The position numbers and the translations under genes were made by a program. This document shows, piece after piece, positions 1-64,000 of a stretch of 64,000 nt of DNA (its first letter is position 1; each line of letters starts with the position of its first letter). Source of the stretch: Mesorhizobium sp. B1-1-8 (GTDB lineage: Bacteria; Pseudomonadota; Alphaproteobacteria; Rhizobiales; Rhizobiaceae); contig NZ_CP083957.1 in NCBI RefSeq assembly GCF_006442795.2, positions 248,001 through 312,000 of the forward strand. Reading direction: 5' to 3'. Under the pieces are notes generated by a model. That model was not told where the DNA came from. It searched no databases and was given only the letters and a program-made list of their open reading frames with translations.

Positions 1-149
1 GAGCCATATGCAAACCTGTTCAATATACCTGTATAACCCTGTCCACTAGCGCCAGTTGGCCTCCTCGTCAATTCGATTTTCTTAAATTGGCTGCCGCAAC
101 CCACCGTCGCGGCCAAGGAAGACGATCCCAAGCAGCCCGATTCAGGAAG

Positions 150-335
150 GGTGATCGAACGCAGGCGTTCGCAAATGAGCACAGGTCGGCAAGAAAGTCC
201 TTCTTGGCGCCGTCACTGCTCGCAGGCAAGTCCTGGTTGTAATCGAGTGTTTTGCCTTCCGGCACCTGCCCGGCAAATCAATCCCTGGAGATGCTGCTCA
301 TTGATATCCCGCGGCTGTATCCCCTTCAGCGGCAT
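150..335 (-). pseudogene. AlbA_2 (Schlafen-type) domain protein, N-terminal fragment
   Basis: Only the first part of an AlbA_2-domain protein is present. A start with a GAGG ribosome site opens MPLKGIQPRDINEQHL; after a frameshift near the CRAG/AGQV junction the second frame reads EGKTLDYNQDLPASSDGAKK followed by FLADLCSFANA, the conserved opening of the AlbA_2 fold. Homology ends at SFANA, before the glycine-rich part of the domain. The frameshift and the loss of everything downstream make it non-functional. It lies just behind the Fic gene on the same strand, so the two may once have been co-transcribed. Family recognition rests on the short motif only. Confidence 0.5.
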
Positions 336-382
336 CTTGACCTCACCCTTTCTTCCTTACACCAACCCGGCATGCGCAGCCG

Positions 383-1489
383 TCAGTCCAGCTTCACCAG
401 CGAATAACTGGTGCTGCGCCCGCCGCCCTCATCCTTGATCAACATACCCCGGCCCAGCAAATCACTGATGTCGCGCAGCGCCGTATCGGGGGAGCATTTC
501 TCGATGATCGCCCACTTGGACGATGTGAGCTTGCCTTCAAACTCATCGAGCAACCGGTTCAGCATGTCGCGCTGGCGCTCGTTGAGAGGGTCCGCCGCAT
601 GCTTCTCCCAGAACCGCGCCTTCGTGAGCACGCCGCCCAGAATGGTTTCGGCTCGCTCAAACGCGCCCGAAAGACAGGCAACAAACCACATGAGCCACTC
701 GGTGATGTCGAGATCGCCTTTCTGCGTCGATTCCAGGATATTGTAATACGATTTGCGCTCCTGCCTGATCTGCGCCGACATGCTGTAAAAGCGCTGCGGA
801 TTATCCTCCGAGCGCGCAAGCTGCATGTCGGCGATCGCCCGCGCGATGCGTCCGTTGCCGTCCTCGAACGGGTGAACGGTCACGAACCACAGATGCGCGA
901 TGCCTGCCTTCAGCACGGGATCGAAGCCCTGCTCCTCATTGAACCAGGCAAGGAGTGCGCTCATATCGTCCGCAACGCGCGCGGCCTTCGGCGCCTCGTA
1001 ATGAACGCGCTCGCGCCCAACCGGCCCCGAAATAACCTGCATCGGCCCTGAACTGTCATCCCGCCATGCGCCAACTCTGATCTTTTGCATGCCACTGCGC
1101 CCCGTCGGAAACAGGGCCGCATGCCATCCGAACAACCGCTCGTCGGTGAGCGCCTGATCGTATTTCTGCGTCGCATCGAGCATCATCTCGACGATGCCTT
1201 CGACATCGCGATGCGCCGGGACCAGCCCCCCTATATCCATGCCCAGACGCCGGGCAATGGATGAGCGCACCTGGTCGCGATCGAGGATTTCGCCCTCGAT
1301 CTCGCTGGATTTGAGTACGTCCTCAGTCAAGGTCTGGAGCGTGGCTTCGCTGCGCAGGCCAAAGCCGAGCCCTTCCATCCGCCCGATCAGCCGCCCCTGG
1401 CGGTGGCGCACGGATGCAAACGGCTCCGCCAGAACCTTGTGATCCCAGCGAAACTCCGGCCAGTCGTCCCGTTCATGGATATAACTCAT
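383..1489 (-). CDS. Fic family AMP-transferase with built-in inhibitory helix and C-terminal winged helix
   Basis: A 368-aa Fic protein. The N-terminal part looks like DUF4172 and carries SSEIEGE at residues 61-67, fitting the (S/T)xxxE(G/N) inhibitory helix that blocks ATP positioning in self-inhibited Fic enzymes. The core motif HPFEDGNGRIAR starts at His206, with the catalytic His and the phosphate-binding GNGR. The last 70 residues (LNERQRDMLNRLL onward, ending in a beta-wing-like STSYSLVKLD) look like a winged helix-turn-helix. Fic enzymes usually transfer AMP to Ser, Thr or Tyr of a target protein; the target here is unknown. The start is fixed by GGAGATT directly before ATG, a site that lies inside a palindromic repeat, so the protein may repress itself. 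It is a stand-alone gene rather than part of a FicTA pair. Confidence 0.9.
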   Translation of the reverse strand: MSYIHERDDWPEFRWDHKVLAEPFASVRHRQGRLIGRMEGLGFGLRSEATLQTLTEDVLKSSEIEGEILDRDQVRSSIARRLGMDIGGLVPAHRDVEGIVEMMLDATQKYDQALTDERLFGWHAALFPTGRSGMQKIRVGAWRDDSSGPMQVISGPVGRERVHYEAPKAARVADDMSALLAWFNEEQGFDPVLKAGIAHLWFVTVHPFEDGNGRIARAIADMQLARSEDNPQRFYSMSAQIRQERKSYYNILESTQKGDLDITEWLMWFVACLSGAFERAETILGGVLTKARFWEKHAADPLNERQRDMLNRLLDEFEGKLTSSKWAIIEKCSPDTALRDISDLLGRGMLIKDEGGGRSTSYSLVKLD

Positions 1490-1564
1490 AATCTCCGCAC
1501 CTCATGCGGATGTTCTGCTCGACATTCACCGCAAAAGCAAGATTAATCTCCGCATCTAATGCGG
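1490..1564 (-). promoter_or_regulatory. Repeated palindrome over the fic start (candidate operator)
   Basis: Two 20-bp direct copies, AATCTCCGCACCTCATGCGG (1490-1509) and AATCTCCGCATCTAATGCGG (1545-1564), begin 55 bp apart; a third partial copy (AATCTCCGCTT) starts at 1579. Each contains the dyad CCGCAT-N3-ATGCGG, perfect in the distal copy. On the coding strand the proximal copy supplies the GGAG ribosome-binding site of the Fic gene. Binding there would block translation initiation and perhaps transcription. That the Fic protein's own winged helix binds it is inference. Confidence 0.55.
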
Positions 1565-1739
1565 TGATTAACGCCCGCAATCTCCGCTTGCCGTCCCGAC
1601 GCCGTCCCGACTGAAGTCCGCCGGACATACAAAATAGCTAATTTAGGGTCGAGCCGATCACATAAGATCGAGCACTTGGCCTCAGCCTTCCGTCTTCCTG
1701 GATGCAGCGGGGCAATCGGCTCGCATCCGTCGGCGGAAG

Positions 1740-2245
1740 GCGGCGCAATATGAAAGCTGGGTGCTGCCGTTCGCCATTGTGCTGGTGGTGCCGCTCGGCG
1801 TGCTCGCGGCGTTGCTCGGCGTGTCTTTCCGAGGGCTGGACAACAACATCTCGTGCAGATCGGCCTCATCGTGCTGATCGGGCTTGCCGCCAAGAACGCG
1901 ATCCTGATCGTCGAATTCGCGCGGCAAGCGCAGGAACGCGGGCTGTCGGCCGCCGAGGCTGCCGTCGAAGCCTGCCGGCTCAGGCTGCGGCCGATCCTGA
2001 TGACCGCCTTCTCGTTCATCCTCGGCGTCGTGCCGCTGATGATCGCAACGGGCCCGGGCGCAGAAATGCGCCAGTCGCTCGGCACCGCGGTGTTCTCCGG
2101 CATGCTTGGCGTCACCTTCGTCGGCCTGTTCCTGACGCCGGTGTTCTACGTCACGCTCAGGTCGCTGGTTTCACGGCGCATGCCCCGTGCCGAGGCCGAG
2201 CCTTCGGGGCCGGCAGAGGTGCCATCCGAGACGGCCGCAGAGTAG
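1740..2245 (+). pseudogene. RND multidrug efflux transporter (AcrB/MexB family), C-terminal remnant
   Basis: The reading frame [20 protein letters not shown], then [16 protein letters not shown], matches the inner-membrane RND pump just before transmembrane helix 11. After NNI it breaks, and the match resumes one frame over as [20 protein letters not shown] through the last helices (LTPVFYVTLRSL). Loss of one base in the codon after NNI explains the break. More than 800 residues upstream are missing, and the 5' edge joins unrelated sequence. A proton-driven drug exporter cannot be made from this fragment, though a 130-aa downstream frame remains open. Confidence 0.85.
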
Positions 2246-2353
2246 GATTGCGAATTCGCCGCGTCGGGCGCGGCCTATCACTGCAGAAAGTCGGCGCGCC
2301 CGTTTGACGTCCTGCAGCGCCTGATCGATATTCAGATCCATGATAGACGTAGT

Positions 2354-2662
2354 TCAAATGCCTGTCCGCCGATTGCGGTTTTGCGGCTTCGAATCATCCT
2401 TAGCCGGCTCTCGCGACTGATCGCCGGCCATCCTGGCTTTTCGCGCCAGCGCCTCGGCGACCTGAGGGTGCGGTTGGCCCGATGGGATGGTAGCTGCGCC
2501 GGGCATCGCTGCACCGGGTTGTTCGCCAAGCCCATAGTCTTCGCGATCGATTTCCGTGCTTGCCTGATTCCAGTGTTCTTCATGGTGGCCATGCAGCTCG
2601 CCGCTGCGCTGCCAGATTTCATAAGCGCGCCGACGAATGCGTTCGTATTTGTCTTGCGCCAT
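2354..2662 (-). CDS. DUF2934 domain small protein
   Basis: A 102-aa hydrophilic protein. Residues 6-33 (ERIRRRAYEIWQRSGE then HHEEHWNQA) match DUF2934, a short helical motif common in rhizobial stress-region proteins, with no established biochemical function. The rest is Pro/Gly-rich and low in complexity, ending in KPQNRNRRTGI. The chosen start has GGAGGAG seven bases upstream; a start 17 codons earlier would swallow that site. It stands alone on the minus strand, about 160 bp after the neighbouring unknown gene on the same strand. Confidence 0.8.
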   Translation of the reverse strand: MAQDKYERIRRRAYEIWQRSGELHGHHEEHWNQASTEIDREDYGLGEQPGAAMPGAATIPSGQPHPQVAEALARKARMAGDQSREPAKDDSKPQNRNRRTGI

Positions 2663-2824
2663 TGTTTGCTCCTCCGTGTCCGTTCCAAACCGCGCCAAGC
2701 TTGATTGATCCACTCTCAGTGCCCCGAAGGACTGGATACCTTGTTGTGACTGCCGACTGCGGCTGGGCCAACCACCGCCTCTCGCCTCTGCCCACCGTTT
2801 TTGTCATAGACAGGGGCAGATGGG

Positions 2825-3268
2825 CTAAGCTTTGGCGGCGTCCTCGATCAGCCTGACCACTAAGTTGCGGAATCTCTCGTCAGACTTATCCCCTATATTT
2901 CCAACCTCCTCCGCCACCATCCCGGGTGCGGAAACGGACACCTCTCCACTCACCTGAGTGCTGACCGTGAATGTCCGTTCTGCTTCCTGTTCCAATCCTC
3001 GGTCCTTATAGATTTGGAACCGCAGGGAGGGCGTCAGCGCTTCGAATTCGCCGCGCGGCATAGTGACGATGTTGATGGTCACCTCACTCGCCACCTCAGC
3101 CTTGGCCGCTTCCAACGATGCAACTACGACGTCGTTCAGCCAGGCAGTGGCCTGCGTACCAAAGTCCGGCACCGGCGCATCCTCATCCGCCTCGTCGTCG
3201 GGGGCATGGTCCTCCTGCCGACGGTGAGCTTGCTTACCGCGTTCAAGGGCTTCTTTGAACTTAGACAT
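2825..3268 (-). CDS. Hypothetical acidic protein
   Basis: A 147-aa protein I do not recognise. It starts MSKFKEALERGKQ, then has a charged, low-complexity linker (EDHAPDDEADEDAP) and a more ordered part with amphipathic stretches (WLNDVVVASLEAAKAEV, RFRNLVVRLIEDAAKA). No signal peptide or membrane span is visible, so it is probably cytosolic. The start is chosen because GGAGGCG lies about eight bases before this ATG and would be inside the gene if the ATG seven codons upstream were used. Confidence 0.6.
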   Translation of the reverse strand: MSKFKEALERGKQAHRRQEDHAPDDEADEDAPVPDFGTQATAWLNDVVVASLEAAKAEVASEVTINIVTMPRGEFEALTPSLRFQIYKDRGLEQEAERTFTVSTQVSGEVSVSAPGMVAEEVGNIGDKSDERFRNLVVRLIEDAAKA

Positions 3269-3566
3269 CCCAGTCGCCTCCGGTTGCAAATAACGCTGGC
3301 CCTCAGATCGGGCACGGCCCTCGCACTAAACAAAACGCGCGCGATCGGCGTACGTTGCGTAGCTTGAAGCCGCACGTCAGACGCCTTTCGATCTTTTCTT
3401 CACGAGATGTGGGATTCACACACCCGGCCATCTTGAGAAGGCCGAGGCGCTCCGCTGATGGTGGGTTTCGCCGCTCATCTTTAACTCAAGGTGATGCGAC
3501 AGTCCGGTGCTTGGAGCAATCACATTGGGTACGGCCGCCCAGCGACGCTTGCACGCACGCTTGTGG

Positions 3567-3584
3567 GCCCGGACGGCTCCGGGC
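3567..3584 (-). terminator. Hairpin behind the Amadori operon
   Basis: GCCCGGA and TCCGGGC form a perfect 7-bp stem around a 4-base loop, 19 bases beyond the stop of the last operon gene. No T-run follows on the transcribed strand, so it may be a weak or Rho-assisted terminator or an mRNA 3' end. Confidence 0.4.
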
Positions 3585-3603
3585 AGGAGTCTTGGCACAA
3601 TGA

Positions 3604-5022
3604 CTATCTGTTGCGAGAACCCGGCTTCAGGCCAGCCAGCAGATTGGTGATCCTGTCCGCCTTCCGGTCGCGGATCTCGGCCTCGTTCTTGCGGCGCACA
3701 GCACTGCGGACAAGTTGGGCACCGAAATAGCGAAACGGCTCCGGCGGCAGCGAGGTTCGACGCCCGATGCCGACCAGGCCGCTGGCGCTCCAGCGGTCCT
3801 TCCGCTCCAGGACGAGACTGGCCAGGATGCGCCCGCCGATCGGTGTCTGCGCGATGCCAGTCCCCTTGAAACCCATGCCGTAGAAGATGTTGGGGTGATC
3901 GCGCAGGTGATCGAAGACGGGAACGTGCTCGGGCACGCAGTCGATCGGACCGGCCCAGTCATAGTCAACCCGCACACCGCGCAATTGCGGATAGACCCGG
4001 GTGAGTTCACGCAGATTATCGCGGCCGTGCTGGGGGCTGCGGTTGAAGCCGGCGCCGAAATTGCCGGCCAAGGCCACCTCGCCGCTGCCGCGGCCAAAGA
4101 CCACCCGCCCTTGAGGGGTGCGCTGGTAGTAAAGCACCTGGGCCTGGGAATCGCAGATCGAGGCGCCGTCGCGCCAGCCGATGCTGTCGAGCAGTTCGGG
4201 CACGGCCGCGGTGGCGATCACCTGGCTGGCGACGACATAGAGATGGCGGCGCAGTTCCGGCAGCGCCGACAGCCAGGCATTGGCGGCCACCACCACCTTG
4301 TCGGCCTGCACCGTGCCCTGCGCCGTGCGCGCTGTGCACATCTTGCCCGCTTCGATGTCGAGGACAGGGCTGCGTTCATGAATGATGACACCGCGCGCCA
4401 AGGCCAGTTTGCGCAATCCTACGGCCAGCTTGGCCGGATGGAGCGTGCCGGCATTGGTCTCGACGACGCCGGCATAGGATGCCGACGACCCGGTGCGGCG
4501 TTTGATATCGTCGGCCGTCAGCGGTTTGAAGCGGTGCTCGCCCGCCGCCGCCGTCATGGCAACCGCGCGATCCCATGCGCCCTCCTGGGCTTTTGAACTC
4601 GCCGTCCACAGCCATCCGTCGAGCCGCAGATCCATGTCGATCGTGCCGGCCCGGTGCAACGCCTTCAGCTCGGCGATCGCCGTCACCGTGTCGGCGCATA
4701 GTTGCCGCGCCTCTTCGAGACCGACGACGGCGCTGATCTGGTCGAGCTCGGCGAACCAGGAATGGACCTGGCCGCCATTTCGGCCCGACGCTCCTGAACC
4801 GCACAGATCGGCTTCGAGCACGATGACGCGCGTATCCGGCGCGAGCTCGCGGATGCGCAGCGCCGTCCACAAGCCGGTATAGCCGCCGCCGACGATCAGC
4901 ACATCGGCGCGTTCGCTGCCCTGCAACGGCTCCGTCGCGGCGCCGGCGCCGATGTCCTGCAGCCAGAACGACCGGTCGGGCGCAGGCGCTACCGCCGGCT
5001 GTCGCAGTCGAAGCGACGTCAT
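3604..5022 (-). CDS. FAD-dependent amine oxidoreductase (DAO family)
   Basis: A 472-aa flavoenzyme. After an N-terminal SFWLQDIG segment typical of PuuB/OrdL-like oxidases comes the dinucleotide-binding motif VLIVGGGYTGLWTAL near residue 41, then the second FAD contact SGASGRNGGQVHSW. The C-terminal FYGMGFKGTGIAQTPIGG matches the FAD-binding closing segment of the DAO fold. Family members oxidise primary or secondary amines with O2 or another acceptor. It overlaps the kinase gene by ATGA, so it belongs to the operon. There it could oxidise the secondary amine of an Amadori compound, as fungal fructosyl-amino-acid oxidases of this fold do, or deaminate the amine released by the deglycase. Substrate unproven. 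Confidence 0.85.
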   Translation of the reverse strand: MTSLRLRQPAVAPAPDRSFWLQDIGAGAATEPLQGSERADVLIVGGGYTGLWTALRIRELAPDTRVIVLEADLCGSGASGRNGGQVHSWFAELDQISAVVGLEEARQLCADTVTAIAELKALHRAGTIDMDLRLDGWLWTASSKAQEGAWDRAVAMTAAAGEHRFKPLTADDIKRRTGSSASYAGVVETNAGTLHPAKLAVGLRKLALARGVIIHERSPVLDIEAGKMCTARTAQGTVQADKVVVAANAWLSALPELRRHLYVVASQVIATAAVPELLDSIGWRDGASICDSQAQVLYYQRTPQGRVVFGRGSGEVALAGNFGAGFNRSPQHGRDNLRELTRVYPQLRGVRVDYDWAGPIDCVPEHVPVFDHLRDHPNIFYGMGFKGTGIAQTPIGGRILASLVLERKDRWSASGLVGIGRRTSLPPEPFRYFGAQLVRSAVRRKNEAEIRDRKADRITNLLAGLKPGSRNR

Positions 5023-5885
5023 TGGTCAGGCTCCCTGGGGGCGGTGATGAAGCTGGCATATTTGGCTCGAAGCCAGTCCGGCAAGGGATGCGGCTTCTGG
5101 GGAAAGCCGCCGAGATGCGTGCAGGTTTGCGCCGCCGCGAGCGAAGCCTTGCGCAAGGCGTCCTCTGCGCCAAGGCCATCGAAATGGAAGCCGGTGAGGA
5201 ACATGGCGATGAAGCTGTCGCCGGCGCCGCATGTGTCCACCACATCGACCGGCGTCGCCGGCGCGTGCACGACGCTGGTGCCGTCGTCGAAGTAGGCGCC
5301 GCGTTTGCCGCAGGTCAGAACCACCTGTCTCGCACCGGCCGCCCTCAGCGCGGCCAACAACGGCTCGACCGGAGCATCGGCCGCGTCGGGCCCGGAGGCA
5401 AACAGCATCGGAACCCCTTCGAGTGGCAGCGCCAGATGCGCCGTCGAGACATCGACACTGAACGGCACATGATCGGCGACTAGCCGGCGGACAAGCTCCC
5501 TGTTGGCATTGGTGCCAAGATGCACCCAGTCGGCTGAGGCGATCAGCGCGTAGTGCTGCTGCGAAGGCATGTAATTTTCGCCGACGCCAAAGGATTCGTG
5601 TAGGAATTTCCGATCGCCGGCCTCGTCGCGAAGCAAGGTCACGGCGGTGTCGCCGGGCAGGCATTCGACATCGTCCGGCGTCAGGCCGACGCCGGCCAGC
5701 CCGGCAAGCACCACCTCGCCTTCGGGGTCATTGCCGACCGCACCGAAATAGCGTGCAGTCACGCCGCTGCGCCGCCACTGCGCGGCGACATTCAAGGCGT
5801 TGCCGCCAACGGTGAGCAGGCCGTGGCTGAGATAGGCGTCGAGGCAATTGTCGCCAACCGCGACAAGATTCCGTGTCCGCCTCAT
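5019..5885 (-). CDS. frlD: PfkB-family sugar kinase, fructoselysine 6-kinase-like
   Basis: A 288-aa ribokinase-fold kinase. It opens LVAVGDNCLDAYL, close to the GDNCVD start of E. coli FrlD, has the substrate-side GGNALNVAA and the PfkB signature DTCGAGDSFIAMF with the catalytic Asp and anion hole. It should phosphorylate C6 of fructosyl-amino acids with ATP in the cytosol, giving the substrate of the deglycase encoded upstream in the operon. ATGA overlaps at both ends (with the FrlC-like gene and the oxidase gene) indicate translational coupling. The exact amino-acid moiety cannot be read from sequence. Confidence 0.8.
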   Translation of the reverse strand: MRRTRNLVAVGDNCLDAYLSHGLLTVGGNALNVAAQWRRSGVTARYFGAVGNDPEGEVVLAGLAGVGLTPDDVECLPGDTAVTLLRDEAGDRKFLHESFGVGENYMPSQQHYALIASADWVHLGTNANRELVRRLVADHVPFSVDVSTAHLALPLEGVPMLFASGPDAADAPVEPLLAALRAAGARQVVLTCGKRGAYFDDGTSVVHAPATPVDVVDTCGAGDSFIAMFLTGFHFDGLGAEDALRKASLAAAQTCTHLGGFPQKPHPLPDWLRAKYASFITAPREPDQ

Positions 5886-6736
5886 GCCGGCACCGCCGCG
5901 CGGTTCAGGTAAGGCTCGATGGCGTCGAGGCAGCCTGTCCAGGCCTTGACCGGATCCAGCGCGTAGGAGCCGTTGCCGAAGGGCTCGAAAGTGATCTTTC
6001 CCGCGTATCCCAGGTCGGCCAGTTCACTGACGTAGCGGCCGAGCGGCAGGGACCCGTCCCCCCATACAAGATGCCCGCCAGGTGAGCCGTCGACGAGCTG
6101 GACATGCGCCAGGCGGGAACCGAACAACTCCATATAACCCGCCACCGTGTCGCCGGCCGTGGCCATGGCGACGGAATCCAGCACCACGTCGATATTGTCG
6201 GAGCCCAGCTCGTCCAGCATCCGCCGCAGGCCTGCCGCGTCGTTGACAACGTTGGTTTCGAACCGCTGCAGCGGTTCGAGCAGGCAGCGCACGCCATTGC
6301 CGCGGGCATGGGCGGCGATCTGGCCGAGCGCCTCGACCGCGCGTCCCCAGGCCGACTGCTGCGTCTCGCTCTCGAACCCGCGGCCCGGCGTCAGGAACAG
6401 ATAGCGCGCGCCGAGCATCGCACAGATGTCGGCGGCGCGGCGGAACCGATCGATGCTGGCGCGGCGCAGCTCCGCATCACCCGAGGCGATGTTGATCGGG
6501 TAGAGCACCTGCTCAGGGGTGAAGCACCAGGTGGACAGGCCGTTGTCGGCCAGCACGCGGCCGACCGTATCGACACGCGCGTCGGTCGCGTGGAAGAGGT
6601 CGAGATGCTGGGCAACCCCCCACAATTCGATCTCGCGCATCCCGAAGTCGCGGATGATCCTGGCGACCTGGTCGAAGGGAAAGTGCTGAAAGCTGAAGTT
6701 GGCTCCGATCAGCTGGTGAAATGCAAGCTGCGGCAT
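5882..6736 (-). CDS. frlC: Sugar isomerase/epimerase, fructoselysine 3-epimerase-like
   Basis: A 284-aa TIM-barrel protein of the AP-endonuclease-2 family. It tracks E. coli FrlC in several places: EIELWGV, TPEQVLYPINIASGDAELRR, LLEPLQRFETNVVNDA and the metal-site HVQLVDG and ITFEPFG. FrlC interconverts fructoselysine and its C3 epimer psicoselysine, so this gene would widen the substrates entering the pathway. The start is chosen for AAAGGA seven bases upstream; the longer frame runs into the permease gene. It sits 22 bp behind the permease and overlaps the kinase start. Confidence 0.75.
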   Translation of the reverse strand: MPQLAFHQLIGANFSFQHFPFDQVARIIRDFGMREIELWGVAQHLDLFHATDARVDTVGRVLADNGLSTWCFTPEQVLYPINIASGDAELRRASIDRFRRAADICAMLGARYLFLTPGRGFESETQQSAWGRAVEALGQIAAHARGNGVRCLLEPLQRFETNVVNDAAGLRRMLDELGSDNIDVVLDSVAMATAGDTVAGYMELFGSRLAHVQLVDGSPGGHLVWGDGSLPLGRYVSELADLGYAGKITFEPFGNGSYALDPVKAWTGCLDAIEPYLNRAAVPA

Positions 6737-6758
6737 AAAGTGTCCTTTCAGGGGAAAG

Positions 6759-7619
6759 CTACTTGCCGATGCCTTCGGACAGGCCACGGATGAAGTAGCG
6801 CTGCGCGGCAAAGAACACGACGACGATGGGCAGCGCCGAGATGGTCATGGCCGCGAACACCACGGCATAGTTCGTCCCGTGCGTTGCCATGATCGAAGTC
6901 AGGCCGACCGGCAGCGTCTGCACATCGCTGCCGCTCGTGAACACCATGGCAAACAGGTACTCGTTCCAGGCGAACAGGACGTGCAGGATGACGCACGAGA
7001 TGATGATTGGCCGGCACAGCGGCAAAGTGATGCGCCAGAAGATCTGGCCTTCGCTGGCGCCGTCTATCGTGGCTGCCTCGTCGAGATCGCCGGGCAGGTC
7101 CAGCATATAGGCGCGGATGAGGAAGGTGGTGAACGGCACCCGGAACGCCGTATACAGAATGATCAGCGCCCAATAGGTGTTATAGAGGCCGAGCGCCTGC
7201 AACATCTTCACCAGCGGGATGATCGCCACGGTAGGGCTGAGCATCAGCCCGCCCAGCACGATGGCGACGACAAGCGATTTTGCCCGCATCCTGGTCCGGG
7301 TCAGGCCGAAGGCCGTCCAGGCGCTGATGAGCACGGTGCAAATAGCCGAGGCGATGGTCACCAGGACGGAGACGGTCACATAGCCGCGAACGCCTTGGTT
7401 CCAGGCCTGCACATAGTTGTTCCAGGACCAGTGCAACGGCAGGGCGAAGGGATCGCCGAAGATTTGCGCGTTGTCCTTGAAGCCGCTGAGAGCCATCCAG
7501 ATCAGTGGATAGATGACGACGACGCCGAGGCAGACGAGGAACGAATGAAGGAACGTCCTGGCGATGACGGGCCACACATTGACGTGCCGGCGCCGCCCGG
7601 CTGCAAGGGTCGCGCTCAT
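6759..7619 (-). CDS. Carbohydrate ABC transporter permease (CUT1, MalG type)
   Basis: A 286-aa inner-membrane protein with six predicted hydrophobic spans (the first at FLVCLGVVVIYPLIWMAL) and the cytoplasmic EAA loop LDEAATIDGASEGQIFWRI that docks to an ATPase. It pairs with the permease encoded immediately upstream, whose stop overlaps this start (ATGA). Together they form the channel for the sugar-binding protein of the operon, probably importing fructosyl-amino acids. No ATP-binding subunit is in the operon, so a shared MsmK/UgpC-type ATPase elsewhere must energise it. Confidence 0.9.
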   Translation of the reverse strand: MSATLAAGRRRHVNVWPVIARTFLHSFLVCLGVVVIYPLIWMALSGFKDNAQIFGDPFALPLHWSWNNYVQAWNQGVRGYVTVSVLVTIASAICTVLISAWTAFGLTRTRMRAKSLVVAIVLGGLMLSPTVAIIPLVKMLQALGLYNTYWALIILYTAFRVPFTTFLIRAYMLDLPGDLDEAATIDGASEGQIFWRITLPLCRPIIISCVILHVLFAWNEYLFAMVFTSGSDVQTLPVGLTSIMATHGTNYAVVFAAMTISALPIVVVFFAAQRYFIRGLSEGIGK

Positions 7620-8578
7620 AGCTGCACCCGGCGACGCTTCGTGTACCAGAGCTGTGCCGCGCCGGTGAGCATGGTCAGCACGAAGATGACTGCGGCAATC
7701 GCTGCGCCATAGCCGAAATTGTCCTCGATGAACGCTTTCTGATAGAGCCATGTGCCAAGCACCTGGCTGCTGTTGTTGGGGCCGCCGGCGGTCATGACCA
7801 TGACCTCGTTGAACACCTGGAACGCCCCGGTGATGGTGACGATGATCATCAGCCCGGTCATTTCGCGGGTCAGCGGGAAGGTGATGCTCCACAGGCGGCG
7901 CAGCGGGCCTGCCCCGTCCATCGTGGCGGCATCGTAAAGGTCGCGTGGGATTTTCTGGATCGCGATGGCAAACAATAACGTCGAATAGCCGAAGCCTTGC
8001 CATTGGCTCATGGCGATGATGGCGTAGATGGCCGTGTGCTCGTTGCCGAGCCAGGGCAGGACCAACTGGCCAAGACCAAGGCGGCCGAGCGCGGCATCCA
8101 GCAAGCCGATCTGCGGCTGGTAGATGAAATAGAACAGCAAGCCGGTGACCGTGATCGAGATGGCGGAGGGCACGAAGTAGACGGCGCGCCATAGACGACG
8201 CCAGCGCTCGGTCTTCAGATCCTCGATGATGGCGGCGAGCAGAAACGCGCCGAAGACCTGGAAGACGACGGAGATGACGGCGTAGAGGCAGTTGTTCCAC
8301 AGTGCGACCAGCACGATCGGATCATGCAGGAGCCGGTCGTAGTTGGCGAGGCCGACATTGGTGACCTCGCCGGTATAGATGTCCTGGTCGGTGGTGCTGA
8401 CGATGAAATTGTCGACGATCGGATAGTAGACGAACCAGCCGATGAGGATCAGCGCCATCGCCGCCCATCGGAACGACAACAGATTGCCGAAGCGGACCCG
8501 CAGGCTTCTTCGCCTCCGCGGCATGGCGGCGCCGAGAAGCCCGGCGCCGCTTTCCATTGTCTGCGATGCCCTGACCAT
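7616..8578 (-). CDS. Carbohydrate ABC transporter permease (CUT1, MalF type)
   Basis: A 320-aa membrane protein. A basic N-terminus (PRRRRSLRVRF) leads into the first span (MALILIGWFVYYPIV), a periplasmic loop, then five further spans. The EAA motif reads LYDAATMDGAGPLRRLWSI. It starts eight bases behind the binding-protein gene and overlaps the second permease gene, the usual order in CUT1 operons. Role: half of the import channel for the Amadori-compound transporter. Confidence 0.9.
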   Translation of the reverse strand: MVRASQTMESGAGLLGAAMPRRRRSLRVRFGNLLSFRWAAMALILIGWFVYYPIVDNFIVSTTDQDIYTGEVTNVGLANYDRLLHDPIVLVALWNNCLYAVISVVFQVFGAFLLAAIIEDLKTERWRRLWRAVYFVPSAISITVTGLLFYFIYQPQIGLLDAALGRLGLGQLVLPWLGNEHTAIYAIIAMSQWQGFGYSTLLFAIAIQKIPRDLYDAATMDGAGPLRRLWSITFPLTREMTGLMIIVTITGAFQVFNEVMVMTAGGPNNSSQVLGTWLYQKAFIEDNFGYGAAIAAVIFVLTMLTGAAQLWYTKRRRVQL

Positions 8579-8586
8579 GGTCTGCC

Positions 8587-9909
8587 TTATTTGGCGGCTG
8601 AGGCCGCCTTGCGCACCTCGTCCATGACCTGCTCAGGTGTCATCGAGCCACCCGCCAGCGCTTGCAGGCTGGACAGCCATACAGCCGCAACGCGCGGCGG
8701 ATTGGCGGTGTCCAGCCAGGGCATGAGGTAGGAAGCCGCGTTGATGTCCTTGAGGCCCTCGACCACCGAAGCGCTCATGTTCGATTCCGAGGCGCCGCCG
8801 ATGGTAGCGCTCGGCTGGCCGTAAGGTGGCGCCGACAGGATCTGCGCGTTTTCCTTCGAGGTCACGAACTTCATGAAATCGATCGCTAGCGGGATTTTCT
8901 TGGAGGCCGCATTGATCATGTAGCCTTCGGGAGCGCCCTCGATCGATTTCGGGTCGCCCTTGGCGCCATCGGGCACGGGCAGCCTGAAAAAGCCGAAATC
9001 AGCCGGCTTCAGCGCCGAGTCCGGCGTCGCGGCCTGATCGAACTCGATGATTTCCTGATAGTACATGGCCGACTGCGCATTGGTGAAAGCCTGCAGGGCC
9101 GAGGCATACGACGTGCCATTGACCTCGGCGCCATCGGTGCAGCGCTGGACGAGCTGGCTGAACTCTCTAAGCGAGGCGACATAGCCTGGATCGGTGTATT
9201 CGGCGCTGGCCGGATCGAAGTCGCGCTCCAAAGTCGCCTGCGGCACGTTGTAGGCGAGCAGCTGGCCGACATAATGGACCGCCGGCCACGCTTCCTTGTT
9301 GCCCAGCGAGATCGGCGTCGTGCCCGATTTGCGGATGGCGTCGCAGCTGGCCAGCAGCTCTTCGAAATTGGCAGGCGCCTTCAGGCCGAGCTTGGCGAAC
9401 ATCTGCTTGTTGTAGCCCATGAACTTGGCATCCTGGTAAAGCGGGATGCCATAGGGCTTGCCGTTGTACTCGAACGCCTTGACGGCGGCCGGAGAGAGCG
9501 TCTTGCCCCAGTCGGTGTCCGGACCGATGACCTTGCTCAGGTCGACGGCGCGGTTGCCGCGCACGAAATTGCCGCCCCAGCTGCCCGTCCAGGAGAAGTA
9601 GATATCAGGAAGCGAGTTGGAGGCGACCAGCGTCTTGGTCTTGCCTTTCACGCTGTCATCGCTCTCCTGGATGAGCTCGACCTTCACGCCCGGATGGAGC
9701 TTCTCATAGGCCTGCGCCATGTTGACGAAATAAGGCGACAGCTGCTGCAGCCCGAACTTGGTCAGGATCGACAGCGTGCCGCTATATTCGACCTTGGCGT
9801 TGGGGTCGGCCGCCACCGCCGGCGAAGCGGCGGAACCGCCACTCATCGACAGGCCCAGTGATGATGCCGCGGCCACTGTGACCGCCACGACTTGCAGCGA
9901 ACGTTTCAT
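8587..9909 (-). CDS. Extracellular solute-binding protein of the Amadori ABC importer
   Basis: A 440-aa family-1 solute-binding protein. A signal peptide (MKRSLQVVAVTVAAASSLGL, probable cleavage after AVAADP or earlier) directs it to the periplasm. The mature part has features of the UgpB/MalE fold, such as DIYFSWTGSWGGNFVRG, GKPYGIPLYQDAKFMGYN and a C-terminal EQVMDEVRKA. The start is chosen for AAGGAG eight bases upstream. Since it lies between the deglycase gene and the permeases, its ligand is probably a fructosyl-amino acid; the family itself binds many sugars. Confidence 0.9.
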   Translation of the reverse strand: MKRSLQVVAVTVAAASSLGLSMSGGSAASPAVAADPNAKVEYSGTLSILTKFGLQQLSPYFVNMAQAYEKLHPGVKVELIQESDDSVKGKTKTLVASNSLPDIYFSWTGSWGGNFVRGNRAVDLSKVIGPDTDWGKTLSPAAVKAFEYNGKPYGIPLYQDAKFMGYNKQMFAKLGLKAPANFEELLASCDAIRKSGTTPISLGNKEAWPAVHYVGQLLAYNVPQATLERDFDPASAEYTDPGYVASLREFSQLVQRCTDGAEVNGTSYASALQAFTNAQSAMYYQEIIEFDQAATPDSALKPADFGFFRLPVPDGAKGDPKSIEGAPEGYMINAASKKIPLAIDFMKFVTSKENAQILSAPPYGQPSATIGGASESNMSASVVEGLKDINAASYLMPWLDTANPPRVAAVWLSSLQALAGGSMTPEQVMDEVRKAASAAK

Positions 9910-9937
9910 AAGCAGCTCCTTGCCAGGTGAGAGTGGA

Positions 9938-10951
9938 TCAGTATTCAACGCGTTTGTAGTAGCGGCGTGTCGTCAGCGGGTGGTTGCGCAGCACTTCAAG
10001 ATGCGCGCTCAACCGCTCGAGCAAGGTGGCGAGCAGGACCGGAGAGATCATGGTGCGCACCTGCTTTGAGATGCCCGGCAATTTGACCGACGCGGCATCG
10101 AGTACGCGCACGCGATCCGTATAGCGCCTGGCGAAATTCTCGACCCGGTCGGCCAGGGGCCGAAGGGCATCCTCACCCTTGAACACAAAGACGCTGACCC
10201 CCGGCTCGACCAGTTCCAGCGTGCCATGGAAGAAGTCCGCGGCATGCACCGGGCGGGTCCGGATCCACTGCATCTCTTCCAGGATGCACATGCCGTAATA
10301 GTTGGCTTGCGGCCAGACCGACCCGGCGCCGGTGAAGATGTGATAGGTCTCGTCCTTGATGGTCCTGGCCAGCTCGGCGGCCTCGTCCTCGAAGTCGGCC
10401 TTGGCATCGGCGAGCAGGCCCGGCAAAAGCTTCAGCTCGGCGACGGCCGCGTCGAAGCCATCATATTGTCCGCGCTCGGCCAGCAGCGCCAGGACGATCA
10501 GCAACGTCTGCAGGTAGAAGGATTCCGAGGAGGTGTCGTCCTCGGCGAAATTCGTGAAATTGTGGTCGGCTTCCTGCGCGATCGGCGTGTCGGAATGACC
10601 GGTCAGCGAGATCGTGCGCACGCCTCGCTTTTTCAGGAACGTCATGAGCTCCACACTTTCCTTGGTCGTGCCCGACAGTGACGGAATGACGACCGCGGCC
10701 TTGCTGTCGAGACCGGCCGGTGGATCGAGAACGACCTGCGCCGGATATTCGGCGCTCACCGGAAATGTCGAATGGCGCTTGGCCAGTTCGATCGCCGGCA
10801 GCGTCAGAAGCTGGACGCCACCGGTTCCCATGAAGAATAGCCGCTCGACGCCATCCGAAAGCAGTGTGCGCATCAGCGAGCGCGCCTCCCCGGCAATGGA
10901 AACGGCACCGCCCTGGATCTTGATGAAGCGGTCCCTATCGAAATTCAGCAT
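9938..10951 (-). CDS. frlB: SIS-domain deglycase, fructoselysine-6-phosphate deglycase-like
   Basis: A 337-aa double-SIS protein. It ends RRYYKRVEY, as FrlB ends RRYYGGLVEY, and carries FFHGTLELVEPG where FrlB has FRHGPLEIVEPG. The deglycase Glu/His pair is kept: Glu226 and His242 are 16 residues apart, the spacing of Glu214/His230 in Salmonella FraB. The enzyme would split a 6-phosphofructosyl-amino acid into glucose 6-phosphate and the free amino acid. Ribosome site AAGGAAG supports the start. It is the first structural gene of the operon after the LacI regulator. Confidence 0.8.
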   Translation of the reverse strand: MLNFDRDRFIKIQGGAVSIAGEARSLMRTLLSDGVERLFFMGTGGVQLLTLPAIELAKRHSTFPVSAEYPAQVVLDPPAGLDSKAAVVIPSLSGTTKESVELMTFLKKRGVRTISLTGHSDTPIAQEADHNFTNFAEDDTSSESFYLQTLLIVLALLAERGQYDGFDAAVAELKLLPGLLADAKADFEDEAAELARTIKDETYHIFTGAGSVWPQANYYGMCILEEMQWIRTRPVHAADFFHGTLELVEPGVSVFVFKGEDALRPLADRVENFARRYTDRVRVLDAASVKLPGISKQVRTMISPVLLATLLERLSAHLEVLRNHPLTTRRYYKRVEY

Positions 10952-11046
10952 GTCGTTCTTCCTTGTATGCGGATCCGGCAGGGCCTCTGCCCTGGGCGCT
11001 AGCGTCAATGCGCCGTCTAATTAGCTTTGACCGTCTCCCTGGGATA

Positions 11047-11060
11047 TGAGATCGATCTCA
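11047..11060. promoter_or_regulatory. Candidate LacI-family operator
   Basis: TGAGATCGATCTCA is a perfect 14-bp palindrome with the central CG typical of LacI/GalR-family operators. It lies about 95 bp before the deglycase start, between the regulator gene and the operon it should control. This position would suit repression of the structural genes, relieved by a pathway sugar. Binding is inferred. Confidence 0.5.
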
Positions 11061-11141
11061 CATCGGATAATGGACACGCATGTTTGCGCTTTGCAAGCCC
11101 CCTCATTCTAAATTTGTAACTCTGGCGTCTTGAGGCGCCGG

Positions 11142-12164
11142 TCAGCGCCTGCGGGGTCGAGCCACCGAGCCGCGCACGATCAGCCGCGTCGGGAAGTGGA
11201 TGTCGCGTGGCGCCACCTTCTTGCCCGCCAATCGTTCGAGCAGCAGCTTGGCGGCAAGCGGCCCGATCTCGGAAATGGGCTGGGCGATGACCGTGATCTG
11301 CGGATCGGTGAAGGTGGCGAGATTGAAATCGTCGAAGCCGACCAGCGAGACATCATGGGGGACGGAAAGCCCCATCGAGCGCAGGCCCAGAAGCGCGCCC
11401 TGGGTCATCAGGCTATCGACCGTAAACAACGCTGTCGGACGATTGCGCCGGCTGAACAGCCTGATGGTGGCCTCGATGGCATGCTCGACAGTCGAACGCG
11501 ACACACTGATCAGCGATTCATCGAGCGCAACGCCATGCGTGTGCAGCGAATTTAAATAGCCTGCGAGACGCTCCTGCGCGGTGAAGATGCGTGATTCGTC
11601 CCGCAGCAGACCGATGCGCTCGTGGCCGTTGGCGACCAGATAGTCGACCGCCTCGCGCGCCCCCCCTTCATTGTCGACGACCACGCTGTCGCATTGCATG
11701 TCCTTGACGACGCGGTCGATCAGCACGATCGGCCAACCGTCACGCGCCAACTGCCGGATATGCTGGCTGTCGGTTGCCGACGTCGGGGCCAGGATGAAGC
11801 CGCGAACGCTGAGCGCGCGCAGGCTTTCCAGCAATTCCTTTTCCTGCTCGACATTCTCCTCGCTGCTGGCGATCAGCAGGTTGTGGCGATGCTTGCGCAA
11901 CTCCACCTCAATGTCGTGGGCTATTCGAGCGAAGAAGGGATTTTGGATATCGCCCGGCACGAAGCCGACGATCGGCAACTGTCCGCTGCGCAGCGCCTGG
12001 GCGACGAGGTTTCCGCGATAACCCAATTTTTCAGCGGCTTCCAACACGCGAAGCGCCGTCTCGTCGCCGACATAGCCATAACTGTTGAGCGCCCGCGCAG
12101 CGGTGGCGCGCGACACCTTGGCGGCTGCCGCAACGTCTTTCAGGGTGATGCCTTTTTGCGTCAT
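11142..12164 (-). CDS. LacI-family transcriptional regulator
   Basis: A 340-aa regulator. The N-terminal helix-turn-helix reads LKDVAAAAKVSRATAARAL, followed by the hinge helix (LGYRGNLVAQALRSG) and a periplasmic-binding-protein-like sensor domain (VGFVPGDIQNPFFARIAHDI, then VSLVGFDDFNLATF near the C-terminus). GGGAGA eight bases before the chosen ATG supports this start; the longer frame has no ribosome site. It lies upstream of and on the same strand as the deglycase-importer operon, with a LacI-type palindrome between them, so it most likely senses an Amadori compound or its phosphate. Confidence 0.9.
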   Translation of the reverse strand: MTQKGITLKDVAAAAKVSRATAARALNSYGYVGDETALRVLEAAEKLGYRGNLVAQALRSGQLPIVGFVPGDIQNPFFARIAHDIEVELRKHRHNLLIASSEENVEQEKELLESLRALSVRGFILAPTSATDSQHIRQLARDGWPIVLIDRVVKDMQCDSVVVDNEGGAREAVDYLVANGHERIGLLRDESRIFTAQERLAGYLNSLHTHGVALDESLISVSRSTVEHAIEATIRLFSRRNRPTALFTVDSLMTQGALLGLRSMGLSVPHDVSLVGFDDFNLATFTDPQITVIAQPISEIGPLAAKLLLERLAGKKVAPRDIHFPTRLIVRGSVARPRRR

Positions 12165-12665
12165 TGGTCTCCCGCGACCGGGTCGTTGCGCGTCAGATTG
12201 CCTTCCGGCTCGGCACTGCAGTCGCCGTTGTGCCGCATATTGGCGCATTCTCAAAGTGCCAAGAGCGGTCGCGGATGCCTTCTTCACCGAGCCTGGACGA
12301 GCACAGTTCAACCTAGCAAGCCTGAACCATCACCTGGATCGTAGCACTGATCGACACTCCCGGACCTGCCCATACGCTATGGGTGTACTAGCGAGGTCGC
12401 TCCTGGGGGCCAGCGATTTTTAGATAAGGTGAAAATTGCGTACAGTTCTGCAAGCCGGATATTTCATCCTTCCAGCCCAGCATCACGCGCCTGAGCTGGC
12501 TGTGTGAGACATCGACATTACAAAACAATTACCTTCAATATCCGAACGTCTGCTGTCTCAGTGCACAAGCTTCCCACTGTACCCGCCGCCGTTTCCATCG
12601 GTTCCGGAATGTCCTAACCTTGAGCAAGAGCCGCCCCAATCCACTGCCACTTGCCTTCATCAAGA
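12165..12665. other. Gene-poor stretch
   Basis: About 500 bases upstream of the LacI regulator with no frame that resembles a protein. It should contain the regulator's promoter, but no clear -35/-10 pair or hairpin stood out. Confidence 0.4.
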
Positions 12666-12908
12666 TCAGCCTGCTCGACCAGCGCCGATCTCCTCCAGAT
12701 TTTCCAACGCCTCTGATGCTGCGCCCGTGGCGGCGTCATGTTGGCGGCGCGCTTCTTTCCGCCCTTCGACCCCAAGCTCTTTGGCGGCGGCGCTCTTGCC
12801 GTCGTCCGGCGTGTCGTCGCGTTCCTCGCCTGTGGCTATGCGCATGACGCGGACGGCGTTGCCGATCACATCGGCGGGGCGCTTCTGGCCTTTAGGTCCG
12901 GTTCGCAT
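12666..12908 (-). pseudogene. Small rhizobial basic protein with a frameshift
   Basis: The frame opens MRTGPKGQKRPADVIGNAVR then VMRIATGEE, the conserved start of a small rhizobial protein family of unknown function. After AAKELG the current frame reads VEGRKEARRQHDAATG, but the next frame reads SKGGKKRAANMTP, the glycine/lysine-rich end expected for the family. One extra G in the GGGG tract explains the switch. Either the gene is inactive or makes an altered C-terminus, or this is a sequence error. It sits directly upstream of the unknown region and tail-to-head with the GYD gene. Confidence 0.5.
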
Positions 12909-13241
12909 CTAGGCTTGTTCTCCAGGCGGTCGATATTTAATCGACGATGCCTTTTGCAGCGCCGCAAGCGTGTCCTCCACGGTCAGAAGGACAGTCGTCT
13001 GAATGGAACTCAGCGCTCCGCCTGAGCCGATCGCGAGCGCCGTGGCCGCCATCGAGACGTTGTGCGGAGCCTCCCACAAGTTGTAGCCATCGTGCTCACC
13101 AAAGGCGTACCAGAAGCCGTGCAACTTTCCGCCAACCGCTTCTATGTACTGCTTCGCCGCTTCTCGGCGGTCCTCCGGGTTCTTGATGAGCTTAGCCCAT
13201 GTGGCCGGCGTGTAGCTGAACCGGGTTAGGTATAATGGCAT
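12909..13241 (-). CDS. GYD domain protein
   Basis: A 110-aa protein that fits the GYD family: LYLTRFSYTPATWAKLIKNPEDR at the start, GGKLHGFWYAFGEHDGYNLWEAP in the middle (the GYD-like core), then a helix with VSMAATALAIGSGG. The fold is a small ferredoxin-like dimer; no enzymatic role is established. The start has GGAGG nine bases upstream, so the longer frame is rejected. No signal peptide is seen. Confidence 0.8.
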   Translation of the reverse strand: MPLYLTRFSYTPATWAKLIKNPEDRREAAKQYIEAVGGKLHGFWYAFGEHDGYNLWEAPHNVSMAATALAIGSGGALSSIQTTVLLTVEDTLAALQKASSIKYRPPGEQA

Positions 13242-13540
13242 GGTCTTATCCTCCGTGCTTTCCGGCAAGCATATAGGAGTTCGGCCTATCGTGCGACAGT
13301 CGCTTGACCCCGATTGACGGAGTGGCAAATTTCAAACTGAGACACTACCTCGAAGGCCGACCGCTGGCTGGTCGTCAGGTCGGCGAGCGCGACGAGATTT
13401 TGGTGAGGTATGAGCCAAACCAAGCCTCGGGCGGTCAACCCTCCGAAGTTGACACGGAGACGTTCATGGCCCGCGGGCCTGGCTCACCCGAAGGCAAAGG
13501 CTTGATCGATCTGCTGGCGTCGGTATCCCTCGCCGCTCCG

Positions 13541-14296
13541 TCACGTCTTCCGCCCTCCCTTGCGCGCCGCTTGCGGTTTGATCCTGATGCGCAACGTTCC
13601 GCCCTCTGGACGGTCAAGCTCAAATGCGTTGGTCCTGCGGACGAGATCGCTCAGCTTGCGAAAGCCGAATGTGCGGGGATCGAAGTCGGAAGCGAGATTG
13701 GCAAGCTGCGTGCCGACCGCACCGAGCGGAACCCAGCCATCCTCGCTTTCCATCTGCGCGATGATCTTCCGAATGATCGGCACGGCCGCTGAAGGCGGCT
13801 GCAATGGCTTCATGCTCGATACGGCCTCAGGTTCATTTTCAGGCGCGGACGACAGCAGGTTCTCGGTATAGACAAATCGCCGGCATGCCTGGCGGAAGCT
13901 CTCGGGCGTCTTCTGCTCGCCGAAGCCGAATACGTCGATTCCCTGTTCGCGTATCCGGGCCGCGAGCCGGGTGAAATCGCTGTCGGAGGAGACTAGGCAG
14001 AAACCGTCGAACCGACCGCTATGGAGCAGATCCATCGCGTCGATGACGAGGGTGATGTCGGACGCATTCTTGCCCGTCGTGTAGGCGAACTGTTGCTGGG
14101 GTATGATTGCGTGCTTCGAAAGAACGTCGGCCCAAGCTTTCGAGCGCGAGCTGGAAAAATCGCCATAGATACGACGCACGCTGGCCTCGCCGATTTTGGC
14201 AATCTCCTCGAACAGACCATCGGCAATCTTGGCCGAGGCATTGTCGGCATCAATCAGAACGGCAAGGCGTGGCGACCGCGGTTCGGACGATATCAT
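13541..14296 (-). CDS. NYN-domain putative ribonuclease with C-terminal LOTUS/OST-HTH domain
   Basis: A 251-aa LabA-like protein. The PIN-type NYN domain runs from about residue 10 to 145, with acidic residues in VLIDADNAS, SDITLVIDAMD and SSDSDFTRLAARIREQG that would bind metal. After a Pro-rich linker, residues about 175-245 (IIRKIIAQMESEDGWVPLGA, DFDPRTFGFRKLSDLVRR) match an OST-HTH/LOTUS domain, which binds RNA. This suggests RNA cleavage or RNA turnover in the cytosol. The ribosome site (TAAGGAAAG) overlaps the stop of the upstream zinc-ribbon gene, 10 bp away, so the two are coupled. Confidence 0.85.
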   Translation of the reverse strand: MISSEPRSPRLAVLIDADNASAKIADGLFEEIAKIGEASVRRIYGDFSSSRSKAWADVLSKHAIIPQQQFAYTTGKNASDITLVIDAMDLLHSGRFDGFCLVSSDSDFTRLAARIREQGIDVFGFGEQKTPESFRQACRRFVYTENLLSSAPENEPEAVSSMKPLQPPSAAVPIIRKIIAQMESEDGWVPLGAVGTQLANLASDFDPRTFGFRKLSDLVRRTNAFELDRPEGGTLRIRIKPQAARKGGRKT

Positions 14297-14306
14297 AGAG
14301 CTTTCC

Positions 14307-14480
14307 TTAGCGCTGTTCGTGCCACCTGAAGTTCTTGCTCTCAATGTCAATGATGTCGCCGCAGTTCGAGCATTCCATCTGAGTGTGAATACGAATCCAG
14401 CCGACGAGCGTCTTCGCCTGATGATGGCAACGGGGACATTCCACGTCGATTTCGAAGGTGTCTGTCTCCCGCCTTGTCAT
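14307..14480 (-). CDS. Zinc-ribbon small protein
   Basis: A 57-aa protein with two CxxC knuckles, VECPRCHH and MECSNCGD, separated by about 20 residues (QAKTLVGWIRIHTQ), a classic zinc-ribbon layout. It starts nine bases after the stop of the 44-aa gene and ends ten bases before the NYN-LOTUS gene. Such ribbons often bind nucleic acid or act as adaptors. Here it may be a partner of the downstream RNA-directed protein; that is inference from position. Confidence 0.7.
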   Translation of the reverse strand: MTRRETDTFEIDVECPRCHHQAKTLVGWIRIHTQMECSNCGDIIDIESKNFRWHEQR

Positions 14481-14489
14481 CGCGATGCC

Positions 14490-14624
14490 TTAGCGTTCAT
14501 CAGCAGTGGCCTGCTGATCTTCCTTCTTTTCTACAGACGAGGGTTTCTGCCTTTCCCGGCAAGCTTGGCTCCTTTCTTTGCCGCCTTGCCTCGGCTCATA
14601 CCGATAGTTCGGCGTCATCGCCAT
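14490..14624 (-). CDS. Small basic protein (44 aa)
   Basis: A 44-aa polar protein, MAMTPNYRYEPRQGGKERSQ at the start and many Lys/Glu/Gln at the end. GGGAGAG eight bases upstream supports translation. It resembles short rhizobial proteins that begin NYRYE/NYKFE; the neighbouring frame reads SRGKAAKKGAKLAGKG, closer to what such proteins have next, so a frameshift is possible. It is the first gene of the three-gene unit with the zinc ribbon and the NYN protein. Confidence 0.45.
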   Translation of the reverse strand: MAMTPNYRYEPRQGGKERSQACRERQKPSSVEKKEDQQATADER

Positions 14625-14746
14625 TGGAACTCTCCCTATTCAGGTATGGTAGTTTCGTCAGTCAAAAATGCTCGCTGAGGTCGGAATGCTGGATCGCAAT
14701 CCGGCCAGCGCGCGCGGTTCAAACCGGGCAGTCGCTGGCGCCAAGC

Positions 14747-14998
14747 TCAGTAAATCTCAACCGTGCGGTCGTAGCTGATCCCCGCACCCTTAAGCGCGGC
14801 AAGGAATGCTACGCTCGCGTCATCGGGAGCACCATCTTCGGCGCAACAATTCATGGCCTCCGTCCAGGCCAGGCTGTCATTTCCAGGCCAGTGGTCAAAC
14901 AGGAAATCCGAGGCCTGCGCGACGGACTCGATGAGAGTGAAGCCGCTCGGCCCGGCGACATAGACAACCACAGGAACCCGGAATCTTTTGCCAGCCAT
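14747..14998 (-). CDS. DUF982 domain protein
   Basis: An 83-aa protein that fits DUF982, a family almost confined to rhizobia: PVVVYVAGPSGFTLIESVAQASDFLFDHWPG, then ALKGAGISYDRTVEIY-like closing residues. Function unknown; the genes are typically present in many copies per genome, mostly on accessory replicons. It stands alone between the decayed small-gene cassette and the 44-aa gene, all on the minus strand. Confidence 0.7.
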   Translation of the reverse strand: MAGKRFRVPVVVYVAGPSGFTLIESVAQASDFLFDHWPGNDSLAWTEAMNCCAEDGAPDDASVAFLAALKGAGISYDRTVEIY

Positions 14999-15041
14999 CG
15001 TGCACCCTAAGCCCGACTGCGCGGAAAGACGAGCGCGGAAT

Positions 15042-15707
15042 TCAGCCCGCTTTGATCGCTTCCGGATACGGCTTCCGGAAATCGGCGGCGGTCAAAGTAA
15101 CAGGAGTCGCGGCGATTGCGGGCATACACTTTTCCGGCCACGGTCCTGGATGGAGGTCCGTAAGGCGTCGAATGCCGAAAGACAGGCCGTCTCGGCGCTT
15201 CCTTTCCGCCCAGGGCAACACCGATCTGGCCAGCGCCTCTGCTTCGATGAAGAAACGGATTTGAGGGACAGCATGCTTCGGGTCGCTTCCGCACGGTTGA
15301 GCCGGATCATGAAAGCGCCGTTCATGCCCGTGAAGACGTGATAGACGGTCCAAGAACGATCGGCCTCCACGCTGCGGCAATCGCCTACCCGCGCATCGCC
15401 GCGATTTTCCTCGTCCGGATGAGCCCATGCAGCGAGCGGCATCGGTGGCATGGTTGCCGGCATTCATGATGTCGGCCCTTTGTCTATGTCCGCCTGCGCG
15501 GGCAATGACGCCGCAATAGATGGTCGCGCCCTCGTCGTCGGCGATGGCAACGGCATCTGGCCACTGCGGCATGTTCAGCGTATTTGCCAGAATGCGGGCT
15601 ATCTCGATCGCTGCTTCACGATCGACCGCTTCCACAGTCTCACGGCCAACGACGGCGTGCGCATCGTCGGCAACGCGCGTGCGATAGAATTCGATCACCA
15701 CTTTCAT
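15042..15707 (-). CDS. Cassette copy 1, gene D: small unknown protein fused by frameshift to its neighbour
   Basis: The first 70 residues (MKVVIEFYRTRVADDAHAVV ... TLNMPQWPDAVAIADDEGAT) are a close paralogue of the 82-aa gene at 29920-30168. There the protein stops soon after the matching GVL; here a one-base change keeps the frame open and adds about 140 residues that are mostly the neighbouring gene E read in mixed frames (GLSFGIRRLTDLHPGPW). The first part may still fold; the tail is unlikely to be meaningful. It starts by ATGA overlap with the preceding small gene. No known function. Confidence 0.5.
   Translation of the reverse strand: MKVVIEFYRTRVADDAHAVVGRETVEAVDREAAIEIARILANTLNMPQWPDAVAIADDEGATIYCGVIARAGGHRQRADIMNAGNHATDAARCMGSSGRGKSRRCAGRRLPQRGGRSFLDRLSRLHGHERRFHDPAQPCGSDPKHAVPQIRFFIEAEALARSVLPWAERKRRDGLSFGIRRLTDLHPGPWPEKCMPAIAATPVTLTAADFRKPYPEAIKAG
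15092..15463 (-). pseudogene. Cassette copy 1, gene E remnant
   Basis: The frame MPATMPPMPLAAWAHPDEEN then ADRSWTVYHVFTGMNGAFMI is recognisably related to gene E of the second cassette (SKLIAPWTDFHVFS). Further on, homology moves into a second frame (FFIEAEALARSVLPWAERK, then TAADFRKPYPEAIK), so at least one frameshift has occurred. It overlaps the readthrough tail of gene D. Function unknown. Confidence 0.45.
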
Positions 15708-15838
15708 CCGAGCCTGTCGCGAACAAGCATTGTGCCGTCAGTCTTTGCTCTTGCTTGGCGTGGATGCCGCCAGCCTATTGGATTGAAGAACGCTCTCTCA
15801 TGCTTGGCCGGTATCTTTTCCTGCTTCGGCTTTCTCAT
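15704..15838 (-). pseudogene. Cassette copy 1, gene C remnant
   Basis: A 44-codon frame starting MRKPKQEKIPAKHERAF. The intact relative (29763-29906) has MSKGQKRSSREIRKPKQEKV, so the normal start is lost and only RKPKQEK is shared; the C-terminus no longer matches. It overlaps by ATGA with both the gene before and gene D after it, so the operon architecture survives although the coding content has drifted. Confidence 0.4.
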
Positions 15839-16141
15839 CCCGCGCTTCGAGCGCTTCCGAACGTCCTTTCGATGAGCGCTACGTTGTCGCCGGGTAACAC
15901 GTATCGACCAAATCCAGCCCCTCCTCCGTCACCACCCGGTCATGCGGTTCGCTTTCGCTGCGAACGCGGTATTGCGGCGAGTTTCGCTTCGACTGCAGGG
16001 TAAGGGTGACACGGTAGATCTCGTCAGTCTTCGGACCGACGCCAATACCGCCCTCCAGCCGGACCGCCTGTCTGATTTCGAAAAGACGTGCCGGGGCTCC
16101 GTGCTGGATCGGCGTGCGTTGCGTTGCATGAGGGTGGTCAT
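15835..16141 (-). pseudogene. Cassette copy 1, gene B remnant (two frameshifts)
   Basis: Reads MTTLMQRNAR in one frame, then LFEIRQAVRLEGGIGVGPKT and DEIYRVTLTLQSKRNSPQYR in a second, then PGDNVALIERTFGSARSAG in a third. All three pieces line up with the single intact frame of the gene at 29468-29836, so two indels have broken this copy. The family is unknown; the intact copy has an SH3-like beta-rich look. Confidence 0.6.
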
Positions 16142-16391
16142 CGTTGTCTCCGGTCCTTGTCCAGCGCCGCTTCGAGTGAGGCCGGTTCGATGGGCACCAT
16201 TTGCTGTGTGGACCCGTTCGCGGACCCCGCTGGTAGGTGAATGAACATAGCCATTCGGTGCGGGAAGCCGCTTCGAGAGACTCCTCATCGAGATCGCCGC
16301 CATACGCTCCGGCCGGGTGCGGCGCATCGAAGCCAGGCAGCATAAACGCCGCATTGAAGCGAACGACGGTCGGCGTGGTGCGACTGGTCAC
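16138..16391 (-). pseudogene. Cassette copy 1, gene A remnant (frameshift)
   Basis: Starts at GTG with MTSRTTPTVVRFNAAFMLPG, matching the intact gene at 29211-29471. Near the middle, after LEAASR, the match moves one frame over to MAMFIHLPAGSANGSTQQMV and then PIEPASLEAALDKDRRQR. A single indel accounts for this. Its stop overlaps the start of gene B (ATGA), as in the intact cassette. Function unknown. Confidence 0.6.
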
Positions 16392-16654
16392 CTGCGGCTT
16401 TCTGCGGAAGCGCGTCCGTGGTCAGCGCCAGCATCATTTCAGGGCTCGAACCAACCGAGATGCCGTGCGGAGCGACGGAATACATTCGCCATCGAAAATT
16501 CAGAGGTCGAAGGCGAGCCTTCGATATGACGGGGGCCATCTCGACCATCATCGAATTCATATATTTGCGCTTTCTTGGCTAAATAAAAGGCCTAAACAGG
16601 GAGTAAAAGATTGCAGAAATTCTGCTCATCGAGCATGATATTTTTCTGACCTCG

Positions 16655-16702
16655 TAATTATTTTGAGCCCGATAATTTTCCAGGCATCGATAATTATTTT
16701 GA
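16655..16702. repeat. AT-rich direct repeats
   Basis: TAATTATTTTGA occurs twice, 36 bp apart, in an unusually AT-rich patch (about 16.56-16.75 kb) of otherwise GC-rich DNA. The patch precedes an ATG with a TAGGAGC ribosome site. It may be promoter or nucleoid-protein binding DNA; nothing more can be said from sequence. Confidence 0.3.
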
Positions 16703-16933
16703 TTATCCTATCTATCGCGCGATAAGTCGTCTATAGGAGCTTATGCATACCCATTCTGCCACAAGAAGAAAGTCGGTCCCAAAGCTTAGTCGCCCGACAT
16801 CTGGGCCAACCCGTGAAGCATGGCGTCCTGAGCACAACCGGGGCTATCTCCTGCGCGAGGCACCTCACACGTTCGGCAAGTTTGGCACAAGGCGGCGCTC
16901 GCCGTCACGGCGGGACGGGCTAGCGCGAGTGGG

Positions 16934-17059
16934 ATGGAAAATGTGGCGGCGCGCATGGGGGCGGCGCTGTCTTCATATGGTCGACCTGCATTGATGATGT
17001 TTGTCGCGCTCTGGATCGTCGCTCTGCTGGCCTCGGTTTTTGTCATCATAAAAGCCTGA
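16934..17059 (+). CDS. Small membrane protein, degenerate paralogue
   Basis: The frame reads MENVAARMGAALSSYGRP then LMMFVALWIVALLASVFVI, a 41-aa stretch with one membrane span, related to the 71-aa protein at 26461-26676 (LAARMREGLSLHGG, WTVLVLATVFFILQT). Upstream in the same frame AALAVTAGRASASG also resembles that protein, but the normal start is not recognisable, so the N-terminus has probably decayed. A good ribosome site and ATG at 16743 lie in another frame. Confidence 0.4.
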   Translation: MENVAARMGAALSSYGRPALMMFVALWIVALLASVFVIIKA

Positions 17060-17079
17060 ACCCGGTCGGCATTCGTCGA

Positions 17080-17274
17080 GAGGCGAAACGAGAAGGATGC
17101 GAGCACGGCAAACCGCTACGCGCCGCGGATGGAGAGCCGGACAGTTGGGCCGTTTTCAACATCTTCACCGGCCAACCTGTCGGGTTTGAGAAGAAGGTGA
17201 TGATCGGGATCAAAACGCGCCCGGCGCAAAAGATTGTTGGCGAACCGAACGCTCCGGACGCCAAGACGGGTTGA
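17080..17274 (+). pseudogene. Paralogue of the 26.2-kb small protein, frameshifted
   Basis: NEKDASTANRYAPRM in one frame continues one frame over as EPDSWAVFNIFTGQPVGFEK and VMIGIKTRPAQKIVG. The intact relative at 26238-26498 reads RKDAELANRYALRMDHPDSW then TLFDVFTGQPAESD in a single frame. Loss of one base in GATGGAGAG accounts for the switch. With the small membrane protein just upstream it repeats, in inverted orientation, the two-gene arrangement at 26.2-26.7 kb. Confidence 0.6.
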
Positions 17275-17354
17275 GGCCGAGCGGGAGTTCCTGATCGCGG
17301 CAAGGCCGCTACTGCGGTTCAGACTAGCCGGTCATGTAGAAGCGAAACCCTGAG

Positions 17355-17376
17355 TGACTGCCGCCCTAGGCAGTCA
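17355..17376 (+). terminator. Hairpin terminator candidate
   Basis: TGACTGCC and GGCAGTCA form a perfect 8-bp stem with loop GCCCTA, followed by TTTCACTT. It lies 80 bp after the frameshifted small gene and 20 bp before the ribosome site of the next small frame. Confidence 0.5.
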
Positions 17377-17398
17377 TTTCACTTAAAAGGATAATACC

Positions 17399-17581
17399 GT
17401 GAGAACCATGAAGACACCGAATGCCCCGCCCATCGCGATCGTCGCGGTCGCCAAGTCATCCAAGATTATGTCAGCGCGGCTGACGGTTAGAACCGACGAG
17501 GCAGCAAGGCGCAGGGTCGCCGACACCGACGGCACACTTAGGCGGGCACGTGAACTCGTGGAACGCAATCGCCTGATTTGA
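17399..17581 (+). CDS. Small hypothetical protein (60 aa)
   Basis: A GTG-started frame with AAGGA eight bases upstream. It reads MRTMKTPNAPPIAIVAVAKS then a helical, basic C-terminus GTLRRARELVERNRLI. No family recognised. The ribosome site and amphipathic end argue for a real product, but it lies in a stretch full of gene fragments, and the opposite strand is also open here. Confidence 0.35.
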   Translation: MRTMKTPNAPPIAIVAVAKSSKIMSARLTVRTDEAARRRVADTDGTLRRARELVERNRLI

Positions 17582-17634
17582 ACGATCGTCGGCGCCCAGA
17601 GTTGCGCCCCGCTACACGACGATCCTCAAACTGC

Positions 17635-17690
17635 CTGTACTCGCGGCTGCCGCGCGGGTTCCACCGCATCCGTCACTACGGCCAGAACAA
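17635..17690 (+). mobile_element. IS91-family transposase remnant
   Basis: A short frame reads LYSRLPRGFHRIRHYG, resembling the RFLLHVLPxGFxRIRHYG motif near the C-terminus of IS91-type transposases. Nothing else of the enzyme remains. This marks an old mobile-element scar. Confidence 0.4.
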
Positions 17691-17819
17691 GGCTACCTCC
17701 CGCGAAGCGGGTTCGTGCATGCGCCTGATCTCGGCCGTGGAAGTCGATCTTGCCATTCCCAGAATCGGACATTCTCTCCCATAAGGATCAGCTTTTCAGG
17801 TTCCTGGATGTGAACTCGT

Positions 17820-17945
17820 GGGCGACTGTGCTCTTCGACGAACCTACCAGTGCACTTGACCCGGAATTGGTTGGCGAGGCTCTTGAAGTCATGAAGCAGC
17901 TAGCCGCTGGAATGACAATGGTGGTCGTGACACAACAGTGCGATC
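17820..17945 (+). pseudogene. Amino-acid ABC transporter ATPase fragment (GlnQ type)
   Basis: [20 protein letters not shown] followed by [17 protein letters not shown] is the Walker B to H-loop segment of polar amino-acid importer ATPases; the switch His of VVVTHE is replaced by Gln and homology stops there. Walker A, the Q-loop and the signature motif are absent. A remnant of about 40 codons without function. Confidence 0.75.
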
Positions 17946-18174
17946 GAAATCGCGCCAAAAGCGATAATTGCAGCAGTGACAAAATTCCTTATTCTAGAGA
18001 GGCTTACCTAACTCGGTGAAGTAGTGCCGCAACACGTGGTAAGCTGGATTAGAAACCGGTGAGATGGCCTTCGAAGACGCACCTCCCGATCGCACATCCC
18101 CATGGTGTGAACGGCGGTACCCTGCATGGCTTTGGATCGGCAGATGCAGCCCAACATGCCTATCGCGCCTGCAA

Positions 18175-18816
18175 TCAGCGCAGTAAGCCGTCGGTTTCAA
18201 AATCTTCCCATCCTCGCAATTTTGCGTGACATGTTTCGACCCGACCAATGCTGGCCGATCCTGAAGCATTTTGTCCGCCCTTTTTTTGAGCCCGCTTCAT
18301 GGCCGCCCGTCCGGCGGCTCGGCGCCGGTTCTCAGCTGCAGTCAATGCATCTTCCTCCCGCCAGACGGTCACAAGGTCGCGGTCAAGCATATCCTCGATG
18401 TATCGTGGGTCGTACACGTGAAAGGTGATCTTTCTAGCTCGACCACGCAGTTTCACCGTTCGTGTTCCGGCGCTCTGGAGTCGACCGTCCCTAAGCCAGC
18501 GGTGGCGTTCGGACGACTTGATCGTCAGGATGTCCTCCACCTCGCGCGGGATTACAGCCAGATCTTCGATGCCTTCCATTGCTTTCGACACAATGGCAGA
18601 CGCCGCCTGCACATCGGCTTCCGCGCCCTCCGGCAGGCGCAAGATCAGCACCCGCGACTCGATGTGCAGCAGCTTTTTCGATGGTGTTGGGAGCCGAGCC
18701 CGGACTTCGAGGAAAATGCCCCTCGCCCTGACCGACGACCCAAGCGTCGCGGCCGGCGACAGTGGCCATTCTCCTATCAGCTTTGCACTTTCATCGATTT
18801 TTCGGTGCCCAGGCAT
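18175..18816 (-). CDS. Hypothetical protein (213 aa)
   Basis: Starts MPGHRKIDESAKLIGEWPLS. The N-terminal half is beta-rich (VRARGIFLEVRARLP, LLHIESRVLILRLPEGAEAD), the middle helical, then SERHRWLRDGRLQ and TVKLRGRARKITFHVYDPRY, with a Lys/Ala-rich tail (AMKRAQKKGG). I do not recognise the family. No signal peptide or membrane span. The ATG is chosen over one 12 codons earlier because the upstream residues look non-coding. The surroundings are gene debris, so this could be a survivor or a relatively recent arrival. Confidence 0.5.
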   Translation of the reverse strand: MPGHRKIDESAKLIGEWPLSPAATLGSSVRARGIFLEVRARLPTPSKKLLHIESRVLILRLPEGAEADVQAASAIVSKAMEGIEDLAVIPREVEDILTIKSSERHRWLRDGRLQSAGTRTVKLRGRARKITFHVYDPRYIEDMLDRDLVTVWREEDALTAAENRRRAAGRAAMKRAQKKGGQNASGSASIGRVETCHAKLRGWEDFETDGLLR

Positions 18817-18984
18817 GACTGTTAGATAGAGGCTGAACGCTGGAAGCGCCATTCAACTGGTCATGATGATGGAACATCATCGAGATCCGTCCCTTGAGGA
18901 CTCCAGCCGGGTAGAGATGCCGCATGCCCAGACTCAACAGCGAATGGAGGGTCGGGCCACATGGCCCTCTGCAGGAGTTGGACG

Positions 18985-19221
18985 AGGGGCTGCTCACTAT
19001 CGAAGTGCCAAGCGCGTTCAGTCCGTCGGGACCCTGCTCGACTCCGGTCGAAGCCGTGATGTTGTCGCCGAATGGAATGGAAACACCTGCGAAAACGCCG
19101 AAAACTGTCCCTGTCGTCGAGATCCTTGAAGACCGTCGCATAGATCGTGCTGCGCTTGGAACCTGCTGCCGTAGGAGAGGCCGACAATCTGCCCGCTCGC
19201 CAAGCTAAAAATCCCCATCAT
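18985..19221 (-). pseudogene. Fimbrial outer-membrane usher fragment
   Basis: Three frames in succession read SLASGQIVGLSYGSRFQAQ, STIYATVFKDLDDRDS and FGVFAGVSIPFGDNITASTG, matching the beta-barrel region of chaperone-usher pilus ushers (typically ...FTDLDD...GIFAGLSIPFG..ASxGV). Two frameshifts and the loss of the plug, N-terminal and C-terminal domains make it inert. No chaperone or pilin gene is nearby. Confidence 0.5.
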
Positions 19222-19434
19222 TCATCGTCACTGTCACTGGGCTCGACGCCGAAGTTGCGGCGCGGGTAGCCTCTTTGGGAGCCGCCGGGAGCCACAATAG
19301 TTGCCGCCGTCGCCCGATGTGCAGTTGACGAGGACCGAACCATGAGCCGAAAACCGGATTTTCCGGGCTGGAGGCATTGTTGCGTTTTCCCAGCTTCTGG
19401 AGCGGGGAAATCCTGCATGGAACGGGTGATCGAT

Positions 19435-19944
19435 TTATTCTGCTGCCCTGTCTCCGGCTCCATGGAAGAAGGATTGAATTTCCTCCATATCGATGCTGTT
19501 ATCGCCGTTTTCATCGACGGCATTGAATATCCGCCCGATGAAATCTTGAACCTCGTTCCGCGAAAGCGCACCATCGCCGTCGGCGTCCAATATGGCGAAT
19601 AACATTCGCATACCTGCGCCATGCATCATCCCGGCTCCCATGCTGCGCTCGCCCATCGCCCGCCGTCCTTCAGGCGCGCCCATTCTGTAATCCCGATGCC
19701 AGCGGTCGCCGTCACGCCGTTCAGCTCGGGCACCCCGATCCTCTTGCATTCTTTCCTGCATCATCTCACTCATCATCTGGCGCATCATTTCGCGCATAGA
19801 CTCGGGGTTTTGTCCGTTTGGCGCGGGTGTCTGTTGGGCTCCCTCCTGTGCCGGTGCTGAGGGGGCAGGTGTCCCGTTGGTCTGGGCGAGCGCTGGCGAA
19901 GCCAACATCGCCAACACCGCGGCAACTGCTGTGGTTGTGCTCAT
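19435..19944 (-). CDS. Secreted EF-hand protein, Met-rich
   Basis: A 169-aa protein with an N-terminal export signal ([17 protein letters not shown], cleavage after ALA). A Pro/Gln linker is followed by an unusual Met/Arg/Glu-rich stretch ([20 protein letters not shown]) and a Gly/Met patch ([16 protein letters not shown]). The C-terminal pair of EF-hand loops reads [12 protein letters not shown] and [12 protein letters not shown], each with Asp/Asn at positions 1, 3 and 5 and Glu at 12, so calcium binding in the periplasm is likely. The Met-rich part could bind copper or another soft metal; that is speculation. Confidence 0.85.
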
Positions 19945-20304
19945 CGTGTTTCTCCGTTGAATGCGTAGGCCGAAGCTATCGGGATCCAGCCAAACCCGCT
20001 GCTCACCTCATAGTTCCCGCCGAGTTCCTGGGCAGTAGCGCATCTTCCGCCTCAATGAACGTCCGTAAGGGGATCGCCGTTCACTGTCAGCGGCGGGCCT
20101 ACCCAGATTGGATCGGCCCGGATGGTCGCGCCGGGGGTGGTCGCCGAAAGCGCGATGGAGCAGTCATCGCCCAGGTATGTACGTCGGCCGCGCTTGACGC
20201 GAAACAACAGCCAGTTTGGATTTCAACCAAGTCGCTCTGAGCGGAATCGAAAGTTTCCTCTTTCACCGCGTCTTCCTGCTATCGTGGGGTCAGGAGACGG
20301 GCCT
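19945..20304. other. Intergenic region between EF-hand gene and cyclase gene
   Basis: A 360-base divergent region that should hold both promoters. No operator-like repeat or hairpin stood out. The cyclase frame stays open through part of it, but without homology or a ribosome site. Confidence 0.4.
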
Positions 20305-22074
20305 ATGAGCGAGAATCGCAAGCTAGCCGCGATCCTGGCCGCGGACGTAGTCGGGTACAGCCGACTTGCCAGTGCTGACGAAGATCGTACTTTGGCGAGG
20401 TTGCGCGCATTGCGCAGCGACCTCATCGATCCGACCATTGCCGTGCACAACGGGCGGGTGATCAAGCGCACAGGGGATGGGGCGTTAGTCGAGTTCCGCA
20501 GTGTGGTTGATGCCGTACGCTGCGCCATCGAGGTGCAGAGCGGCATGGTCGAGCGCAATGCCGGCGTGCCGCAGGACCGGCGCATCGAGTTCCGCATCGG
20601 CATCCATCTGGGAGACGTAGTCGAAGAAAGCGACGGCGACCTGATGGGCGACGGCGTCAACATAGCCTCACGTCTGGAGGGAGTCGCGGCACCCGGCGCC
20701 ATCTGCCTGTCAGAGGATGCCTATCGCCAAGTCAAGGCAAGGCTCGACCTTTCGGTCAGCGATCTCGGCAACACGCAACTCAAGAACATCCCCGAGCCTA
20801 TCCGGGTCTATTCGCTTCAGGTCGGCCCCGTCCGGGCAAACGCAACGGCGACCTCTGAATTTCCGGCCGCTCTGGCTACGACAGCGCCTCCAACGAAGCT
20901 CTCCATCGCGGTCCTGCCATTCGCCAACATGAGCGGCGATGGCGAGCAGGAGTATTTTGCCGACGGCATATCGGAAGACACCATCACGGCTCTCTCAAAG
21001 CTGTCGCAGCTGTTCGTAATCGCTCGCAATTCGTCCTTCACGTTCAAGGGCAGGAACGTGAACGTTCAGGAGGTGGGCCGGAGTCTCGGCGTGCGCTATG
21101 TGCTCGAGGGGAGCGTCCGCAAGTCCGGCAACAGGGTACGGATCACCGCGCAGCTCATAGACGCCACGACTGGCGGACATCTGTGGGCCGAGCGTTTCGA
21201 TCGGGACCTGACTGACATCTTTGCCGTGCAGGACGACGTGACACAGCACATTGTCGGCGCGCTCGCGCTCAACCTGACGGAGGTCGATCAACAGCGGCTC
21301 GTAACCGAGCAAACCGACAACCTGGAAGCATATGACTGCTTTCTTCGTGGCAGAGAGCACCTCTGGCGGTTGACAAGAGAGCAAAACAGCCAAGCTCGGG
21401 AATTGTTGCAACGTGCCATCGAACTGGACCCGAAATTCGCTTCCGCTCACGCTTTCCTCGCCTTGGCGCACGGGCTGGACTACATAAACCGCTGGAGCAC
21501 GCCCCCGTCGACGTCAATGGAGCACGTGGAAGAGCTTGCGACACGTGCGGTGGCGCTCGACGATCGGAATCCTTACGCGCATTGGGTGCTGGGCATAGTC
21601 AATCTGCATTTGCGACGGCACGACATGGCCATCCGCGAAGCTGAGCGTTCGATCGCCCTCGCACCAAATCTTGCTGAAGGGCACGAAAGCCTCGGCAATG
21701 CGCTGCACTATTCCGGGAGGTCCGAGGAGGCGCTTGCGTGTTTCGATCAGGCAATGGCTCTGAACCCGCACTATCCCGACATGTTCCTGCACTTCCAGGC
21801 GCAAGCGATGTTCCAGTTGGGCCGGTACGAGGATGCGGTCGCTTCTCTTAAGCGGCGACTTGTTCGTAACCCTGGCACCGACGTCTCACGTGTGCTTCTG
21901 GCAGCGAGCTATGGTCATTTGGACCGCCTTGCAGAGGCACGCGAGGAGTGGCAGCAAGTCTTCCGTGCCAATCCGGAATATTCCTTGGAACACCGTCGCA
22001 AAGTGCTGCCTTACAAGAACCCCTCCGATTTTGAGCGGGAGGTCGACGGGCTTCGCAAGGCTGCCCTAGTGTAA
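20305..22074 (+). CDS. Class III adenylate/guanylate cyclase with TolB-N and TPR domains
   Basis: A 589-aa protein. Residues 1-170 form a class III nucleotidyl-cyclase domain (LAAILAADVVGYSRLASADE with the metal-binding Asp, VIKRTGDGALVEF, GDLMGDGVNIASRLEGVA). Residues about 200-320 match the TolB N-terminal-like domain (LPFANMSGDGEQEYFADGIS, LGVRYVLEGSVRKSGNRVRI). The rest is tetratricopeptide repeats (about 350-570). It probably makes cAMP or acts as a cytosolic signalling scaffold. ATG with GGAG nearby is preferred over a start 61 codons earlier that lacks homology. A similar TolB-N/TPR protein lies at 42.1 kb, and each is followed by a copy of the same 1.4-kb repeat. Confidence 0.9.
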   Translation: MSENRKLAAILAADVVGYSRLASADEDRTLARLRALRSDLIDPTIAVHNGRVIKRTGDGALVEFRSVVDAVRCAIEVQSGMVERNAGVPQDRRIEFRIGIHLGDVVEESDGDLMGDGVNIASRLEGVAAPGAICLSEDAYRQVKARLDLSVSDLGNTQLKNIPEPIRVYSLQVGPVRANATATSEFPAALATTAPPTKLSIAVLPFANMSGDGEQEYFADGISEDTITALSKLSQLFVIARNSSFTFKGRNVNVQEVGRSLGVRYVLEGSVRKSGNRVRITAQLIDATTGGHLWAERFDRDLTDIFAVQDDVTQHIVGALALNLTEVDQQRLVTEQTDNLEAYDCFLRGREHLWRLTREQNSQARELLQRAIELDPKFASAHAFLALAHGLDYINRWSTPPSTSMEHVEELATRAVALDDRNPYAHWVLGIVNLHLRRHDMAIREAERSIALAPNLAEGHESLGNALHYSGRSEEALACFDQAMALNPHYPDMFLHFQAQAMFQLGRYEDAVASLKRRLVRNPGTDVSRVLLAASYGHLDRLAEAREEWQQVFRANPEYSLEHRRKVLPYKNPSDFEREVDGLRKAALV

Positions 22075-22227
22075 TTGCCAGACCAGGCGAATGTCTGGTC
22101 TTGGCACCTGGGCAGCCACTCACGCGAATGAGGAGCAGTGGCCGTTGTTGACGCAACCGCGACCTCGAGAATGGTTGCCAACAATGTCTGCTTTCAGATA
22201 GTGGCTAAAAGTCACCCCAATGGCCAA

Positions 22228-23651
22228 CATTGAGGCGCAAAGCAGACAGTCCGGGTCTGACAGTCGACGCGCTGAGGAATCACACCCCATCACATCGTAG
22301 AGCGCACAACAGCCTTGATGTGTTCTGGCAGGTCGAGCTCGCCGCGCGCCTCGATCTGCAAAGAGATATCGGGCCTTGGCCAAGCGATCGCCTTCCCCGA
22401 CCGCACGATAGGCGCAGATGGCTAGTAGCGCCCCTCCTCCTCTCGGCCAGCCTTGATGTGATCGCAGCCGCGACTGCCTCTTTGGTGGACGGCCTTCCCA
22501 AACGCACCGTGCGCTGCCGTGTGCGCCTCAATCGGAGTTCGCAGGTCGATGGATGGTTGCCGATCACGGCTCATCGGTTCTGTGCCGCGAGCGTTTGCTG
22601 GAACGGTGGCAGCAGCGACTGCGCAACCGGAATCGCAGAGTAAGGCGCGGCGACCAATCCTGGACGTGGTGAACTCTCCTCTTCGCATTACAACAGGCCA
22701 GAGCCATGAACAAAGCTGATGCCTATAGTTCGGGCAAGCTGGGGTTGCGATACGTCCGACTGGACGCGAACGATGGCTCTCTGCCTGCCGACCTGCCGAT
22801 CAGCGGGATGAGGGCTCGGTTGAGGTTGGCCTTTGTCCCCGCCGCAGTAGCAGGAGCCGCTTCGATTCCGAGCTGGCCTCTCGCTACTGCATCGATCACT
22901 CCTCGGAATGTGAGTCTGTCGCGGTGCGCCGCAAGGAAACAAACTCAGCAGATTTCCGTATTGGGGAGTTGCAAATCGCGAAACGGATGCGCCTTGCACT
23001 CGGCTATCTCGGCCGGCTAATCCTGGCAATATCCCTGATGGTCGCGCGGAGTAGAGGCCAGGGAAACTCGGCGTCGCTTTCCGACGGCTGAGCTACCCTA
23101 AGCACGGCATCTAGTTTGGCGGCCACACCGGCAAGGGTAGTGGCTGGCGTTTCTGACAATACCTCAAGCAATTCTTCTGCTCGATCGGCGGCTTCGCGTT
23201 CAGCGCGCAATGCGGAGGAATAGCCAATTTCTTCAGCGGCGGCATCCCAGCGAATCTGGTGGGCCGCCAAGTCGGCTTCGGCCTTAGCGCGGATTGTTGC
23301 GTCGATGGAATCGGCGCCAGGCAATTCACCGATTTCCTTCAGACAATGCAGTGTCAGGCTCTCACCATTGGACTGCAGGATCGTCGCGCGCGGAAAACCG
23401 ACAGTTTCGGCAAGCTTCCGCTCCAGCCGCTGTTGGTCGCGGCACTGCCGCTCGGTCAATTTGAAGGCCTCCTGCCACTCGCGCCATACCGTTACAGCGG
23501 CATCAGCGGATTGGTCCTCATCCAGGATCTTGCGAGCAACCTCGGTTGGCTGCGACCCCACCATTGCATTTGCCGTTCGGGCAGCTACGGTCCTGCCCGT
23601 GACGAGGGGCAAAGTCGTGGTATTGTCGGAATCAGCCATGATCCGAGCTCC
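22228..23651. repeat. 1.4-kb direct repeat, copy 1
   Basis: Matches 43852-45275 base for base at a constant offset of 21624, with no indels noticed and only a few substitutions (a handful in the first 70 bases and one near 22667). It contains the 211-aa minus-strand gene and about 750 bases with no confident gene. Homology ends sharply at GATCCGAGCTCC, 12 bases upstream of that gene's start. No terminal inverted repeats or target duplications were found. Confidence 0.95.
23004..23639 (-). CDS. Repeat-borne hypothetical protein (211 aa), copy 1
   Basis: A 211-aa, mostly helical, acidic protein: MADSDNTTTLPLVTGRTVAA at the start, central Trp/Gln-rich helices (VTVWREWQEAFKLTERQCRD), and an Ala/Glu-rich C-terminal half (LRAEREAADRAEELLEVLSE). 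No known domain, signal or membrane span. Identical in sequence to the product at 44628-45263. It is transcribed away from an XRE regulator about 146 bp upstream on the other strand, an arrangement typical of a controlled effector gene. The start is the last ATG inside the repeat; earlier starts lie in non-repeated sequence. Confidence 0.65.
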   Translation of the reverse strand: MADSDNTTTLPLVTGRTVAARTANAMVGSQPTEVARKILDEDQSADAAVTVWREWQEAFKLTERQCRDQQRLERKLAETVGFPRATILQSNGESLTLHCLKEIGELPGADSIDATIRAKAEADLAAHQIRWDAAAEEIGYSSALRAEREAADRAEELLEVLSETPATTLAGVAAKLDAVLRVAQPSESDAEFPWPLLRATIRDIARISRPR

Positions 23652-23785
23652 CAGAAGCTTAGGCGTGGTCAGGCTAGGCACGGTGCGTCAACACCGAGTC
23701 TAGCCGCACCCCCGGACCAAAGGCCCAAGGGTATCCACTGATACCTTTGGATCATAGCGCAATGATCTAAAGGGATCAATAGAAA

Positions 23786-24019
23786 TTGATAACAGCGGCA
23801 CAGATGCGAGCAGCCCGCGCGTTGATAGGTCTCTCACAAGCGGAGCTTGCCCGCCGCGCTGGCGTTTCTATTCCGACGGTAAAACGCTGTGAGAGTGACA
23901 GTGAGCGGGCCCCCGCCGTGTCCGCTGGAACCCAGGACAAAATCCGCGCTGTTCTTGAGGCTGATGGCGTGGAATTCACGAACGGCAATCATCCGGGCGT
24001 CAGATTGCGGCGACCGTGA
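23786..24019 (+). CDS. XRE-family transcriptional regulator (77 aa)
   Basis: A 77-aa Cro/CI-type helix-turn-helix protein: MRAARALIGLSQAELARRAG then VSIPTVKRCESDS covers the five-helix domain; the end (AVLEADGVEFTNGNHPGVRL) matches the usual short tail of this group. The apparent start is TTG. It is divergent from the repeat-borne 211-aa gene and probably represses it or itself. A related but clearly different regulator occupies the same place beside the second repeat copy. Confidence 0.85.
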   Translation: MITAAQMRAARALIGLSQAELARRAGVSIPTVKRCESDSERAPAVSAGTQDKIRAVLEADGVEFTNGNHPGVRLRRP

Positions 24020-24108
24020 CTGACTGACCAATGTCTGGTTTGCTCGCTGGCTCGGTTGATTTGATTCAGCCTTGCCAAACTGCGGCGACAGAGCGATTTC
24101 ACGCCGCG

Positions 24109-24180
24109 TGGTGTTGTGCTCTACCCGTTCATATCCTGCGTGCGCTGTTTGACCGGATATCAGTAGTAGGTCACGAGCAG
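24109..24180 (+). other. Structured repeat element 1 (hairpin)
   Basis: Begins GGTGTTGTGCTCTACCCGT, then an inverted repeat ATATCC (24131-24136) / GGATAT (24155-24160) around an 18-base loop with GCGTGC. Outer bases TGCTC and GAGCA can also pair. A second element with the same leader but a different stem lies 190 bp downstream. It could be a structured RNA or a recombination site; neither is proven. Confidence 0.4.
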
Positions 24181-24299
24181 GTCACCTCCGAGGTTGCGCA
24201 GCGCCTGTTCGGGCCAACTATCTTCGTATTTGGAGACCGCGGCAAGCCGGTCCTAAGCGCAAATCATTGCGCGCCGCGGCGGTGATTCCAACCTGCTTA

Positions 24300-24362
24300 G
24301 TGTTGTGCTCTACCCGTCCTACCAGGCGTGCACCGTCTGATCGGATGGTAGGGTTAAGCACC
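24300..24362 (+). other. Structured repeat element 2 (hairpin)
   Basis: Shares GTGTTGTGCTCTACCCGT with element 1. Its stem is CCTACCA (24318-24324) / TGGTAGG (24346-24352), different in sequence from element 1 but in the same place, with GCGTGC again in the loop; GTGCT and AAGCAC can form an outer stem. Both arms changed together, as expected for a conserved structure. Confidence 0.4.
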
Positions 24363-24405
24363 GCACCGCTTTCGACCTGCCGCTAGGGAAAGAGGAATGC
24401 TGCTA

Positions 24406-24912
24406 GTTGAGCGCGGCCTAATGGCCCGGCTCAGATATCGGTATAATGCCAGCGGCCAAGCTTTCCTCTTCGAGAATATCAATAACATCACCGACGCTGG
24501 CCCCCGCGTTGGGGTGAGCCCTCGCCAGTTCCTCTGCCTTGGATTTCACATCAAAGGAAGGTTGCGGCCGCTTCTTTGCTGCTGCTACCGCGCCTGCAAT
24601 CTCGACTGCAAGGGTGAGTGCCGGCAGAGGATTTCTCCCGAATGCCTCAGCCTCTACCCCAAATATGGCAGACATTCGGCCAGCCTGACATACTCGGTCG
24701 TCACGGCTTGGGCGGGCTCTAATTTGAAGCTTGCTCGTCACCAGCGCCAAGCTCATGAATCGTTTCCGACCGTTTTCGCTGAAATCCAATCGCGCCAGTG
24801 GGCAGGATGAACATCGACCGGCACCTCGGTGACGGCATGCCTCCATCCAAATTCGGTCCGCTCACACGGAAATACGAGCGAGTGCGCGCCTTCTCCGCCC
24901 AGAACTGCCAGT
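24406..24912. repeat. 0.5-kb direct repeat, copy 1
   Basis: Matches 57172-57678 at a constant offset of 32766 with scattered substitutions. It carries one minus-strand gene of unknown function. The right edge is about 30 bases from the IS3-family element; copy 2 has no IS at that point. Confidence 0.9.
24418..24756 (-). CDS. Repeat-borne hypothetical protein (112 aa), copy 1
   Basis: Reads MSLALVTSKLQIRARPSRDD then MSAIFGVEAEAFGRNPLPAL, LTLAVEIAGAVAAAKKRPQP and a conserved helical end with AELARAHPNAGASVGDVIDI. No known family. No strong ribosome site precedes either candidate start (this one, or the Met of MSAIF 27 codons on; the frame is open further upstream too). Copy 2 at 57184 differs by several amino-acid changes, mostly conservative. 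Confidence 0.45.
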   Translation of the reverse strand: MSLALVTSKLQIRARPSRDDRVCQAGRMSAIFGVEAEAFGRNPLPALTLAVEIAGAVAAAKKRPQPSFDVKSKAEELARAHPNAGASVGDVIDILEEESLAAGIIPISEPGH

Positions 24913-24959
24913 TCCAGCAGGCGCAAAAACGGTGCGCTGACTGACGTTGCCCCCAGGTT

Positions 24960-25890
24960 CTATCCAGTTTTGGCTTCGTTTCCGGCGTGGGTTGTGCCCT
25001 GCTGGGCGGGTGAAGCGACGGTCGCTGGCGCGGAGCTTTTGGCATAGCGCAGCGCGAGCGACCGTCGCGGATTGAAGGTGGTGGCGAACTCGGCCGGTGT
25101 CTGCCACGCGATTTGGGAGTGCGGCCGCGCGGTGTTGTAGTCGGCGCGCCACAGGGCGATGGCTACGCGCGCCTGAGCCAGCGAGGTAAACAGCGTCTCG
25201 TTGAGCAGTTCATCGCGCAGCCGGCCCTTGAAGCTCTCGATGAAGCCATTCTGCATCGGCTTGCCGGGCGCAATGTAATGCCGTTCGACGCGGTTCTGCT
25301 CCGCCCAGGCGAGGATGGCGTTGGAGGTGAACTCGCTGCCATTGTCGCTGGCGATCATCCTCGGCCGGCCGCGCTCGGTGATGAGCCGGTCCAGTTCGCG
25401 GGCAACCCGCATGCCCGAGAGAGACGTATCAACGATGAGTGCCAGGCACTCTCTCGTGCAGTCGTCGACGATGGCCGGGATTCGGAAGCGGCGCCCGTCG
25501 GTGAGTTGGTCCGATACGAAGTCGAGCGACCAGCGCTCGTGTGGCCTCAGCGGCACCAGCATCGGCGCCCTGGTCCCGATCGCCCGCTTGCGGCCGCCAC
25601 GTCGGCGAACGGCGAGCTTCTCCTCCCGATAGAGCCGGAACAGCTTCTTGTGGTTCACGACCAGGCTCTCCCGCCTAAGCATCACGAGAAGACGCCGGTA
25701 GCCGAACCGGCGACGCTCCTGCGCGATCGCCTTCATCCGCTCGCGAACCTCGCGGTCCGTCCGGCCTGCTGGTCTCGTAGCGAACCGTCATACGGCAACA
25801 GCCGATGGCTTTACACGCCCGCCGTTCGCTCATCCCGAAGCCTTCCTTCAGACGAGCGACAGCTTTCCGCTTGGCCGCGGGCGTCACCAT
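24960..25890 (-). pseudogene. IS3-family transposase OrfB (DDE integrase), frameshifted
   Basis: Starts MVTPAAKRKAVARLKEGFG and reads to [10 protein letters not shown], then a one-base insertion in the run GGACGGACC moves the rest to another frame: [20 protein letters not shown] through the rve core. The catalytic acidic residues are present in [18 protein letters not shown] and [14 protein letters not shown]. Without the insertion this would be a normal catalytic subunit, made as an OrfAB fusion by programmed frameshifting in this family. Confidence 0.85.
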
Positions 25891-26150
25891 TTCTTTCCCA
25901 CGAGATCCTTCAACGCGGCATTGTCGAGCATAGCATCGGCCAGAAGCCGCTTCAGCCGCGTGTTCTCGTCCTCCAGCGCCTTCAGTCGCCGAGCCTCGGA
26001 GACATCCATCCCGCCGAAGCGGGCCTTCCAGTTGTAGATCGAAGCATCGCTGACGCCGTGCTTCCGACACAGATCGGCGACCGAAACCCCGGCCTCATGC
26101 TCCTTCAAAATTCCGATGATCTGCTCTTCAGAGAAACGGCTGCGCTTCAT
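25884..26150 (-). CDS. IS3-family transposase OrfA
   Basis: An 88-aa DNA-binding subunit: MKRSRFSEEQIIGILKEHEA, then the helix-turn-helix VADLCRKHGVSDASIYNWKA and a leucine-zipper-like end (LKALEDENTRLKRLLADAML). It ends DLVGKKW, overlapping the orfB start, the region where IS3 elements shift frame to make OrfAB. It binds the terminal inverted repeats in related elements. Confidence 0.9.
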   Translation of the reverse strand: MKRSRFSEEQIIGILKEHEAGVSVADLCRKHGVSDASIYNWKARFGGMDVSEARRLKALEDENTRLKRLLADAMLDNAALKDLVGKKW

Positions 26151-26237
26151 GTCCTGGTCCTCTCGATAGGCCAGAACGAACTTCAAACCGGATTAGATCA
26201 GAGGGGCAAGGTCAATTCGTTGGTACATCGGTACAAG

Positions 26238-26498
26238 TCAGCGGCCGGCCTCTTCCCGCCGCTTGGCGTCTTGATCGTTCAGCCCGCTGACCATCTCGTA
26301 CGCTTGGCCGGCATTGATGCCGACCATGATCTTGTGATCGGACTCGGCGGGCTGGCCGGTGAAGACGTCGAAAAGGGTCCAACTGTCCGGATGGTCCATA
26401 CGAAGCGCGTAGCGGTTTGCCAATTCCGCGTCCTTTCGTTTTCGCCCGCCGCCGATCTGTTCAGGTCTGCAGAATGAAAAATACCGTCGCCAGGACAA
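26238..26498 (-). CDS. Small hypothetical protein (intact paralogue of 17.1-kb remnant)
   Basis: The conserved core is AELANRYALRMDHPDSWTLF then DVFTGQPAESDHKIMVG and INAGQAYEMVSGLNDQDAKR. No assigned domain. With the ATG used here the gene overlaps the upstream membrane-protein gene by 38 bp; a TTG at 26423 (61 aa) preceded by AAAGGA is a credible alternative and matches where homology with the 17.1-kb copy begins. It is co-oriented with that membrane gene, as in the decayed copy. Confidence 0.6.
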   Translation of the reverse strand: MSWRRYFSFCRPEQIGGGRKRKDAELANRYALRMDHPDSWTLFDVFTGQPAESDHKIMVGINAGQAYEMVSGLNDQDAKRREEAGR

Positions 26499-26676
26499 GG
26501 ACTGTCCACAGCACCACGCCGAGCTTCAAAGCCAGGCCCCCGTGCAACGAGAGACCCTCTCGCATACGGGCCGCCAGATTCGTCATATTGCTGGATCTGG
26601 CCGGAGCCGCCACAATGGCGACCGGCGACTTGACCCCAAGCCTGCCGAACACCGGGAGCAGCGTCGGTTCACGCAC
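26461..26676 (-). CDS. Small single-span membrane protein
   Basis: A 71-aa protein: LLPVFGRLGVKSPVAIVAAP then NMTNLAARMREGLSLHGG and a C-terminal membrane helix (LKLGVVLWTVLVLATVFFIL). It is probably tail-anchored in the inner membrane. Related to the degenerate frame at 16934-17059. It lies 24 bp beyond the groEL stop on the same strand, so it may be read through from the chaperonin operon. Confidence 0.6.
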   Translation of the reverse strand: MREPTLLPVFGRLGVKSPVAIVAAPARSSNMTNLAARMREGLSLHGGLALKLGVVLWTVLVLATVFFILQT

Positions 26677-26699
26677 GGCCTTCTCCTGGCGCCAAGGTC

Positions 26700-28376
<1,677 letters not shown>

Positions 28377-28715
28377 TCAGGCGGCCTTCTTGACCGCCCC
28401 GGTCTTGTTGGCGCCGGCCATCTCGCTCTTGTCGATGACGCCCATGATGTCGGCTTCCTTCATGATCAGAAGGTCTTCGCCGTCGATCTTCACCTCGGTT
28501 CCCGACCATTTGCCGAACAGGATGAAGTCGCCGGCCTTGACGTCGAGCGGAACAAGCGCACCGTTTTCGTCGCGAGCGCCCGGGCCGACAGCGATGACCT
28601 CGCCTTCCTGCGGGTTTTCCCTGGCATTGTCGGGAATGATGATGCCGCCCTTGGATTTGGTGTCGCTTTCGGCGCGCCGGATGACGACGCGGTCGTGGAG
28701 TGGCCGGAATTTCAT
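28377..28715 (-). CDS. groES: Co-chaperonin GroES with C-terminal extension
   Basis: A 112-aa Gro[22 protein letters not shown], the mobile loop [19 protein letters not shown] and [20 protein letters not shown] are typical. Canonical proteins end soon after DIMGVI; here about 18 residues ([18 protein letters not shown]) follow, making an unusual basic tail whose role is unknown. It caps the GroEL ring as a heptamer. First gene of the operon, 54 bp downstream of a CIRCE element. Confidence 0.97.
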
Positions 28716-28769
28716 GGGGAACTTCTTTCTGTGGCCGGCATGGACGGCCGCTGCCTGTGTATAGGCGGG

Positions 28770-28796
28770 TTGGCACTCGATAGATAGGAGTGCCAG
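28770..28796 (-). promoter_or_regulatory. CIRCE operator (HrcA binding site)
   Basis: TTGGCACTC-N9-GAGTGCCAG matches the CIRCE consensus TTAGCACTC-N9-GAGTGCTAA with compensating changes that keep most of the dyad. It lies in the groES leader. HrcA binds CIRCE to repress chaperonin genes until heat titrates it; the hrcA gene is not in this window. Confidence 0.9.
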
Positions 28797-29210
28797 AATT
28801 ATTTCTCGCCAAGGGCCAAGAATTCGAGTGAAATAATTCGAGCCGCACGAAATTCATCCGCACTGGTGGAAAACTTTCTGCCGGTTTGAATTTCGCAGGC
28901 GCGCATCTGTTATTGCAAGGGAAAAAATAAAAGGCGTCGCGACCTTGTTTGGAACTCAAATGAGGCGCGTAGGTGAAATTCGTTAATTTGGTCGAGTTGG
29001 CTTTGTGTCAGAGCCCCGCCATTCACCACTGAATTCTCGAAAACGAGTGCATGCGCCGGTCCGGCGCACATTTCGTTCCGTTCGAACCCCTGGAATGACA
29101 TCGACGCTGACCACGGATGTACTGGCAGCGTCGGGCATCATTCCGGTGGTTCGAGTGGGAATGATACGGAAACGCGCAAGGCGCGCGTTTTCCGCTGAAA
29201 GCCGCAACAA
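28797..29210. other. Intergenic region between groES and the small-gene cassette
   Basis: About 414 bases that should contain the groESL promoter on the minus strand and the promoter of the cassette on the plus strand. A plus frame from 29005 is open to the cassette start and ends in an ATGA overlap, but it shows little similarity to the matching region of cassette copy 1, so I do not call it a gene. Confidence 0.4.
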
Positions 29211-29471
29211 ATGACCAGCCGCACCACACCAACTGTCGTTCGCTTCAAGTCGGCGTTTTCGCTGCCCGGCTTTGATGCACCGCAACCACCCGGGGATTAC
29301 CGCGTCGATCATGACGAGGAAGCCCTAGAAGGAGCTTCCCTGATCGCGTGGCGCCGCGTCGCCACCTTCATTCACCTGCCGGCGATCTCCGCAAGCGGTG
29401 CTACGCGGCAGATGGTGCCGATCGAACCGGCATCGCTCAAAGCCGCACTGGAGCAGGACCAGAGACAATGA
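29211..29471 (+). CDS. Cassette copy 2, gene A: hypothetical protein (86 aa)
   Basis: Reads MTSRTTPTVVRFKSAFSLPG then FDAPQPPGDYRVDHDEEALE and FIHLPAISASGATRQMVPIE. No named domain known to me; it looks like a small beta-rich cytosolic protein of the type common in rhizobial accessory regions. The frameshifted twin is at 16138-16391, which supports that this is a real protein family. Its stop overlaps the start of gene B (ATGA). Confidence 0.7.
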   Translation: MTSRTTPTVVRFKSAFSLPGFDAPQPPGDYRVDHDEEALEGASLIAWRRVATFIHLPAISASGATRQMVPIEPASLKAALEQDQRQ

Positions 29472-29836
29472 TGAGAACCACGACGATGATGCAACGCAAC
29501 GCACGCCCGGTCCGCCGCGAAGCCGCAACGCATCTATTTGCCGTCGGACAGGCTGTCCGGCTGAAGGGCGGCTTCGGCATGTTTCCAAAGACTTCGGAAA
29601 TCTACCGGATCACAGCCAGACTCCCGCCGAGGGAAGATTCGGCGCAATACCGCATCCGCAACGACGGCGAACTTCATGAACGGGTGGCGACGCAAGACAG
29701 TCTCGAACCGGTCGCCACATCGCCGGGTGACACCATAACGCTCATCGAAAGGACGTTCGCACATGTCAAAGGGACAGAAACGCTCGAGCCGGGAAATCAG
29801 GAAGCCGAAGCAGGAAAAGGTCCTGCCCAAGCCTAA
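29468..29836 (+). CDS. Cassette copy 2, gene B: hypothetical protein (122 aa)
   Basis: After MMRTTTMMQRNARPVRREAA comes a conserved core HLFAVGQAVRLKGGFGMFPK then SEIYRITARLPPREDSAQYR, RIRNDGELHERV and GDTITLIERTF. The VGQxVRLKGG opening suggests an SH3-like barrel. Gene C starts within its last 25 codons in another frame. The decayed twin at 15835-16141 retains all three blocks in three frames. Function unknown. Confidence 0.7.
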   Translation: MMRTTTMMQRNARPVRREAATHLFAVGQAVRLKGGFGMFPKTSEIYRITARLPPREDSAQYRIRNDGELHERVATQDSLEPVATSPGDTITLIERTFAHVKGTETLEPGNQEAEAGKGPAQA

Positions 29837-29906
29837 AAGCGTGTTCGGCGCCCAGACCAGACTTGCCGCTAACATCAGTACCCCGCGCGGCAAAGGCGAG
29901 AACTGA
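29763..29906 (+). CDS. Cassette copy 2, gene C: small basic protein (47 aa)
   Basis: A very basic 47-aa frame, MSKGQKRSSREIRKPKQEKV, then LPKPKSVFGAQTRLAANIST, overlapping the end of gene B. The same class of Lys-rich mini-protein is common in rhizobia, often near similar genes. RKPKQEK is shared with the remnant at 15704. It ends 13 bases before gene D. Possibly a nucleic-acid or ribosome-associated peptide; no direct evidence. Confidence 0.6.
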   Translation: MSKGQKRSSREIRKPKQEKVLPKPKSVFGAQTRLAANISTPRGKGEN

Positions 29907-29919
29907 CACGGCGAGACGG

Positions 29920-30168
29920 ATGACGATGAAGATCATGATCGAATTCTATCGCACCCGAGAAGCGGACGATGCGCATGCCGTGCTTGGCCGCGAGACGGCG
30001 GAAGCCGCCGACCTCGACGATGCGATCGAAATCGCCAGGCTTTTGGCTGGGACCCTGAACATGCCGCAGCGGCCGGACGCCATGACGATCGCCGATGCGA
30101 ATGGCGCAACGCTCTATTCGGGCGTTCTCGTCGGGAAGGCGATTAATGAGGAACGGCTAACATCATGA
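29920..30168 (+). CDS. Cassette copy 2, gene D: hypothetical protein (82 aa)
   Basis: MTMKIMIEFYRTREADDAHA then DLDDAIEIARLLAGTLNMPQ and IADANGATLYSGVL: an alternating beta-helix-beta pattern of a small alpha/beta protein. Paralogous to the first 70 residues of the gene at 15042-15707. The start is placed 13 bases after gene C; an earlier ATG at 29863 overlaps gene C and lacks homology. It ends in an ATGA overlap with gene E. Function unknown. Confidence 0.7.
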   Translation: MTMKIMIEFYRTREADDAHAVLGRETAEAADLDDAIEIARLLAGTLNMPQRPDAMTIADANGATLYSGVLVGKAINEERLTS

Positions 30169-30577
30169 GTGGCCATAACAACGAAAGCTGTCGGACCCGC
30201 AACGTCGCCGCGCTTGCGGTCTGGGAAATGAGGGCGGCGCGTCCGGGCGCGATTTCTGTGGACCATCAAATGGCCGTCGAGTCGAAGTTGATCGCTCCCT
30301 GGACCGACTTCCACGTTTTCAGCGCGCAACGCCGTCCGCCTCACCGATCATGACGGCTTGCTTCTTGGTCGATGTCGAGGCGCTCGCGAAATCGGATATC
30401 GCCTTGGCCGAGACCGGGGCTGCTGAAACAAGATGCCTTTCAGCATTCGACGCCTTCCTGATGTCCATCCATGATGTTGCTTGCAAAGCCTACTCCCGCA
30501 ACCGTCGCGATTCCTGCACTCTGACCCCGCTGATTTCCGGCAGGCAAGATCCACATGCTGATCCGCTACGGCTATGA
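30165..30577 (+). pseudogene. Cassette copy 2, gene E (frameshifted)
   Basis: MSGHNNESCRTRNVAALAVW then SKLIAPWTDFHVFSA in frame one, NAVRLTDHDGLLLG in a second, and DVEALAKSDIALAETGA then RCLSAFDAFLMSIHDV in a third. Together these make one plausible protein of about 130 residues, also visible as a broken gene at 15092-15463. Both copies in the window are thus interrupted. It ends just before the transglutaminase-like gene. Confidence 0.5.
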
Positions 30578-31373
30578 GATCACGCTGACCTTCCAGCAAC
30601 CGACCGCATTGGTATGCCTGCTATCGGTCCACGACGACCGCGCGGCCGACATAAGGATCCCCGAAACGGTCTTCACCACGCCCGATGTTCCGACATCGAC
30701 CTACCATGATCCCTTTGGCAACCGATGCCGCCGGCTTGTTGCGCCCGCGGGCGACCTGACGATGTGGGGCGATGCAACGATCGAGGACGACGGCAAGATA
30801 GACAGGCTGCTGCCAACTGCCCGCGAAGTAGCCCTGTGGGATTTGCCGGACGGCTGCCTTGTCTACCTGATGGGCAGCCGCTATTGCGAAACCGATCGTC
30901 TCAGCCAGGCGGCGTGGGACAAGTTTGGCGCCACTGCCCCAGGTTGGGGCCGCGTGCAAGCAATCTGCGACTTCGTCCACGGTCATATTCAATTCGACTA
31001 CATGCAGGCCAGATCGACGCGAACGGCCTTCGAGGCGTACCAGGAACGCATAGGCGTCTGCCGCGACTTCGCCCATCTCGCGCTGACTTTGTGCCGCTGC
31101 CTCAATATTCCTGCACGTTATGTCAACGGACATCTCGGCGACATCGGGGTCCCGGTCGTCGACCCCATGGACTTCAGCGCCTGGATCGAGGTCTTCCTGG
31201 ACGGTGCTTGGCATACTTTTGATCCCCGAAACAACACGCCCAGGATTGGCAGGATCGTCGTCGCCCGCGGCCGCGATGCGGCCGACATTCCGCTCATCAA
31301 CTCCTTCGGCCCGCATGTTCTCAAAGGGTTTCGGGTCTGGACCTACGAAGTGCAGAACCTTCATCTCACATGA
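30555..31373 (+). CDS. Transglutaminase-like (protease-fold) family protein
   Basis: A 272-aa protein with an N-terminal beta domain (LIRYGYEITLTFQQPTALVC, bacterial transglutaminase-like N region) and a transglutaminase core: catalytic Cys169 in RIGVCRDFAHLALTLC and Asp223 in TFDPRNN. Where the canonical catalytic His stands (HAWxE) this protein has DFSAWIEVF, i.e. Ser208. A shifted catalytic His or a non-canonical activity is possible. No signal peptide, so cytosolic. It follows the small-gene cassette on the same strand, overlapping the last remnant. Confidence 0.85.
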   Translation: MLIRYGYEITLTFQQPTALVCLLSVHDDRAADIRIPETVFTTPDVPTSTYHDPFGNRCRRLVAPAGDLTMWGDATIEDDGKIDRLLPTAREVALWDLPDGCLVYLMGSRYCETDRLSQAAWDKFGATAPGWGRVQAICDFVHGHIQFDYMQARSTRTAFEAYQERIGVCRDFAHLALTLCRCLNIPARYVNGHLGDIGVPVVDPMDFSAWIEVFLDGAWHTFDPRNNTPRIGRIVVARGRDAADIPLINSFGPHVLKGFRVWTYEVQNLHLT

Positions 31374-31682
31374 ATGATTTGCGGGCGGGGCGGGGCGCGG
31401 CCTCTCGACCTGTTGAATTAGAGGCCGTTGCTGGCGCCAAGCGGATCGTCTGCTAGTGGCGCTACCATGACTTCAGCGCGGCCGCCTGCGACGTCCGCTT
31501 TTAGGCAGGGGCACAGCTAACTTTGATGACCGAAATCGGGCGCATTGCCGACCGGCGGCTTTGGCTAGCCTAAAGCTGAGGGGCAGCGTGTTCTGGCCTC
31601 GCGATGAAAATATCAGAAGTTCAACCGTGGCTCGGTCGGGCTCGCCAGTTGTCCTTTCTTCCGCAAAGTCCGTTGACGATGT
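31374..31682. other. Convergent intergenic region
   Basis: Lies between two converging genes. Apart from a hairpin just behind the transglutaminase gene, it includes CGGGCGCATTGCCGACCGG, also seen in similar form behind the sugar cluster at about 57.15 kb, which may be a dispersed intergenic motif. Confidence 0.4.
31399..31426 (+). terminator. Hairpin behind the transglutaminase-like gene
   Basis: GGCCTCT and AGAGGCC form a perfect 7-bp stem around a 14-base loop, 26 bases after the stop. No T-run follows, so termination strength is uncertain. Confidence 0.35.
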
Positions 31683-33485
31683 TCAAACGGGAATGCGATC
31701 TGACAGAAAGCGGCGCCAGCCGCCAAATGACGAGATGTCAGAAGCGCCCAGCAAGCCCACGGATTCCACCAGAAAGCCTTTGGCGGTGCTGCCGTCGCCG
31801 AGCTCTATATTGCCAATGCCCAGCGGCGGCGGGATGGCGGCCACAAAGTGGCCGAAAGCGTCGGCAGGTAGCCGCCAGACCTCTACCTCGATCTCAGTGC
31901 CGCCGCTCTCCACACGAACCAGTCCCGGCTTGGGCGTGGCCTGGCCGGCGAGCTGATAAAGCTTGTATGAAGAGGCCGTCCTCGTCGCCCGGCAGAACCG
32001 GGCACCGGCCTGCTTGAGCTGGCCATTGAGCGGCATTCCCGAGAGGTGAGCGCCGACCACCACCAATTCGATCGTGCCGTCTTCGGCCGATGCGCCGACA
32101 GGCTGCGCGCTCGGCTGCCGCCAGCCGGTCGCGCCGAGCGTAAGACCGCTCGCGGCATGGAGATCGCGCGCGACGGACGCCACAAGGCCGTCCAGTCCGG
32201 CGGCCGCAAGCAGCGTCACGCTCATCGGCAGGCCGTCATCGCGCGTGCCGGTCGGCACGGCCATGCCGCACATGTCGAGCAGATTGACGAAATTGGTGTA
32301 GGTGCCGAGCCGGCTGTTGGTGACGACCGGATCGGCAAGTACGGTGTCGACCGTGTAGTGGGTGGGCGCGGTCGGCACGCAGAACAGGTCTACCGAAGCA
32401 ATGACCGGAGCGAGCTTCACCTTGTAGGTCTGCAAGGCGTAGAGGCCGCGGAAGGCGTCCGCCGCCGACAGCTTCCTGGCGCCGCCGATGATCTTGCTCG
32501 TCACCGGATGCATGGCGGCTTCGTTGACGTCCATGAAATCGCGGATCGCGGCGTAGCGTTCGGCCACCCAGGCGCCCTCATAGAGGAGGTTGGCGGTGGC
32601 GTAGAAATCGCCGAACGGGATTTCGACCAGCCGGCAGCCGAGCCGCGACAGCATGGCGAGCGAGGCCTCGAAGCCGGCCTGCATCGCCGCGTCGCCGAAG
32701 AATTTCCGGTCGGCTTTTGCCGGAATGCCGACGCTCAGCACAGGCGGGCGCGCGGCGAGCGGCCGGACGGCGATGTCGCGCGAATAGGGATCGGCCGCAT
32801 CGCGCGCTGCCGCGACGCAGAACACTCCATAGGCGTCGTCGACGGTCAGCGCGAACACCGACACGCAGTCGAGCGTGCGGCAAGCCGGAACGACGCCGCC
32901 CGTCGACAACGCACCGACGGTCGGCTTCAGCCCGACGATGATGTTGAGGCCGGCGGGGATGCGGCCGGAGCCGGCGGTGTCGGTGCCAAGCGCGAAGGAG
33001 ACGATGCCACGCGCCGTCGCCACCGCCGATCCCGAGGAGGAGCCGCCCGGCACCAACTCCGCATCGATGGCGTTGCGCGGGATCGGCCAGGGTGTGCGCA
33101 CACCAACGAGGCCGGTGGCGAACTGGTCGAGATTGGTCTTGCCGACGACCAGCGCGCCGGCGGCCCTGAGCCGCGCCACCACGGTGGCGTCCTTGTCGGG
33201 CCAGTAGGTGTATTCCGCGCAGGCCGCCGTCGTCGGCATGCCGGCGACGTCGATGTTGTCCTTGACGGCGAAGGGAATGCCCCACAGCGGTTTTGCCACC
33301 GGGTCGAACGGGCCGAGCGCTTCGACCGCGGCAAGCAGATCCGCCCTGGCGGCGAGATGGATGAAGATGCCCGGATCGTCAGCTGCCTCGATGCGGGCAT
33401 AAATCGCCGCGATCACATCGCCAACGGCGACGCCACCACGATAGGCCGCGTGCAGGCTCGCTATGTCGAAGTGGACATCACTCAT
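31683..33485 (-). CDS. atzF: Allophanate hydrolase
   Basis: A 600-aa enzyme of the usual AtzF length. The N-terminal amidase-signature domain has Lys75 (PFAVKDNIDVAG), the cis-Ser in PGGSSSGSAVATA (about 149-150) and the nucleophile Ser173 in GTDTAGSGRIPAG. The C-terminal domain (about 460-600, IELVVVGAHLSGMPLNGQL and GFLVESVGL) is the second allophanate hydrolase domain that decarboxylates the intermediate. It converts allophanate to CO2 and ammonia in the cytosol, finishing biuret breakdown begun by BiuH encoded in the same operon. Its start overlaps the cupin gene by 8 bp. Confidence 0.95.
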   Translation of the reverse strand: MSDVHFDIASLHAAYRGGVAVGDVIAAIYARIEAADDPGIFIHLAARADLLAAVEALGPFDPVAKPLWGIPFAVKDNIDVAGMPTTAACAEYTYWPDKDATVVARLRAAGALVVGKTNLDQFATGLVGVRTPWPIPRNAIDAELVPGGSSSGSAVATARGIVSFALGTDTAGSGRIPAGLNIIVGLKPTVGALSTGGVVPACRTLDCVSVFALTVDDAYGVFCVAAARDAADPYSRDIAVRPLAARPPVLSVGIPAKADRKFFGDAAMQAGFEASLAMLSRLGCRLVEIPFGDFYATANLLYEGAWVAERYAAIRDFMDVNEAAMHPVTSKIIGGARKLSAADAFRGLYALQTYKVKLAPVIASVDLFCVPTAPTHYTVDTVLADPVVTNSRLGTYTNFVNLLDMCGMAVPTGTRDDGLPMSVTLLAAAGLDGLVASVARDLHAASGLTLGATGWRQPSAQPVGASAEDGTIELVVVGAHLSGMPLNGQLKQAGARFCRATRTASSYKLYQLAGQATPKPGLVRVESGGTEIEVEVWRLPADAFGHFVAAIPPPLGIGNIELGDGSTAKGFLVESVGLLGASDISSFGGWRRFLSDRIPV

Positions 33486-33837
33486 TTCGTCTCTCTAGGA
33501 TGATCACCGGCAGGTCCCACTGGATCAGCACGACACAGCCGTCCTTGGTCCACACCGAATGCTCGGTTCCGACCGGATTGAGGATCACGCTGCCGGCTGG
33601 ATAGTCACCGTTCTCGTCGCTCTGGGTGCCTTCCAGCACGACAATAGTCTCCAGTCCGACATGGCGGTGGCGCGGCACGCCAGCGCCGGGCCGGTATTTC
33701 AAGATCGCGACCGATGGCTCGACCGGCCCGCCTTTCAGCAGCCAGTGCACGCCGATGCCGTCGCGGAAAGGCTCGAACGCCAGGTCGCGCCAGCCGCCGT
33801 CGAGCAGGCCGGCAAAGGCAAGATTAGGCATTGGCAA
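33478..33837 (-). CDS. Cupin domain protein
   Basis: A 119-aa single cupin barrel. Metal ligands are likely His/His/Glu/His from [18 protein letters not shown] and PVGTEHSVW. It resembles ChrR-type cupins ([15 protein letters not shown] turn: [15 protein letters not shown]). In a biuret operon it may be a small metal-dependent accessory enzyme or sensor; its reaction is unknown. It overlaps the genes on either side, so it is translated as part of the operon. Confidence 0.8.
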
Positions 33838-34492
33838 TTCCCTCGAGCACCTGGTCGGTCGTCGCCGTCCAGCCGACGATGGCGCCCTGCGCCCTGATCA
33901 TGGCGATCGCCGCCGCCTTGAACTCGGGAAAATAACTTTCCGTGGCGTCCTCGGCGAGCAGGCACTCATAGCCGCGATCGTTGGCCTCGCGCATCGTCGT
34001 CTGCACGCAGACTTCGGTGGTGACGCCGGCAAAGACGAGTTGCTCGGCGCCAAGCCTTTTCAGGTCATCGCCGAAGGAGGTCGCATAGAAGGCGCCCTTG
34101 CCCGGCTTCTCGATGACGATCTCGCCTGGCAGCGGCGCAAGCCCCTCGAGGATCGCGGTGCCCGGCTCGCCGGCGATCAGCACGCGGCCCATCGGCCCGG
34201 CATCGCCGATACGGACCGACGGATTGCCGCGATTGCGCTTGGCCGGCGGCAGGTCGGAAAGGTCGGGCCGGTGGCACTCCATCGTGTGGATCACCGGAAG
34301 GCCGGCGGCGCGAAAGCCCTCGATCAGTCTCTTCACCGTCGGCACGATCGCGGCCACCCGGCTGACGTCGTTGCCGAGGCTGGCGCCGAAGCCGCCGGGC
34401 TCCGCGAAGTCACGTTGCATGTCGATGACGACAAGCGCCATGCTCCGCGGCTTGAAGGCGAACGGAAATGGCTGCGCTGCGATTTCCGCCAT
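33824..34492 (-). CDS. Isochorismatase-like cysteine hydrolase (candidate triuret hydrolase)
   Basis: A 222-aa cysteine amidohydrolase. The catalytic triad is visible as Asp24 ([10 protein letters not shown]), Lys129 ([11 protein letters not shown]) and Cys162 ([17 protein letters not shown]). It is a paralogue of BiuH encoded upstream. TrtA, the triuret hydrolase described in biuret-using bacteria, belongs to this family and is encoded near biuH, so triuret is a reasonable guess; a duplicate biuret or carbamoyl-amide hydrolase is the alternative. It overlaps the ABC ATPase gene by one base (TGATG) and the cupin gene by 14. Confidence 0.85.
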
Positions 34493-36024
34493 CAGTGATG
34501 TCCCGCCATGTGCTCGCCGATGGTCTGGACACTGGCCTGCGCGATCGGCGTCTCGTAAACCAGCGCACCGTCCGACATGACGAAGATGCGGTCCGAGAGC
34601 GCGAGCAGTTCGTCGAGATCCTCCGACATCAGAAGCACTGCGGCACCGGCATTGCGCGCCTTCATGATGCGAGCGCGGATTTCGGCCACGGCCGAGAAGT
34701 CGAGGCCGAAGCACGGATTGGAGACGATCAGAAGGTCGACCCTGCCGGTGAGCTCGCGGGCAAGCACGGCGCGCTGCACATTGCCGCCCGACAGCGAGGC
34801 GATCGGGGAGGCAAGCGATGCGGTCTTGACCTTGAACTGCTCGACCAGCCTGGCGCTGAATGCCCTGATGGCGCCGGCACTGATCCAGCTCACCGGTTTG
34901 CCGTTGGCGTCGAGGTCGAAGGTGCGGAAAGAAATGTTTTCGGCCACCGTCATTTTCGGCGCGCAGGCATTCTTCAGCGGCTCCTCGGGAATGAGCCGCA
35001 CATTGAGAGCGCGCGCCTTGGCCCGCGTAGCCGCATAGGCGCTGCCGCGCACCATGACTTCGCCGGCCTCGCGGGGGCGCTGCCCGGCCAGCACTTCGAG
35101 CAATTCCTTCTGGCCGTTGCCGGAAACGCCGGCGATGCCGACGATCTCGCCGGAGCGCACGCCGAGATCCTCGATCCGGATCGACTTCAGCCCGGTGCGG
35201 TTCGGCGCCTTCAGCGCCTTAACCTTGAGCACGATCTCGGCGTCCGGCCTGGGCTCGGCGCGGCTGTCGAGGGCCGCGATCGGCTGGTCTCCGATCATCA
35301 TCGCAGCCATGGTTTTGCGGTCGAGGTCGACGACGCGGCCAGTGCCGGTCAGCCTGCCCTTGCGCAGCACGCTGACGTCGTCGGCGAATGCCGTCACCTC
35401 ATGGAATTTGTGCGAGATCATCAGCACGGTCAGGTCGCGAGCCCTGGTCATGCCGCGCACCAGGCCAAGCACTTCCTGCGCCTCGCCGGGGCTGAGCACG
35501 GAGGTCGGCTCGTCCAGCACCAGGAAGGAGCGGCCGAGATAAAGCTGCTTGATGATCTCCAGCTTCTGCTTCTCGCCGGCAGCGAGATCGGCCACTTTGA
35601 CATCGAGCGGCAGTTTGAACGGCATTCGATCCATGAACATTGCAAGCTTGCCGCGCTCCTTGCGCCAGTCGATCACGCCGGGAACCTTCTCACGCGAAAT
35701 GACCAGATTCTCCGCACCGGTGAGCGACGGGACAAGCGTGAAATGCTGGTAGACCATGCCGAGGCCGAGTGCCGAGGCGTCCCTGGGGCTGGCGATCGCC
35801 ACCTCGCGGCCGTCGACGAGGATGTCGCCGGCGGTCGGGTGATAAAAACCCATCATGCATTTGACCAGCGTCGACTTGCCGGCGCCGTTTTCGCCAAGCA
35901 GTGCATGGAACGATCCGGCCGGCACCTTGATGGAGACGTCGCCCAACGCCGTGAAGGCGCCGAAACGCATGGTCATGCCGACGGTCTCGACGCCGACGGC
36001 CTTGTTGCCGATGATGGCGTTCAT
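34492..36024 (-). CDS. ABC transporter ATP-binding protein (BMP/nucleoside type)
   Basis: A 510-aa fused double ATPase. The first domain has Walker [13 protein letters not shown]-loop YQHFT, signature [11 protein letters not shown] and Walker [12 protein letters not shown]. The second has a degenerate Walker A ([13 protein letters not shown]), signature [11 protein letters not shown] and [12 protein letters not shown], where the second-site Walker B Glu is changed (usual VDEPTxGLD), as often seen in this family. It powers the two permeases and binding protein of the operon. A one-base overlap couples it to the downstream hydrolase. Confidence 0.92.
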
Positions 36025-36034
36025 CCTGGTTTCC

Positions 36035-36736
36035 TCACGGCAGCTGGGCGACGAAGGACGCCGAGCTCGACACCGCGCCGAAGACGCCGCCCTGCATCTT
36101 GATCATCTTGATCGCGGCGAGATGATTGCCGTGGTCGGTCGCCCCGCAGCAATCCTCCAGCATCACGCATTCGAAGCCGCGGTCGTTGGCCTCGCGCATG
36201 GTGGTGTGCACGCAGACATCGGTGGTGATGCCGGTGAGCACGATGTTTTCGATGCCGCGCTGGTTAAGGATCAGCTCCAGGTCGGTGGCGCAGAACGAGC
36301 CCTTGCCGGGCTTGTCGATGATCGGCTCGCCCTCGGCCGGGTAAAGGTCGGGAATGATGTCCCAGCCCGGCTCGCCGCGCACCAGGATGCGCCCGCAAGG
36401 GCCGGGGTCGCCAATGCCGGCATTGATGCGGCGCGAGCGCCAACGCTTGTTGGCGGGCAGGTCGGCGAGGTCGGGCCGGTGGCCCTCGCGGGTGTGGATG
36501 ATGGCGTAGCCTTTCGCGCGCATGGCCGACAGCACGGACTTGATCGGCTCTATCGGCGCGCGCACCAGCGACAGGTCGTATCCCATATGATCGACGTAGC
36601 CGCCCGGTCCGCAGAAATCGCTCTGCATATCGATGACGATCAACGCCGTGTTGTCGGGGCGAAGTTCGCCATTGTAGGGCCATGGATACGGGTCGGCGTC
36701 GATGTAGCGCCGGGTGATTTCGGCTCTGGCGTCCAT
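36035..36736 (-). CDS. biuH: Biuret amidohydrolase
   Basis: A 233-aa cysteine hydrolase very like Rhizobium leguminosarum BiuH as I recall it: [20 protein letters not shown] at the start, [20 protein letters not shown] and [20 protein letters not shown]. The triad residues fall at Asp36, Lys142 and Cys175, the same numbers as in that enzyme. It cleaves biuret to allophanate and ammonia in the cytosol; AtzF finishes the job. Start supported by GGAG; it lies between permease and ATPase genes with 10-14 bp gaps. Confidence 0.93.
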
Positions 36737-36750
36737 GGCAAAAACTCCAG

Positions 36751-37677
36751 CTATTTGGTGATCGACAATTCGCCCGGCGCACCCGCTAGCGAGCGTGTCG
36801 GCGACGAGGTGGCGATCATGATGATGAGGGTGAGGATGTAGGGGGCGGCGTAGAATAAATAGTAGCCTTGCGTGACGCCGACCGACTGCAGCGCCGGTCC
36901 GAGCGCTCCGGCGCCGCCGAACAGAAGCGCTGACGCAAAGCAGCCGAGCGGATTCCAGCGCGCGAAGATGACCAGCGCCACCGCCATCAGCCCCTGACCG
37001 GACGAGATGCGCTCGGTCCAGCTGCCGGGATAGTAGAGCGACAGATAGGCGCCGCCGATGCCGGCCAGAGCGCCGCCGACGCCGGTGGCGATGAGGCGCA
37101 CTGTGTTCGGGTTGAGGCCCATGGCGCGCGCGGCCTCGGAACTGTCGCCGACGACGCGCACGATGAGGCCGATACGGGTGTTGCGGAAGGCCCACCACAG
37201 GACCAGCGAAAGTGCCGCCCCGATCAGGAACAGGACGTTGACGTCGAGTGCCGCCTGCACCTGCGGAATGTCGGACCAGGCGCCGAAGGGAATGGCCGGA
37301 AGGTTCGGCGCTTTCGGCTTGATGAACGGCTTGCCGAAGAAGAAGGCGAGCCCCGAGCCGAACAGCATCAGCGCAATGCCGATGGCGATGTCGTTGACTT
37401 TCGGGAATTTGCAGATCCAGCCATGGAACAGGCCGAAGCAAAGGCCAGCGGCCCCGGCGGCCAGCAGGCCGAGCCATGGCGAGTTGGTCATGACCGCGAC
37501 TGCATATGCGGTCATGGCGCTGAAGACGAGCGTGCCTTCCAGCCCCAGATTGATGCGGCCGGAGCGCTCGGTGATAGCCTCGCCCAGCGAAACGAAGATG
37601 AAGGGCGTCGACACCCGGATGGCACCGCCGAGGATGGCGAGCGGCACACCCCAGAGGCCGATCCCGGTCGCATCCAT
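36751..37677 (-). CDS. ABC transporter permease (BMP/nucleoside type) 2
   Basis: A 308-aa inner-membrane protein with about eight hydrophobic spans ([20 protein letters not shown], then [18 protein letters not shown]). [15 protein letters not shown] motifs belong to the branched/nucleoside-like BMP transporter permeases. The Met chosen overlaps the previous permease stop as TGATG; an earlier start would overlap by 19 bp. Probable substrate: biuret or related urea oligomers, by context. Confidence 0.9.
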
Positions 37678-38801
37678 CACGAGGCCCTCTGCCACAAATC
37701 GGGATTGAAGATCTTGAAGCGGCCGTACAAGGTTTCGCTGAGCAGGATGACGATGAACAGCATGCCTTGCAGCACCAGCACGGTGGCGTCGGGCAGGTCC
37801 ATGCGGCGCTGGATCAGCCCGCCGGACGCGTCAATGCCGCCAAGCAGGATGGCGACCGGGATGATGGCCAGCGGGTTGTGGCGGGCGAGGAAGGCGACGA
37901 GGATGCCGGTGTAGCCATATCCGGCGGCGAGCGAGCCGTTGGCGCTGCCTTGCACGGCAGCGACTTCCAGCATGCCGGCAAGACCGGCAAGGCCGCCCGC
38001 GAGCGCGGTAAAGCCGACGATGAGCGGTCCGACGGCCAGCCCCTGCACCTGCGCTGCCCTGACATTGCCGCCGGCGATGCGGGCGGCAAACCCCCAGCGG
38101 GTTTTTTCGATCAGCACCCAGGAGAGCACGCAGGCGACGACGCCGACGGCAAGCCCCCAATGCACCTCCATGCCCGGAATGTCGCCGATACGGTAGATGT
38201 CGGCGAGCGGCTCGGTCGAGGGCTTGTTGAGCGAGGCCGGGTCGCGCAGCGGCCCCTCCACCAGCTGGTTCATCAGGGCGATGGCGATGTAGGCCATCAG
38301 CAGGCTGGAAATGGTCTCGTTGACGGCCCGGTAGTGGCGGAGCGCGCCGACGGCACCGATCCAGATGCCGCCGGCGGCCAGGCCCGCCACGCCCATGGCA
38401 AGAATGACAATGAAGGAAGGCGCGCCGCCCAGTGCCACGCCTATGGCAGCGGCGCTGACGCCGCCGAGAACGATGGCGCCCTCGCCGCCGATGACGACGA
38501 GGCCGAGCCTGGCCGGCAGTGCCACGCACAGTGCCGCCAGCAAAAGGGGAGCGGCGCGCGACAGCGAGTTCTGCACCGAGAACCACGAACCGAAGCCGCC
38601 CCGCCACATCGTCTCGTAGAGCAGGATCGGCGACTTGCCGACCAGGGCGATGAACAGGCTGAACAGCGCCATGCCGACGACAAGTGCCGTGAGCGGAATG
38701 ACGAAAGCCTCAGCCCGCCGCGCGATCCATTCCAGCGCCGCCGGATATCCCTTGGCGCCGAGCATGGCCGGCGCCTCCGCACTGCTGACGGTGTCCGCCA
38801 T
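37677..38801 (-). CDS. ABC transporter permease (BMP/nucleoside type) 1
   Basis: A 374-aa membrane protein. A first span ([20 protein letters not shown]), a [20 protein letters not shown] segment and [20 protein letters not shown] are characteristic of the permease that pairs with BMP-type ATPases. It forms a heterodimeric channel with the next gene product. It is 21 bp behind the binding-protein gene. Confidence 0.92.
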
Positions 38802-38822
38802 AGTCCCCGTCTCCGCTCGGCT

Positions 38823-39950
38823 TCAGGCGGTCGAGCCGACGATGCCCTCGACGAGATAGTCCATGCTTTCGAGCTCGATGGCTGTCTCGACGAAGGCCTG
38901 GCCTTCCGTCGCTACGACGGCGCCTTTGTTGCTCTTCAGCGGGCCCTTGATGACGGAGAAGCCGCCCTTCATCATTTCGGCCAGGGTGGCGTCGAATTGC
39001 TTGCGGGCCGGCTCGCCGACGGCGGGACCGAGCGGACTCATCTTGACGAAGCCGTCGGCCAGGCCGCCGCGGGTGAAATTGGGCAACGGCGTGCCGGCGA
39101 TGAGGTCGTCGACGAACATCTTGTAGACCTTGGCCCAGTTCCACTCGGCCCCGGTCAGGTATTTTTCCGGCGCCAGCGGGCTCTGGTTGGCGTGGTAGCC
39201 ACAGACGAAGGCGCCGCGGCCCGCCGCCGTCTCGACCACCACTTTCGGGCTGTCGACATGGCAGGTGATGACGTCGGCGCCCTGGTCGACCAGCGCGTTG
39301 GTGGCTTCCGCTTCCTTCACCGCCAGCGACCATTCGCCGGTGAAGATGACCTGGCAGGTGATCGACGGATCGACCGAGCGCGCACCGAGCAGGAAGGAGT
39401 TGATGTTGAGCAGCACCTGCGGAATGGGCTTGGCGGCGACGAAACCGAGCTTCTTGCTCTTCGAGGTGTGGCCGGCGACGACGCCGTTCAGGTACTGGCC
39501 CATGCCGATATAGCCGAAATAGGAGCCGGCATTCATCGGGTGCTTGGCCTTGTCCCACATGCCGCCGCAATGGCGAAACTGCACGTCGGGGAATTTCGCG
39601 CACATGGCCAGCATGTGCGGATCGAAATAGCCGAAGGAGGTTGGGAAGATAAGCGAGGCGCCGTCGAGGTTGATCATCGATTCCATCGTCTTCTGGACGT
39701 CGACCGTCTCGGGAACGTTTTCCTCCTCGACGACGGAGATGCCTTCGATGCCCTTCAGCGACGCGGCGCCTTCGGCATGCGCCTGGTTGTAGCCATAGTC
39801 GTCCTTCGGGCCGACATAGATGAAGCCGACAGTGGCAGAGGCGGCGAAGGCACGGCCCATGGGAAAGGATGTCGAGGCGAGGCCTAGTGCGGCTCCCGCG
39901 GCGGTGGTTTTGAGCAGTTGGCGGCGGTTAAGCATGAATCTGTCGGTCAT
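38823..39950 (-). CDS. BMP-family substrate-binding protein (Tat-exported)
   Basis: A 375-aa binding protein. The N-terminus MTDRFMLNRRQLLKTTAAGA has a twin-arginine motif (NRRQLLK) and a signal ending RAFAASA, so folded export to the periplasm is likely. The body has GFIYVGPKDDYGYNQAHAEG, SLIFPTSFGYFDPHM and PNFTRGGLADGFV of the BMP/PnrA fold. It should capture the operon's substrate, probably biuret or triuret. It is the first operon gene, divergent from the GntR regulator. Confidence 0.92.
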   Translation of the reverse strand: MTDRFMLNRRQLLKTTAAGAALGLASTSFPMGRAFAASATVGFIYVGPKDDYGYNQAHAEGAASLKGIEGISVVEEENVPETVDVQKTMESMINLDGASLIFPTSFGYFDPHMLAMCAKFPDVQFRHCGGMWDKAKHPMNAGSYFGYIGMGQYLNGVVAGHTSKSKKLGFVAAKPIPQVLLNINSFLLGARSVDPSITCQVIFTGEWSLAVKEAEATNALVDQGADVITCHVDSPKVVVETAAGRGAFVCGYHANQSPLAPEKYLTGAEWNWAKVYKMFVDDLIAGTPLPNFTRGGLADGFVKMSPLGPAVGEPARKQFDATLAEMMKGGFSVIKGPLKSNKGAVVATEGQAFVETAIELESMDYLVEGIVGSTA

Positions 39951-40006
39951 GGTGAATGCTCCCCTTTGGACCCTTTTCCGGGTCGGTTAACATGCCGTCA
40001 AGGAAA

Positions 40007-40107
40007 GTGCATGCAATCGCTGTGCCAGTTTGCGAATTTGACTTTATTCAATAAAATCAGCTGTCAGTTCGAAGCCTGGTGCCTATGCTGAAGGCAATTG
40101 CATGCAC
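40007..40107. promoter_or_regulatory. Inverted pair of TGCATGCA sites (candidate GntR operators)
   Basis: GTGCATGCAAT (40007-40017) and its inverted copy ATTGCATGCAC (40097-40107) lie 90 bp apart in the divergent promoter region of the importer operon and the GntR gene. Each contains the palindrome TGCATGCA. Their symmetry and location fit a regulator dimer controlling both promoters, possibly by looping. Confidence 0.5.
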
Positions 40108-40226
40108 TTGTTGCCTCGAAAGTAGCCAATTTGACAGGCAGATTAAAATAGAGGCATAGAGGGCACATCCGAGTCGAAAGGCCAACGAGTCGGCCGGCTC
40201 CATGAAGAAGACACGACGGAGGAAAA

Positions 40227-40919
40227 TTGTCGGGGAAGCGCAGCTTGATCAGGTCGGGCACGACCGTGGATCAGATGGTCAGGGCGATCGGCGACCGGAT
40301 CGTCACTGGCTACCTGCGCCCCGGCGAAAAGCTGGACGAGACCTCGCTCGCCGCTCGCTTCGACGTGTCACGCACTCCTGTCAGGGAAGCGCTCGGCCAG
40401 CTCAGCGCCATGGGCCTCGTCGAGAGGCGGCCCAACAGGGGCGCTATCGTTGCCGTCGTGACGCAGGAGCATCTCGCCTCGATGTTCGAGAGCATGGCCG
40501 AACTGGAAGCGATCTGCGCGCGCTTGTCGGCCGAGCGCATGACCAGCAGCGAGCGTCGCGGGCTCGAGATCGAGCACCAGGCTTCGGCGCGGATGGTGCA
40601 GCTGGGCGCCGAGGAGGACTATGAGTATTTCAACACCGAGTTCCACAGCCGGCTTTACCGTGGCGCGCACAATACGCATATCCACGATCTCACCGTGATG
40701 ACCCGCAGCCGGCTGGCACCCTTCCGCCGCGCGCAGTTCATGCTGCCCGGACGGCTGGCCAAATCCTGGCAGGAACACGACCTGATCGTCACCGCAATCA
40801 TGCGCGGAAACGGCGTGGCTGCGGGCAAGGCCGCGAGGGACCATGTCTCTATCGTCAGCGAGGCGAGCGCGGTGTTCGCGGCTGATGATCGTAAGCCAAT
40901 TCGGCGGGACGTGGCCTGA
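40227..40919 (+). CDS. GntR-family (FadR/FCD) transcriptional regulator
   Basis: A 230-aa regulator: winged helix (IVTGYLRPGEKLDETSLAAR, FDVSRTPVREALGQLSAMGL) followed by an all-helical FCD ligand domain (MFESMAELEAICARLSAERM, FHSRLYRGAHN, WQEHDLIVTAI), whose His/Asp residues bind metal in relatives. The start is TTG with GGAGGAAAA immediately upstream. It is divergent from the biuret-type importer operon and is the obvious candidate to sense biuret, allophanate or a downstream metabolite. Confidence 0.9.
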   Translation: MSGKRSLIRSGTTVDQMVRAIGDRIVTGYLRPGEKLDETSLAARFDVSRTPVREALGQLSAMGLVERRPNRGAIVAVVTQEHLASMFESMAELEAICARLSAERMTSSERRGLEIEHQASARMVQLGAEEDYEYFNTEFHSRLYRGAHNTHIHDLTVMTRSRLAPFRRAQFMLPGRLAKSWQEHDLIVTAIMRGNGVAAGKAARDHVSIVSEASAVFAADDRKPIRRDVA

Positions 40920-41251
40920 AAATTTCCGGACGGTCCGAATCTTAGCAGACGATGTCTGGTGGGCCTTGGCTAGGCGATCGCCCTCCCCAGCGGCAGTATA
41001 GCCGCAGATGACGAGCAGCATCCTCTCCCCTCCCGGCAGGCTCTGGCACAGTCGGCGCTGCCACCGCCTATGTAATGCAGTGCTTTGTCGAACGCCTCCT
41101 GGTTCAGGTCGCCGGCCCTCACGATGTGCGCATGGGCTTTTGGGCCTGTGAGTTCAGTAGGTGCGTGCGACCTGTGCGCGATCTCTGAAACTCAAAGAGA
41201 TGACCCGGGCGCCGCCCTGCGCCCAGGTTGTCTGCATAGTCTATGCGCGGT
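40920..41251. other. Convergent intergenic region with a repeat-derived segment
   Basis: Lies between the converging GntR and hydrolase genes. Its part near 40962-41040 is a diverged relative of a piece of the 1.4-kb repeats; the rest shows nothing. Confidence 0.5.
40962..41040 (-). repeat. Diverged fragment of the 1.4-kb repeat with a conserved mini-frame
   Basis: On the minus strand this reads MLLVICGYTAAGEGDRLAKA. The matching piece of the 1.4-kb repeats (22372-22450 and 43996-44074) reads ALLAICAYRAVGEGDRLAKA in one frame. Several of the differences are third-position, synonymous changes, so this frame seems, or once was, under protein-level selection. No complete gene could be defined at any of the three places. 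Confidence 0.5.
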
Positions 41252-41947
41252 TCAGTTCGTCGCGGCGGCGGCCTTCTCGATGAGGTCGGCGACGGCCTTG
41301 GGATCGGAGACGTAAACGGCATGGCTGCCGGGCACTTCCACGGTCGTCGCGCCGGCCCGGTTGGCCATCTGGCGCTGTGCCGGCGGCGGGATCATGTGGT
41401 CGTCGGTGGCAACCAGGTACCAGCTCGGCTTCACTCTCCAGGCCGGCTTGGTGACCTTGCCTTCGAGCGCTGCCACACCCCACGGAACCTGCGAGTCCGC
41501 CATGAAGGCGGCAAGCGACGGACGCACGTCGGCGGCGAAGGAGGCGGCGAACTTTTCCTTGTCCAGCATCAGGAAGCCGTCGACCGGCGGCAGGATCGGC
41601 GGGACCGGGGCACCGGGAGGCGGGTTGGCGATTAGGGTCGAGACCGACTCGCCGGCATCCGCCGCGAAAGCCGCGATGTAAACCACGGCCGAGACCTTCG
41701 GATCCGTGCCGGCTTCCGACACCACGACGCCACCATAGGAATGGCCGACCAGGATGACGTCGCCCTTGGCTTCGGCAATGGCGCGCTTCGTCACCGCGAC
41801 GTCGTCGGCGAGCGAGGTGGTGGGGTTTTGGGCGATGATGACGTCAAAGCCGTCCTTCTTGAGCTGGTGGTAGAGCCCTTCCCAGCCGGAGCCATCGACG
41901 AAGCCGCCATGCACGAGGACGACAGATTTTGCTGTGTTGTTCGACAT
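41252..41947 (-). CDS. Alpha/beta-fold hydrolase
   Basis: A 231-aa hydrolase of the EstC/pyrethroid-hydrolase-like group: VVLVHGGFVDGSGWEGLYHQ (oxyanion HGG), nucleophile Ser70 in VILVGHSYGGVVVSEAG, a late catalytic His in EVPGSHAVYVSDP, and an acidic residue near WYLVATDDHMIPP. No signal peptide. Substrate unknown, probably a small ester or amide. It is divergent from the winged-helix/TPR gene, which could regulate it. Confidence 0.88.
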   Translation of the reverse strand: MSNNTAKSVVLVHGGFVDGSGWEGLYHQLKKDGFDVIIAQNPTTSLADDVAVTKRAIAEAKGDVILVGHSYGGVVVSEAGTDPKVSAVVYIAAFAADAGESVSTLIANPPPGAPVPPILPPVDGFLMLDKEKFAASFAADVRPSLAAFMADSQVPWGVAALEGKVTKPAWRVKPSWYLVATDDHMIPPPAQRQMANRAGATTVEVPGSHAVYVSDPKAVADLIEKAAAATN

Positions 41948-42135
41948 TTCCAGTTCTCCTTTTCAAAAGCGTTGTTTGCGTTTGGTTGCAGGAGGACTAT
42001 GCGACGGAGCGGCCATGCTCGCTTTGAGGCGGCCTTCAGGACCTCTTGATTTTCCCTTGAGATCGCTTTGATTTTACGTCCACGACGCGGCTACAGTGTT
42101 GGAAACGCCATTTGCGCGATCTGGAGCAAAAAAAA

Positions 42136-43677
42136 TTGCCGTATCATTTCGAGGATTTCGCTTTGGACGGCGATCGGCGCGAACTGCGCCGCGGCAATGA
42201 TTTGATCCCGGTCGAGCCGCAGGTCTTCGACCTGCTGCAATATCTGATCCGCAACCGCGAGCGCGTGGTGAGCAAGGACGACCTTGTCGACGTTGTCTGG
42301 CAGGGCCGCATCGTTTCCGACGCCACGCTGGCCAGCCGCGTCAACGCCGCCCGCAGCGCGCTCGGCGACAGTGGCGAGGAGCAGCGGCTGATCCGCACCA
42401 TCCTGCGCCGAGGGCTCCGCTTCGTCGGCTCGGTGCGCGAGGAAGGCGGCCGCCAGGCGGCGGAGCAGGCGGCGCCCTGCCCCGACATCCCGGCCCGCCC
42501 CTCCATCGCGGTGCTGCCTTTCCAGAATATGAGCGGCGACCCCGAGCAGGATTATTTCGCCGACGGCATGGTCGAGGACATCATCACCGGCCTGTCGCGC
42601 ATCCGCTGGTTGTTCGTAATCGCGCGGAACTCGAGCTTCACCTATAAGGGCCGCGCGGTCGACGTGAAGCAGGTTGGCCGCGAGCTCGGCGTGCGCTACG
42701 TGCTGGAAGGCAGCGTGCGCAAGGTGGGCAGCCGGGTGCGCATCACCGGCCAGTTGATCGATGCCGAGGACGGCAGCCATATCTGGGCCGAACGCTACGA
42801 TCGCGACCTGACCGACGTGTTCGCGCTGCAGGACGAAATCACCATCAGCGTGGTTGCGGCGATCGAACCCAATTTGCGCCGGGCCGAGATCGAGCGCGTC
42901 AAGCGCAAGCGCCCCGACAGCCTCGACGCCTATGACCTGTTGCTGCGCGCCTTGCCCGATGTCTACACCTTCATGCCGCAAGGCGCCGCCAAGGGCATGC
43001 CGCTGCTCGACAAGGCTCTGGCTATAGAACCGAGCTATGCGCTTGCCCACGGTTTCGCCGCCTGGGCGCACCAGACGCTGTTCATCCGCGGCGGCATGCA
43101 AAGCGAGCACCGCGACAAGGCCGCCCGCCATGCGCATGCCGCGATCGAGCACGGCCCGGGCGACGCGATGGCGCTGGCCCTTGCCGGCTTCACCATCGGC
43201 CTTGTCGAGCATGACCGCAGGCTCGCCGACGAGGCGTTCGCGGCGGCTTTGGCGCTGAGCGCCTCCTGTGCCTTCGTCTATGCCTTCGGCTGCGTGCCGG
43301 TGGCCTATGGCGGCGATGCGGCGCGTGCGATCGACTGGTGCGAGCGGGCGATGCGGCTCTCCCCGCTCGACGCCATGAGCTGTGTGCCGCAAGGCATCAT
43401 CGGCTTCAGCAATTTCTTGGCCGGCCGTCACGAGCAGGCCGTAGCCGCGGGCCGCCGCGCCGTGGAGCTCAACCCCGGCTTCAGCATCCTGCATGGCTGG
43501 CTGGCCGCGCCCCTGGCTAGGCTCGGCCGGATCGAGGAGGCAAAGGCGGTGGGCGCGCGGCTGATGGCGCTCGAACCGCATTTTACCATCGGCGGCTGGT
43601 CGGCGGCGGTGGGCATAGCTCCGAGCATTCTAGGCGAAGTTACCGGAGCCATGCGGTTGGCGGGTCTGCGAGGCTAG
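42136..43677 (+). CDS. Winged-helix (OmpR/CadC-like) regulator with TolB-N and TPR domains
   Basis: A 513-aa protein. Residues 1-95 are an OmpR-type winged helix (YHFEDFALDGDRRELRRGND, EPQVFDLLQYLIRNRERVVS, LIRTILRRGLRFVG). Residues about 120-240 form the TolB-N-like domain (IAVLPFQNMSGDPEQDYFAD, GVRYVLEGSVRKVGSRVRIT), followed by TPR helices. No membrane span is seen, so it is a cytosolic DNA-binding relative of CadC. The start is TTG with GGAG nine bases upstream; a TTG eight codons earlier has no ribosome site. It is divergent from the hydrolase gene and followed by copy 2 of the 1.4-kb repeat. Confidence 0.88.
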   Translation: MPYHFEDFALDGDRRELRRGNDLIPVEPQVFDLLQYLIRNRERVVSKDDLVDVVWQGRIVSDATLASRVNAARSALGDSGEEQRLIRTILRRGLRFVGSVREEGGRQAAEQAAPCPDIPARPSIAVLPFQNMSGDPEQDYFADGMVEDIITGLSRIRWLFVIARNSSFTYKGRAVDVKQVGRELGVRYVLEGSVRKVGSRVRITGQLIDAEDGSHIWAERYDRDLTDVFALQDEITISVVAAIEPNLRRAEIERVKRKRPDSLDAYDLLLRALPDVYTFMPQGAAKGMPLLDKALAIEPSYALAHGFAAWAHQTLFIRGGMQSEHRDKAARHAHAAIEHGPGDAMALALAGFTIGLVEHDRRLADEAFAAALALSASCAFVYAFGCVPVAYGGDAARAIDWCERAMRLSPLDAMSCVPQGIIGFSNFLAGRHEQAVAAGRRAVELNPGFSILHGWLAAPLARLGRIEEAKAVGARLMALEPHFTIGGWSAAVGIAPSILGEVTGAMRLAGLRG

Positions 43678-43851
43678 CCGGATAGCCAAGAAGTCCAAGT
43701 CTGGCTTTTTAGCTCACGGCCCGTACGAGAGCGTGCAACCAGTCTTCAGTGTTGGCCAATCAGAGAAAATGCTTGTGAGCACGATAGACCGATAGCTTGC
43801 CACAACTGACGTCTGCTTCCAGTAAGAGGCTAACGCGGCCCGTATGACCGG

Positions 43852-45275
43852 CATTGAGGCGCAAAGCAGACAGTCCGGGTCCGAAAGTCGACGCGCTGGG
43901 AAATCTCACCCCATCACATCGTAGAGCGGACAACAGCCTTGATGTGTTCTGGCAGGTCGAGCTCGCCGCGCGCCTCGATCTGCAAAGAGATATCGGGCCT
44001 TGGCCAAGCGATCGCCTTCCCCGACCGCACGATAGGCGCAGATGGCTAGTAGCGCCCCTCCTCCTCTCGGCCAGCCTTGATGTGATCGCAGCCGCGACTG
44101 CCTCTTTGGTGGACGGCCTTCCCAAACGCACCGTGCGCTGCCGTGTGCGCCTCAATCGGAGTTCGCAGGTCGATGGATGGTTGCCGATCACGGCTCATCG
44201 GTTCTGTGCCGCGAGCGTTTGCTGGAACGGTGGCAGCAGCGACTGCGCAACCGGAATCGCAGAGTAAGGCGCGGCGACCAATCCTGGACATGGTGAACTC
44301 TCCTCTTCGCATTACAACAGGCCAGAGCCATGAACAAAGCTGATGCCTATAGTTCGGGCAAGCTGGGGTTGCGATACGTCCGACTGGACGCGAACGATGG
44401 CTCTCTGCCTGCCGACCTGCCGATCAGCGGGATGAGGGCTCGGTTGAGGTTGGCCTTTGTCCCCGCCGCAGTAGCAGGAGCCGCTTCGATTCCGAGCTGG
44501 CCTCTCGCTACTGCATCGATCACTCCTCGGAATGTGAGTCTGTCGCGGTGCGCCGCAAGGAAACAAACTCAGCAGATTTCCGTATTGGGGAGTTGCAAAT
44601 CGCGAAACGGATGCGCCTTGCACTCGGCTATCTCGGCCGGCTAATCCTGGCAATATCCCTGATGGTCGCGCGGAGTAGAGGCCAGGGAAACTCGGCGTCG
44701 CTTTCCGACGGCTGAGCTACCCTAAGCACGGCATCTAGTTTGGCGGCCACACCGGCAAGGGTAGTGGCTGGCGTTTCTGACAATACCTCAAGCAATTCTT
44801 CTGCTCGATCGGCGGCTTCGCGTTCAGCGCGCAATGCGGAGGAATAGCCAATTTCTTCAGCGGCGGCATCCCAGCGAATCTGGTGGGCCGCCAAGTCGGC
44901 TTCGGCCTTAGCGCGGATTGTTGCGTCGATGGAATCGGCGCCAGGCAATTCACCGATTTCCTTCAGACAATGCAGTGTCAGGCTCTCACCATTGGACTGC
45001 AGGATCGTCGCGCGCGGAAAACCGACAGTTTCGGCAAGCTTCCGCTCCAGCCGCTGTTGGTCGCGGCACTGCCGCTCGGTCAATTTGAAGGCCTCCTGCC
45101 ACTCGCGCCATACCGTTACAGCGGCATCAGCGGATTGGTCCTCATCCAGGATCTTGCGAGCAACCTCGGTTGGCTGCGACCCCACCATTGCATTTGCCGT
45201 TCGGGCAGCTACGGTCCTGCCCGTGACGAGGGGCAAAGTCGTGGTATTGTCGGAATCAGCCATGATCCGAGCTCC
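43852..45275. repeat. 1.4-kb direct repeat, copy 2
   Basis: Near-identical to 22228-23651. The left edge (CATTGAGGCGCAAAGCAGAC) begins 175 bp after a TolB-N/TPR gene, as copy 1 begins 154 bp after another; the right edge (GATCCGAGCTCC) stops between the 211-aa gene and a divergent XRE gene. The flanks differ on both sides. Confidence 0.95.
44628..45263 (-). CDS. Repeat-borne hypothetical protein (211 aa), copy 2
   Basis: Identical in amino-acid sequence to the product of 23004-23639. The frame extends 32 codons further upstream here, but those codons lie outside the repeat and have no counterpart in copy 1, so the shared ATG is preferred. It faces a different XRE regulator about 130 bp upstream. 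Function unknown; helical and acidic. Confidence 0.65.
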   Translation of the reverse strand: MADSDNTTTLPLVTGRTVAARTANAMVGSQPTEVARKILDEDQSADAAVTVWREWQEAFKLTERQCRDQQRLERKLAETVGFPRATILQSNGESLTLHCLKEIGELPGADSIDATIRAKAEADLAAHQIRWDAAAEEIGYSSALRAEREAADRAEELLEVLSETPATTLAGVAAKLDAVLRVAQPSESDAEFPWPLLRATIRDIARISRPR

Positions 45276-45395
45276 GTCCAGCTTGGTAGTGGTCAGGCTG
45301 GCGCAAACGCGTTGGCGTGTAACCAACCGAGTTCGTGCCCTCTCCTCAATGTCAGCCATTTAGCCTGACTTGGACCATAAGGTCAAGCAAAAAGT

Positions 45396-45671
45396 ATGAT
45401 TTCGAAATTTAACCCGATGTCGGTTGAGCAGTGCAGAGGTGCTAGGGCGATGCTCGGCTGGAGCCAAAACCAACTGGCGGAAGCGGCGGGCGTTTCGCGC
45501 GCAACGGTGGTCGATTTCGAGCGAGGGCTTCGAATTCCTCATCGTAACAACCTGACCGCCATTCAGCAGGCCCTAGAGGCTGCAGGGATAGAGTTCATAT
45601 CCGAGAACGGTGGCGGACCAGGTGTCCGCTTCTCACGCAGAATAGACGACCCCAAAATGGAAGTCCGTTAA
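45396..45671 (+). CDS. XRE-family transcriptional regulator (91 aa)
   Basis: A 91-aa regulator: CRGARAMLGWSQNQLAEAAG then VSRATVVDFERGLRIPHRNN form the Cro/CI helix-turn-helix; the tail AAGIEFISENGGGPGVRFSR is typical of this small-regulator group. Same fold, orientation and position as the 77-aa regulator beside repeat copy 1, but clearly different in sequence. Likely controls the divergent 211-aa gene or itself. Confidence 0.88.
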   Translation: MISKFNPMSVEQCRGARAMLGWSQNQLAEAAGVSRATVVDFERGLRIPHRNNLTAIQQALEAAGIEFISENGGGPGVRFSRRIDDPKMEVR

Positions 45672-45741
45672 GGGCCGACACCGGACGGGCGGCTTTTCGG
45701 ATGGCGAGCTAGAAGGCGGACGGATGTGTCCAGCCTGTCAC

Positions 45742-46620
45742 TTATCGCAGGTTTATCCGCCGCAGTTCGACGATGGCCGCGCTGTGGTCGAGATCGCCGC
45801 CGCCATTGTCGACGAGGCCACGAAAAATCCGGTCGACCTCGGTAGCAACGGGCAGCCTCAAGCCGAGGGAGGCTGCCAGCGCAAGCGCCGTGCCGGTATC
45901 CTTGATCTGATATCTCGCCGTGCCGCCGGGCGCAAAATCGGCCTCGATCATGCGCCGCCCGTGCTGGCGGAACACTGTCGAGTCGGCAAAGCCGCCGAGC
46001 AGCGCCTCGCGCACGCGCGCCGGGTGGGCACCGCCGCGCTCCGCCAGCAGCAGCGCTTCGGCGACGGCGCAGATGTTGCTGGCGACGATCAGTTGGTTGG
46101 CAAGTTTTGCAAGGCTGCCGGCGCCGGTCGGGCCCACATGCGTGACACGCCCGAGCGCGGCAAACACGGGCTTCAACGCGCCTATGGTGTCGGCTTCACC
46201 GCCCGCCATGATCGCAAGCGTCCCTTCATCCGCGCCTGTCTCACCGCCAGAGACGGGAGCGTCGACGTAGCGGATGCCCTTTTGCGCCGCCAGTTCCCCT
46301 TGCCTGCGCGCGGTCTCGACCGGGATGGAACTCATCACCACGAGCGTCGACCCTGGCGGCATCACATCGGCGGCGGCATTCGCGCCGAACAGCACCTCGT
46401 CGCAGATCGGCCCCGAGCTCAGCATCGAGACCACGACATCCGCATCCCGCGCCGCCTCGGCGGCTTCGGCGGCAACAGTAAGGCCGAAGCGCTCGAGCGC
46501 TTCGGCCTTGCCTAGGCTGCGATTCCAGACCGTCACGGCTAAGCCGGCCTGCGCCAGCCGGCGGGCCATGTGGCCGCCCATGATGCCGGTTCCGATGAAG
46601 CCGATCCTGGTGACGCTCAT
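45742..46620 (-). CDS. NAD(P)-dependent beta-hydroxyacid dehydrogenase (HIBADH/GarR family)
   Basis: A 292-aa dehydrogenase: Rossmann motif GFIGTGIMGGHMARRL near residue 7, substrate loop DAPVSGGETGADEGTLAIMA, and the catalytic Lys in GAGSLAKLANQLIVASN. Enzymes of this family oxidise 3-hydroxyacids or reduce tartronate semialdehyde. As the last gene of the catabolic arm it probably handles a short hydroxyacid from sugar cleavage. It lies 19 bp behind the monooxygenase-fold gene. Confidence 0.9.
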   Translation of the reverse strand: MSVTRIGFIGTGIMGGHMARRLAQAGLAVTVWNRSLGKAEALERFGLTVAAEAAEAARDADVVVSMLSSGPICDEVLFGANAAADVMPPGSTLVVMSSIPVETARRQGELAAQKGIRYVDAPVSGGETGADEGTLAIMAGGEADTIGALKPVFAALGRVTHVGPTGAGSLAKLANQLIVASNICAVAEALLLAERGGAHPARVREALLGGFADSTVFRQHGRRMIEADFAPGGTARYQIKDTGTALALAASLGLRLPVATEVDRIFRGLVDNGGGDLDHSAAIVELRRINLR

Positions 46621-46639
46621 TACCGCAACCGGTGCCTGA

Positions 46640-46954
46640 TCAAGCGTTTTCGAGAGCGGCGAAGCGGACGACCGTCTCTTCGACCTCGAGAGCCTTCATG
46701 GCCGCCTGGAAGCGCTTCAGATGCGGGGTTTGCAGATGCGCCTCGAAAGCGGCGCGGTCGTCATAGACCTCGTAAAACAACATCGTGTCTTCGGCGCCCT
46801 CGGGGCAGACGATATCGAAACGGCGGCAGCCCGCCTCATCGGCGAGCGAATGGCGGGCGTCGTCCAGGGCAGCATCGAGAAATGCGGTCCTGACCTGCGG
46901 CCTGACGCGGAATTCGGGGATCACCACGAAGCGTGGCGCGTTGCACTCTGTCAT
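46640..46954 (-). CDS. ABM-domain protein (putative quinol monooxygenase/LsrG-like)
   Basis: A 104-aa dimeric ferredoxin-like protein: FVVIPEFRVRPQVRTAFLDA, DEAGCRRFDIVCPEG, MLFYEVYDDRAAFEAHLQTP and HLKRFQAAMKAL match the antibiotic-biosynthesis-monooxygenase fold, which includes YgiN and the isomerase LsrG. In a sugar operon an isomerase or detoxifying role is as likely as oxygenation. 18 bp behind the SAF-domain gene. Confidence 0.85.
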   Translation of the reverse strand: MTECNAPRFVVIPEFRVRPQVRTAFLDAALDDARHSLADEAGCRRFDIVCPEGAEDTMLFYEVYDDRAAFEAHLQTPHLKRFQAAMKALEVEETVVRFAALENA

Positions 46955-46972
46955 GGAACCTCTCCTGGATGA

Positions 46973-48331
46973 TCAGGCTGCCACGCTCGGCGTTGGGCGG
47001 AAGCGTTCTTCCATCTCGCGGCGCAGCTTCACCACGTCGAGGTCGTTGATCAGTTCGACATCGTTGAAGGAGACGATCTGGTCCTTCCGGACGGCGCGCT
47101 TCAGCCGCACATTGTGCGCCAGACCGATCGGAAGCGCCGCGTGCTCGAGGCTGATCGCGGCTGGAATGGCGTTGGCCCAGACCGCGTGGCCGCCCTCGCC
47201 GTCCAGCATCTCGCCGGGCTGCATATCCTTCTTGGCGGTCGCCACCGCATCGCCGCGGAACTCCTTAGACGACCCGGTCGGCTCGTTGCGCATCACGGCC
47301 GACAGTGCGCTGATCGAGGTTTCCAGCCCGATGATATGGAAGGGCCGCCACATAGAGGCGTACCAGCCCGACGGGTCGGTCAAAAGGCCGTACTGCTTGA
47401 AGCAGGCGCGCGAATACTCGTTATGCGCTTTGAAGGTGACGAAGACGCCGTAGCGGATGTTGTTGAACACCTCGCGGCCGTCCGGCTCCTGGCTCGCGGC
47501 GATATCGACAAGGCCCGAGCGCGCCATGCGCCCACCATCAGCGGCCGGGCGGAACACCTTGGCAAGATCGTGCAGGCCGCAGGGCGGGAAACCCAACCCG
47601 TCATCGGGACAGTCGAGACCCGTGCCGTTGGCGACCGCTGCCATCTCGATCGCCGCCTTGGTGCCATCGGTGAACGAGTTGTACATCTTCGGATTGAAGT
47701 CGCCCTTCGCCACTTCCTCCTCGCTCCAGCCGAAGAAGCCCCAGACGGTGTCGGGCGTGGAATAACGGTAGCGCGGCTCGAAATTCATCCCCTTGCCGGC
47801 CGCCGTCACCTCGAAGCCGGTCGCACGCGCCCAATCCACCAGCTCGCAGATCAGCGCCGGCTGGTCGCCATAGGCCATCGAATAGATGACGCCTTTCCGG
47901 CGAGCCTTTTCGGCCAGTATCGGTCCGACCATGACGTCCGCCTCGACATTGACCATGACGACATGCTTGCCGGCCTCGATCGCCGCGAGCGCATGACGGG
48001 TTCCGGCAATCGGATGGCCGGTCGCCTCGATCAGGCATTCGATCTCTTCGCAGGCAAGCAGGGCGGCGACATCGTCGGTGACGAAGGTCGTGCCGTTCTT
48101 CACCGCTTCGCCGGCATTCTTCGCCTGATACCGCTCGGCCGGCCAGCCGACGCGCTGCAGCGATTCCCGCGCCTTAGAGACGTTCAGGTCGGCCACTGCG
48201 ACCATATGGTATCCGGCGATACGTTGCGCCTGCGACAGCACCATCGAGCCGAATTTGCCGGCGCCGATCAGGCCCACCCGCACCGGGCGTCCACGCTCCG
48301 CGCGCGCGGCAAGCAGGGTATAAAGATTCAT
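46973..48331 (-). CDS. NAD(P)-binding oxidoreductase with C-terminal SAF domain
   Basis: A 452-aa protein: VRVGLIGAGKFGSMVLSQAQ is the Rossmann start; VMVNVEADVMVGPILAEKAR and GKGMNFEPRYRYSTPDTVWG follow. The last 100 residues (AVATAKKDMQPGEMLDGEGG, NVRLKRAVRKDQIVSFNDVE) form a SAF domain. Such homoserine-dehydrogenase-like/SAF proteins appear in several sugar-acid pathways of alphaproteobacteria. The substrate cannot be read from sequence. A 207-bp gap separates it from the kinase gene, so it may have its own promoter. Confidence 0.85.
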   Translation of the reverse strand: MNLYTLLAARAERGRPVRVGLIGAGKFGSMVLSQAQRIAGYHMVAVADLNVSKARESLQRVGWPAERYQAKNAGEAVKNGTTFVTDDVAALLACEEIECLIEATGHPIAGTRHALAAIEAGKHVVMVNVEADVMVGPILAEKARRKGVIYSMAYGDQPALICELVDWARATGFEVTAAGKGMNFEPRYRYSTPDTVWGFFGWSEEEVAKGDFNPKMYNSFTDGTKAAIEMAAVANGTGLDCPDDGLGFPPCGLHDLAKVFRPAADGGRMARSGLVDIAASQEPDGREVFNNIRYGVFVTFKAHNEYSRACFKQYGLLTDPSGWYASMWRPFHIIGLETSISALSAVMRNEPTGSSKEFRGDAVATAKKDMQPGEMLDGEGGHAVWANAIPAAISLEHAALPIGLAHNVRLKRAVRKDQIVSFNDVELINDLDVVKLRREMEERFRPTPSVAA

Positions 48332-48538
48332 GTTCGTATCCTTCGCATCACCGAATTCGACACGGCGCGCAGGCGTTGGCGAGGCGCATAAAGGCCTTCG
48401 TACCCCGGTTCACCGTAGACACGCTGTGAAGGCGCTCGACACCTTCCCCCAATGGCGCAATTGCCTCCCCGGCAAGCCTTGCTGCCGATGGTCCGGCCCT
48501 GTTTGCCGAACCGCTACATTCGTATTGCGGGAGAGCTG

Positions 48539-49483
48539 TTAGCTCAATTTAGAAGGTGAGCTTGATCGTTTAGTTGCGCTAAAGATTGAAGCACGCACGA
48601 GGCCGGCATTCTCTCGGGTCGAGACGTGCCTGGCGGCCGCCTGGTTCGCGAGATCGAGACACACCGCGAAGGGGCGACCCGCGGCAAACGCAGCGGCAAA
48701 GGTTCCGGCGAAGACATCGCCCGCGCCATGCGTGCTGATCAATCGTACGGGAATGGCAGGCACCACAACCGGCTCATGGCCGCGCTGCAAGCCGACCACG
48801 CCGTCTCCGCCCACCGTCACCACCACCGTCGCAAAACTGGTCGAGAGCAGCCTGGCCGCGCCGACGGCCGAGGCGATATCCCCGACCGGTGAGCCGCAAA
48901 ACTGTTCGGCCTCGATGGCGTTGACCATCATGATGTCGACCAGCGTGATGAATTCGTCCGTTAGCGGCCGGTACGGGGCGGCGTTGAGGCACACCGGCAC
49001 GCCCGCCAGTTTCGCGGCCTTGGCGGCGGCAAGGTTGACGGCGTCCGGCATTTCGTTCTGCAGGATGAGAATGCCCGCGTCTCGCCAAAGCGTGAGGTCG
49101 TCGAGGCTCTCGGGATCGAGGGCAGTGTTGGCGCCTGAGACGATCACGGCGCCATAATCCCCACCGCTGTCGCTGATGGCGACGCTCATGCCCGAGCCGC
49201 GACCGGCAGTGTGGGCGATACGCGAAGCGTCGACACCGGCTGCGGTAAGGTTGGCGAGAAGAAACCGGCCGAAATCATCGTCGCCTACGGCACCGACCAT
49301 GCGCACGTCGGCGCCGGCCTTTGCCGCCGCCACTGCCTGATTGCCACCCTTGCCGCCGAATTTCGGCCGCCAGCCGAAGCCGGTCACCGTCTCGCCCTTG
49401 CGCGGACGGTCGGGCGCGTCGATCATGATGTCATAGTGAAGACTGCCGACCGCAACGACGACGGGCCGCGGCGCGATACTCAT
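48539..49483 (-). CDS. PfkB-family carbohydrate kinase (ribokinase-like)
   Basis: A 314-aa kinase: VVAVGSLHYDIMIDAPDRPR, FGGKGGNQAVAAAKAGADVR (first PfkB signature) and ISTHGAGDVFAGTFAAAFAA with the catalytic Asp (second signature). It phosphorylates a sugar or sugar derivative with ATP in the cytosol. The start overlaps the RpiR regulator stop (ATGA). The C-terminal SATKRSSSPSKLS looks like unstructured tail. Confidence 0.9.
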   Translation of the reverse strand: MSIAPRPVVVAVGSLHYDIMIDAPDRPRKGETVTGFGWRPKFGGKGGNQAVAAAKAGADVRMVGAVGDDDFGRFLLANLTAAGVDASRIAHTAGRGSGMSVAISDSGGDYGAVIVSGANTALDPESLDDLTLWRDAGILILQNEMPDAVNLAAAKAAKLAGVPVCLNAAPYRPLTDEFITLVDIMMVNAIEAEQFCGSPVGDIASAVGAARLLSTSFATVVVTVGGDGVVGLQRGHEPVVVPAIPVRLISTHGAGDVFAGTFAAAFAAGRPFAVCLDLANQAAARHVSTRENAGLVRASIFSATKRSSSPSKLS

Positions 49484-50349
49484 GCGCCGCGCCGCTTGCC
49501 AGCGACAGCGCTCATGGTCGCGGCGAGGTTGCGTTCGGCCGCCTTCAGGTCACGCCGCGCGACCGCCGCGAAGACGGCATCGAATATGACCAGCTGGGCA
49601 ATGCGTGCGGCAGCATTCTCACCCAAGAGCGGCGAGCCCTGGGCAGTCGAGCACAGCACTATGTCGGCGACCGAGGCGAGCGGCGAAGTCGCATAGTTGG
49701 TGAGCGCGATCGTGCGCGCGCCGCGCCGGCGCGCAAGTTCAATGGGCTCGATCACCGCCGTGCTGGTGCCCGAATGGGAGAAGCCAATGGCGACATCCCC
49801 TTCTCCCAGAAGTGAAGCCGACATCAACATCATATGCGCGTCGTCGAACACGCTGGTGCGCACGCCGATGCGTAGCAGCTTGTGCGCGACGTCGCGCGCG
49901 ATCTGGGCAGAGCCGCCGACACCGTAGAGGTCGCGCTGGCGCGCGCCGAAGATCAGGTCGGCTGCACGCTCGAGCGCCTCGGGATCGAGAATCGCAAGTG
50001 TCTCCTCCAAGGCATGCACCGAAGTGCGGAACACTTTGCGCGCGATCTCGGCATCGGTATCGTCGGGCGAGAGTTCTTCATGCAATTCGGCCGTCGGCAG
50101 GCGGTTGTAGCCGGCGAGGCCAGCCCGGAAATCCTTGAAACCGTCGAAGCCGAGTTTCTTGGCGATCTTGACGATCATGGCCTCCGACACGCCGGCGTCT
50201 TCGGCCACGGTTTTCAGTGGTGTGTTTTCGCCGAAGTCGCGCCGGCCGAGGATCATGTCGACCACCCGTCCCTCGAGCGGCGTGAGATGCGGCATCATCA
50301 TGCGGATGCGCGGGCCGATGGTTCTCGGATCGCCAAGCGGCAGGCTCAT
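49480..50349 (-). CDS. MurR/RpiR-family transcriptional regulator
   Basis: A 289-aa regulator with an N-terminal RpiR helix-turn-helix (FGENTPLKTVAEDAGVSEAM, IVKIAKKLGFDGFKDFRAGL) and a SIS sugar-phosphate-binding domain (LYGVGGSAQIARDVAHKLLR, IGFSHSGTSTAVIEPIELAR). It probably senses a phosphosugar of the pathway. It is embedded in the operon between the isomerase and kinase genes rather than apart. Confidence 0.93.
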   Translation of the reverse strand: MSLPLGDPRTIGPRIRMMMPHLTPLEGRVVDMILGRRDFGENTPLKTVAEDAGVSEAMIVKIAKKLGFDGFKDFRAGLAGYNRLPTAELHEELSPDDTDAEIARKVFRTSVHALEETLAILDPEALERAADLIFGARQRDLYGVGGSAQIARDVAHKLLRIGVRTSVFDDAHMMLMSASLLGEGDVAIGFSHSGTSTAVIEPIELARRRGARTIALTNYATSPLASVADIVLCSTAQGSPLLGENAAARIAQLVIFDAVFAAVARRDLKAAERNLAATMSAVAGKRRGA

Positions 50350-50379
50350 GCGTTTTCCCTCGGCATTATCGCTTTCCCG

Positions 50380-51360
50380 CTACGCGCCGATCAAAGCCCG
50401 ATTGACGATCCTCTGGCTGGTCACGGCGTCCTGACGGGCCAGCGCGTCGGCAAGGCCGTTGTCGCCGGCCAGTCCATCGGCGATCTCCAGCAATCGCCGC
50501 ACCGTCGCAATGTTGGCTTCGCATTCGGCGACCGGATCGAGCCCGCTCAGGTCCGGAAACGTGTCGAAGTAGAGCGCGCCGTCAAAGCCGTCGCGGCGAA
50601 TCTGGTGTAGCAGTTCCAGCGTGGAGCGCATATGCACCGCGCCTACCATCAGCCCGTCGTCGCGCTTGCCGTATCCGTCGTTAAGATGCACGCCGAGCAG
50701 CCGGCTACGGCGGTTGATCAAATGCGCGGCAAGCGCCGGCTGCTCGCCGGCATAGAGCGCGTGCGCGAAATCGATGGTGACGCCGAGATTGGGCGAGCCG
50801 GCCTCGGCGATAGCCAGCAGCGTCGTCGCCGCGTCAGGCAGCAGCGACTGGGCGCGCGGCTCGTCGGGTTTATACTCGATGCTGATGCGGCAATCCGGGT
50901 CGTGCTCCGCCACCTCCCGGATGCCGGCCACCTCCCAGTCCCAGACCTGCGCATAGTCGAGCTGGAAATTGTAGTCGAACCCGTCCTGGCCGAGCCAGAT
51001 CGTCATCAGGTTCGCGCCCACGGCGCGTGCTGCGTCGATGCCGCGCTTGGTCAGGTCGATGGCCTCTCGCCTAACCGCAGCATCCGGATTAGTAAAGGCG
51101 CCGCGCTTGAAGGCCGGGTTGGTGTAGTAGCGCATGGCAAGGCCGTTGACGGATAAGCCGAGGTCGCCGATGCGCCGGGCAATGTCCGCCGGCTCGCCGG
51201 ACACGTGGTCGGGAAAATTCAGATCCACATCGGTAAGACCACGAACGGTGGCGGCGCGCTCGGCCATCTGCATCATGCTGGGCTTGCCGGAGAGGTCCGG
51301 CCATTGCAGCTGCGGCGCGGAGGCGAACGAGTTCAATCGGGTGGCGAAACGGGAAAGCAT
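50380..51360 (-). CDS. TIM-barrel sugar isomerase/epimerase family protein
   Basis: A 326-aa AP-endonuclease-2/xylose-isomerase-like barrel: TDVDLNFPDHVSGEPADIAR, MTIWLGQDGFDYNFQLDYAQ, ISIEYKPDEPRAQSLLPD, GVTIDFAHALYAGEQPALAA and LGVHLNDGYGKRDDGLMVGA hold the metal-binding Glu, Asp and His residues. L-rhamnose-isomerase-like proteins of this type isomerise or epimerise sugars. The start is chosen for GAAGG seven bases upstream. First gene of the minus-strand catabolic arm after LysR. Confidence 0.88.
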   Translation of the reverse strand: MLSRFATRLNSFASAPQLQWPDLSGKPSMMQMAERAATVRGLTDVDLNFPDHVSGEPADIARRIGDLGLSVNGLAMRYYTNPAFKRGAFTNPDAAVRREAIDLTKRGIDAARAVGANLMTIWLGQDGFDYNFQLDYAQVWDWEVAGIREVAEHDPDCRISIEYKPDEPRAQSLLPDAATTLLAIAEAGSPNLGVTIDFAHALYAGEQPALAAHLINRRSRLLGVHLNDGYGKRDDGLMVGAVHMRSTLELLHQIRRDGFDGALYFDTFPDLSGLDPVAECEANIATVRRLLEIADGLAGDNGLADALARQDAVTSQRIVNRALIGA

Positions 51361-51484
51361 GCGAACCTTCGGACCTTCAAGTTTTTCACACAAATACAGA
51401 AAGTCGTAAAGTTATCAAGTGCGCGATGAGCGCGCGACCGCCGACAATATTTGAAGGCTCCAACCTCGCTTGGTGGCTTTGTCT

Positions 51485-52378
51485 TTATGCCGGCTGGCCT
51501 GGCAACGCGTCGCGTTCGGCGCGCAGCCAATCGAGGAACAGCCGCACCTTCTTGTGCCGCAGATGATCACGCGGGCACACGATCCACTGCGTGACAATGC
51601 GCAGCGAAGGAGGATCGGGGACGGGGCAGACGAGCCGGCCCTCGCGCAGCTCGCGCTCCATCATCATGCTGCTTTCCAGCGCGATGCCCATCCCGTCCAG
51701 CGCCGCGTCGATCGCCATATGGGAACGGTCGAACAAGATGCGGCCCCATCTTTGCGCCGGCTGCATGCCCGCCAGCTTGAACCAGGCCGGCCATTGCGCC
51801 TGCGACTTCACCGAATGGATCAGCCGGAACCGCGTCAAATCTTCGGCGCGAAGGCTGCCCGCCGCCGCCAGCGCAGAGGCGCAGGCCGGGATGAAGCTCT
51901 CCTCGGCCATGCCCTCGACGAAAAGGCCCGGCCAGCGGCCATCGCCGTGCCGTATTTCCAGGTCGACCAGTTCCCTGTTGAAGTCTGTCGGCTCATTTGT
52001 GCCGTCGAGGCGGATTTCCAGTTCCGGATTCTGGTCGAGGAAGGAGGAAAGGCGCGGCAGCAACCATTTGTTGGAAAGCGTCGGCGTCGCCCGCACCGTC
52101 AGCATCGTCACCGACCGATAGCCGCGGATCGTGCTGGTGGCCTCGGATATGCGCTCGATCTCGTCGGTGATGGTGGCGAAATAGCGCTCGCCTGCTTCCG
52201 TCAGCACGACGCGGCGGCCCATCTTGGTCATCAGGCTGACGCCAAGCTGGGTTTCCAGCGCCTGGATCTGCTGGGTGACCGCCGACGGCGTCACGCCGAA
52301 CTCCTCGGCGGCGCGCGAGATGCTGCCCGCCTGGGCTGCGGCATGAAAGACCCAGATGGCCTTGACAGGTATTTGCAT
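51485..52378 (-). CDS. LysR-family transcriptional regulator (GcvA-like)
   Basis: A 297-aa LysR protein: QIPVKAIWVFHAAAQAGSIS then RAAEEFGVTPSAVTQQIQAL form the winged helix; the effector domain (MLTVRATPTLSNKWLLPRLS, EIRHGDGRWPGLFVEGMAEE) resembles the GcvA group. GGAGGAGG just before ATG fixes the start. It is divergent from the binding-protein gene and upstream of the isomerase gene, so it can control both arms of the sugar cluster. Confidence 0.92.
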   Translation of the reverse strand: MQIPVKAIWVFHAAAQAGSISRAAEEFGVTPSAVTQQIQALETQLGVSLMTKMGRRVVLTEAGERYFATITDEIERISEATSTIRGYRSVTMLTVRATPTLSNKWLLPRLSSFLDQNPELEIRLDGTNEPTDFNRELVDLEIRHGDGRWPGLFVEGMAEESFIPACASALAAAGSLRAEDLTRFRLIHSVKSQAQWPAWFKLAGMQPAQRWGRILFDRSHMAIDAALDGMGIALESSMMMERELREGRLVCPVPDPPSLRIVTQWIVCPRDHLRHKKVRLFLDWLRAERDALPGQPA

Positions 52379-52452
52379 TGCCTCCTCCACCACCGCACCG
52401 TCCCAGTCCATACCATTTTTCTTTAAGGTGGGCTAAAGAATCGAAAAGGGCT

Positions 52453-52488
52453 TCTAATTTGAATCTAACAGATCGAATGCTCTAATTT
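52453..52488. promoter_or_regulatory. Direct repeats in the LysR/importer divergent region
   Basis: TCTAATTT occurs at 52453-52460 and 52481-52488, 28 bp apart (close to three helical turns), in an AT-rich patch between the LysR gene and the ABC importer. It may be part of a regulator site or promoter; no dyad was clear. Confidence 0.3.
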
Positions 52489-52620
52489 CCAACTTGCTGC
52501 AACACGGTGAAGTCGTGAACAGTCGGAGCGCTTGCAGGCGAGAGGTGAAGCCCCTGGCGCACGGGTCTATAGGGAAGAGGAAGTTCCGGAGGTGATCCGG
52601 TACCCATGGGAGGAAATTCG

Positions 52621-53649
52621 ATGAAGTTACGGATAAGCGGCGTACTCGCCGCCTCGACGGCGCTCGCCCTTTTCGGCGCGGCCCCCGCTTTTGCCGACGA
52701 CAGCTGCCCGGCCTATCCGACGGCCAAGATGGACAAGATCGAATCGACGGCGCTCGAGGCGGAATTCGGCGCGGTGCCGGCGCCGAAGAAGGAACTGCAT
52801 TTTGCCTATGTGACCAAGACGCTGATCAACGAGTTCTGGCAGGACGTCGCGGCCGGCGCGAAGGCCGAGGCATCAAAATACAAGATCAGTGTCGACGTGC
52901 AGGCCGCCAAGGACGAAAGCTCGATGATCGAGCAACTCAACCTTGCCCAGACAGTGTTGTCGCAGAAGCCGGACGCGCTGCTGCTTTCGCCGCAGTCCGA
53001 TTCAAACCTCGCCCCGGTGATCGAAGCGGCGCGCGCCGCCAACATCCCGACCGTCATCATTGACGACGCGCGCACCGAAGGCGCCAGCACCTATATCGGC
53101 ACCGACCAGGTGTCCATCGGCGCCAAGGCGGCCGCCTTCCTGCACCAGACCTATCCAAACGGCGGCAAGGTGGCCCAGATCGAGGGTGCCGCCGGCTCGC
53201 CCAATGCACGCCTGCGCATTCAGGGCTTCAAGGAAGAACTGAAGAAGTATCCCAATCTGGAACTCGTCGCGAGCCAGCCGGGAAACTGGGACCGGCTGAC
53301 CGCGTTGAACGCAACTTCGAACATCCTTCGCCAGACTCCGGACCTTGTCGGCATCTACGCCAACAATGACGGCATGGCGCTCGGCGCGGTCGAAGCCGTC
53401 ACCAGCGGCAGCAGCCTAGAACAAGTCGCGGTCGTCGGCACCGATGGTATCCGGGAAGCCAAGAAGTCGGTCGGCGCCGGGGAGATGCGTGCAACCGTGG
53501 CGGAGTTTCCCTTCGAGGAGGGCCAGCTTGGCGTCCAGATGGCGTTGCGGCTTCTAGGCTGCCAGGCCATTCCGCAGTGGGTCCTTTCGCCCCAGGCGGT
53601 TATCACCAAAGACAACGTCAAGGATTTCCCTGATCCCAAGACCAACTGA
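52621..53649 (+). CDS. Sugar ABC transporter substrate-binding protein (ribose/RbsB type)
   Basis: A 342-aa periplasmic protein. Signal peptide MKLRISGVLAASTALALFGA ending APAFA; then a peripla_BP_4 fold: LHFAYVTKTLINEFWQDVAA, PDALLLSPQSDSNLAPVIEA, TYIGTDQVSIGAKAAAFLHQ, VGIYANNDGMALGAVEAVTS. The start is the ATG with GGAGG nine bases upstream, not the earlier ATG that contains that site. Ligand unknown, probably a monosaccharide or polyol. Confidence 0.93.
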   Translation: MKLRISGVLAASTALALFGAAPAFADDSCPAYPTAKMDKIESTALEAEFGAVPAPKKELHFAYVTKTLINEFWQDVAAGAKAEASKYKISVDVQAAKDESSMIEQLNLAQTVLSQKPDALLLSPQSDSNLAPVIEAARAANIPTVIIDDARTEGASTYIGTDQVSIGAKAAAFLHQTYPNGGKVAQIEGAAGSPNARLRIQGFKEELKKYPNLELVASQPGNWDRLTALNATSNILRQTPDLVGIYANNDGMALGAVEAVTSGSSLEQVAVVGTDGIREAKKSVGAGEMRATVAEFPFEEGQLGVQMALRLLGCQAIPQWVLSPQAVITKDNVKDFPDPKTN

Positions 53650-53659
53650 AGCTATCTCA

Positions 53660-55191
<1,532 letters not shown>

Positions 55192-55195
<4 letters not shown>

Positions 55196-56178
55196 CCGAA
55201 CTCAGTTCCCTTCCCCGCACGGACAAGGCCGAGAAGAAAAGCCCGGCGGCGCCGCGGCGCGGCGATACGCTACGCAAGGCAAGCGTGGCGATCGGCTGCG
55301 TGGCGCTTTTCCTGATGTTCTCGGTGCTCAACAGCACTTTCTATCAGCCATCGAACCTAATCGACATTATGCTTCAATCCTCGATCAACGCGGTGATCGC
55401 AGTCGGCATGACGCTGGTCATCATGACCAAGGGCATCGACCTGTCTGTGGGCTCGGTCGTCGGCCTGTCCAGCATGGTGGCGGCCGATATGCTTTCGCAT
55501 GGGCTGCTGGCCGGCATCGGCGCCGGATTGCTGGTCGGGCTGGTCGGCGGCTTCCTTAACGGCGTGCTGATCGCGAAGCTGAAGCTGCCCGACTTCATCG
55601 TGACGCTCGGCACGCTCAGCATCTTCAGGGGCGCCGCACTGATCTACACCGACGGCCAGCCGATCTACGGACTGGCCAAGGAGTTCCGCTCCATCTTCGC
55701 CGGCCGCCTGTTCGACATCCCGACGCCCGTGCTTTTGGCGTTGGCGGTCGCGGCCCTTGCCTATCTTCTGGTCCGCTACACAGCACTTGGCGAGCAGATC
55801 ATCGCCATCGGCGGTAATGAGGAGGCAGCGCGGCTCTCGGGCGTCAACATCGAACGGGTGAAGGTCACAGTCTATACGATTTCCGGCGTGCTTTCGAGCC
55901 TTGCCGGCTTCGTGCTGATCGCGCGCATCGGCGCTGCTGAACCGATCGGCGGCAGCGGTTTCGAGCTGCAGGCGATCGGCTCGGCGGTGATCGGCGGGGC
56001 AAGCCTGTTCGGCGGCGTCGGCAATCCACTGGGGTCGCTTATCGGCGCCTTGACACTCGGTGCCCTGCAGAACGGGCTGACCCTGATGAACGTGCCGTCC
56101 TTCTGGCAATATGTGGCGTCGGGCGCGGTCGTCATTCTCGCCGTCTTCGCCGACCAATGGACCAGAAAGCGCGGATGA
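55192..56178 (+). CDS. Sugar ABC transporter permease (RbsC type)
   Basis: A 328-aa membrane protein with eight or more spans (VAIGCVALFLMFSVLNS first). VGMTLVIMTKGIDLSVGSVV, KLKLPDFIVTLGTLSIFRGA and AIGGNEEAARLSGVNIERVK are hallmark RbsC-family blocks. ATGA overlaps at both ends tie it to the ATPase and amidohydrolase genes. It forms the homodimeric import channel. Confidence 0.94.
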
Positions 56179-57083
56179 TGCCCGCCGACGAAAGCTGGGC
56201 GATCGTCGACACGCACCAGCATTTCCAAAGTCTGTCCGATGCCGCCTATCCGTGGCTCGACCCCGACCGGCCGGAGCCGCTGGAGGGCGACCTGACGCCC
56301 ATCCGCCGCGACTATTTGCCGGCCGATTACCGCCGCGACATGGAAGGACTCACCATCGTGAAAACGGTGCATGTCCAGAACGGCCGCAATCCGCATGATC
56401 CGCTCGACGAGACGCGCTGGCTGAGCTCGCTGGCTAGGAAGGAAGGCATGCCGGACGCGATCGTCGCCTATGCGGACCTCGCTGCTCCAGATGTCGAGCG
56501 CCTTCTGGAGGCCCATGTCGGCTTTCCGCGCGTGCGCGGTATCCGCCAGATCCTCAACTGGCACGACGACCCCCGCCTGCGCAGCGCGCCAAGCCCCGAC
56601 CTGATGGAAACCGCGCAATGGCGGCGCGGCTTTGCCCGGCTCGCGCGGCTCGGCCTGAGTTTCGACCTGCAGCTCTACTGGCCGCAAATGGACATGGCGC
56701 TGGCGCTGGCGCGCGCCTTTCCCAACACGATAATAGCCTTGGAACATTTCGGCATGGTGGCAGATCGCAGTTCGGAAGGGCTGGCCGGTTGGCGTTCGGC
56801 GATCAGCCGTCTTGCGCAAGCGCCGAACGTCTGCGTCAAACTGTGCGGTTTCGGTCTGGGCGCACCGGCTTGGACGACCGAGGACACACTGCCGCTGCTG
56901 CACCATGTGCTTGACGCCTTCGGTCCCGGGCGGACGATGGTAGGAACGAACATGCCTGTGGATCTGATTTTTGCGGCCCCAAACAAGATCATTTCCATGA
57001 TCCATGCCATCGCAGTGGGTCTGTGCCGGGATGAGCGGATCGCCCTGCTTCGCTCCAACGCCGAAAGATTCTATCGTATCTAG
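56175..57083 (+). CDS. Amidohydrolase-2 family protein (sugar lactonase-like)
   Basis: A 302-aa TIM-barrel metal hydrolase: AIVDTHQHFQSLSDAAYPWL with the HxH metal pair, GIRQILNWHDDPRLRS, IALEHFGMVADRSS and VKLCGFG follow, and an Asn (GTNMPVD) where many relatives have the metal Asp/Ser-Asp. Family members include L-rhamnono- and L-fucono-lactonases. In this operon it would hydrolyse a sugar lactone made by an upstream dehydrogenase. The start overlaps the permease stop (ATGA). Confidence 0.85.
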   Translation: MMPADESWAIVDTHQHFQSLSDAAYPWLDPDRPEPLEGDLTPIRRDYLPADYRRDMEGLTIVKTVHVQNGRNPHDPLDETRWLSSLARKEGMPDAIVAYADLAAPDVERLLEAHVGFPRVRGIRQILNWHDDPRLRSAPSPDLMETAQWRRGFARLARLGLSFDLQLYWPQMDMALALARAFPNTIIALEHFGMVADRSSEGLAGWRSAISRLAQAPNVCVKLCGFGLGAPAWTTEDTLPLLHHVLDAFGPGRTMVGTNMPVDLIFAAPNKIISMIHAIAVGLCRDERIALLRSNAERFYRI

Positions 57084-57171
57084 TGCTGCCGTCTGCGGCC
57101 AATCCGAATGTCCGCTTCCAGGAGAAGAAGAAAGTGACATCAACAGCCGACATGAGGCGCATTGCCGACCG

Positions 57172-57678
57172 GTTGAGCGCGGCCTAATGGCCCGGCTCAG
57201 ATGTCGGTATAATGCCAACGGCCAAGCTCTCCTCTTCGAGAATATCAATAACATCACCGACGCTGGCCCCCGCGTTGGGGTGAGCCCTCGCCAGTTCCTC
57301 TGCCTTGGATTTCACATCAAAGGAAGGTTGCGGCCGCTTCTTTGCTGCTGCTACCGCGTCTGCAATCTCGACTGCTAGGGTGAGTACCGGCATAGGATTT
57401 CTCCCGAATGCCCCAGCCTCTACCCCAAATATGGCAGACATTCGGCCAGCCTGACATACTCTGTCATCACGGCTTGGGCGGGTTCTAATTTGAAGCTTGC
57501 TCGTCAACAGCGCCAAGCTCATGAATCGTTTCCGACCGTTTTCGCTGAAATCCAATCGCGCCAGTGGGTAGGATGAACATCGACCGGCACCTCGGTGCCG
57601 GCATGCCTCCATCCAAATTCGGTCCGCTCACACGGAAATATGAGCGAGTGCGCGCCTTCTCCGTCCAGAGCTCCCAGT
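57172..57678. repeat. 0.5-kb direct repeat, copy 2
   Basis: Matches 24406-24912 with scattered substitutions. The left part starts 89 bp after the amidohydrolase stop. At the right, GTGCGCTGAC is followed by GATTGGCTGCC here, whereas near copy 1 the same GTGCGCTGAC is followed by the IS3-family element, so this copy shows what an uninterrupted site could look like. Confidence 0.9.
57184..57522 (-). CDS. Repeat-borne hypothetical protein (112 aa), copy 2
   Basis: Same protein as at 24418-24756, with changes such as EAEAF to EAGAF, NPLPAL to NPMPVL and IAGAV to IADAV. Changes are spread through the middle while AELARAHPNAGASVGDVIDI is untouched, suggesting the C-terminal part is the constrained one. 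No known family or clear ribosome site. Confidence 0.45.
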   Translation of the reverse strand: MSLALLTSKLQIRTRPSRDDRVCQAGRMSAIFGVEAGAFGRNPMPVLTLAVEIADAVAAAKKRPQPSFDVKSKAEELARAHPNAGASVGDVIDILEEESLAVGIIPTSEPGH

Positions 57679-57876
57679 GCGCTGACGATTGGCTGCCGCA
57701 TTGGTAGTATGCACTAGAACGCTACGCCGGCTTTGATCCCGATCTTTTTTGTGGCGACAGGGATTCTACAGGACATGTATCGCTGGGTGTAAAGTACGAA
57801 TCGGACGATTCCATCTGGGAACGATTACCTCACGGGTGAGTTCCGACTTTGAGGGCGCTGATTGGAGGCCCGATTA

Positions 57877-58062
57877 ATGTCCACGCTTAATAGAGCAGAG
57901 CGGGGCCAAGTCTTCCGGCAGCTGGTCACTTCAGAAGACTACCGTCGGACTTTGCGCAGGCGGCTAGGCTTGGGCGTTGAAACGAGGCTGCCGGCGTCCT
58001 TCACTGAATTGCTAGAGGCGCTGGATCAGCGAGAAGAGGAAACGGACGACGCAAGCTCGTAG
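57877..58062 (+). CDS. Small hypothetical protein (61 aa)
   Basis: MSTLNRAERGQVFRQLVTSE, then DYRRTLRRRLGLGVETRLPA and an acidic end FTELLEALDQREEETDDASS. Helical, no known domain. It starts after GATTGGAGGCCC, so a ribosome site is present. A GGAAC-N16-AGTT sequence about 35 bp upstream vaguely resembles an EcfG-type promoter. The gene ends about 60 bp before the IS256-family element. Confidence 0.5.
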   Translation: MSTLNRAERGQVFRQLVTSEDYRRTLRRRLGLGVETRLPASFTELLEALDQREEETDDASS

Positions 58063-58119
58063 GCAGTGGAGGAGACGCGAGGGGCGATAGGGCGGCGCCC
58101 CGGCCCAACCCGCGAGGTA

Positions 58120-59452
58120 GTGTGCTGAGAGTTCTGCAAATTCGCTGAGAGAGGGCGGTCATGGCAGGCTGGTGATTGTTCACGTCACCTGATTCCCGCG
58201 AAGGAACGCCACCATGACCAAGACTGAAGATAAATCCGCCATAGCTGCCGTCAAAGACATTCTGCTTTCGAACCCGGATGGGCTGCACGAAGTGATCCGC
58301 GCGGTGATGCAGGAGGTCCTCGAGGCCGAGATGGACGAGGCTCTGGGTGCTTCGAAGAGCGAGCGCACGCCGGAGCGGCTCGGCTATCGCTCTGGGTATT
58401 ACGGCCGCACGCTTGTCACCCGTGTCGGCAAGCTGGAGCTGCGGGTTCCGCAGGACCGGCAGGGGCGCTTCTCCACCGAGCTGTTCGAGCGCTACCAGCG
58501 TTCCGAGCGGGCCTTGGTGGCGACGCTTGCGGAGATGTACGTGCAGGGCGTGTCGACCCGCAAGGTCAAGGCGATCACCGAAGAGCTGTGCGGGCATGCC
58601 TTCTCGGCTTCGTCGATCTCGGCCATCAACAAGCGCCTGGACGAGAGCCTGAAGGCCTTTGCCGAGCGCCCGCTTCAAGAGCCCTTTGCCTACCTCATCC
58701 TCGATGCCCGCTACGAGAAGGTGCGCGAGGCCGGCATCGTCATGAGTCAGGCGGTGCTGATCGCGGTCGGCATCGACTGGGACGGCCGGCGCCAGATCCT
58801 GGCGGTGGAGATGGCCAATCGCGAGAGCCGCTCGGCCTGGAAGGACTTCCTCGTCGCGCTCAGGGCGCGCGGCCTCAGGGGCGTCGAACTGGTCGTGTCC
58901 GACGACCATGCCGGCCTGGTCGCGGCGATCGGCGAGGTGATCCCGGAAGCCGCCTGGCAGCGCTGCTACGTGCACTTCCTCAGGAACGCGCTCGATCACC
59001 TGCCGCGCAAGCACGGCGACGACTGCCTGCAGGAGCTCAGATGGCTCTACGACCGGCGCGATCTCGCCGAGGCCAAGGCCGATCTCGCGGCATGGCTTGC
59101 CAAATGGTCGGGCCGCTATCCCAGGCTGACGACGTGGGTGGAAGAGACCATCGAGGGCACGCTGACCTTCTTTCGCCTGCCGCGGCAGCACCACAAGCAC
59201 CTGAAGTCGACCAACATGCTGGAACGCCTCAACGAAGAGATCAGGCGCCGCACCTATGTCGTGCGCATCTTTCCAAACTCACAGAGCTGCCTGCGCCTGG
59301 TCAGGGCGCTGGCCGTCGAAACCAACGAAAACTGGATGGAGGCCAACCGCTACATCAACATGGACGACCTGCGCGAGCACAAGAAGCTCGCTCTGCGCCA
59401 AGCCGCATGACCAGCCTCATGGCCGCCCCTTTTTGCAGAACTTGACGCACAC
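58120..59452 (+). mobile_element. IS256-family insertion sequence, full length
   Basis: About 1333 bp around one transposase gene. Imperfect terminal inverted repeats: GTGTGCTGAGAGTTCTGCAA at the left; on the other strand GTGTGCGTCAAGTTCTGCAA at the right, both continuing into GGGCGGTCATG / GGGCGGCCATG. No 8-9 bp target duplication could be confirmed. The transposase is intact, so it may still be active. Exact ends could differ by a few bases. Confidence 0.85.
58214..59410 (+). CDS. IS256-family (Mutator-type) transposase
   Basis: A 398-aa DDE transposase of full length: EVLEAEMDEALGASKSERTP and RLGYRSGYYGRTLVTRVGKL in the N-terminal region, MYVQGVSTRKVKAITEELCG, then catalytic Asp in LILDARYEKVRE, Asp in VVSDDHAGLVAAIGEV and Glu in STNMLERLNEEIRRRTYVVR. 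It cuts and joins the element's inverted repeats. No frameshift or stop interrupts it. Confidence 0.97.
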   Translation: MTKTEDKSAIAAVKDILLSNPDGLHEVIRAVMQEVLEAEMDEALGASKSERTPERLGYRSGYYGRTLVTRVGKLELRVPQDRQGRFSTELFERYQRSERALVATLAEMYVQGVSTRKVKAITEELCGHAFSASSISAINKRLDESLKAFAERPLQEPFAYLILDARYEKVREAGIVMSQAVLIAVGIDWDGRRQILAVEMANRESRSAWKDFLVALRARGLRGVELVVSDDHAGLVAAIGEVIPEAAWQRCYVHFLRNALDHLPRKHGDDCLQELRWLYDRRDLAEAKADLAAWLAKWSGRYPRLTTWVEETIEGTLTFFRLPRQHHKHLKSTNMLERLNEEIRRRTYVVRIFPNSQSCLRLVRALAVETNENWMEANRYINMDDLREHKKLALRQAA

Positions 59453-59590
59453 AACCACCCGCGACGGAAAACAGGCCGAAGCGCCTCGGAGCAGCGCCGG
59501 TTCCTCCGCCATTCCTGGGATATGGCCTCACCCGACATTTGATGAAACATTTAGGGGCCCTTCCTGATTTGGTTGAAGGAGGATTGCCAA

Positions 59591-59776
59591 ATGAGAGAAC
59601 ATGTCGAAAGCCATACCTATGGCCGAATTGACGACAGGCAGCTCGTCATTCTGCTGAAAGAGAAAACAGGAATCTCAGACGCTCAGGCCAGAAGGCTGAT
59701 AAAGGCTTTTGGGCGCGACCGCCCCGCGCTTTTGCGAGAAGCCAGAATTGTAAGAGCGAAGCATTCACGCATCTAG
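59591..59776 (+). CDS. Small hypothetical protein (61 aa)
   Basis: MREHVESHTYGRIDDRQLVI then LLKEKTGISDAQARRLIKAF and REARIVRAKHSRI. A compact helical protein; GISDAQARRLIKAFG looks like a helix-turn-helix-type segment but no family is recognised. GGAGGATT seven bases upstream of ATG fixes the start. Stands alone between the IS256 element and the ligD remnant. Confidence 0.6.
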   Translation: MREHVESHTYGRIDDRQLVILLKEKTGISDAQARRLIKAFGRDRPALLREARIVRAKHSRI

Positions 59777-60005
59777 CTGAAGGGGCTTACGCCCGGCTGC
59801 TCGTGCCAGGTGACTTGCCGCAAATCGCGCCAGGCGACCGGTTTTTCGCAGACAGCGCATGGATGAAAACGATCGGCTTCGGTCTTCGGCTGGTTTCCAC
59901 GCCGCTTGCCGACAGTGGGCGGCCCAAGGTCTGACAGTTTCGCCATGTTCCGGAACTAAATTAGCCGCTTTGCTTGAATCGGGGTGGTTGGGGTCGTGCG
60001 TGCGT

Positions 60006-60540
60006 GTGAAGTTCGTTCCGCCCATGCTGCCGGAGCTCGTCGATCGTCCGGCAGAGGGCGACTAGTGGAGCCACGAAGTCAAGTTCGACGGTTTCCGCGC
60101 CCAGGCCATCAAGGACGAAGGCGGCATCCGGTTCTGCACTGGACGCGGCCACGAGTTGACGGCCAAATACCGGCCGCTCGTCGACGAGGCGGGGGCGATC
60201 GAAGCCGATAGCTTCATCATCGAAGGCGAGGTCATCGTTACCAATAACGAAGGGGGCTTGCCAACTTTGGCGCGCTGCGCTTCGCCAGCACCAGCCGGCC
60301 GCAGGACCTGTTTTTCATGGCCTTCGATCTTCTGCATCTGAACGGTCACGATCTGCGCGACATGCCGCTCGAGGACAGGCGAGATCTCCTTCACGAGATG
60401 GTTCCCGCCGACGGCCGGATCCAATTCTCTGAGGCGCTGCCTGGAACGGGCGGCCGCAGTCTACCATCTCGTTGACAAGGCCGGCCTCGAGGGCGATGTC
60501 GGACGGCCCTCGCCGTATCAGCCTGGTCTGAACCCTGACC
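60006..60540 (+). pseudogene. ligD: ATP-dependent DNA ligase (LigD ligase domain) remnant
   Basis: KFVPPMLPELVDRPAEGD is followed by an in-frame TAG (60063-60065), then WSHEVKFDGFRAQAIKDEGG with the ligase motif I Lys (KFDGFR). After IIEGEVIVTNNEGG the match moves one frame to NFGALRFASTSRPQDLFFMA and FDLLHLNGHDLRDMP, and again to AVYHLVDKAGLEG. One stop and two frameshifts, and the nuclease, polymerase and OB-fold parts are absent. It is a relic of a bacterial end-joining gene; no ku gene lies nearby. Confidence 0.85.
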
Positions 60541-60668
60541 GCGCAGGACATCGATTGTCGCGGTCGGCGCGCACTGTGAACGCACCGGTCGCGTCAAACT
60601 TGAATGACGCAGTGAATCGACTTGCCGGTCGGAGCGCCACATGGTGGCGGCTTCGACCGGCGCGATCC

Positions 60669-61208
60669 TTAATCAATCAGTTTGGGCGCGGCCGGGAAGT
60701 CGACGGGCACGCGGGTTACTGCATGAAGATAGTTGCTCACAGTCTTATCACCGACGATGACAATTGCGTCCACGAGGTTCTCCTTTGTCCAGCCGGCCGC
60801 GAAGAACGCATCAACGAGCCCTTGATCCGCATGACCGCGCTGGATCACAACGGCTTTCACCATGCGGGCCAGTGCGTCGAGTTTCGCGTCAAAGCTCGCT
60901 TGACCGCGGCGGATTTCGAGGATCTGCGCATCCGAAAATCCGACCATTTTTCCAACGGCAGTATGTGCGGCGAGGCAGTATTCGCATTCGTTGACCTGGC
61001 TTACCACTAAGTTGATCACTTCCCGAGCCTTGGCCGCGATGCTGCTTTTCGCATTCTGGAGGGCGAGGTAATTGCCTAGCGCATGTTCGGAATGGGCGAA
61101 CGTTGCGTACAGGTTCGGCACGGTGCCGAGGCTCGCCTTCAGCTTGTCGAAGATCGCCTGATTGACGGGTGATACCTCATTGCGGGTGGGCACGTTGATC
61201 TTAGTCAT
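60669..61208 (-). CDS. Carboxymuconolactone decarboxylase/AhpD-fold protein
   Basis: A 179-aa all-helical protein with the peroxidase-like motif NECEYCLAAHTAVGKMVG (Glu74, Cys75, Cys78, His82), which in AhpD relays protons and disulfide chemistry. LVVSQVNECEYC and VIQRGHADQGLVDAFFAAGW are typical of uncharacterised peroxidase-related members. Cytosolic; likely involved in detoxifying peroxides or another electrophile. Divergent from a TetR gene, which probably represses it. Confidence 0.9.
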   Translation of the reverse strand: MTKINVPTRNEVSPVNQAIFDKLKASLGTVPNLYATFAHSEHALGNYLALQNAKSSIAAKAREVINLVVSQVNECEYCLAAHTAVGKMVGFSDAQILEIRRGQASFDAKLDALARMVKAVVIQRGHADQGLVDAFFAAGWTKENLVDAIVIVGDKTVSNYLHAVTRVPVDFPAAPKLID

Positions 61209-61255
61209 GCTTTCTCTCCTAACGGGGGATGGTTCCAGAAGTCGGTGACTAGCTA

Positions 61256-61328
61256 TTTGTATCGACTGCTACAAACATGAGCCTGCGCGTGCCGGCCTGT
61301 CAACAAAATTCTTTATCGATCGCTACAA
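61256..61328. promoter_or_regulatory. Candidate TetR operators between divergent genes
   Basis: TTTGTATCGACTGCTACAAA (61256-61275) is an inverted repeat (TTTGTA-N8-TACAAA), and TATCGATCGCTACAA (61314-61328) repeats most of it. Both lie in the 138-bp gap between the TetR gene and the AhpD-fold gene, a normal place for TetR auto- and cross-repression. Confidence 0.6.
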
Positions 61329-61346
61329 CTACGCTATGATGGCGCC

Positions 61347-61934
61347 ATGGCGCGCACAATTGCTTTCGACTACGAACGGGCTCTGGACAAGGCAATGCGG
61401 CTGTTCTGGAAGCACGGCTATGCCGGGACCGGGCTACGCGATCTCCTGAAGATTATGGGCATTGGCGAAGGCTCGTTTTACAACACCCTCAAGAGTAAGA
61501 AGCAGCTCTATCTGGCATGCGTGGAGCGTTACGAGGAGACGGAGGGCCGCAAACGCGCCCAGGCACTGATGTCCGCGCCCACGGCCAGCCAAGGAATTCG
61601 CGCGCTGTTCGGCGTCGTGCTCGACTGCTTGGACAATCCGCAGACACCGTCCCGCCTCTGCATGTCGGCGGCGATGGCCTCGGAGGAGGTGCTGTCGGAA
61701 CCTGATTTGCGGCAGTTCGTCGAGGACCGTGCGGAAAAATTCCAGGCGAGTCTTGCCGAGCGGCTGAGCCAGGATCGGGATAAAGGTGCGCTGCCGGCCA
61801 CGTTCGATCCGCAGACCAAGGCGTCGATCATTGCCACCTACATGCAGGGCATCTGGCGCGTGGCACTGGTGGATTTCGACCGGCCCCGTTTCGAGCGGCA
61901 GATCGATGTTTTTCTGACTGGCCTGGGGCTTTAG
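61347..61934 (+). CDS. TetR-family transcriptional regulator
   Basis: A 195-aa regulator: FDYERALDKAMRLFWKHGYA then GTGLRDLLKIMGIGEGSFYN form the TetR helix-turn-helix; the C-terminal ligand domain (GIRALFGVVLDCLDNPQTPS, CMSAAMASEEVL, ATYMQGIWRVALVDFDRP) is like the AcuR/NemR-type group with a Cys in the CMSA segment. That Cys could sense electrophiles; inference only. Divergent from the AhpD-fold gene. Confidence 0.92.
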   Translation: MARTIAFDYERALDKAMRLFWKHGYAGTGLRDLLKIMGIGEGSFYNTLKSKKQLYLACVERYEETEGRKRAQALMSAPTASQGIRALFGVVLDCLDNPQTPSRLCMSAAMASEEVLSEPDLRQFVEDRAEKFQASLAERLSQDRDKGALPATFDPQTKASIIATYMQGIWRVALVDFDRPRFERQIDVFLTGLGL

Positions 61935-62375
61935 GCGCAGGCTCGTTTGGTCAGTACAAGGTGATTGCTCGCCGTTGGCTGGAGCTCAGGACGAGCCCGG
62001 CGAGTGCGCTTCGCTAGGTTTCGTGGACAAACCCTAACCCACCCTGTCTCCAGCGCTAGCGCTGAACACTTCATACTGCTGTTCGCCGACCGCAAGGGTG
62101 CCCACCAACAAGCACGCGTCGCCGCAGCGAAGGATTTGCTGCTCTGTGGCTCACTGCCAAGAGGATGATGGGTCCCGATCCCGGCTAAACAGGCATGAAG
62201 GGCTTGGTAAAGCGGACGGTCTCCTTCTCCGGCACGTGAAGTGCCATAGCGCGTTCGTTGGACCCCGCAATTAAGAGAACGGTCGAAGACGACGCTGATC
62301 AACGCCTCGCGCGCTCACCTGGCTGAACTCGGGATCGTTTCACAGCTTGGCGCTATATGGGGTGTCAGAGATCTG
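61935..62375. other. Gene-poor stretch before the LysR remnant
   Basis: No frame with recognisable homology except possible decayed pieces of the LysR gene whose tail follows. No tRNA-like or hairpin structure noticed. Confidence 0.35.
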
Positions 62376-62600
62376 GTGGCGCTGGTGGAGGATGCCGATC
62401 ACAATTTCTCCCCGACATTGTGCGGAGTGTGTTGCATCCTTTGTGCGATCGCAACCCGCGATTCGGCGTGCGCAGGTCTGGGCATAGCCCTGTTGCCCGG
62501 GTATCCGGCCGACGTCCCGATCGCGGAGGGAAGTCTTGTCCGAATCCTTCCTGTAAGTCGCCTGGATCAGATTGAGGCACTGCAGGCGCGCTCGGTTACA
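62376..62600 (+). pseudogene. LysR-family regulator, C-terminal remnant
   Basis: The frame contains CAGLGIALLPGYPADVPIAE then GSLVRILPVSRL, the end of a LysR effector domain (GxGIALLP...L..G.LVRxLP). Upstream sequence degenerates and no helix-turn-helix is left. It lies converging toward the SDR gene. Confidence 0.5.
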
Positions 62601-62750
62601 CCGTCCATTGCCGTAAAAGCGCTCCATAAAGCACCTTGTCTGACCCCAACAGCATCGTCGTTGCCGTGAGGCGCCATCACCAAGTCCCAGCCCTCGCTAA
62701 TTCGTAGCGTTCTGAACCCGGACCGGGGTGCGCGCTCACCCTTGCCATCT

Positions 62751-63515
62751 TCAGTCAAACCTGGTCCGCTCCTGCTGGGTCTGGCCGCCATTGATTTCGT
62801 AAACCGAGCCCGTGACGAACGATGCCTCGTCGGAGAGCAGGAGTGCTACCACGCTGGCTACCTCTTCCGGTTTTCCTTGCCGACCCATGGCAGTCTTCGC
62901 AGCGATGGTGGCGATCACTTCGGGTGGAAGGCCAACGCTGGAGGTGGTGCGGATCGGGCCAGGTGCGACAGCGTTGATCCGGATGCCCCGAGTTGCACAT
63001 TCGACGGCTGCGCTGCGGGTCAGTCCGACGATTCCGTGCTTGGAGGCGGAATAAGCCGCCCGCATCGGATGGGCCTGGACGCCCGCGGTCGACGCCATGT
63101 TCACGATGGCGCCGCCGTCATGTTCGAGGAGATGAGCGATCTCCGCCTGCATGCAGAAAAAGGTCCCTGTGAGGTTGACCGCGATGACACGTGACCAGTC
63201 GTTGGGATCGATCTGGTGCGTTTCGATCTGCTTCGGCGTGATCCCGGCACAGTTGAAAGCTACATCAAGCCTGCCGTAGGTCTTTATGGTGAAAGGCAGA
63301 AGGCGCGAAACGTCGTCCTGGCTGGAGATATCGCAGGCGATAGCCGCCGCCTGCCCTCCGGCGTCCCGTATCTCTGCCGCGACGCGTTCAGCGCTATCCG
63401 CGTTAACGTCTGCCACGATGATCTTCGCGCCACGAGTTGCCAGCAATTTCGCGGTCGCTTCGGCAAGCCCGGAGCCGCCGCCTGTCACAAGCCCAACTTT
63501 CTCCTCAAATGACAT
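62751..63515 (-). CDS. Short-chain dehydrogenase/reductase (SDR)
   Basis: A 254-aa classical SDR: cofactor motif TGGGSGLA (11-18), Asp61-type acidic residue in CDISSQDD, NCAG (about 88-91), and the catalytic Ser142, Tyr155 and Lys159 (AYSASKHG). GPIRTTSSVGLPPEVIATIA and the C-terminal YEINGGQTQQ are typical. It probably oxidises or reduces an alcohol/ketone with NAD(P). The ATG with GGAG upstream is used; an earlier start overlaps the next gene. 38 bp behind the VOC gene. Confidence 0.92.
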   Translation of the reverse strand: MSFEEKVGLVTGGGSGLAEATAKLLATRGAKIIVADVNADSAERVAAEIRDAGGQAAAIACDISSQDDVSRLLPFTIKTYGRLDVAFNCAGITPKQIETHQIDPNDWSRVIAVNLTGTFFCMQAEIAHLLEHDGGAIVNMASTAGVQAHPMRAAYSASKHGIVGLTRSAAVECATRGIRINAVAPGPIRTTSSVGLPPEVIATIAAKTAMGRQGKPEEVASVVALLLSDEASFVTGSVYEINGGQTQQERTRFD

Positions 63516-63553
63516 TCCATTTTCTCCATATTGATGATGGCCTTCCGTGCCGT

Positions 63554-64000
63554 TCAATATGCCTCGCCGGCCATCGGCGAGAGCACGCTGAATACGGCGC
63601 CCACGGGATCCGCCAGGACTGCGATCCGTCCATGCGCGGTATCCGTGGCCGGCATCAGATTTGTGGCACCGAGGGAAACAGCCGTTTCGACGGTTGCTGT
63701 AGGATCAGTCACTGCGAACATCACGTCCCAATAAGGCGGAATCTCCTTCGGCATGGCAGGTGGCCGCGGCAGAAGGCCGGCGATGGATCGCCCGCCAACC
63801 TGCCACTCACGCCATTGGGCCGGGTCGGACGGAACCGGCGATGTCAGTTCCCAGCCGAAGACCGCGCCGTAGAAATCAGCCGACGCCTTAATGTCATCCG
63901 TAATGAGTTCGCTCCATTCGAACGCCCCTGGTTTGTTCCAAGCCGCGGCGCCCTTGAATTCACCGGCCTGCCAGACCGCCAACTCGGCGCCGGAATTGTC
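63554..64000 (-). CDS. VOC-family (glyoxalase/bleomycin-resistance-fold) protein, partial
   Basis: Only the C-terminal part is in the window; the frame is open at the edge with no stop, reading DNSGAELAVWQAGEFKGAAA and then a complete VOC module: PGAFEWSELITDDIKASADF, YGAVFGWELTSPVPSDPA, GGRSIAGLLPRPPAMPKEI, YWDVMFAVTDPTATVETAVS and RIAVLADPVGAVFSVLSP. Two-domain relatives have a first VOC module before the AVWQAGEFKGA linker, so this is probably a protein of about 260 residues truncated by the window. Function unspecified; in the same operon as the SDR. Confidence 0.88.
   Translation of the reverse strand, partial: DNSGAELAVWQAGEFKGAAAWNKPGAFEWSELITDDIKASADFYGAVFGWELTSPVPSDPAQWREWQVGGRSIAGLLPRPPAMPKEIPPYWDVMFAVTDPTATVETAVSLGATNLMPATDTAHGRIAVLADPVGAVFSVLSPMAGEAY

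Follow-up and report, generated by a model that had tools for sequence, protein, structure and literature searches.

The window analysed here, a 64,000-nucleotide stretch of Mesorhizobium sp. B1-1-8 (G000:C2:248001-312000), lies on a 494,404-bp contig of a genome consisting of two contigs. It holds two near-identical 1.4-kb segments, copies A and B. Each contains the same 211-aa gene, referred to here as the payload, and each faces a different small regulator gene of the XRE type. The genes and repeats concerned are as follows.

20122..22074, + strand: TPR gene with a cyclase domain, judged incidental
22228..23651, no strand: repeat copy A (self-blastn and offset comparison)
22290..22688, - strand: remnant of a second Tat-like family, frameshifted here and open at loci L046 and L051
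22688..23029, - strand: XRE2 remnant of copy A, truncated, downstream of the payload, open at loci L003, L004 and L237
23004..23639, - strand: payload gene A, 211 aa, of no known family
23786..24019, + strand: divergent XRE regulator A, 77 aa (HTH_3)
42112..43677, + strand: TPR gene with a Trans_reg_C domain, judged incidental
43852..45275, no strand: repeat copy B (self-blastn and offset comparison)
44312..44653, - strand: XRE2 remnant of copy B
44628..45263, - strand: payload gene B, protein identical to A
45396..45671, + strand: divergent XRE regulator B, 91 aa (HTH_3)

Comparison of the window with itself by blastn aligned 22228-23679 with 43852-45302 at 98.97% identity over 1452 columns. 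A preliminary description of this DNA had reported near-identical segments at a constant offset of 21,624, and pairwise alignment bore this out, with 7 mismatches in 1424 positions across 22228-23651. Six of these fall in the first 78 bp (22228-22305), and there is 1 mismatch in 1346 positions across 22306-23651. The same description placed the segments roughly 150-175 bp after TPR genes, and we measured 154 bp from the gene end at 22074 (copy A) and 175 bp from that at 43677 (copy B). It was also right that the 211-aa gene is shared (the two proteins are 100% identical) and that the flanking genes are not: one TPR gene has a cyclase domain and the other a Trans_reg_C domain, and the two XRE proteins, both above the Pfam cut-off for HTH_3, are 46% identical.

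Each copy contains one intact gene and two gene remnants, arranged on the minus strand as the 211-aa gene, the truncated XRE2 remnant and the frameshifted remnant. Since both copies have these remnants in common, the copying event probably postdates the gene decay. The intervening DNA includes a GroEL gene (26700-28334) along with genes of allophanate-hydrolase and isochorismatase type (31683-33485, 36035-37477), and loss of these 21.6 kb by recombination of the 1.4-kb direct repeats is plausible. An assembly artefact is unlikely, because substitutions separate the copies and a second genome has a similar pair. We are very sure that the repeat and the pairing of payload with XRE gene are both real.

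What recurs among relatives is the 211-aa gene together with a small, divergently oriented XRE gene. Such an XRE match adjoins the payload gene in 64 of 80 named loci (3 of the 64 being short pieces), which are the best 80 of 92 relatives and come from Mesorhizobium, Chelativorans, Aurantimonas, Hoeflea, Stappia, Roseibium, Rhizobium and others. The same arrangement was found in 55 of 71 leader-selected loci (one by a 16-residue match; L233 lacked the leader pattern) and in 25 of 32 further loci (35 stretches minus 3 already seen, with the mis-anchored L258 and L261 kept in the count). This supports the XRE end of the module proposed in the preliminary description. Its TPR "sensor" end is not supported, since a profile built from the window's two TPR genes found a TPR/TolB-type gene in just 3 of the 80 named loci, within fetched flanks of at most 8 kb a side and often less. 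The TPR genes look incidental to the module. The DNA on the TPR side is nonetheless related between the two window loci (80% over 75 positions, of which the repeat includes 33) and may have supplied homology at that end of the repeat. Of the gene-converted module with interchangeable ends that had been suggested, the converted, exchangeable part and the XRE end are retained. The sensor end lacks support, and the repeat is not a compact mobile cassette, because the segment also holds the truncated XRE2 and the frameshifted remnant.

The payload belongs to a patchily distributed, multicopy family. We found no convincing match for it in Pfam, NCBIfam, PHROG, PADLOC or structure searches, none of the curated protein families searched fits it, and among 49 family members no Pfam family matched more than 2. 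An AF2 model is mostly helical, with a low-confidence N-terminus and no significant fold match, and we take the payload to be a helical protein on the strength of this model. We scored Tat-like starts by a simple rule of our own, which asks for a twin arginine and a hydrophobic stretch close to the N-terminus: of 109 distinct full-length relatives, 68 have both features, 9 have the twin arginine only and 32 lack it, the window copies among them. A family search found 517 proteins, of which 120 were listed, and protein matches occur in 37 of 61 genomes of the genus, with up to 13 in a single genome. Payloads shorter than 100 aa were seen at 14 of 71 leader-selected loci, so decay of payloads is frequent. 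The window's own genome has two further, diverged chromosomal members, each with a divergent XRE gene and an open downstream XRE2, as well as a weak member on C2.

The DNA between payload and XRE gene, together with the payload start, contains several smaller features.

23592..23671, - strand: conserved joint A, comprising the SD, start codon and codons 1-16
45216..45295, - strand: conserved joint B
23599..23626, + strand: candidate promoter reading towards XRE A, with the letters GTGACG-N16-TATTGT, across from payload codons 5-14
45223..45250, + strand: putative promoter towards XRE B, same letters as A
23672..23705, + strand: hairpin A, in which the + strand folds better and the stem is unlike copy B
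45300..45339, no strand: hairpin B, in which the stem differs and the - strand (payload strand) folds better
23739..23754, no strand: dyad TGATCCAAAGGTATCA, common to XRE cluster 1
23763..23778, no strand: dyad TGATCCCTTTAGATCA, common to XRE cluster 1
23751..23779, - strand: payload promoter-like site A, TTGATC-N17-TATGAT (promoter scan)
45371..45400, + strand: promoter-like site at the XRE B start, TGGACC-N18-TATGAT

Sequence comparisons across modules show the type of payload to be largely independent of the type of XRE. Across 52 modules (from 63 head-payload pairs, after dropping three short XREs, one second module and pairs without a picked start), the Mantel correlation between payload and XRE was 0.03 (p 0.29), compared with 0.73 between the two halves of the payload. 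XRE similarity was weakly correlated with that of the intergenic DNA (rho 0.21, p 0.002) and payload similarity was not (-0.02). A second set, 46 of the 71 leader-selected modules, includes the window copies and has some genomes in common with the first. It gave a payload-XRE rho of 0.19 (p 0.002) compared with 0.67 for payload halves, a coupling that is weak but not nil. The 52-module set contained 46 pairs with XREs at least 75% and payloads less than 60% identical, 42 pairs of the reverse kind (payload at least 75%, XRE less than 60%) and 13 in which both were at least 75% identical; the same classes numbered 54, 17 and 12 among 1035 pairs of the 46-module set. Copy A and locus L080, for instance, share 89% identity in the XRE, 95% in the intergenic DNA, 95% in the joint and 53% in the payload.

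The position of the exchange can be read from likeness along the DNA, gauged against pairs having neither part in common (150 of 437 such pairs sampled). Pairs with a common XRE showed extra likeness as far as about -1 relative to the payload start, with little left past +24, and in pairs with a common payload likeness rose from about +12 to +24; the window's own A-B pair aligned poorly upstream (0%) in this comparison. These profiles place the identity switch around the start codon. We consider it highly probable that heads and payloads have been shuffled at the joint, and the best reading of the re-pairing is homologous recombination, as gene conversion, with a switch around the payload start codon and inside the conserved joint.

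Gene conversion between paralogues leaves a high-identity tract inside diverged homologous flanks, and two pairs have this form. In the window pair the tract is bounded by XREs of low identity on one side and, at the TPR end, by 6 of the 7 mismatches and a related flank. In a second genome (G038), two payloads are 99% identical and their XREs 49% identical. There the common stretch spans 1304 bp at 97.4%, starting at -36 of the payload and ending within XRE2, and has 4 mismatches between -10 and +1139. From +1154 on, inside XRE2 (a gene with an open frame in L237), identity drops, the value between +1154 and +1239 being about 77%. What sets these pairs apart from generic gene conversion is that in two genomes one end of the tract falls within the same conserved joint. 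Two near-identical copies could also be expected of a transposed 1.4-kb mobile unit. However, the flanks are homologous though diverged, the repeat carries gene remnants and there is no recombinase gene among the ORFs inside it, so we regard transposition as very improbable.

The joint itself, about 80 nt covering the SD, start codon and codons 1-16, is conserved above the remainder of the module. Across 69 loci, D3 is GAT in 68 of 68, D5 is GAC in 68 of 68 and V13 is GTC in 67 of 67. The M.DSD-like start is missing in 14 of 84 sequences, so that the amino acids of codons 3-5 were partly chosen and their synonyms were not; some of the loci were selected by a DNA pattern across codons 1-5. Of 136 modules, 123 are distinct, and all 123 have T as the third base of codon 6, whose first base varies (A in 100, C in 17, G in 6). 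At codon 12 the third base is C in 121 of 123 with the first two bases free, and at codon 13 it is C in 123 of 123. Third bases that are fixed where amino acids vary indicate constraint on nucleotides rather than on the peptide, and we hold nucleotide-level constraint on the joint to be very likely. A 25-base joint pattern, with no more than 2 mismatches allowed, gave 70 hits in 32 of the 61 genus genomes and 0 when read backwards. A sequence model of the joint, searched with filters that lose weak matches, was found in 24 of 151 family genomes and 6 of 199 order genomes. In S. meliloti the joint is present on pSymB with a divergent pair, a hypothetical gene and an HTH gene. Joint similarity tracks the payload (rho 0.42) above the XRE (0.08), and a promoter for the XRE gene located there would thus travel with the payload and not with the XRE gene.

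Between the joint and the XRE-proximal dyads lies a hairpin whose stem letters vary yet mostly remain complementary. The alignment comprised 83 of 117 references, the rest having been removed by hand as near-duplicates or mis-anchored. In it, 13 pairs were paired in 87% of cells (shuffled 70%), 11 pairs had double changes, double-change cells numbered 215 against 68 shuffled, and the covariation score was 0.439 against 0.158 shuffled, and did not exceed 0.103 on sliding. Of the five measures, two were matched by shuffles (pairs changed in 22 of 500, pair types in 107 of 500). On the payload strand there were 94 A.C combinations (shuffled 153) and 18 G.U (shuffled 89). The antisense strand was the more stable in 71 of 83 sequences (mean -24.2 vs -19.9 kcal/mol). 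In 31 additional loci, which belong to other genera within the family and include mis-anchored ones, the antisense strand folded better in 23, the payload strand in 7 and neither in one. The A.C/G.U bias and the strand preference are predicted by a structured transcript towards the XRE gene and not by a symmetric DNA operator, although strand-biased mutation could be a source of the former and copy B of the window itself shows the opposite preference. A structured RNA on the XRE strand is, in our judgement, somewhat better than an even prospect. Rfam gave no match in the window at gathering score, and at E of at most 5 across 22000-24200 only three sub-threshold microRNA matches (best E 0.084).

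Opposite payload codons 5-14, the pattern TGACG-N16-TATnGT is present on the strand towards the XRE gene in 113 of 123 modules, the same sequences from which it was derived, and in 16 of 32 further loci strictly or 24 of 32 loosely. It looks like a pair of -35 and -10 boxes, the variable letter of TATnGT being a weakly conserved place in -10 boxes. The promoter scan listed this site in neither window copy, and the promoter-like site where XRE B begins argues against the need for an antisense promoter; we consider an XRE promoter inside the payload a real possibility, at rather less than even probability. In copy A, the promoter-like site towards the payload falls in the dyads of that copy. The two opposed -10 boxes would lie about 125 bp apart, making the XRE leader antisense to the payload start.

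These features suggest a module of two exchangeable halves meeting at the conserved joint: a control head, comprising the small XRE gene, its own operator dyads and the hairpin, and a payload, the 211-aa gene. Modules of one XRE cluster have their XRE-proximal DNA in common, in keeping with such a head. Here one payload stands behind two heads, as the result of re-pairing by gene conversion. The XRE protein may bind dyads overlapping the payload promoter and repress the payload, and the XRE gene may also be transcribed from the promoter opposite payload codons 5-14, with a structured leader of about 150 nt antisense to the payload ribosome site and start codon. Two promoters facing each other could then act as an either/or switch, and any payload would bring the promoter needed by the XRE gene of its new head. 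Shuffled head and payload modules with an opposed-promoter antisense switch are our best explanation overall, which we consider slightly more likely than not.

The conserved segments might have other roles. A translational control element on the payload mRNA, bound by a trans-acting RNA or protein and giving the antisense signal as a by-product, would fit a joint that extends from the SD through the start codon to codon 14. The SD region is base-paired in the RNAalifold structure, a hairpin at the start codon has 98.5% of its cells paired, and inner helices covary a little (11 double-change cells vs 1.0 shuffled). On the payload strand, however, the joint folds no better than shuffled sequence does (z between -1.52 and 1.62 for 8 sequences), and the covarying upstream hairpin mostly favours the other strand, which leaves this reading unlikely. 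That the hairpin serves as DNA, as a dyad to which the XRE protein binds and whose half-sites covary with repressor specificity, is a little less likely still. Hairpin identity does increase with XRE identity (rho 0.16; operator 0.20), and covariation is expected of symmetric operators too. Against this, such a dyad would not be expected to show the surplus of A.C relative to G.U or a preferred strand, and XRE cluster 10 largely keeps its XRE-proximal dyad while the hairpin stem changes.

Frequent shuffling, with switch points located in the joint, could mean that the joint is conserved merely as a recombination site of paralogues, by concerted evolution and without a function of its own. Yet homogenisation alone does not give fixed third bases beside variable first and second ones, and the joint is present in other genera, so we think this improbable. 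To about the same degree we doubt a toxin-antitoxin or other conflict module with the XRE protein as antitoxin or repressor. The small XRE partner, the patchy multicopy distribution and the 14 of 71 payloads below 100 aa are in keeping with one, but the genes are divergent rather than in an operon as in type II systems, and Pfam, NCBIfam, PHROG, PADLOC and structure searches gave no convincing toxin family or fold for the payload.

If the preferred reading of shuffled modules under an opposed-promoter switch is true, one stretch of DNA would at once begin the coding sequence, carry a promoter on the opposite strand, supply antisense RNA and act as a recombination joint, and repressor specificities and payloads would be re-paired across Rhizobiales with control kept. 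A regulated gene family would thereby swap both repressor specificity and cargo, control persisting through the swaps because its sequence is embedded in the coding start of the cargo. A structure that covaries and lacks any Rfam match in the window would have been described, and a multicopy payload family would gain a testable mode of control. Tentatively, this may be an undescribed family of exchangeable bacterial switches in which the repressor promoter and antisense leader start within the first 14 codons of the payload.

Elements of such a switch have counterparts elsewhere. At pR-pL of phage 186, a repressor gene and its target are read from opposed promoters, as proposed for the present module, which is not known as a phage. 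In mosaics of phage immunity regions, repressor and operator are exchanged as one block before other genes; the heads here resemble such blocks, but the payloads exchange too, at a joint inside the coding start. The Excludon of Listeria involves a remarkably long antisense RNA over neighbouring genes (PMC4179725). With it our modules share a divergent gene pair (64/80, 55/71 and 25/32 loci), one transcript of which would be antisense to the other in an either/or switch. They differ from it in a putative antisense RNA of about 150 nt, with a covarying hairpin and an exchangeable payload. The scbA-scbR genes are transcribed convergently and with overlap, and a model treats the pair as a switch made bistable by antisense RNA (PMC3134472), an arrangement that our modules would share. 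The proteins here are unrelated and include no signalling enzyme, and the abstract of that paper makes no mention of the shuffling that appears to characterise the present family.

Comparison of two related loci from different genera, L093 (Hoeflea) and L119 (Phyllobacterium), showed that their XRE domains were 100% identical, whereas their payloads shared only 45% identity. This difference suggests that the head alone, the small XRE gene with its operator dyads and hairpin, was transferred. A fifth module of the XRE-payload kind, diverged in sequence, was present on the window's own replicon (L234, G000:C2:201200-203400).

Another small family with an RR-hydrophobic start was found at two further loci, L046 (2483-2932, 149 aa) and L051 (2460-2777, 105 aa), and a Pfam search with the L046 copy returned no match. 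Both window repeats hold a frameshifted remnant of this family.

Approximately 0.9 kb past the XRE gene of copy A is a transposase gene with an integrase core (rve; 24960-25736, minus strand). When the window was compared with itself, a second direct repeat was observed (24406-24912 versus 57172-57678, 96.5% identity over 507 bp), the first copy of which overlaps a 142-aa ORF without a Pfam match. The window also contains a perfect 30-bp palindrome (46480-46509), a 44-bp inverted repeat (35866-35909 versus 53793-53836, 93%), and inverted paralogous stretches (15075-17213 versus 26314-30543), several pieces of which share 72%–78% identity.
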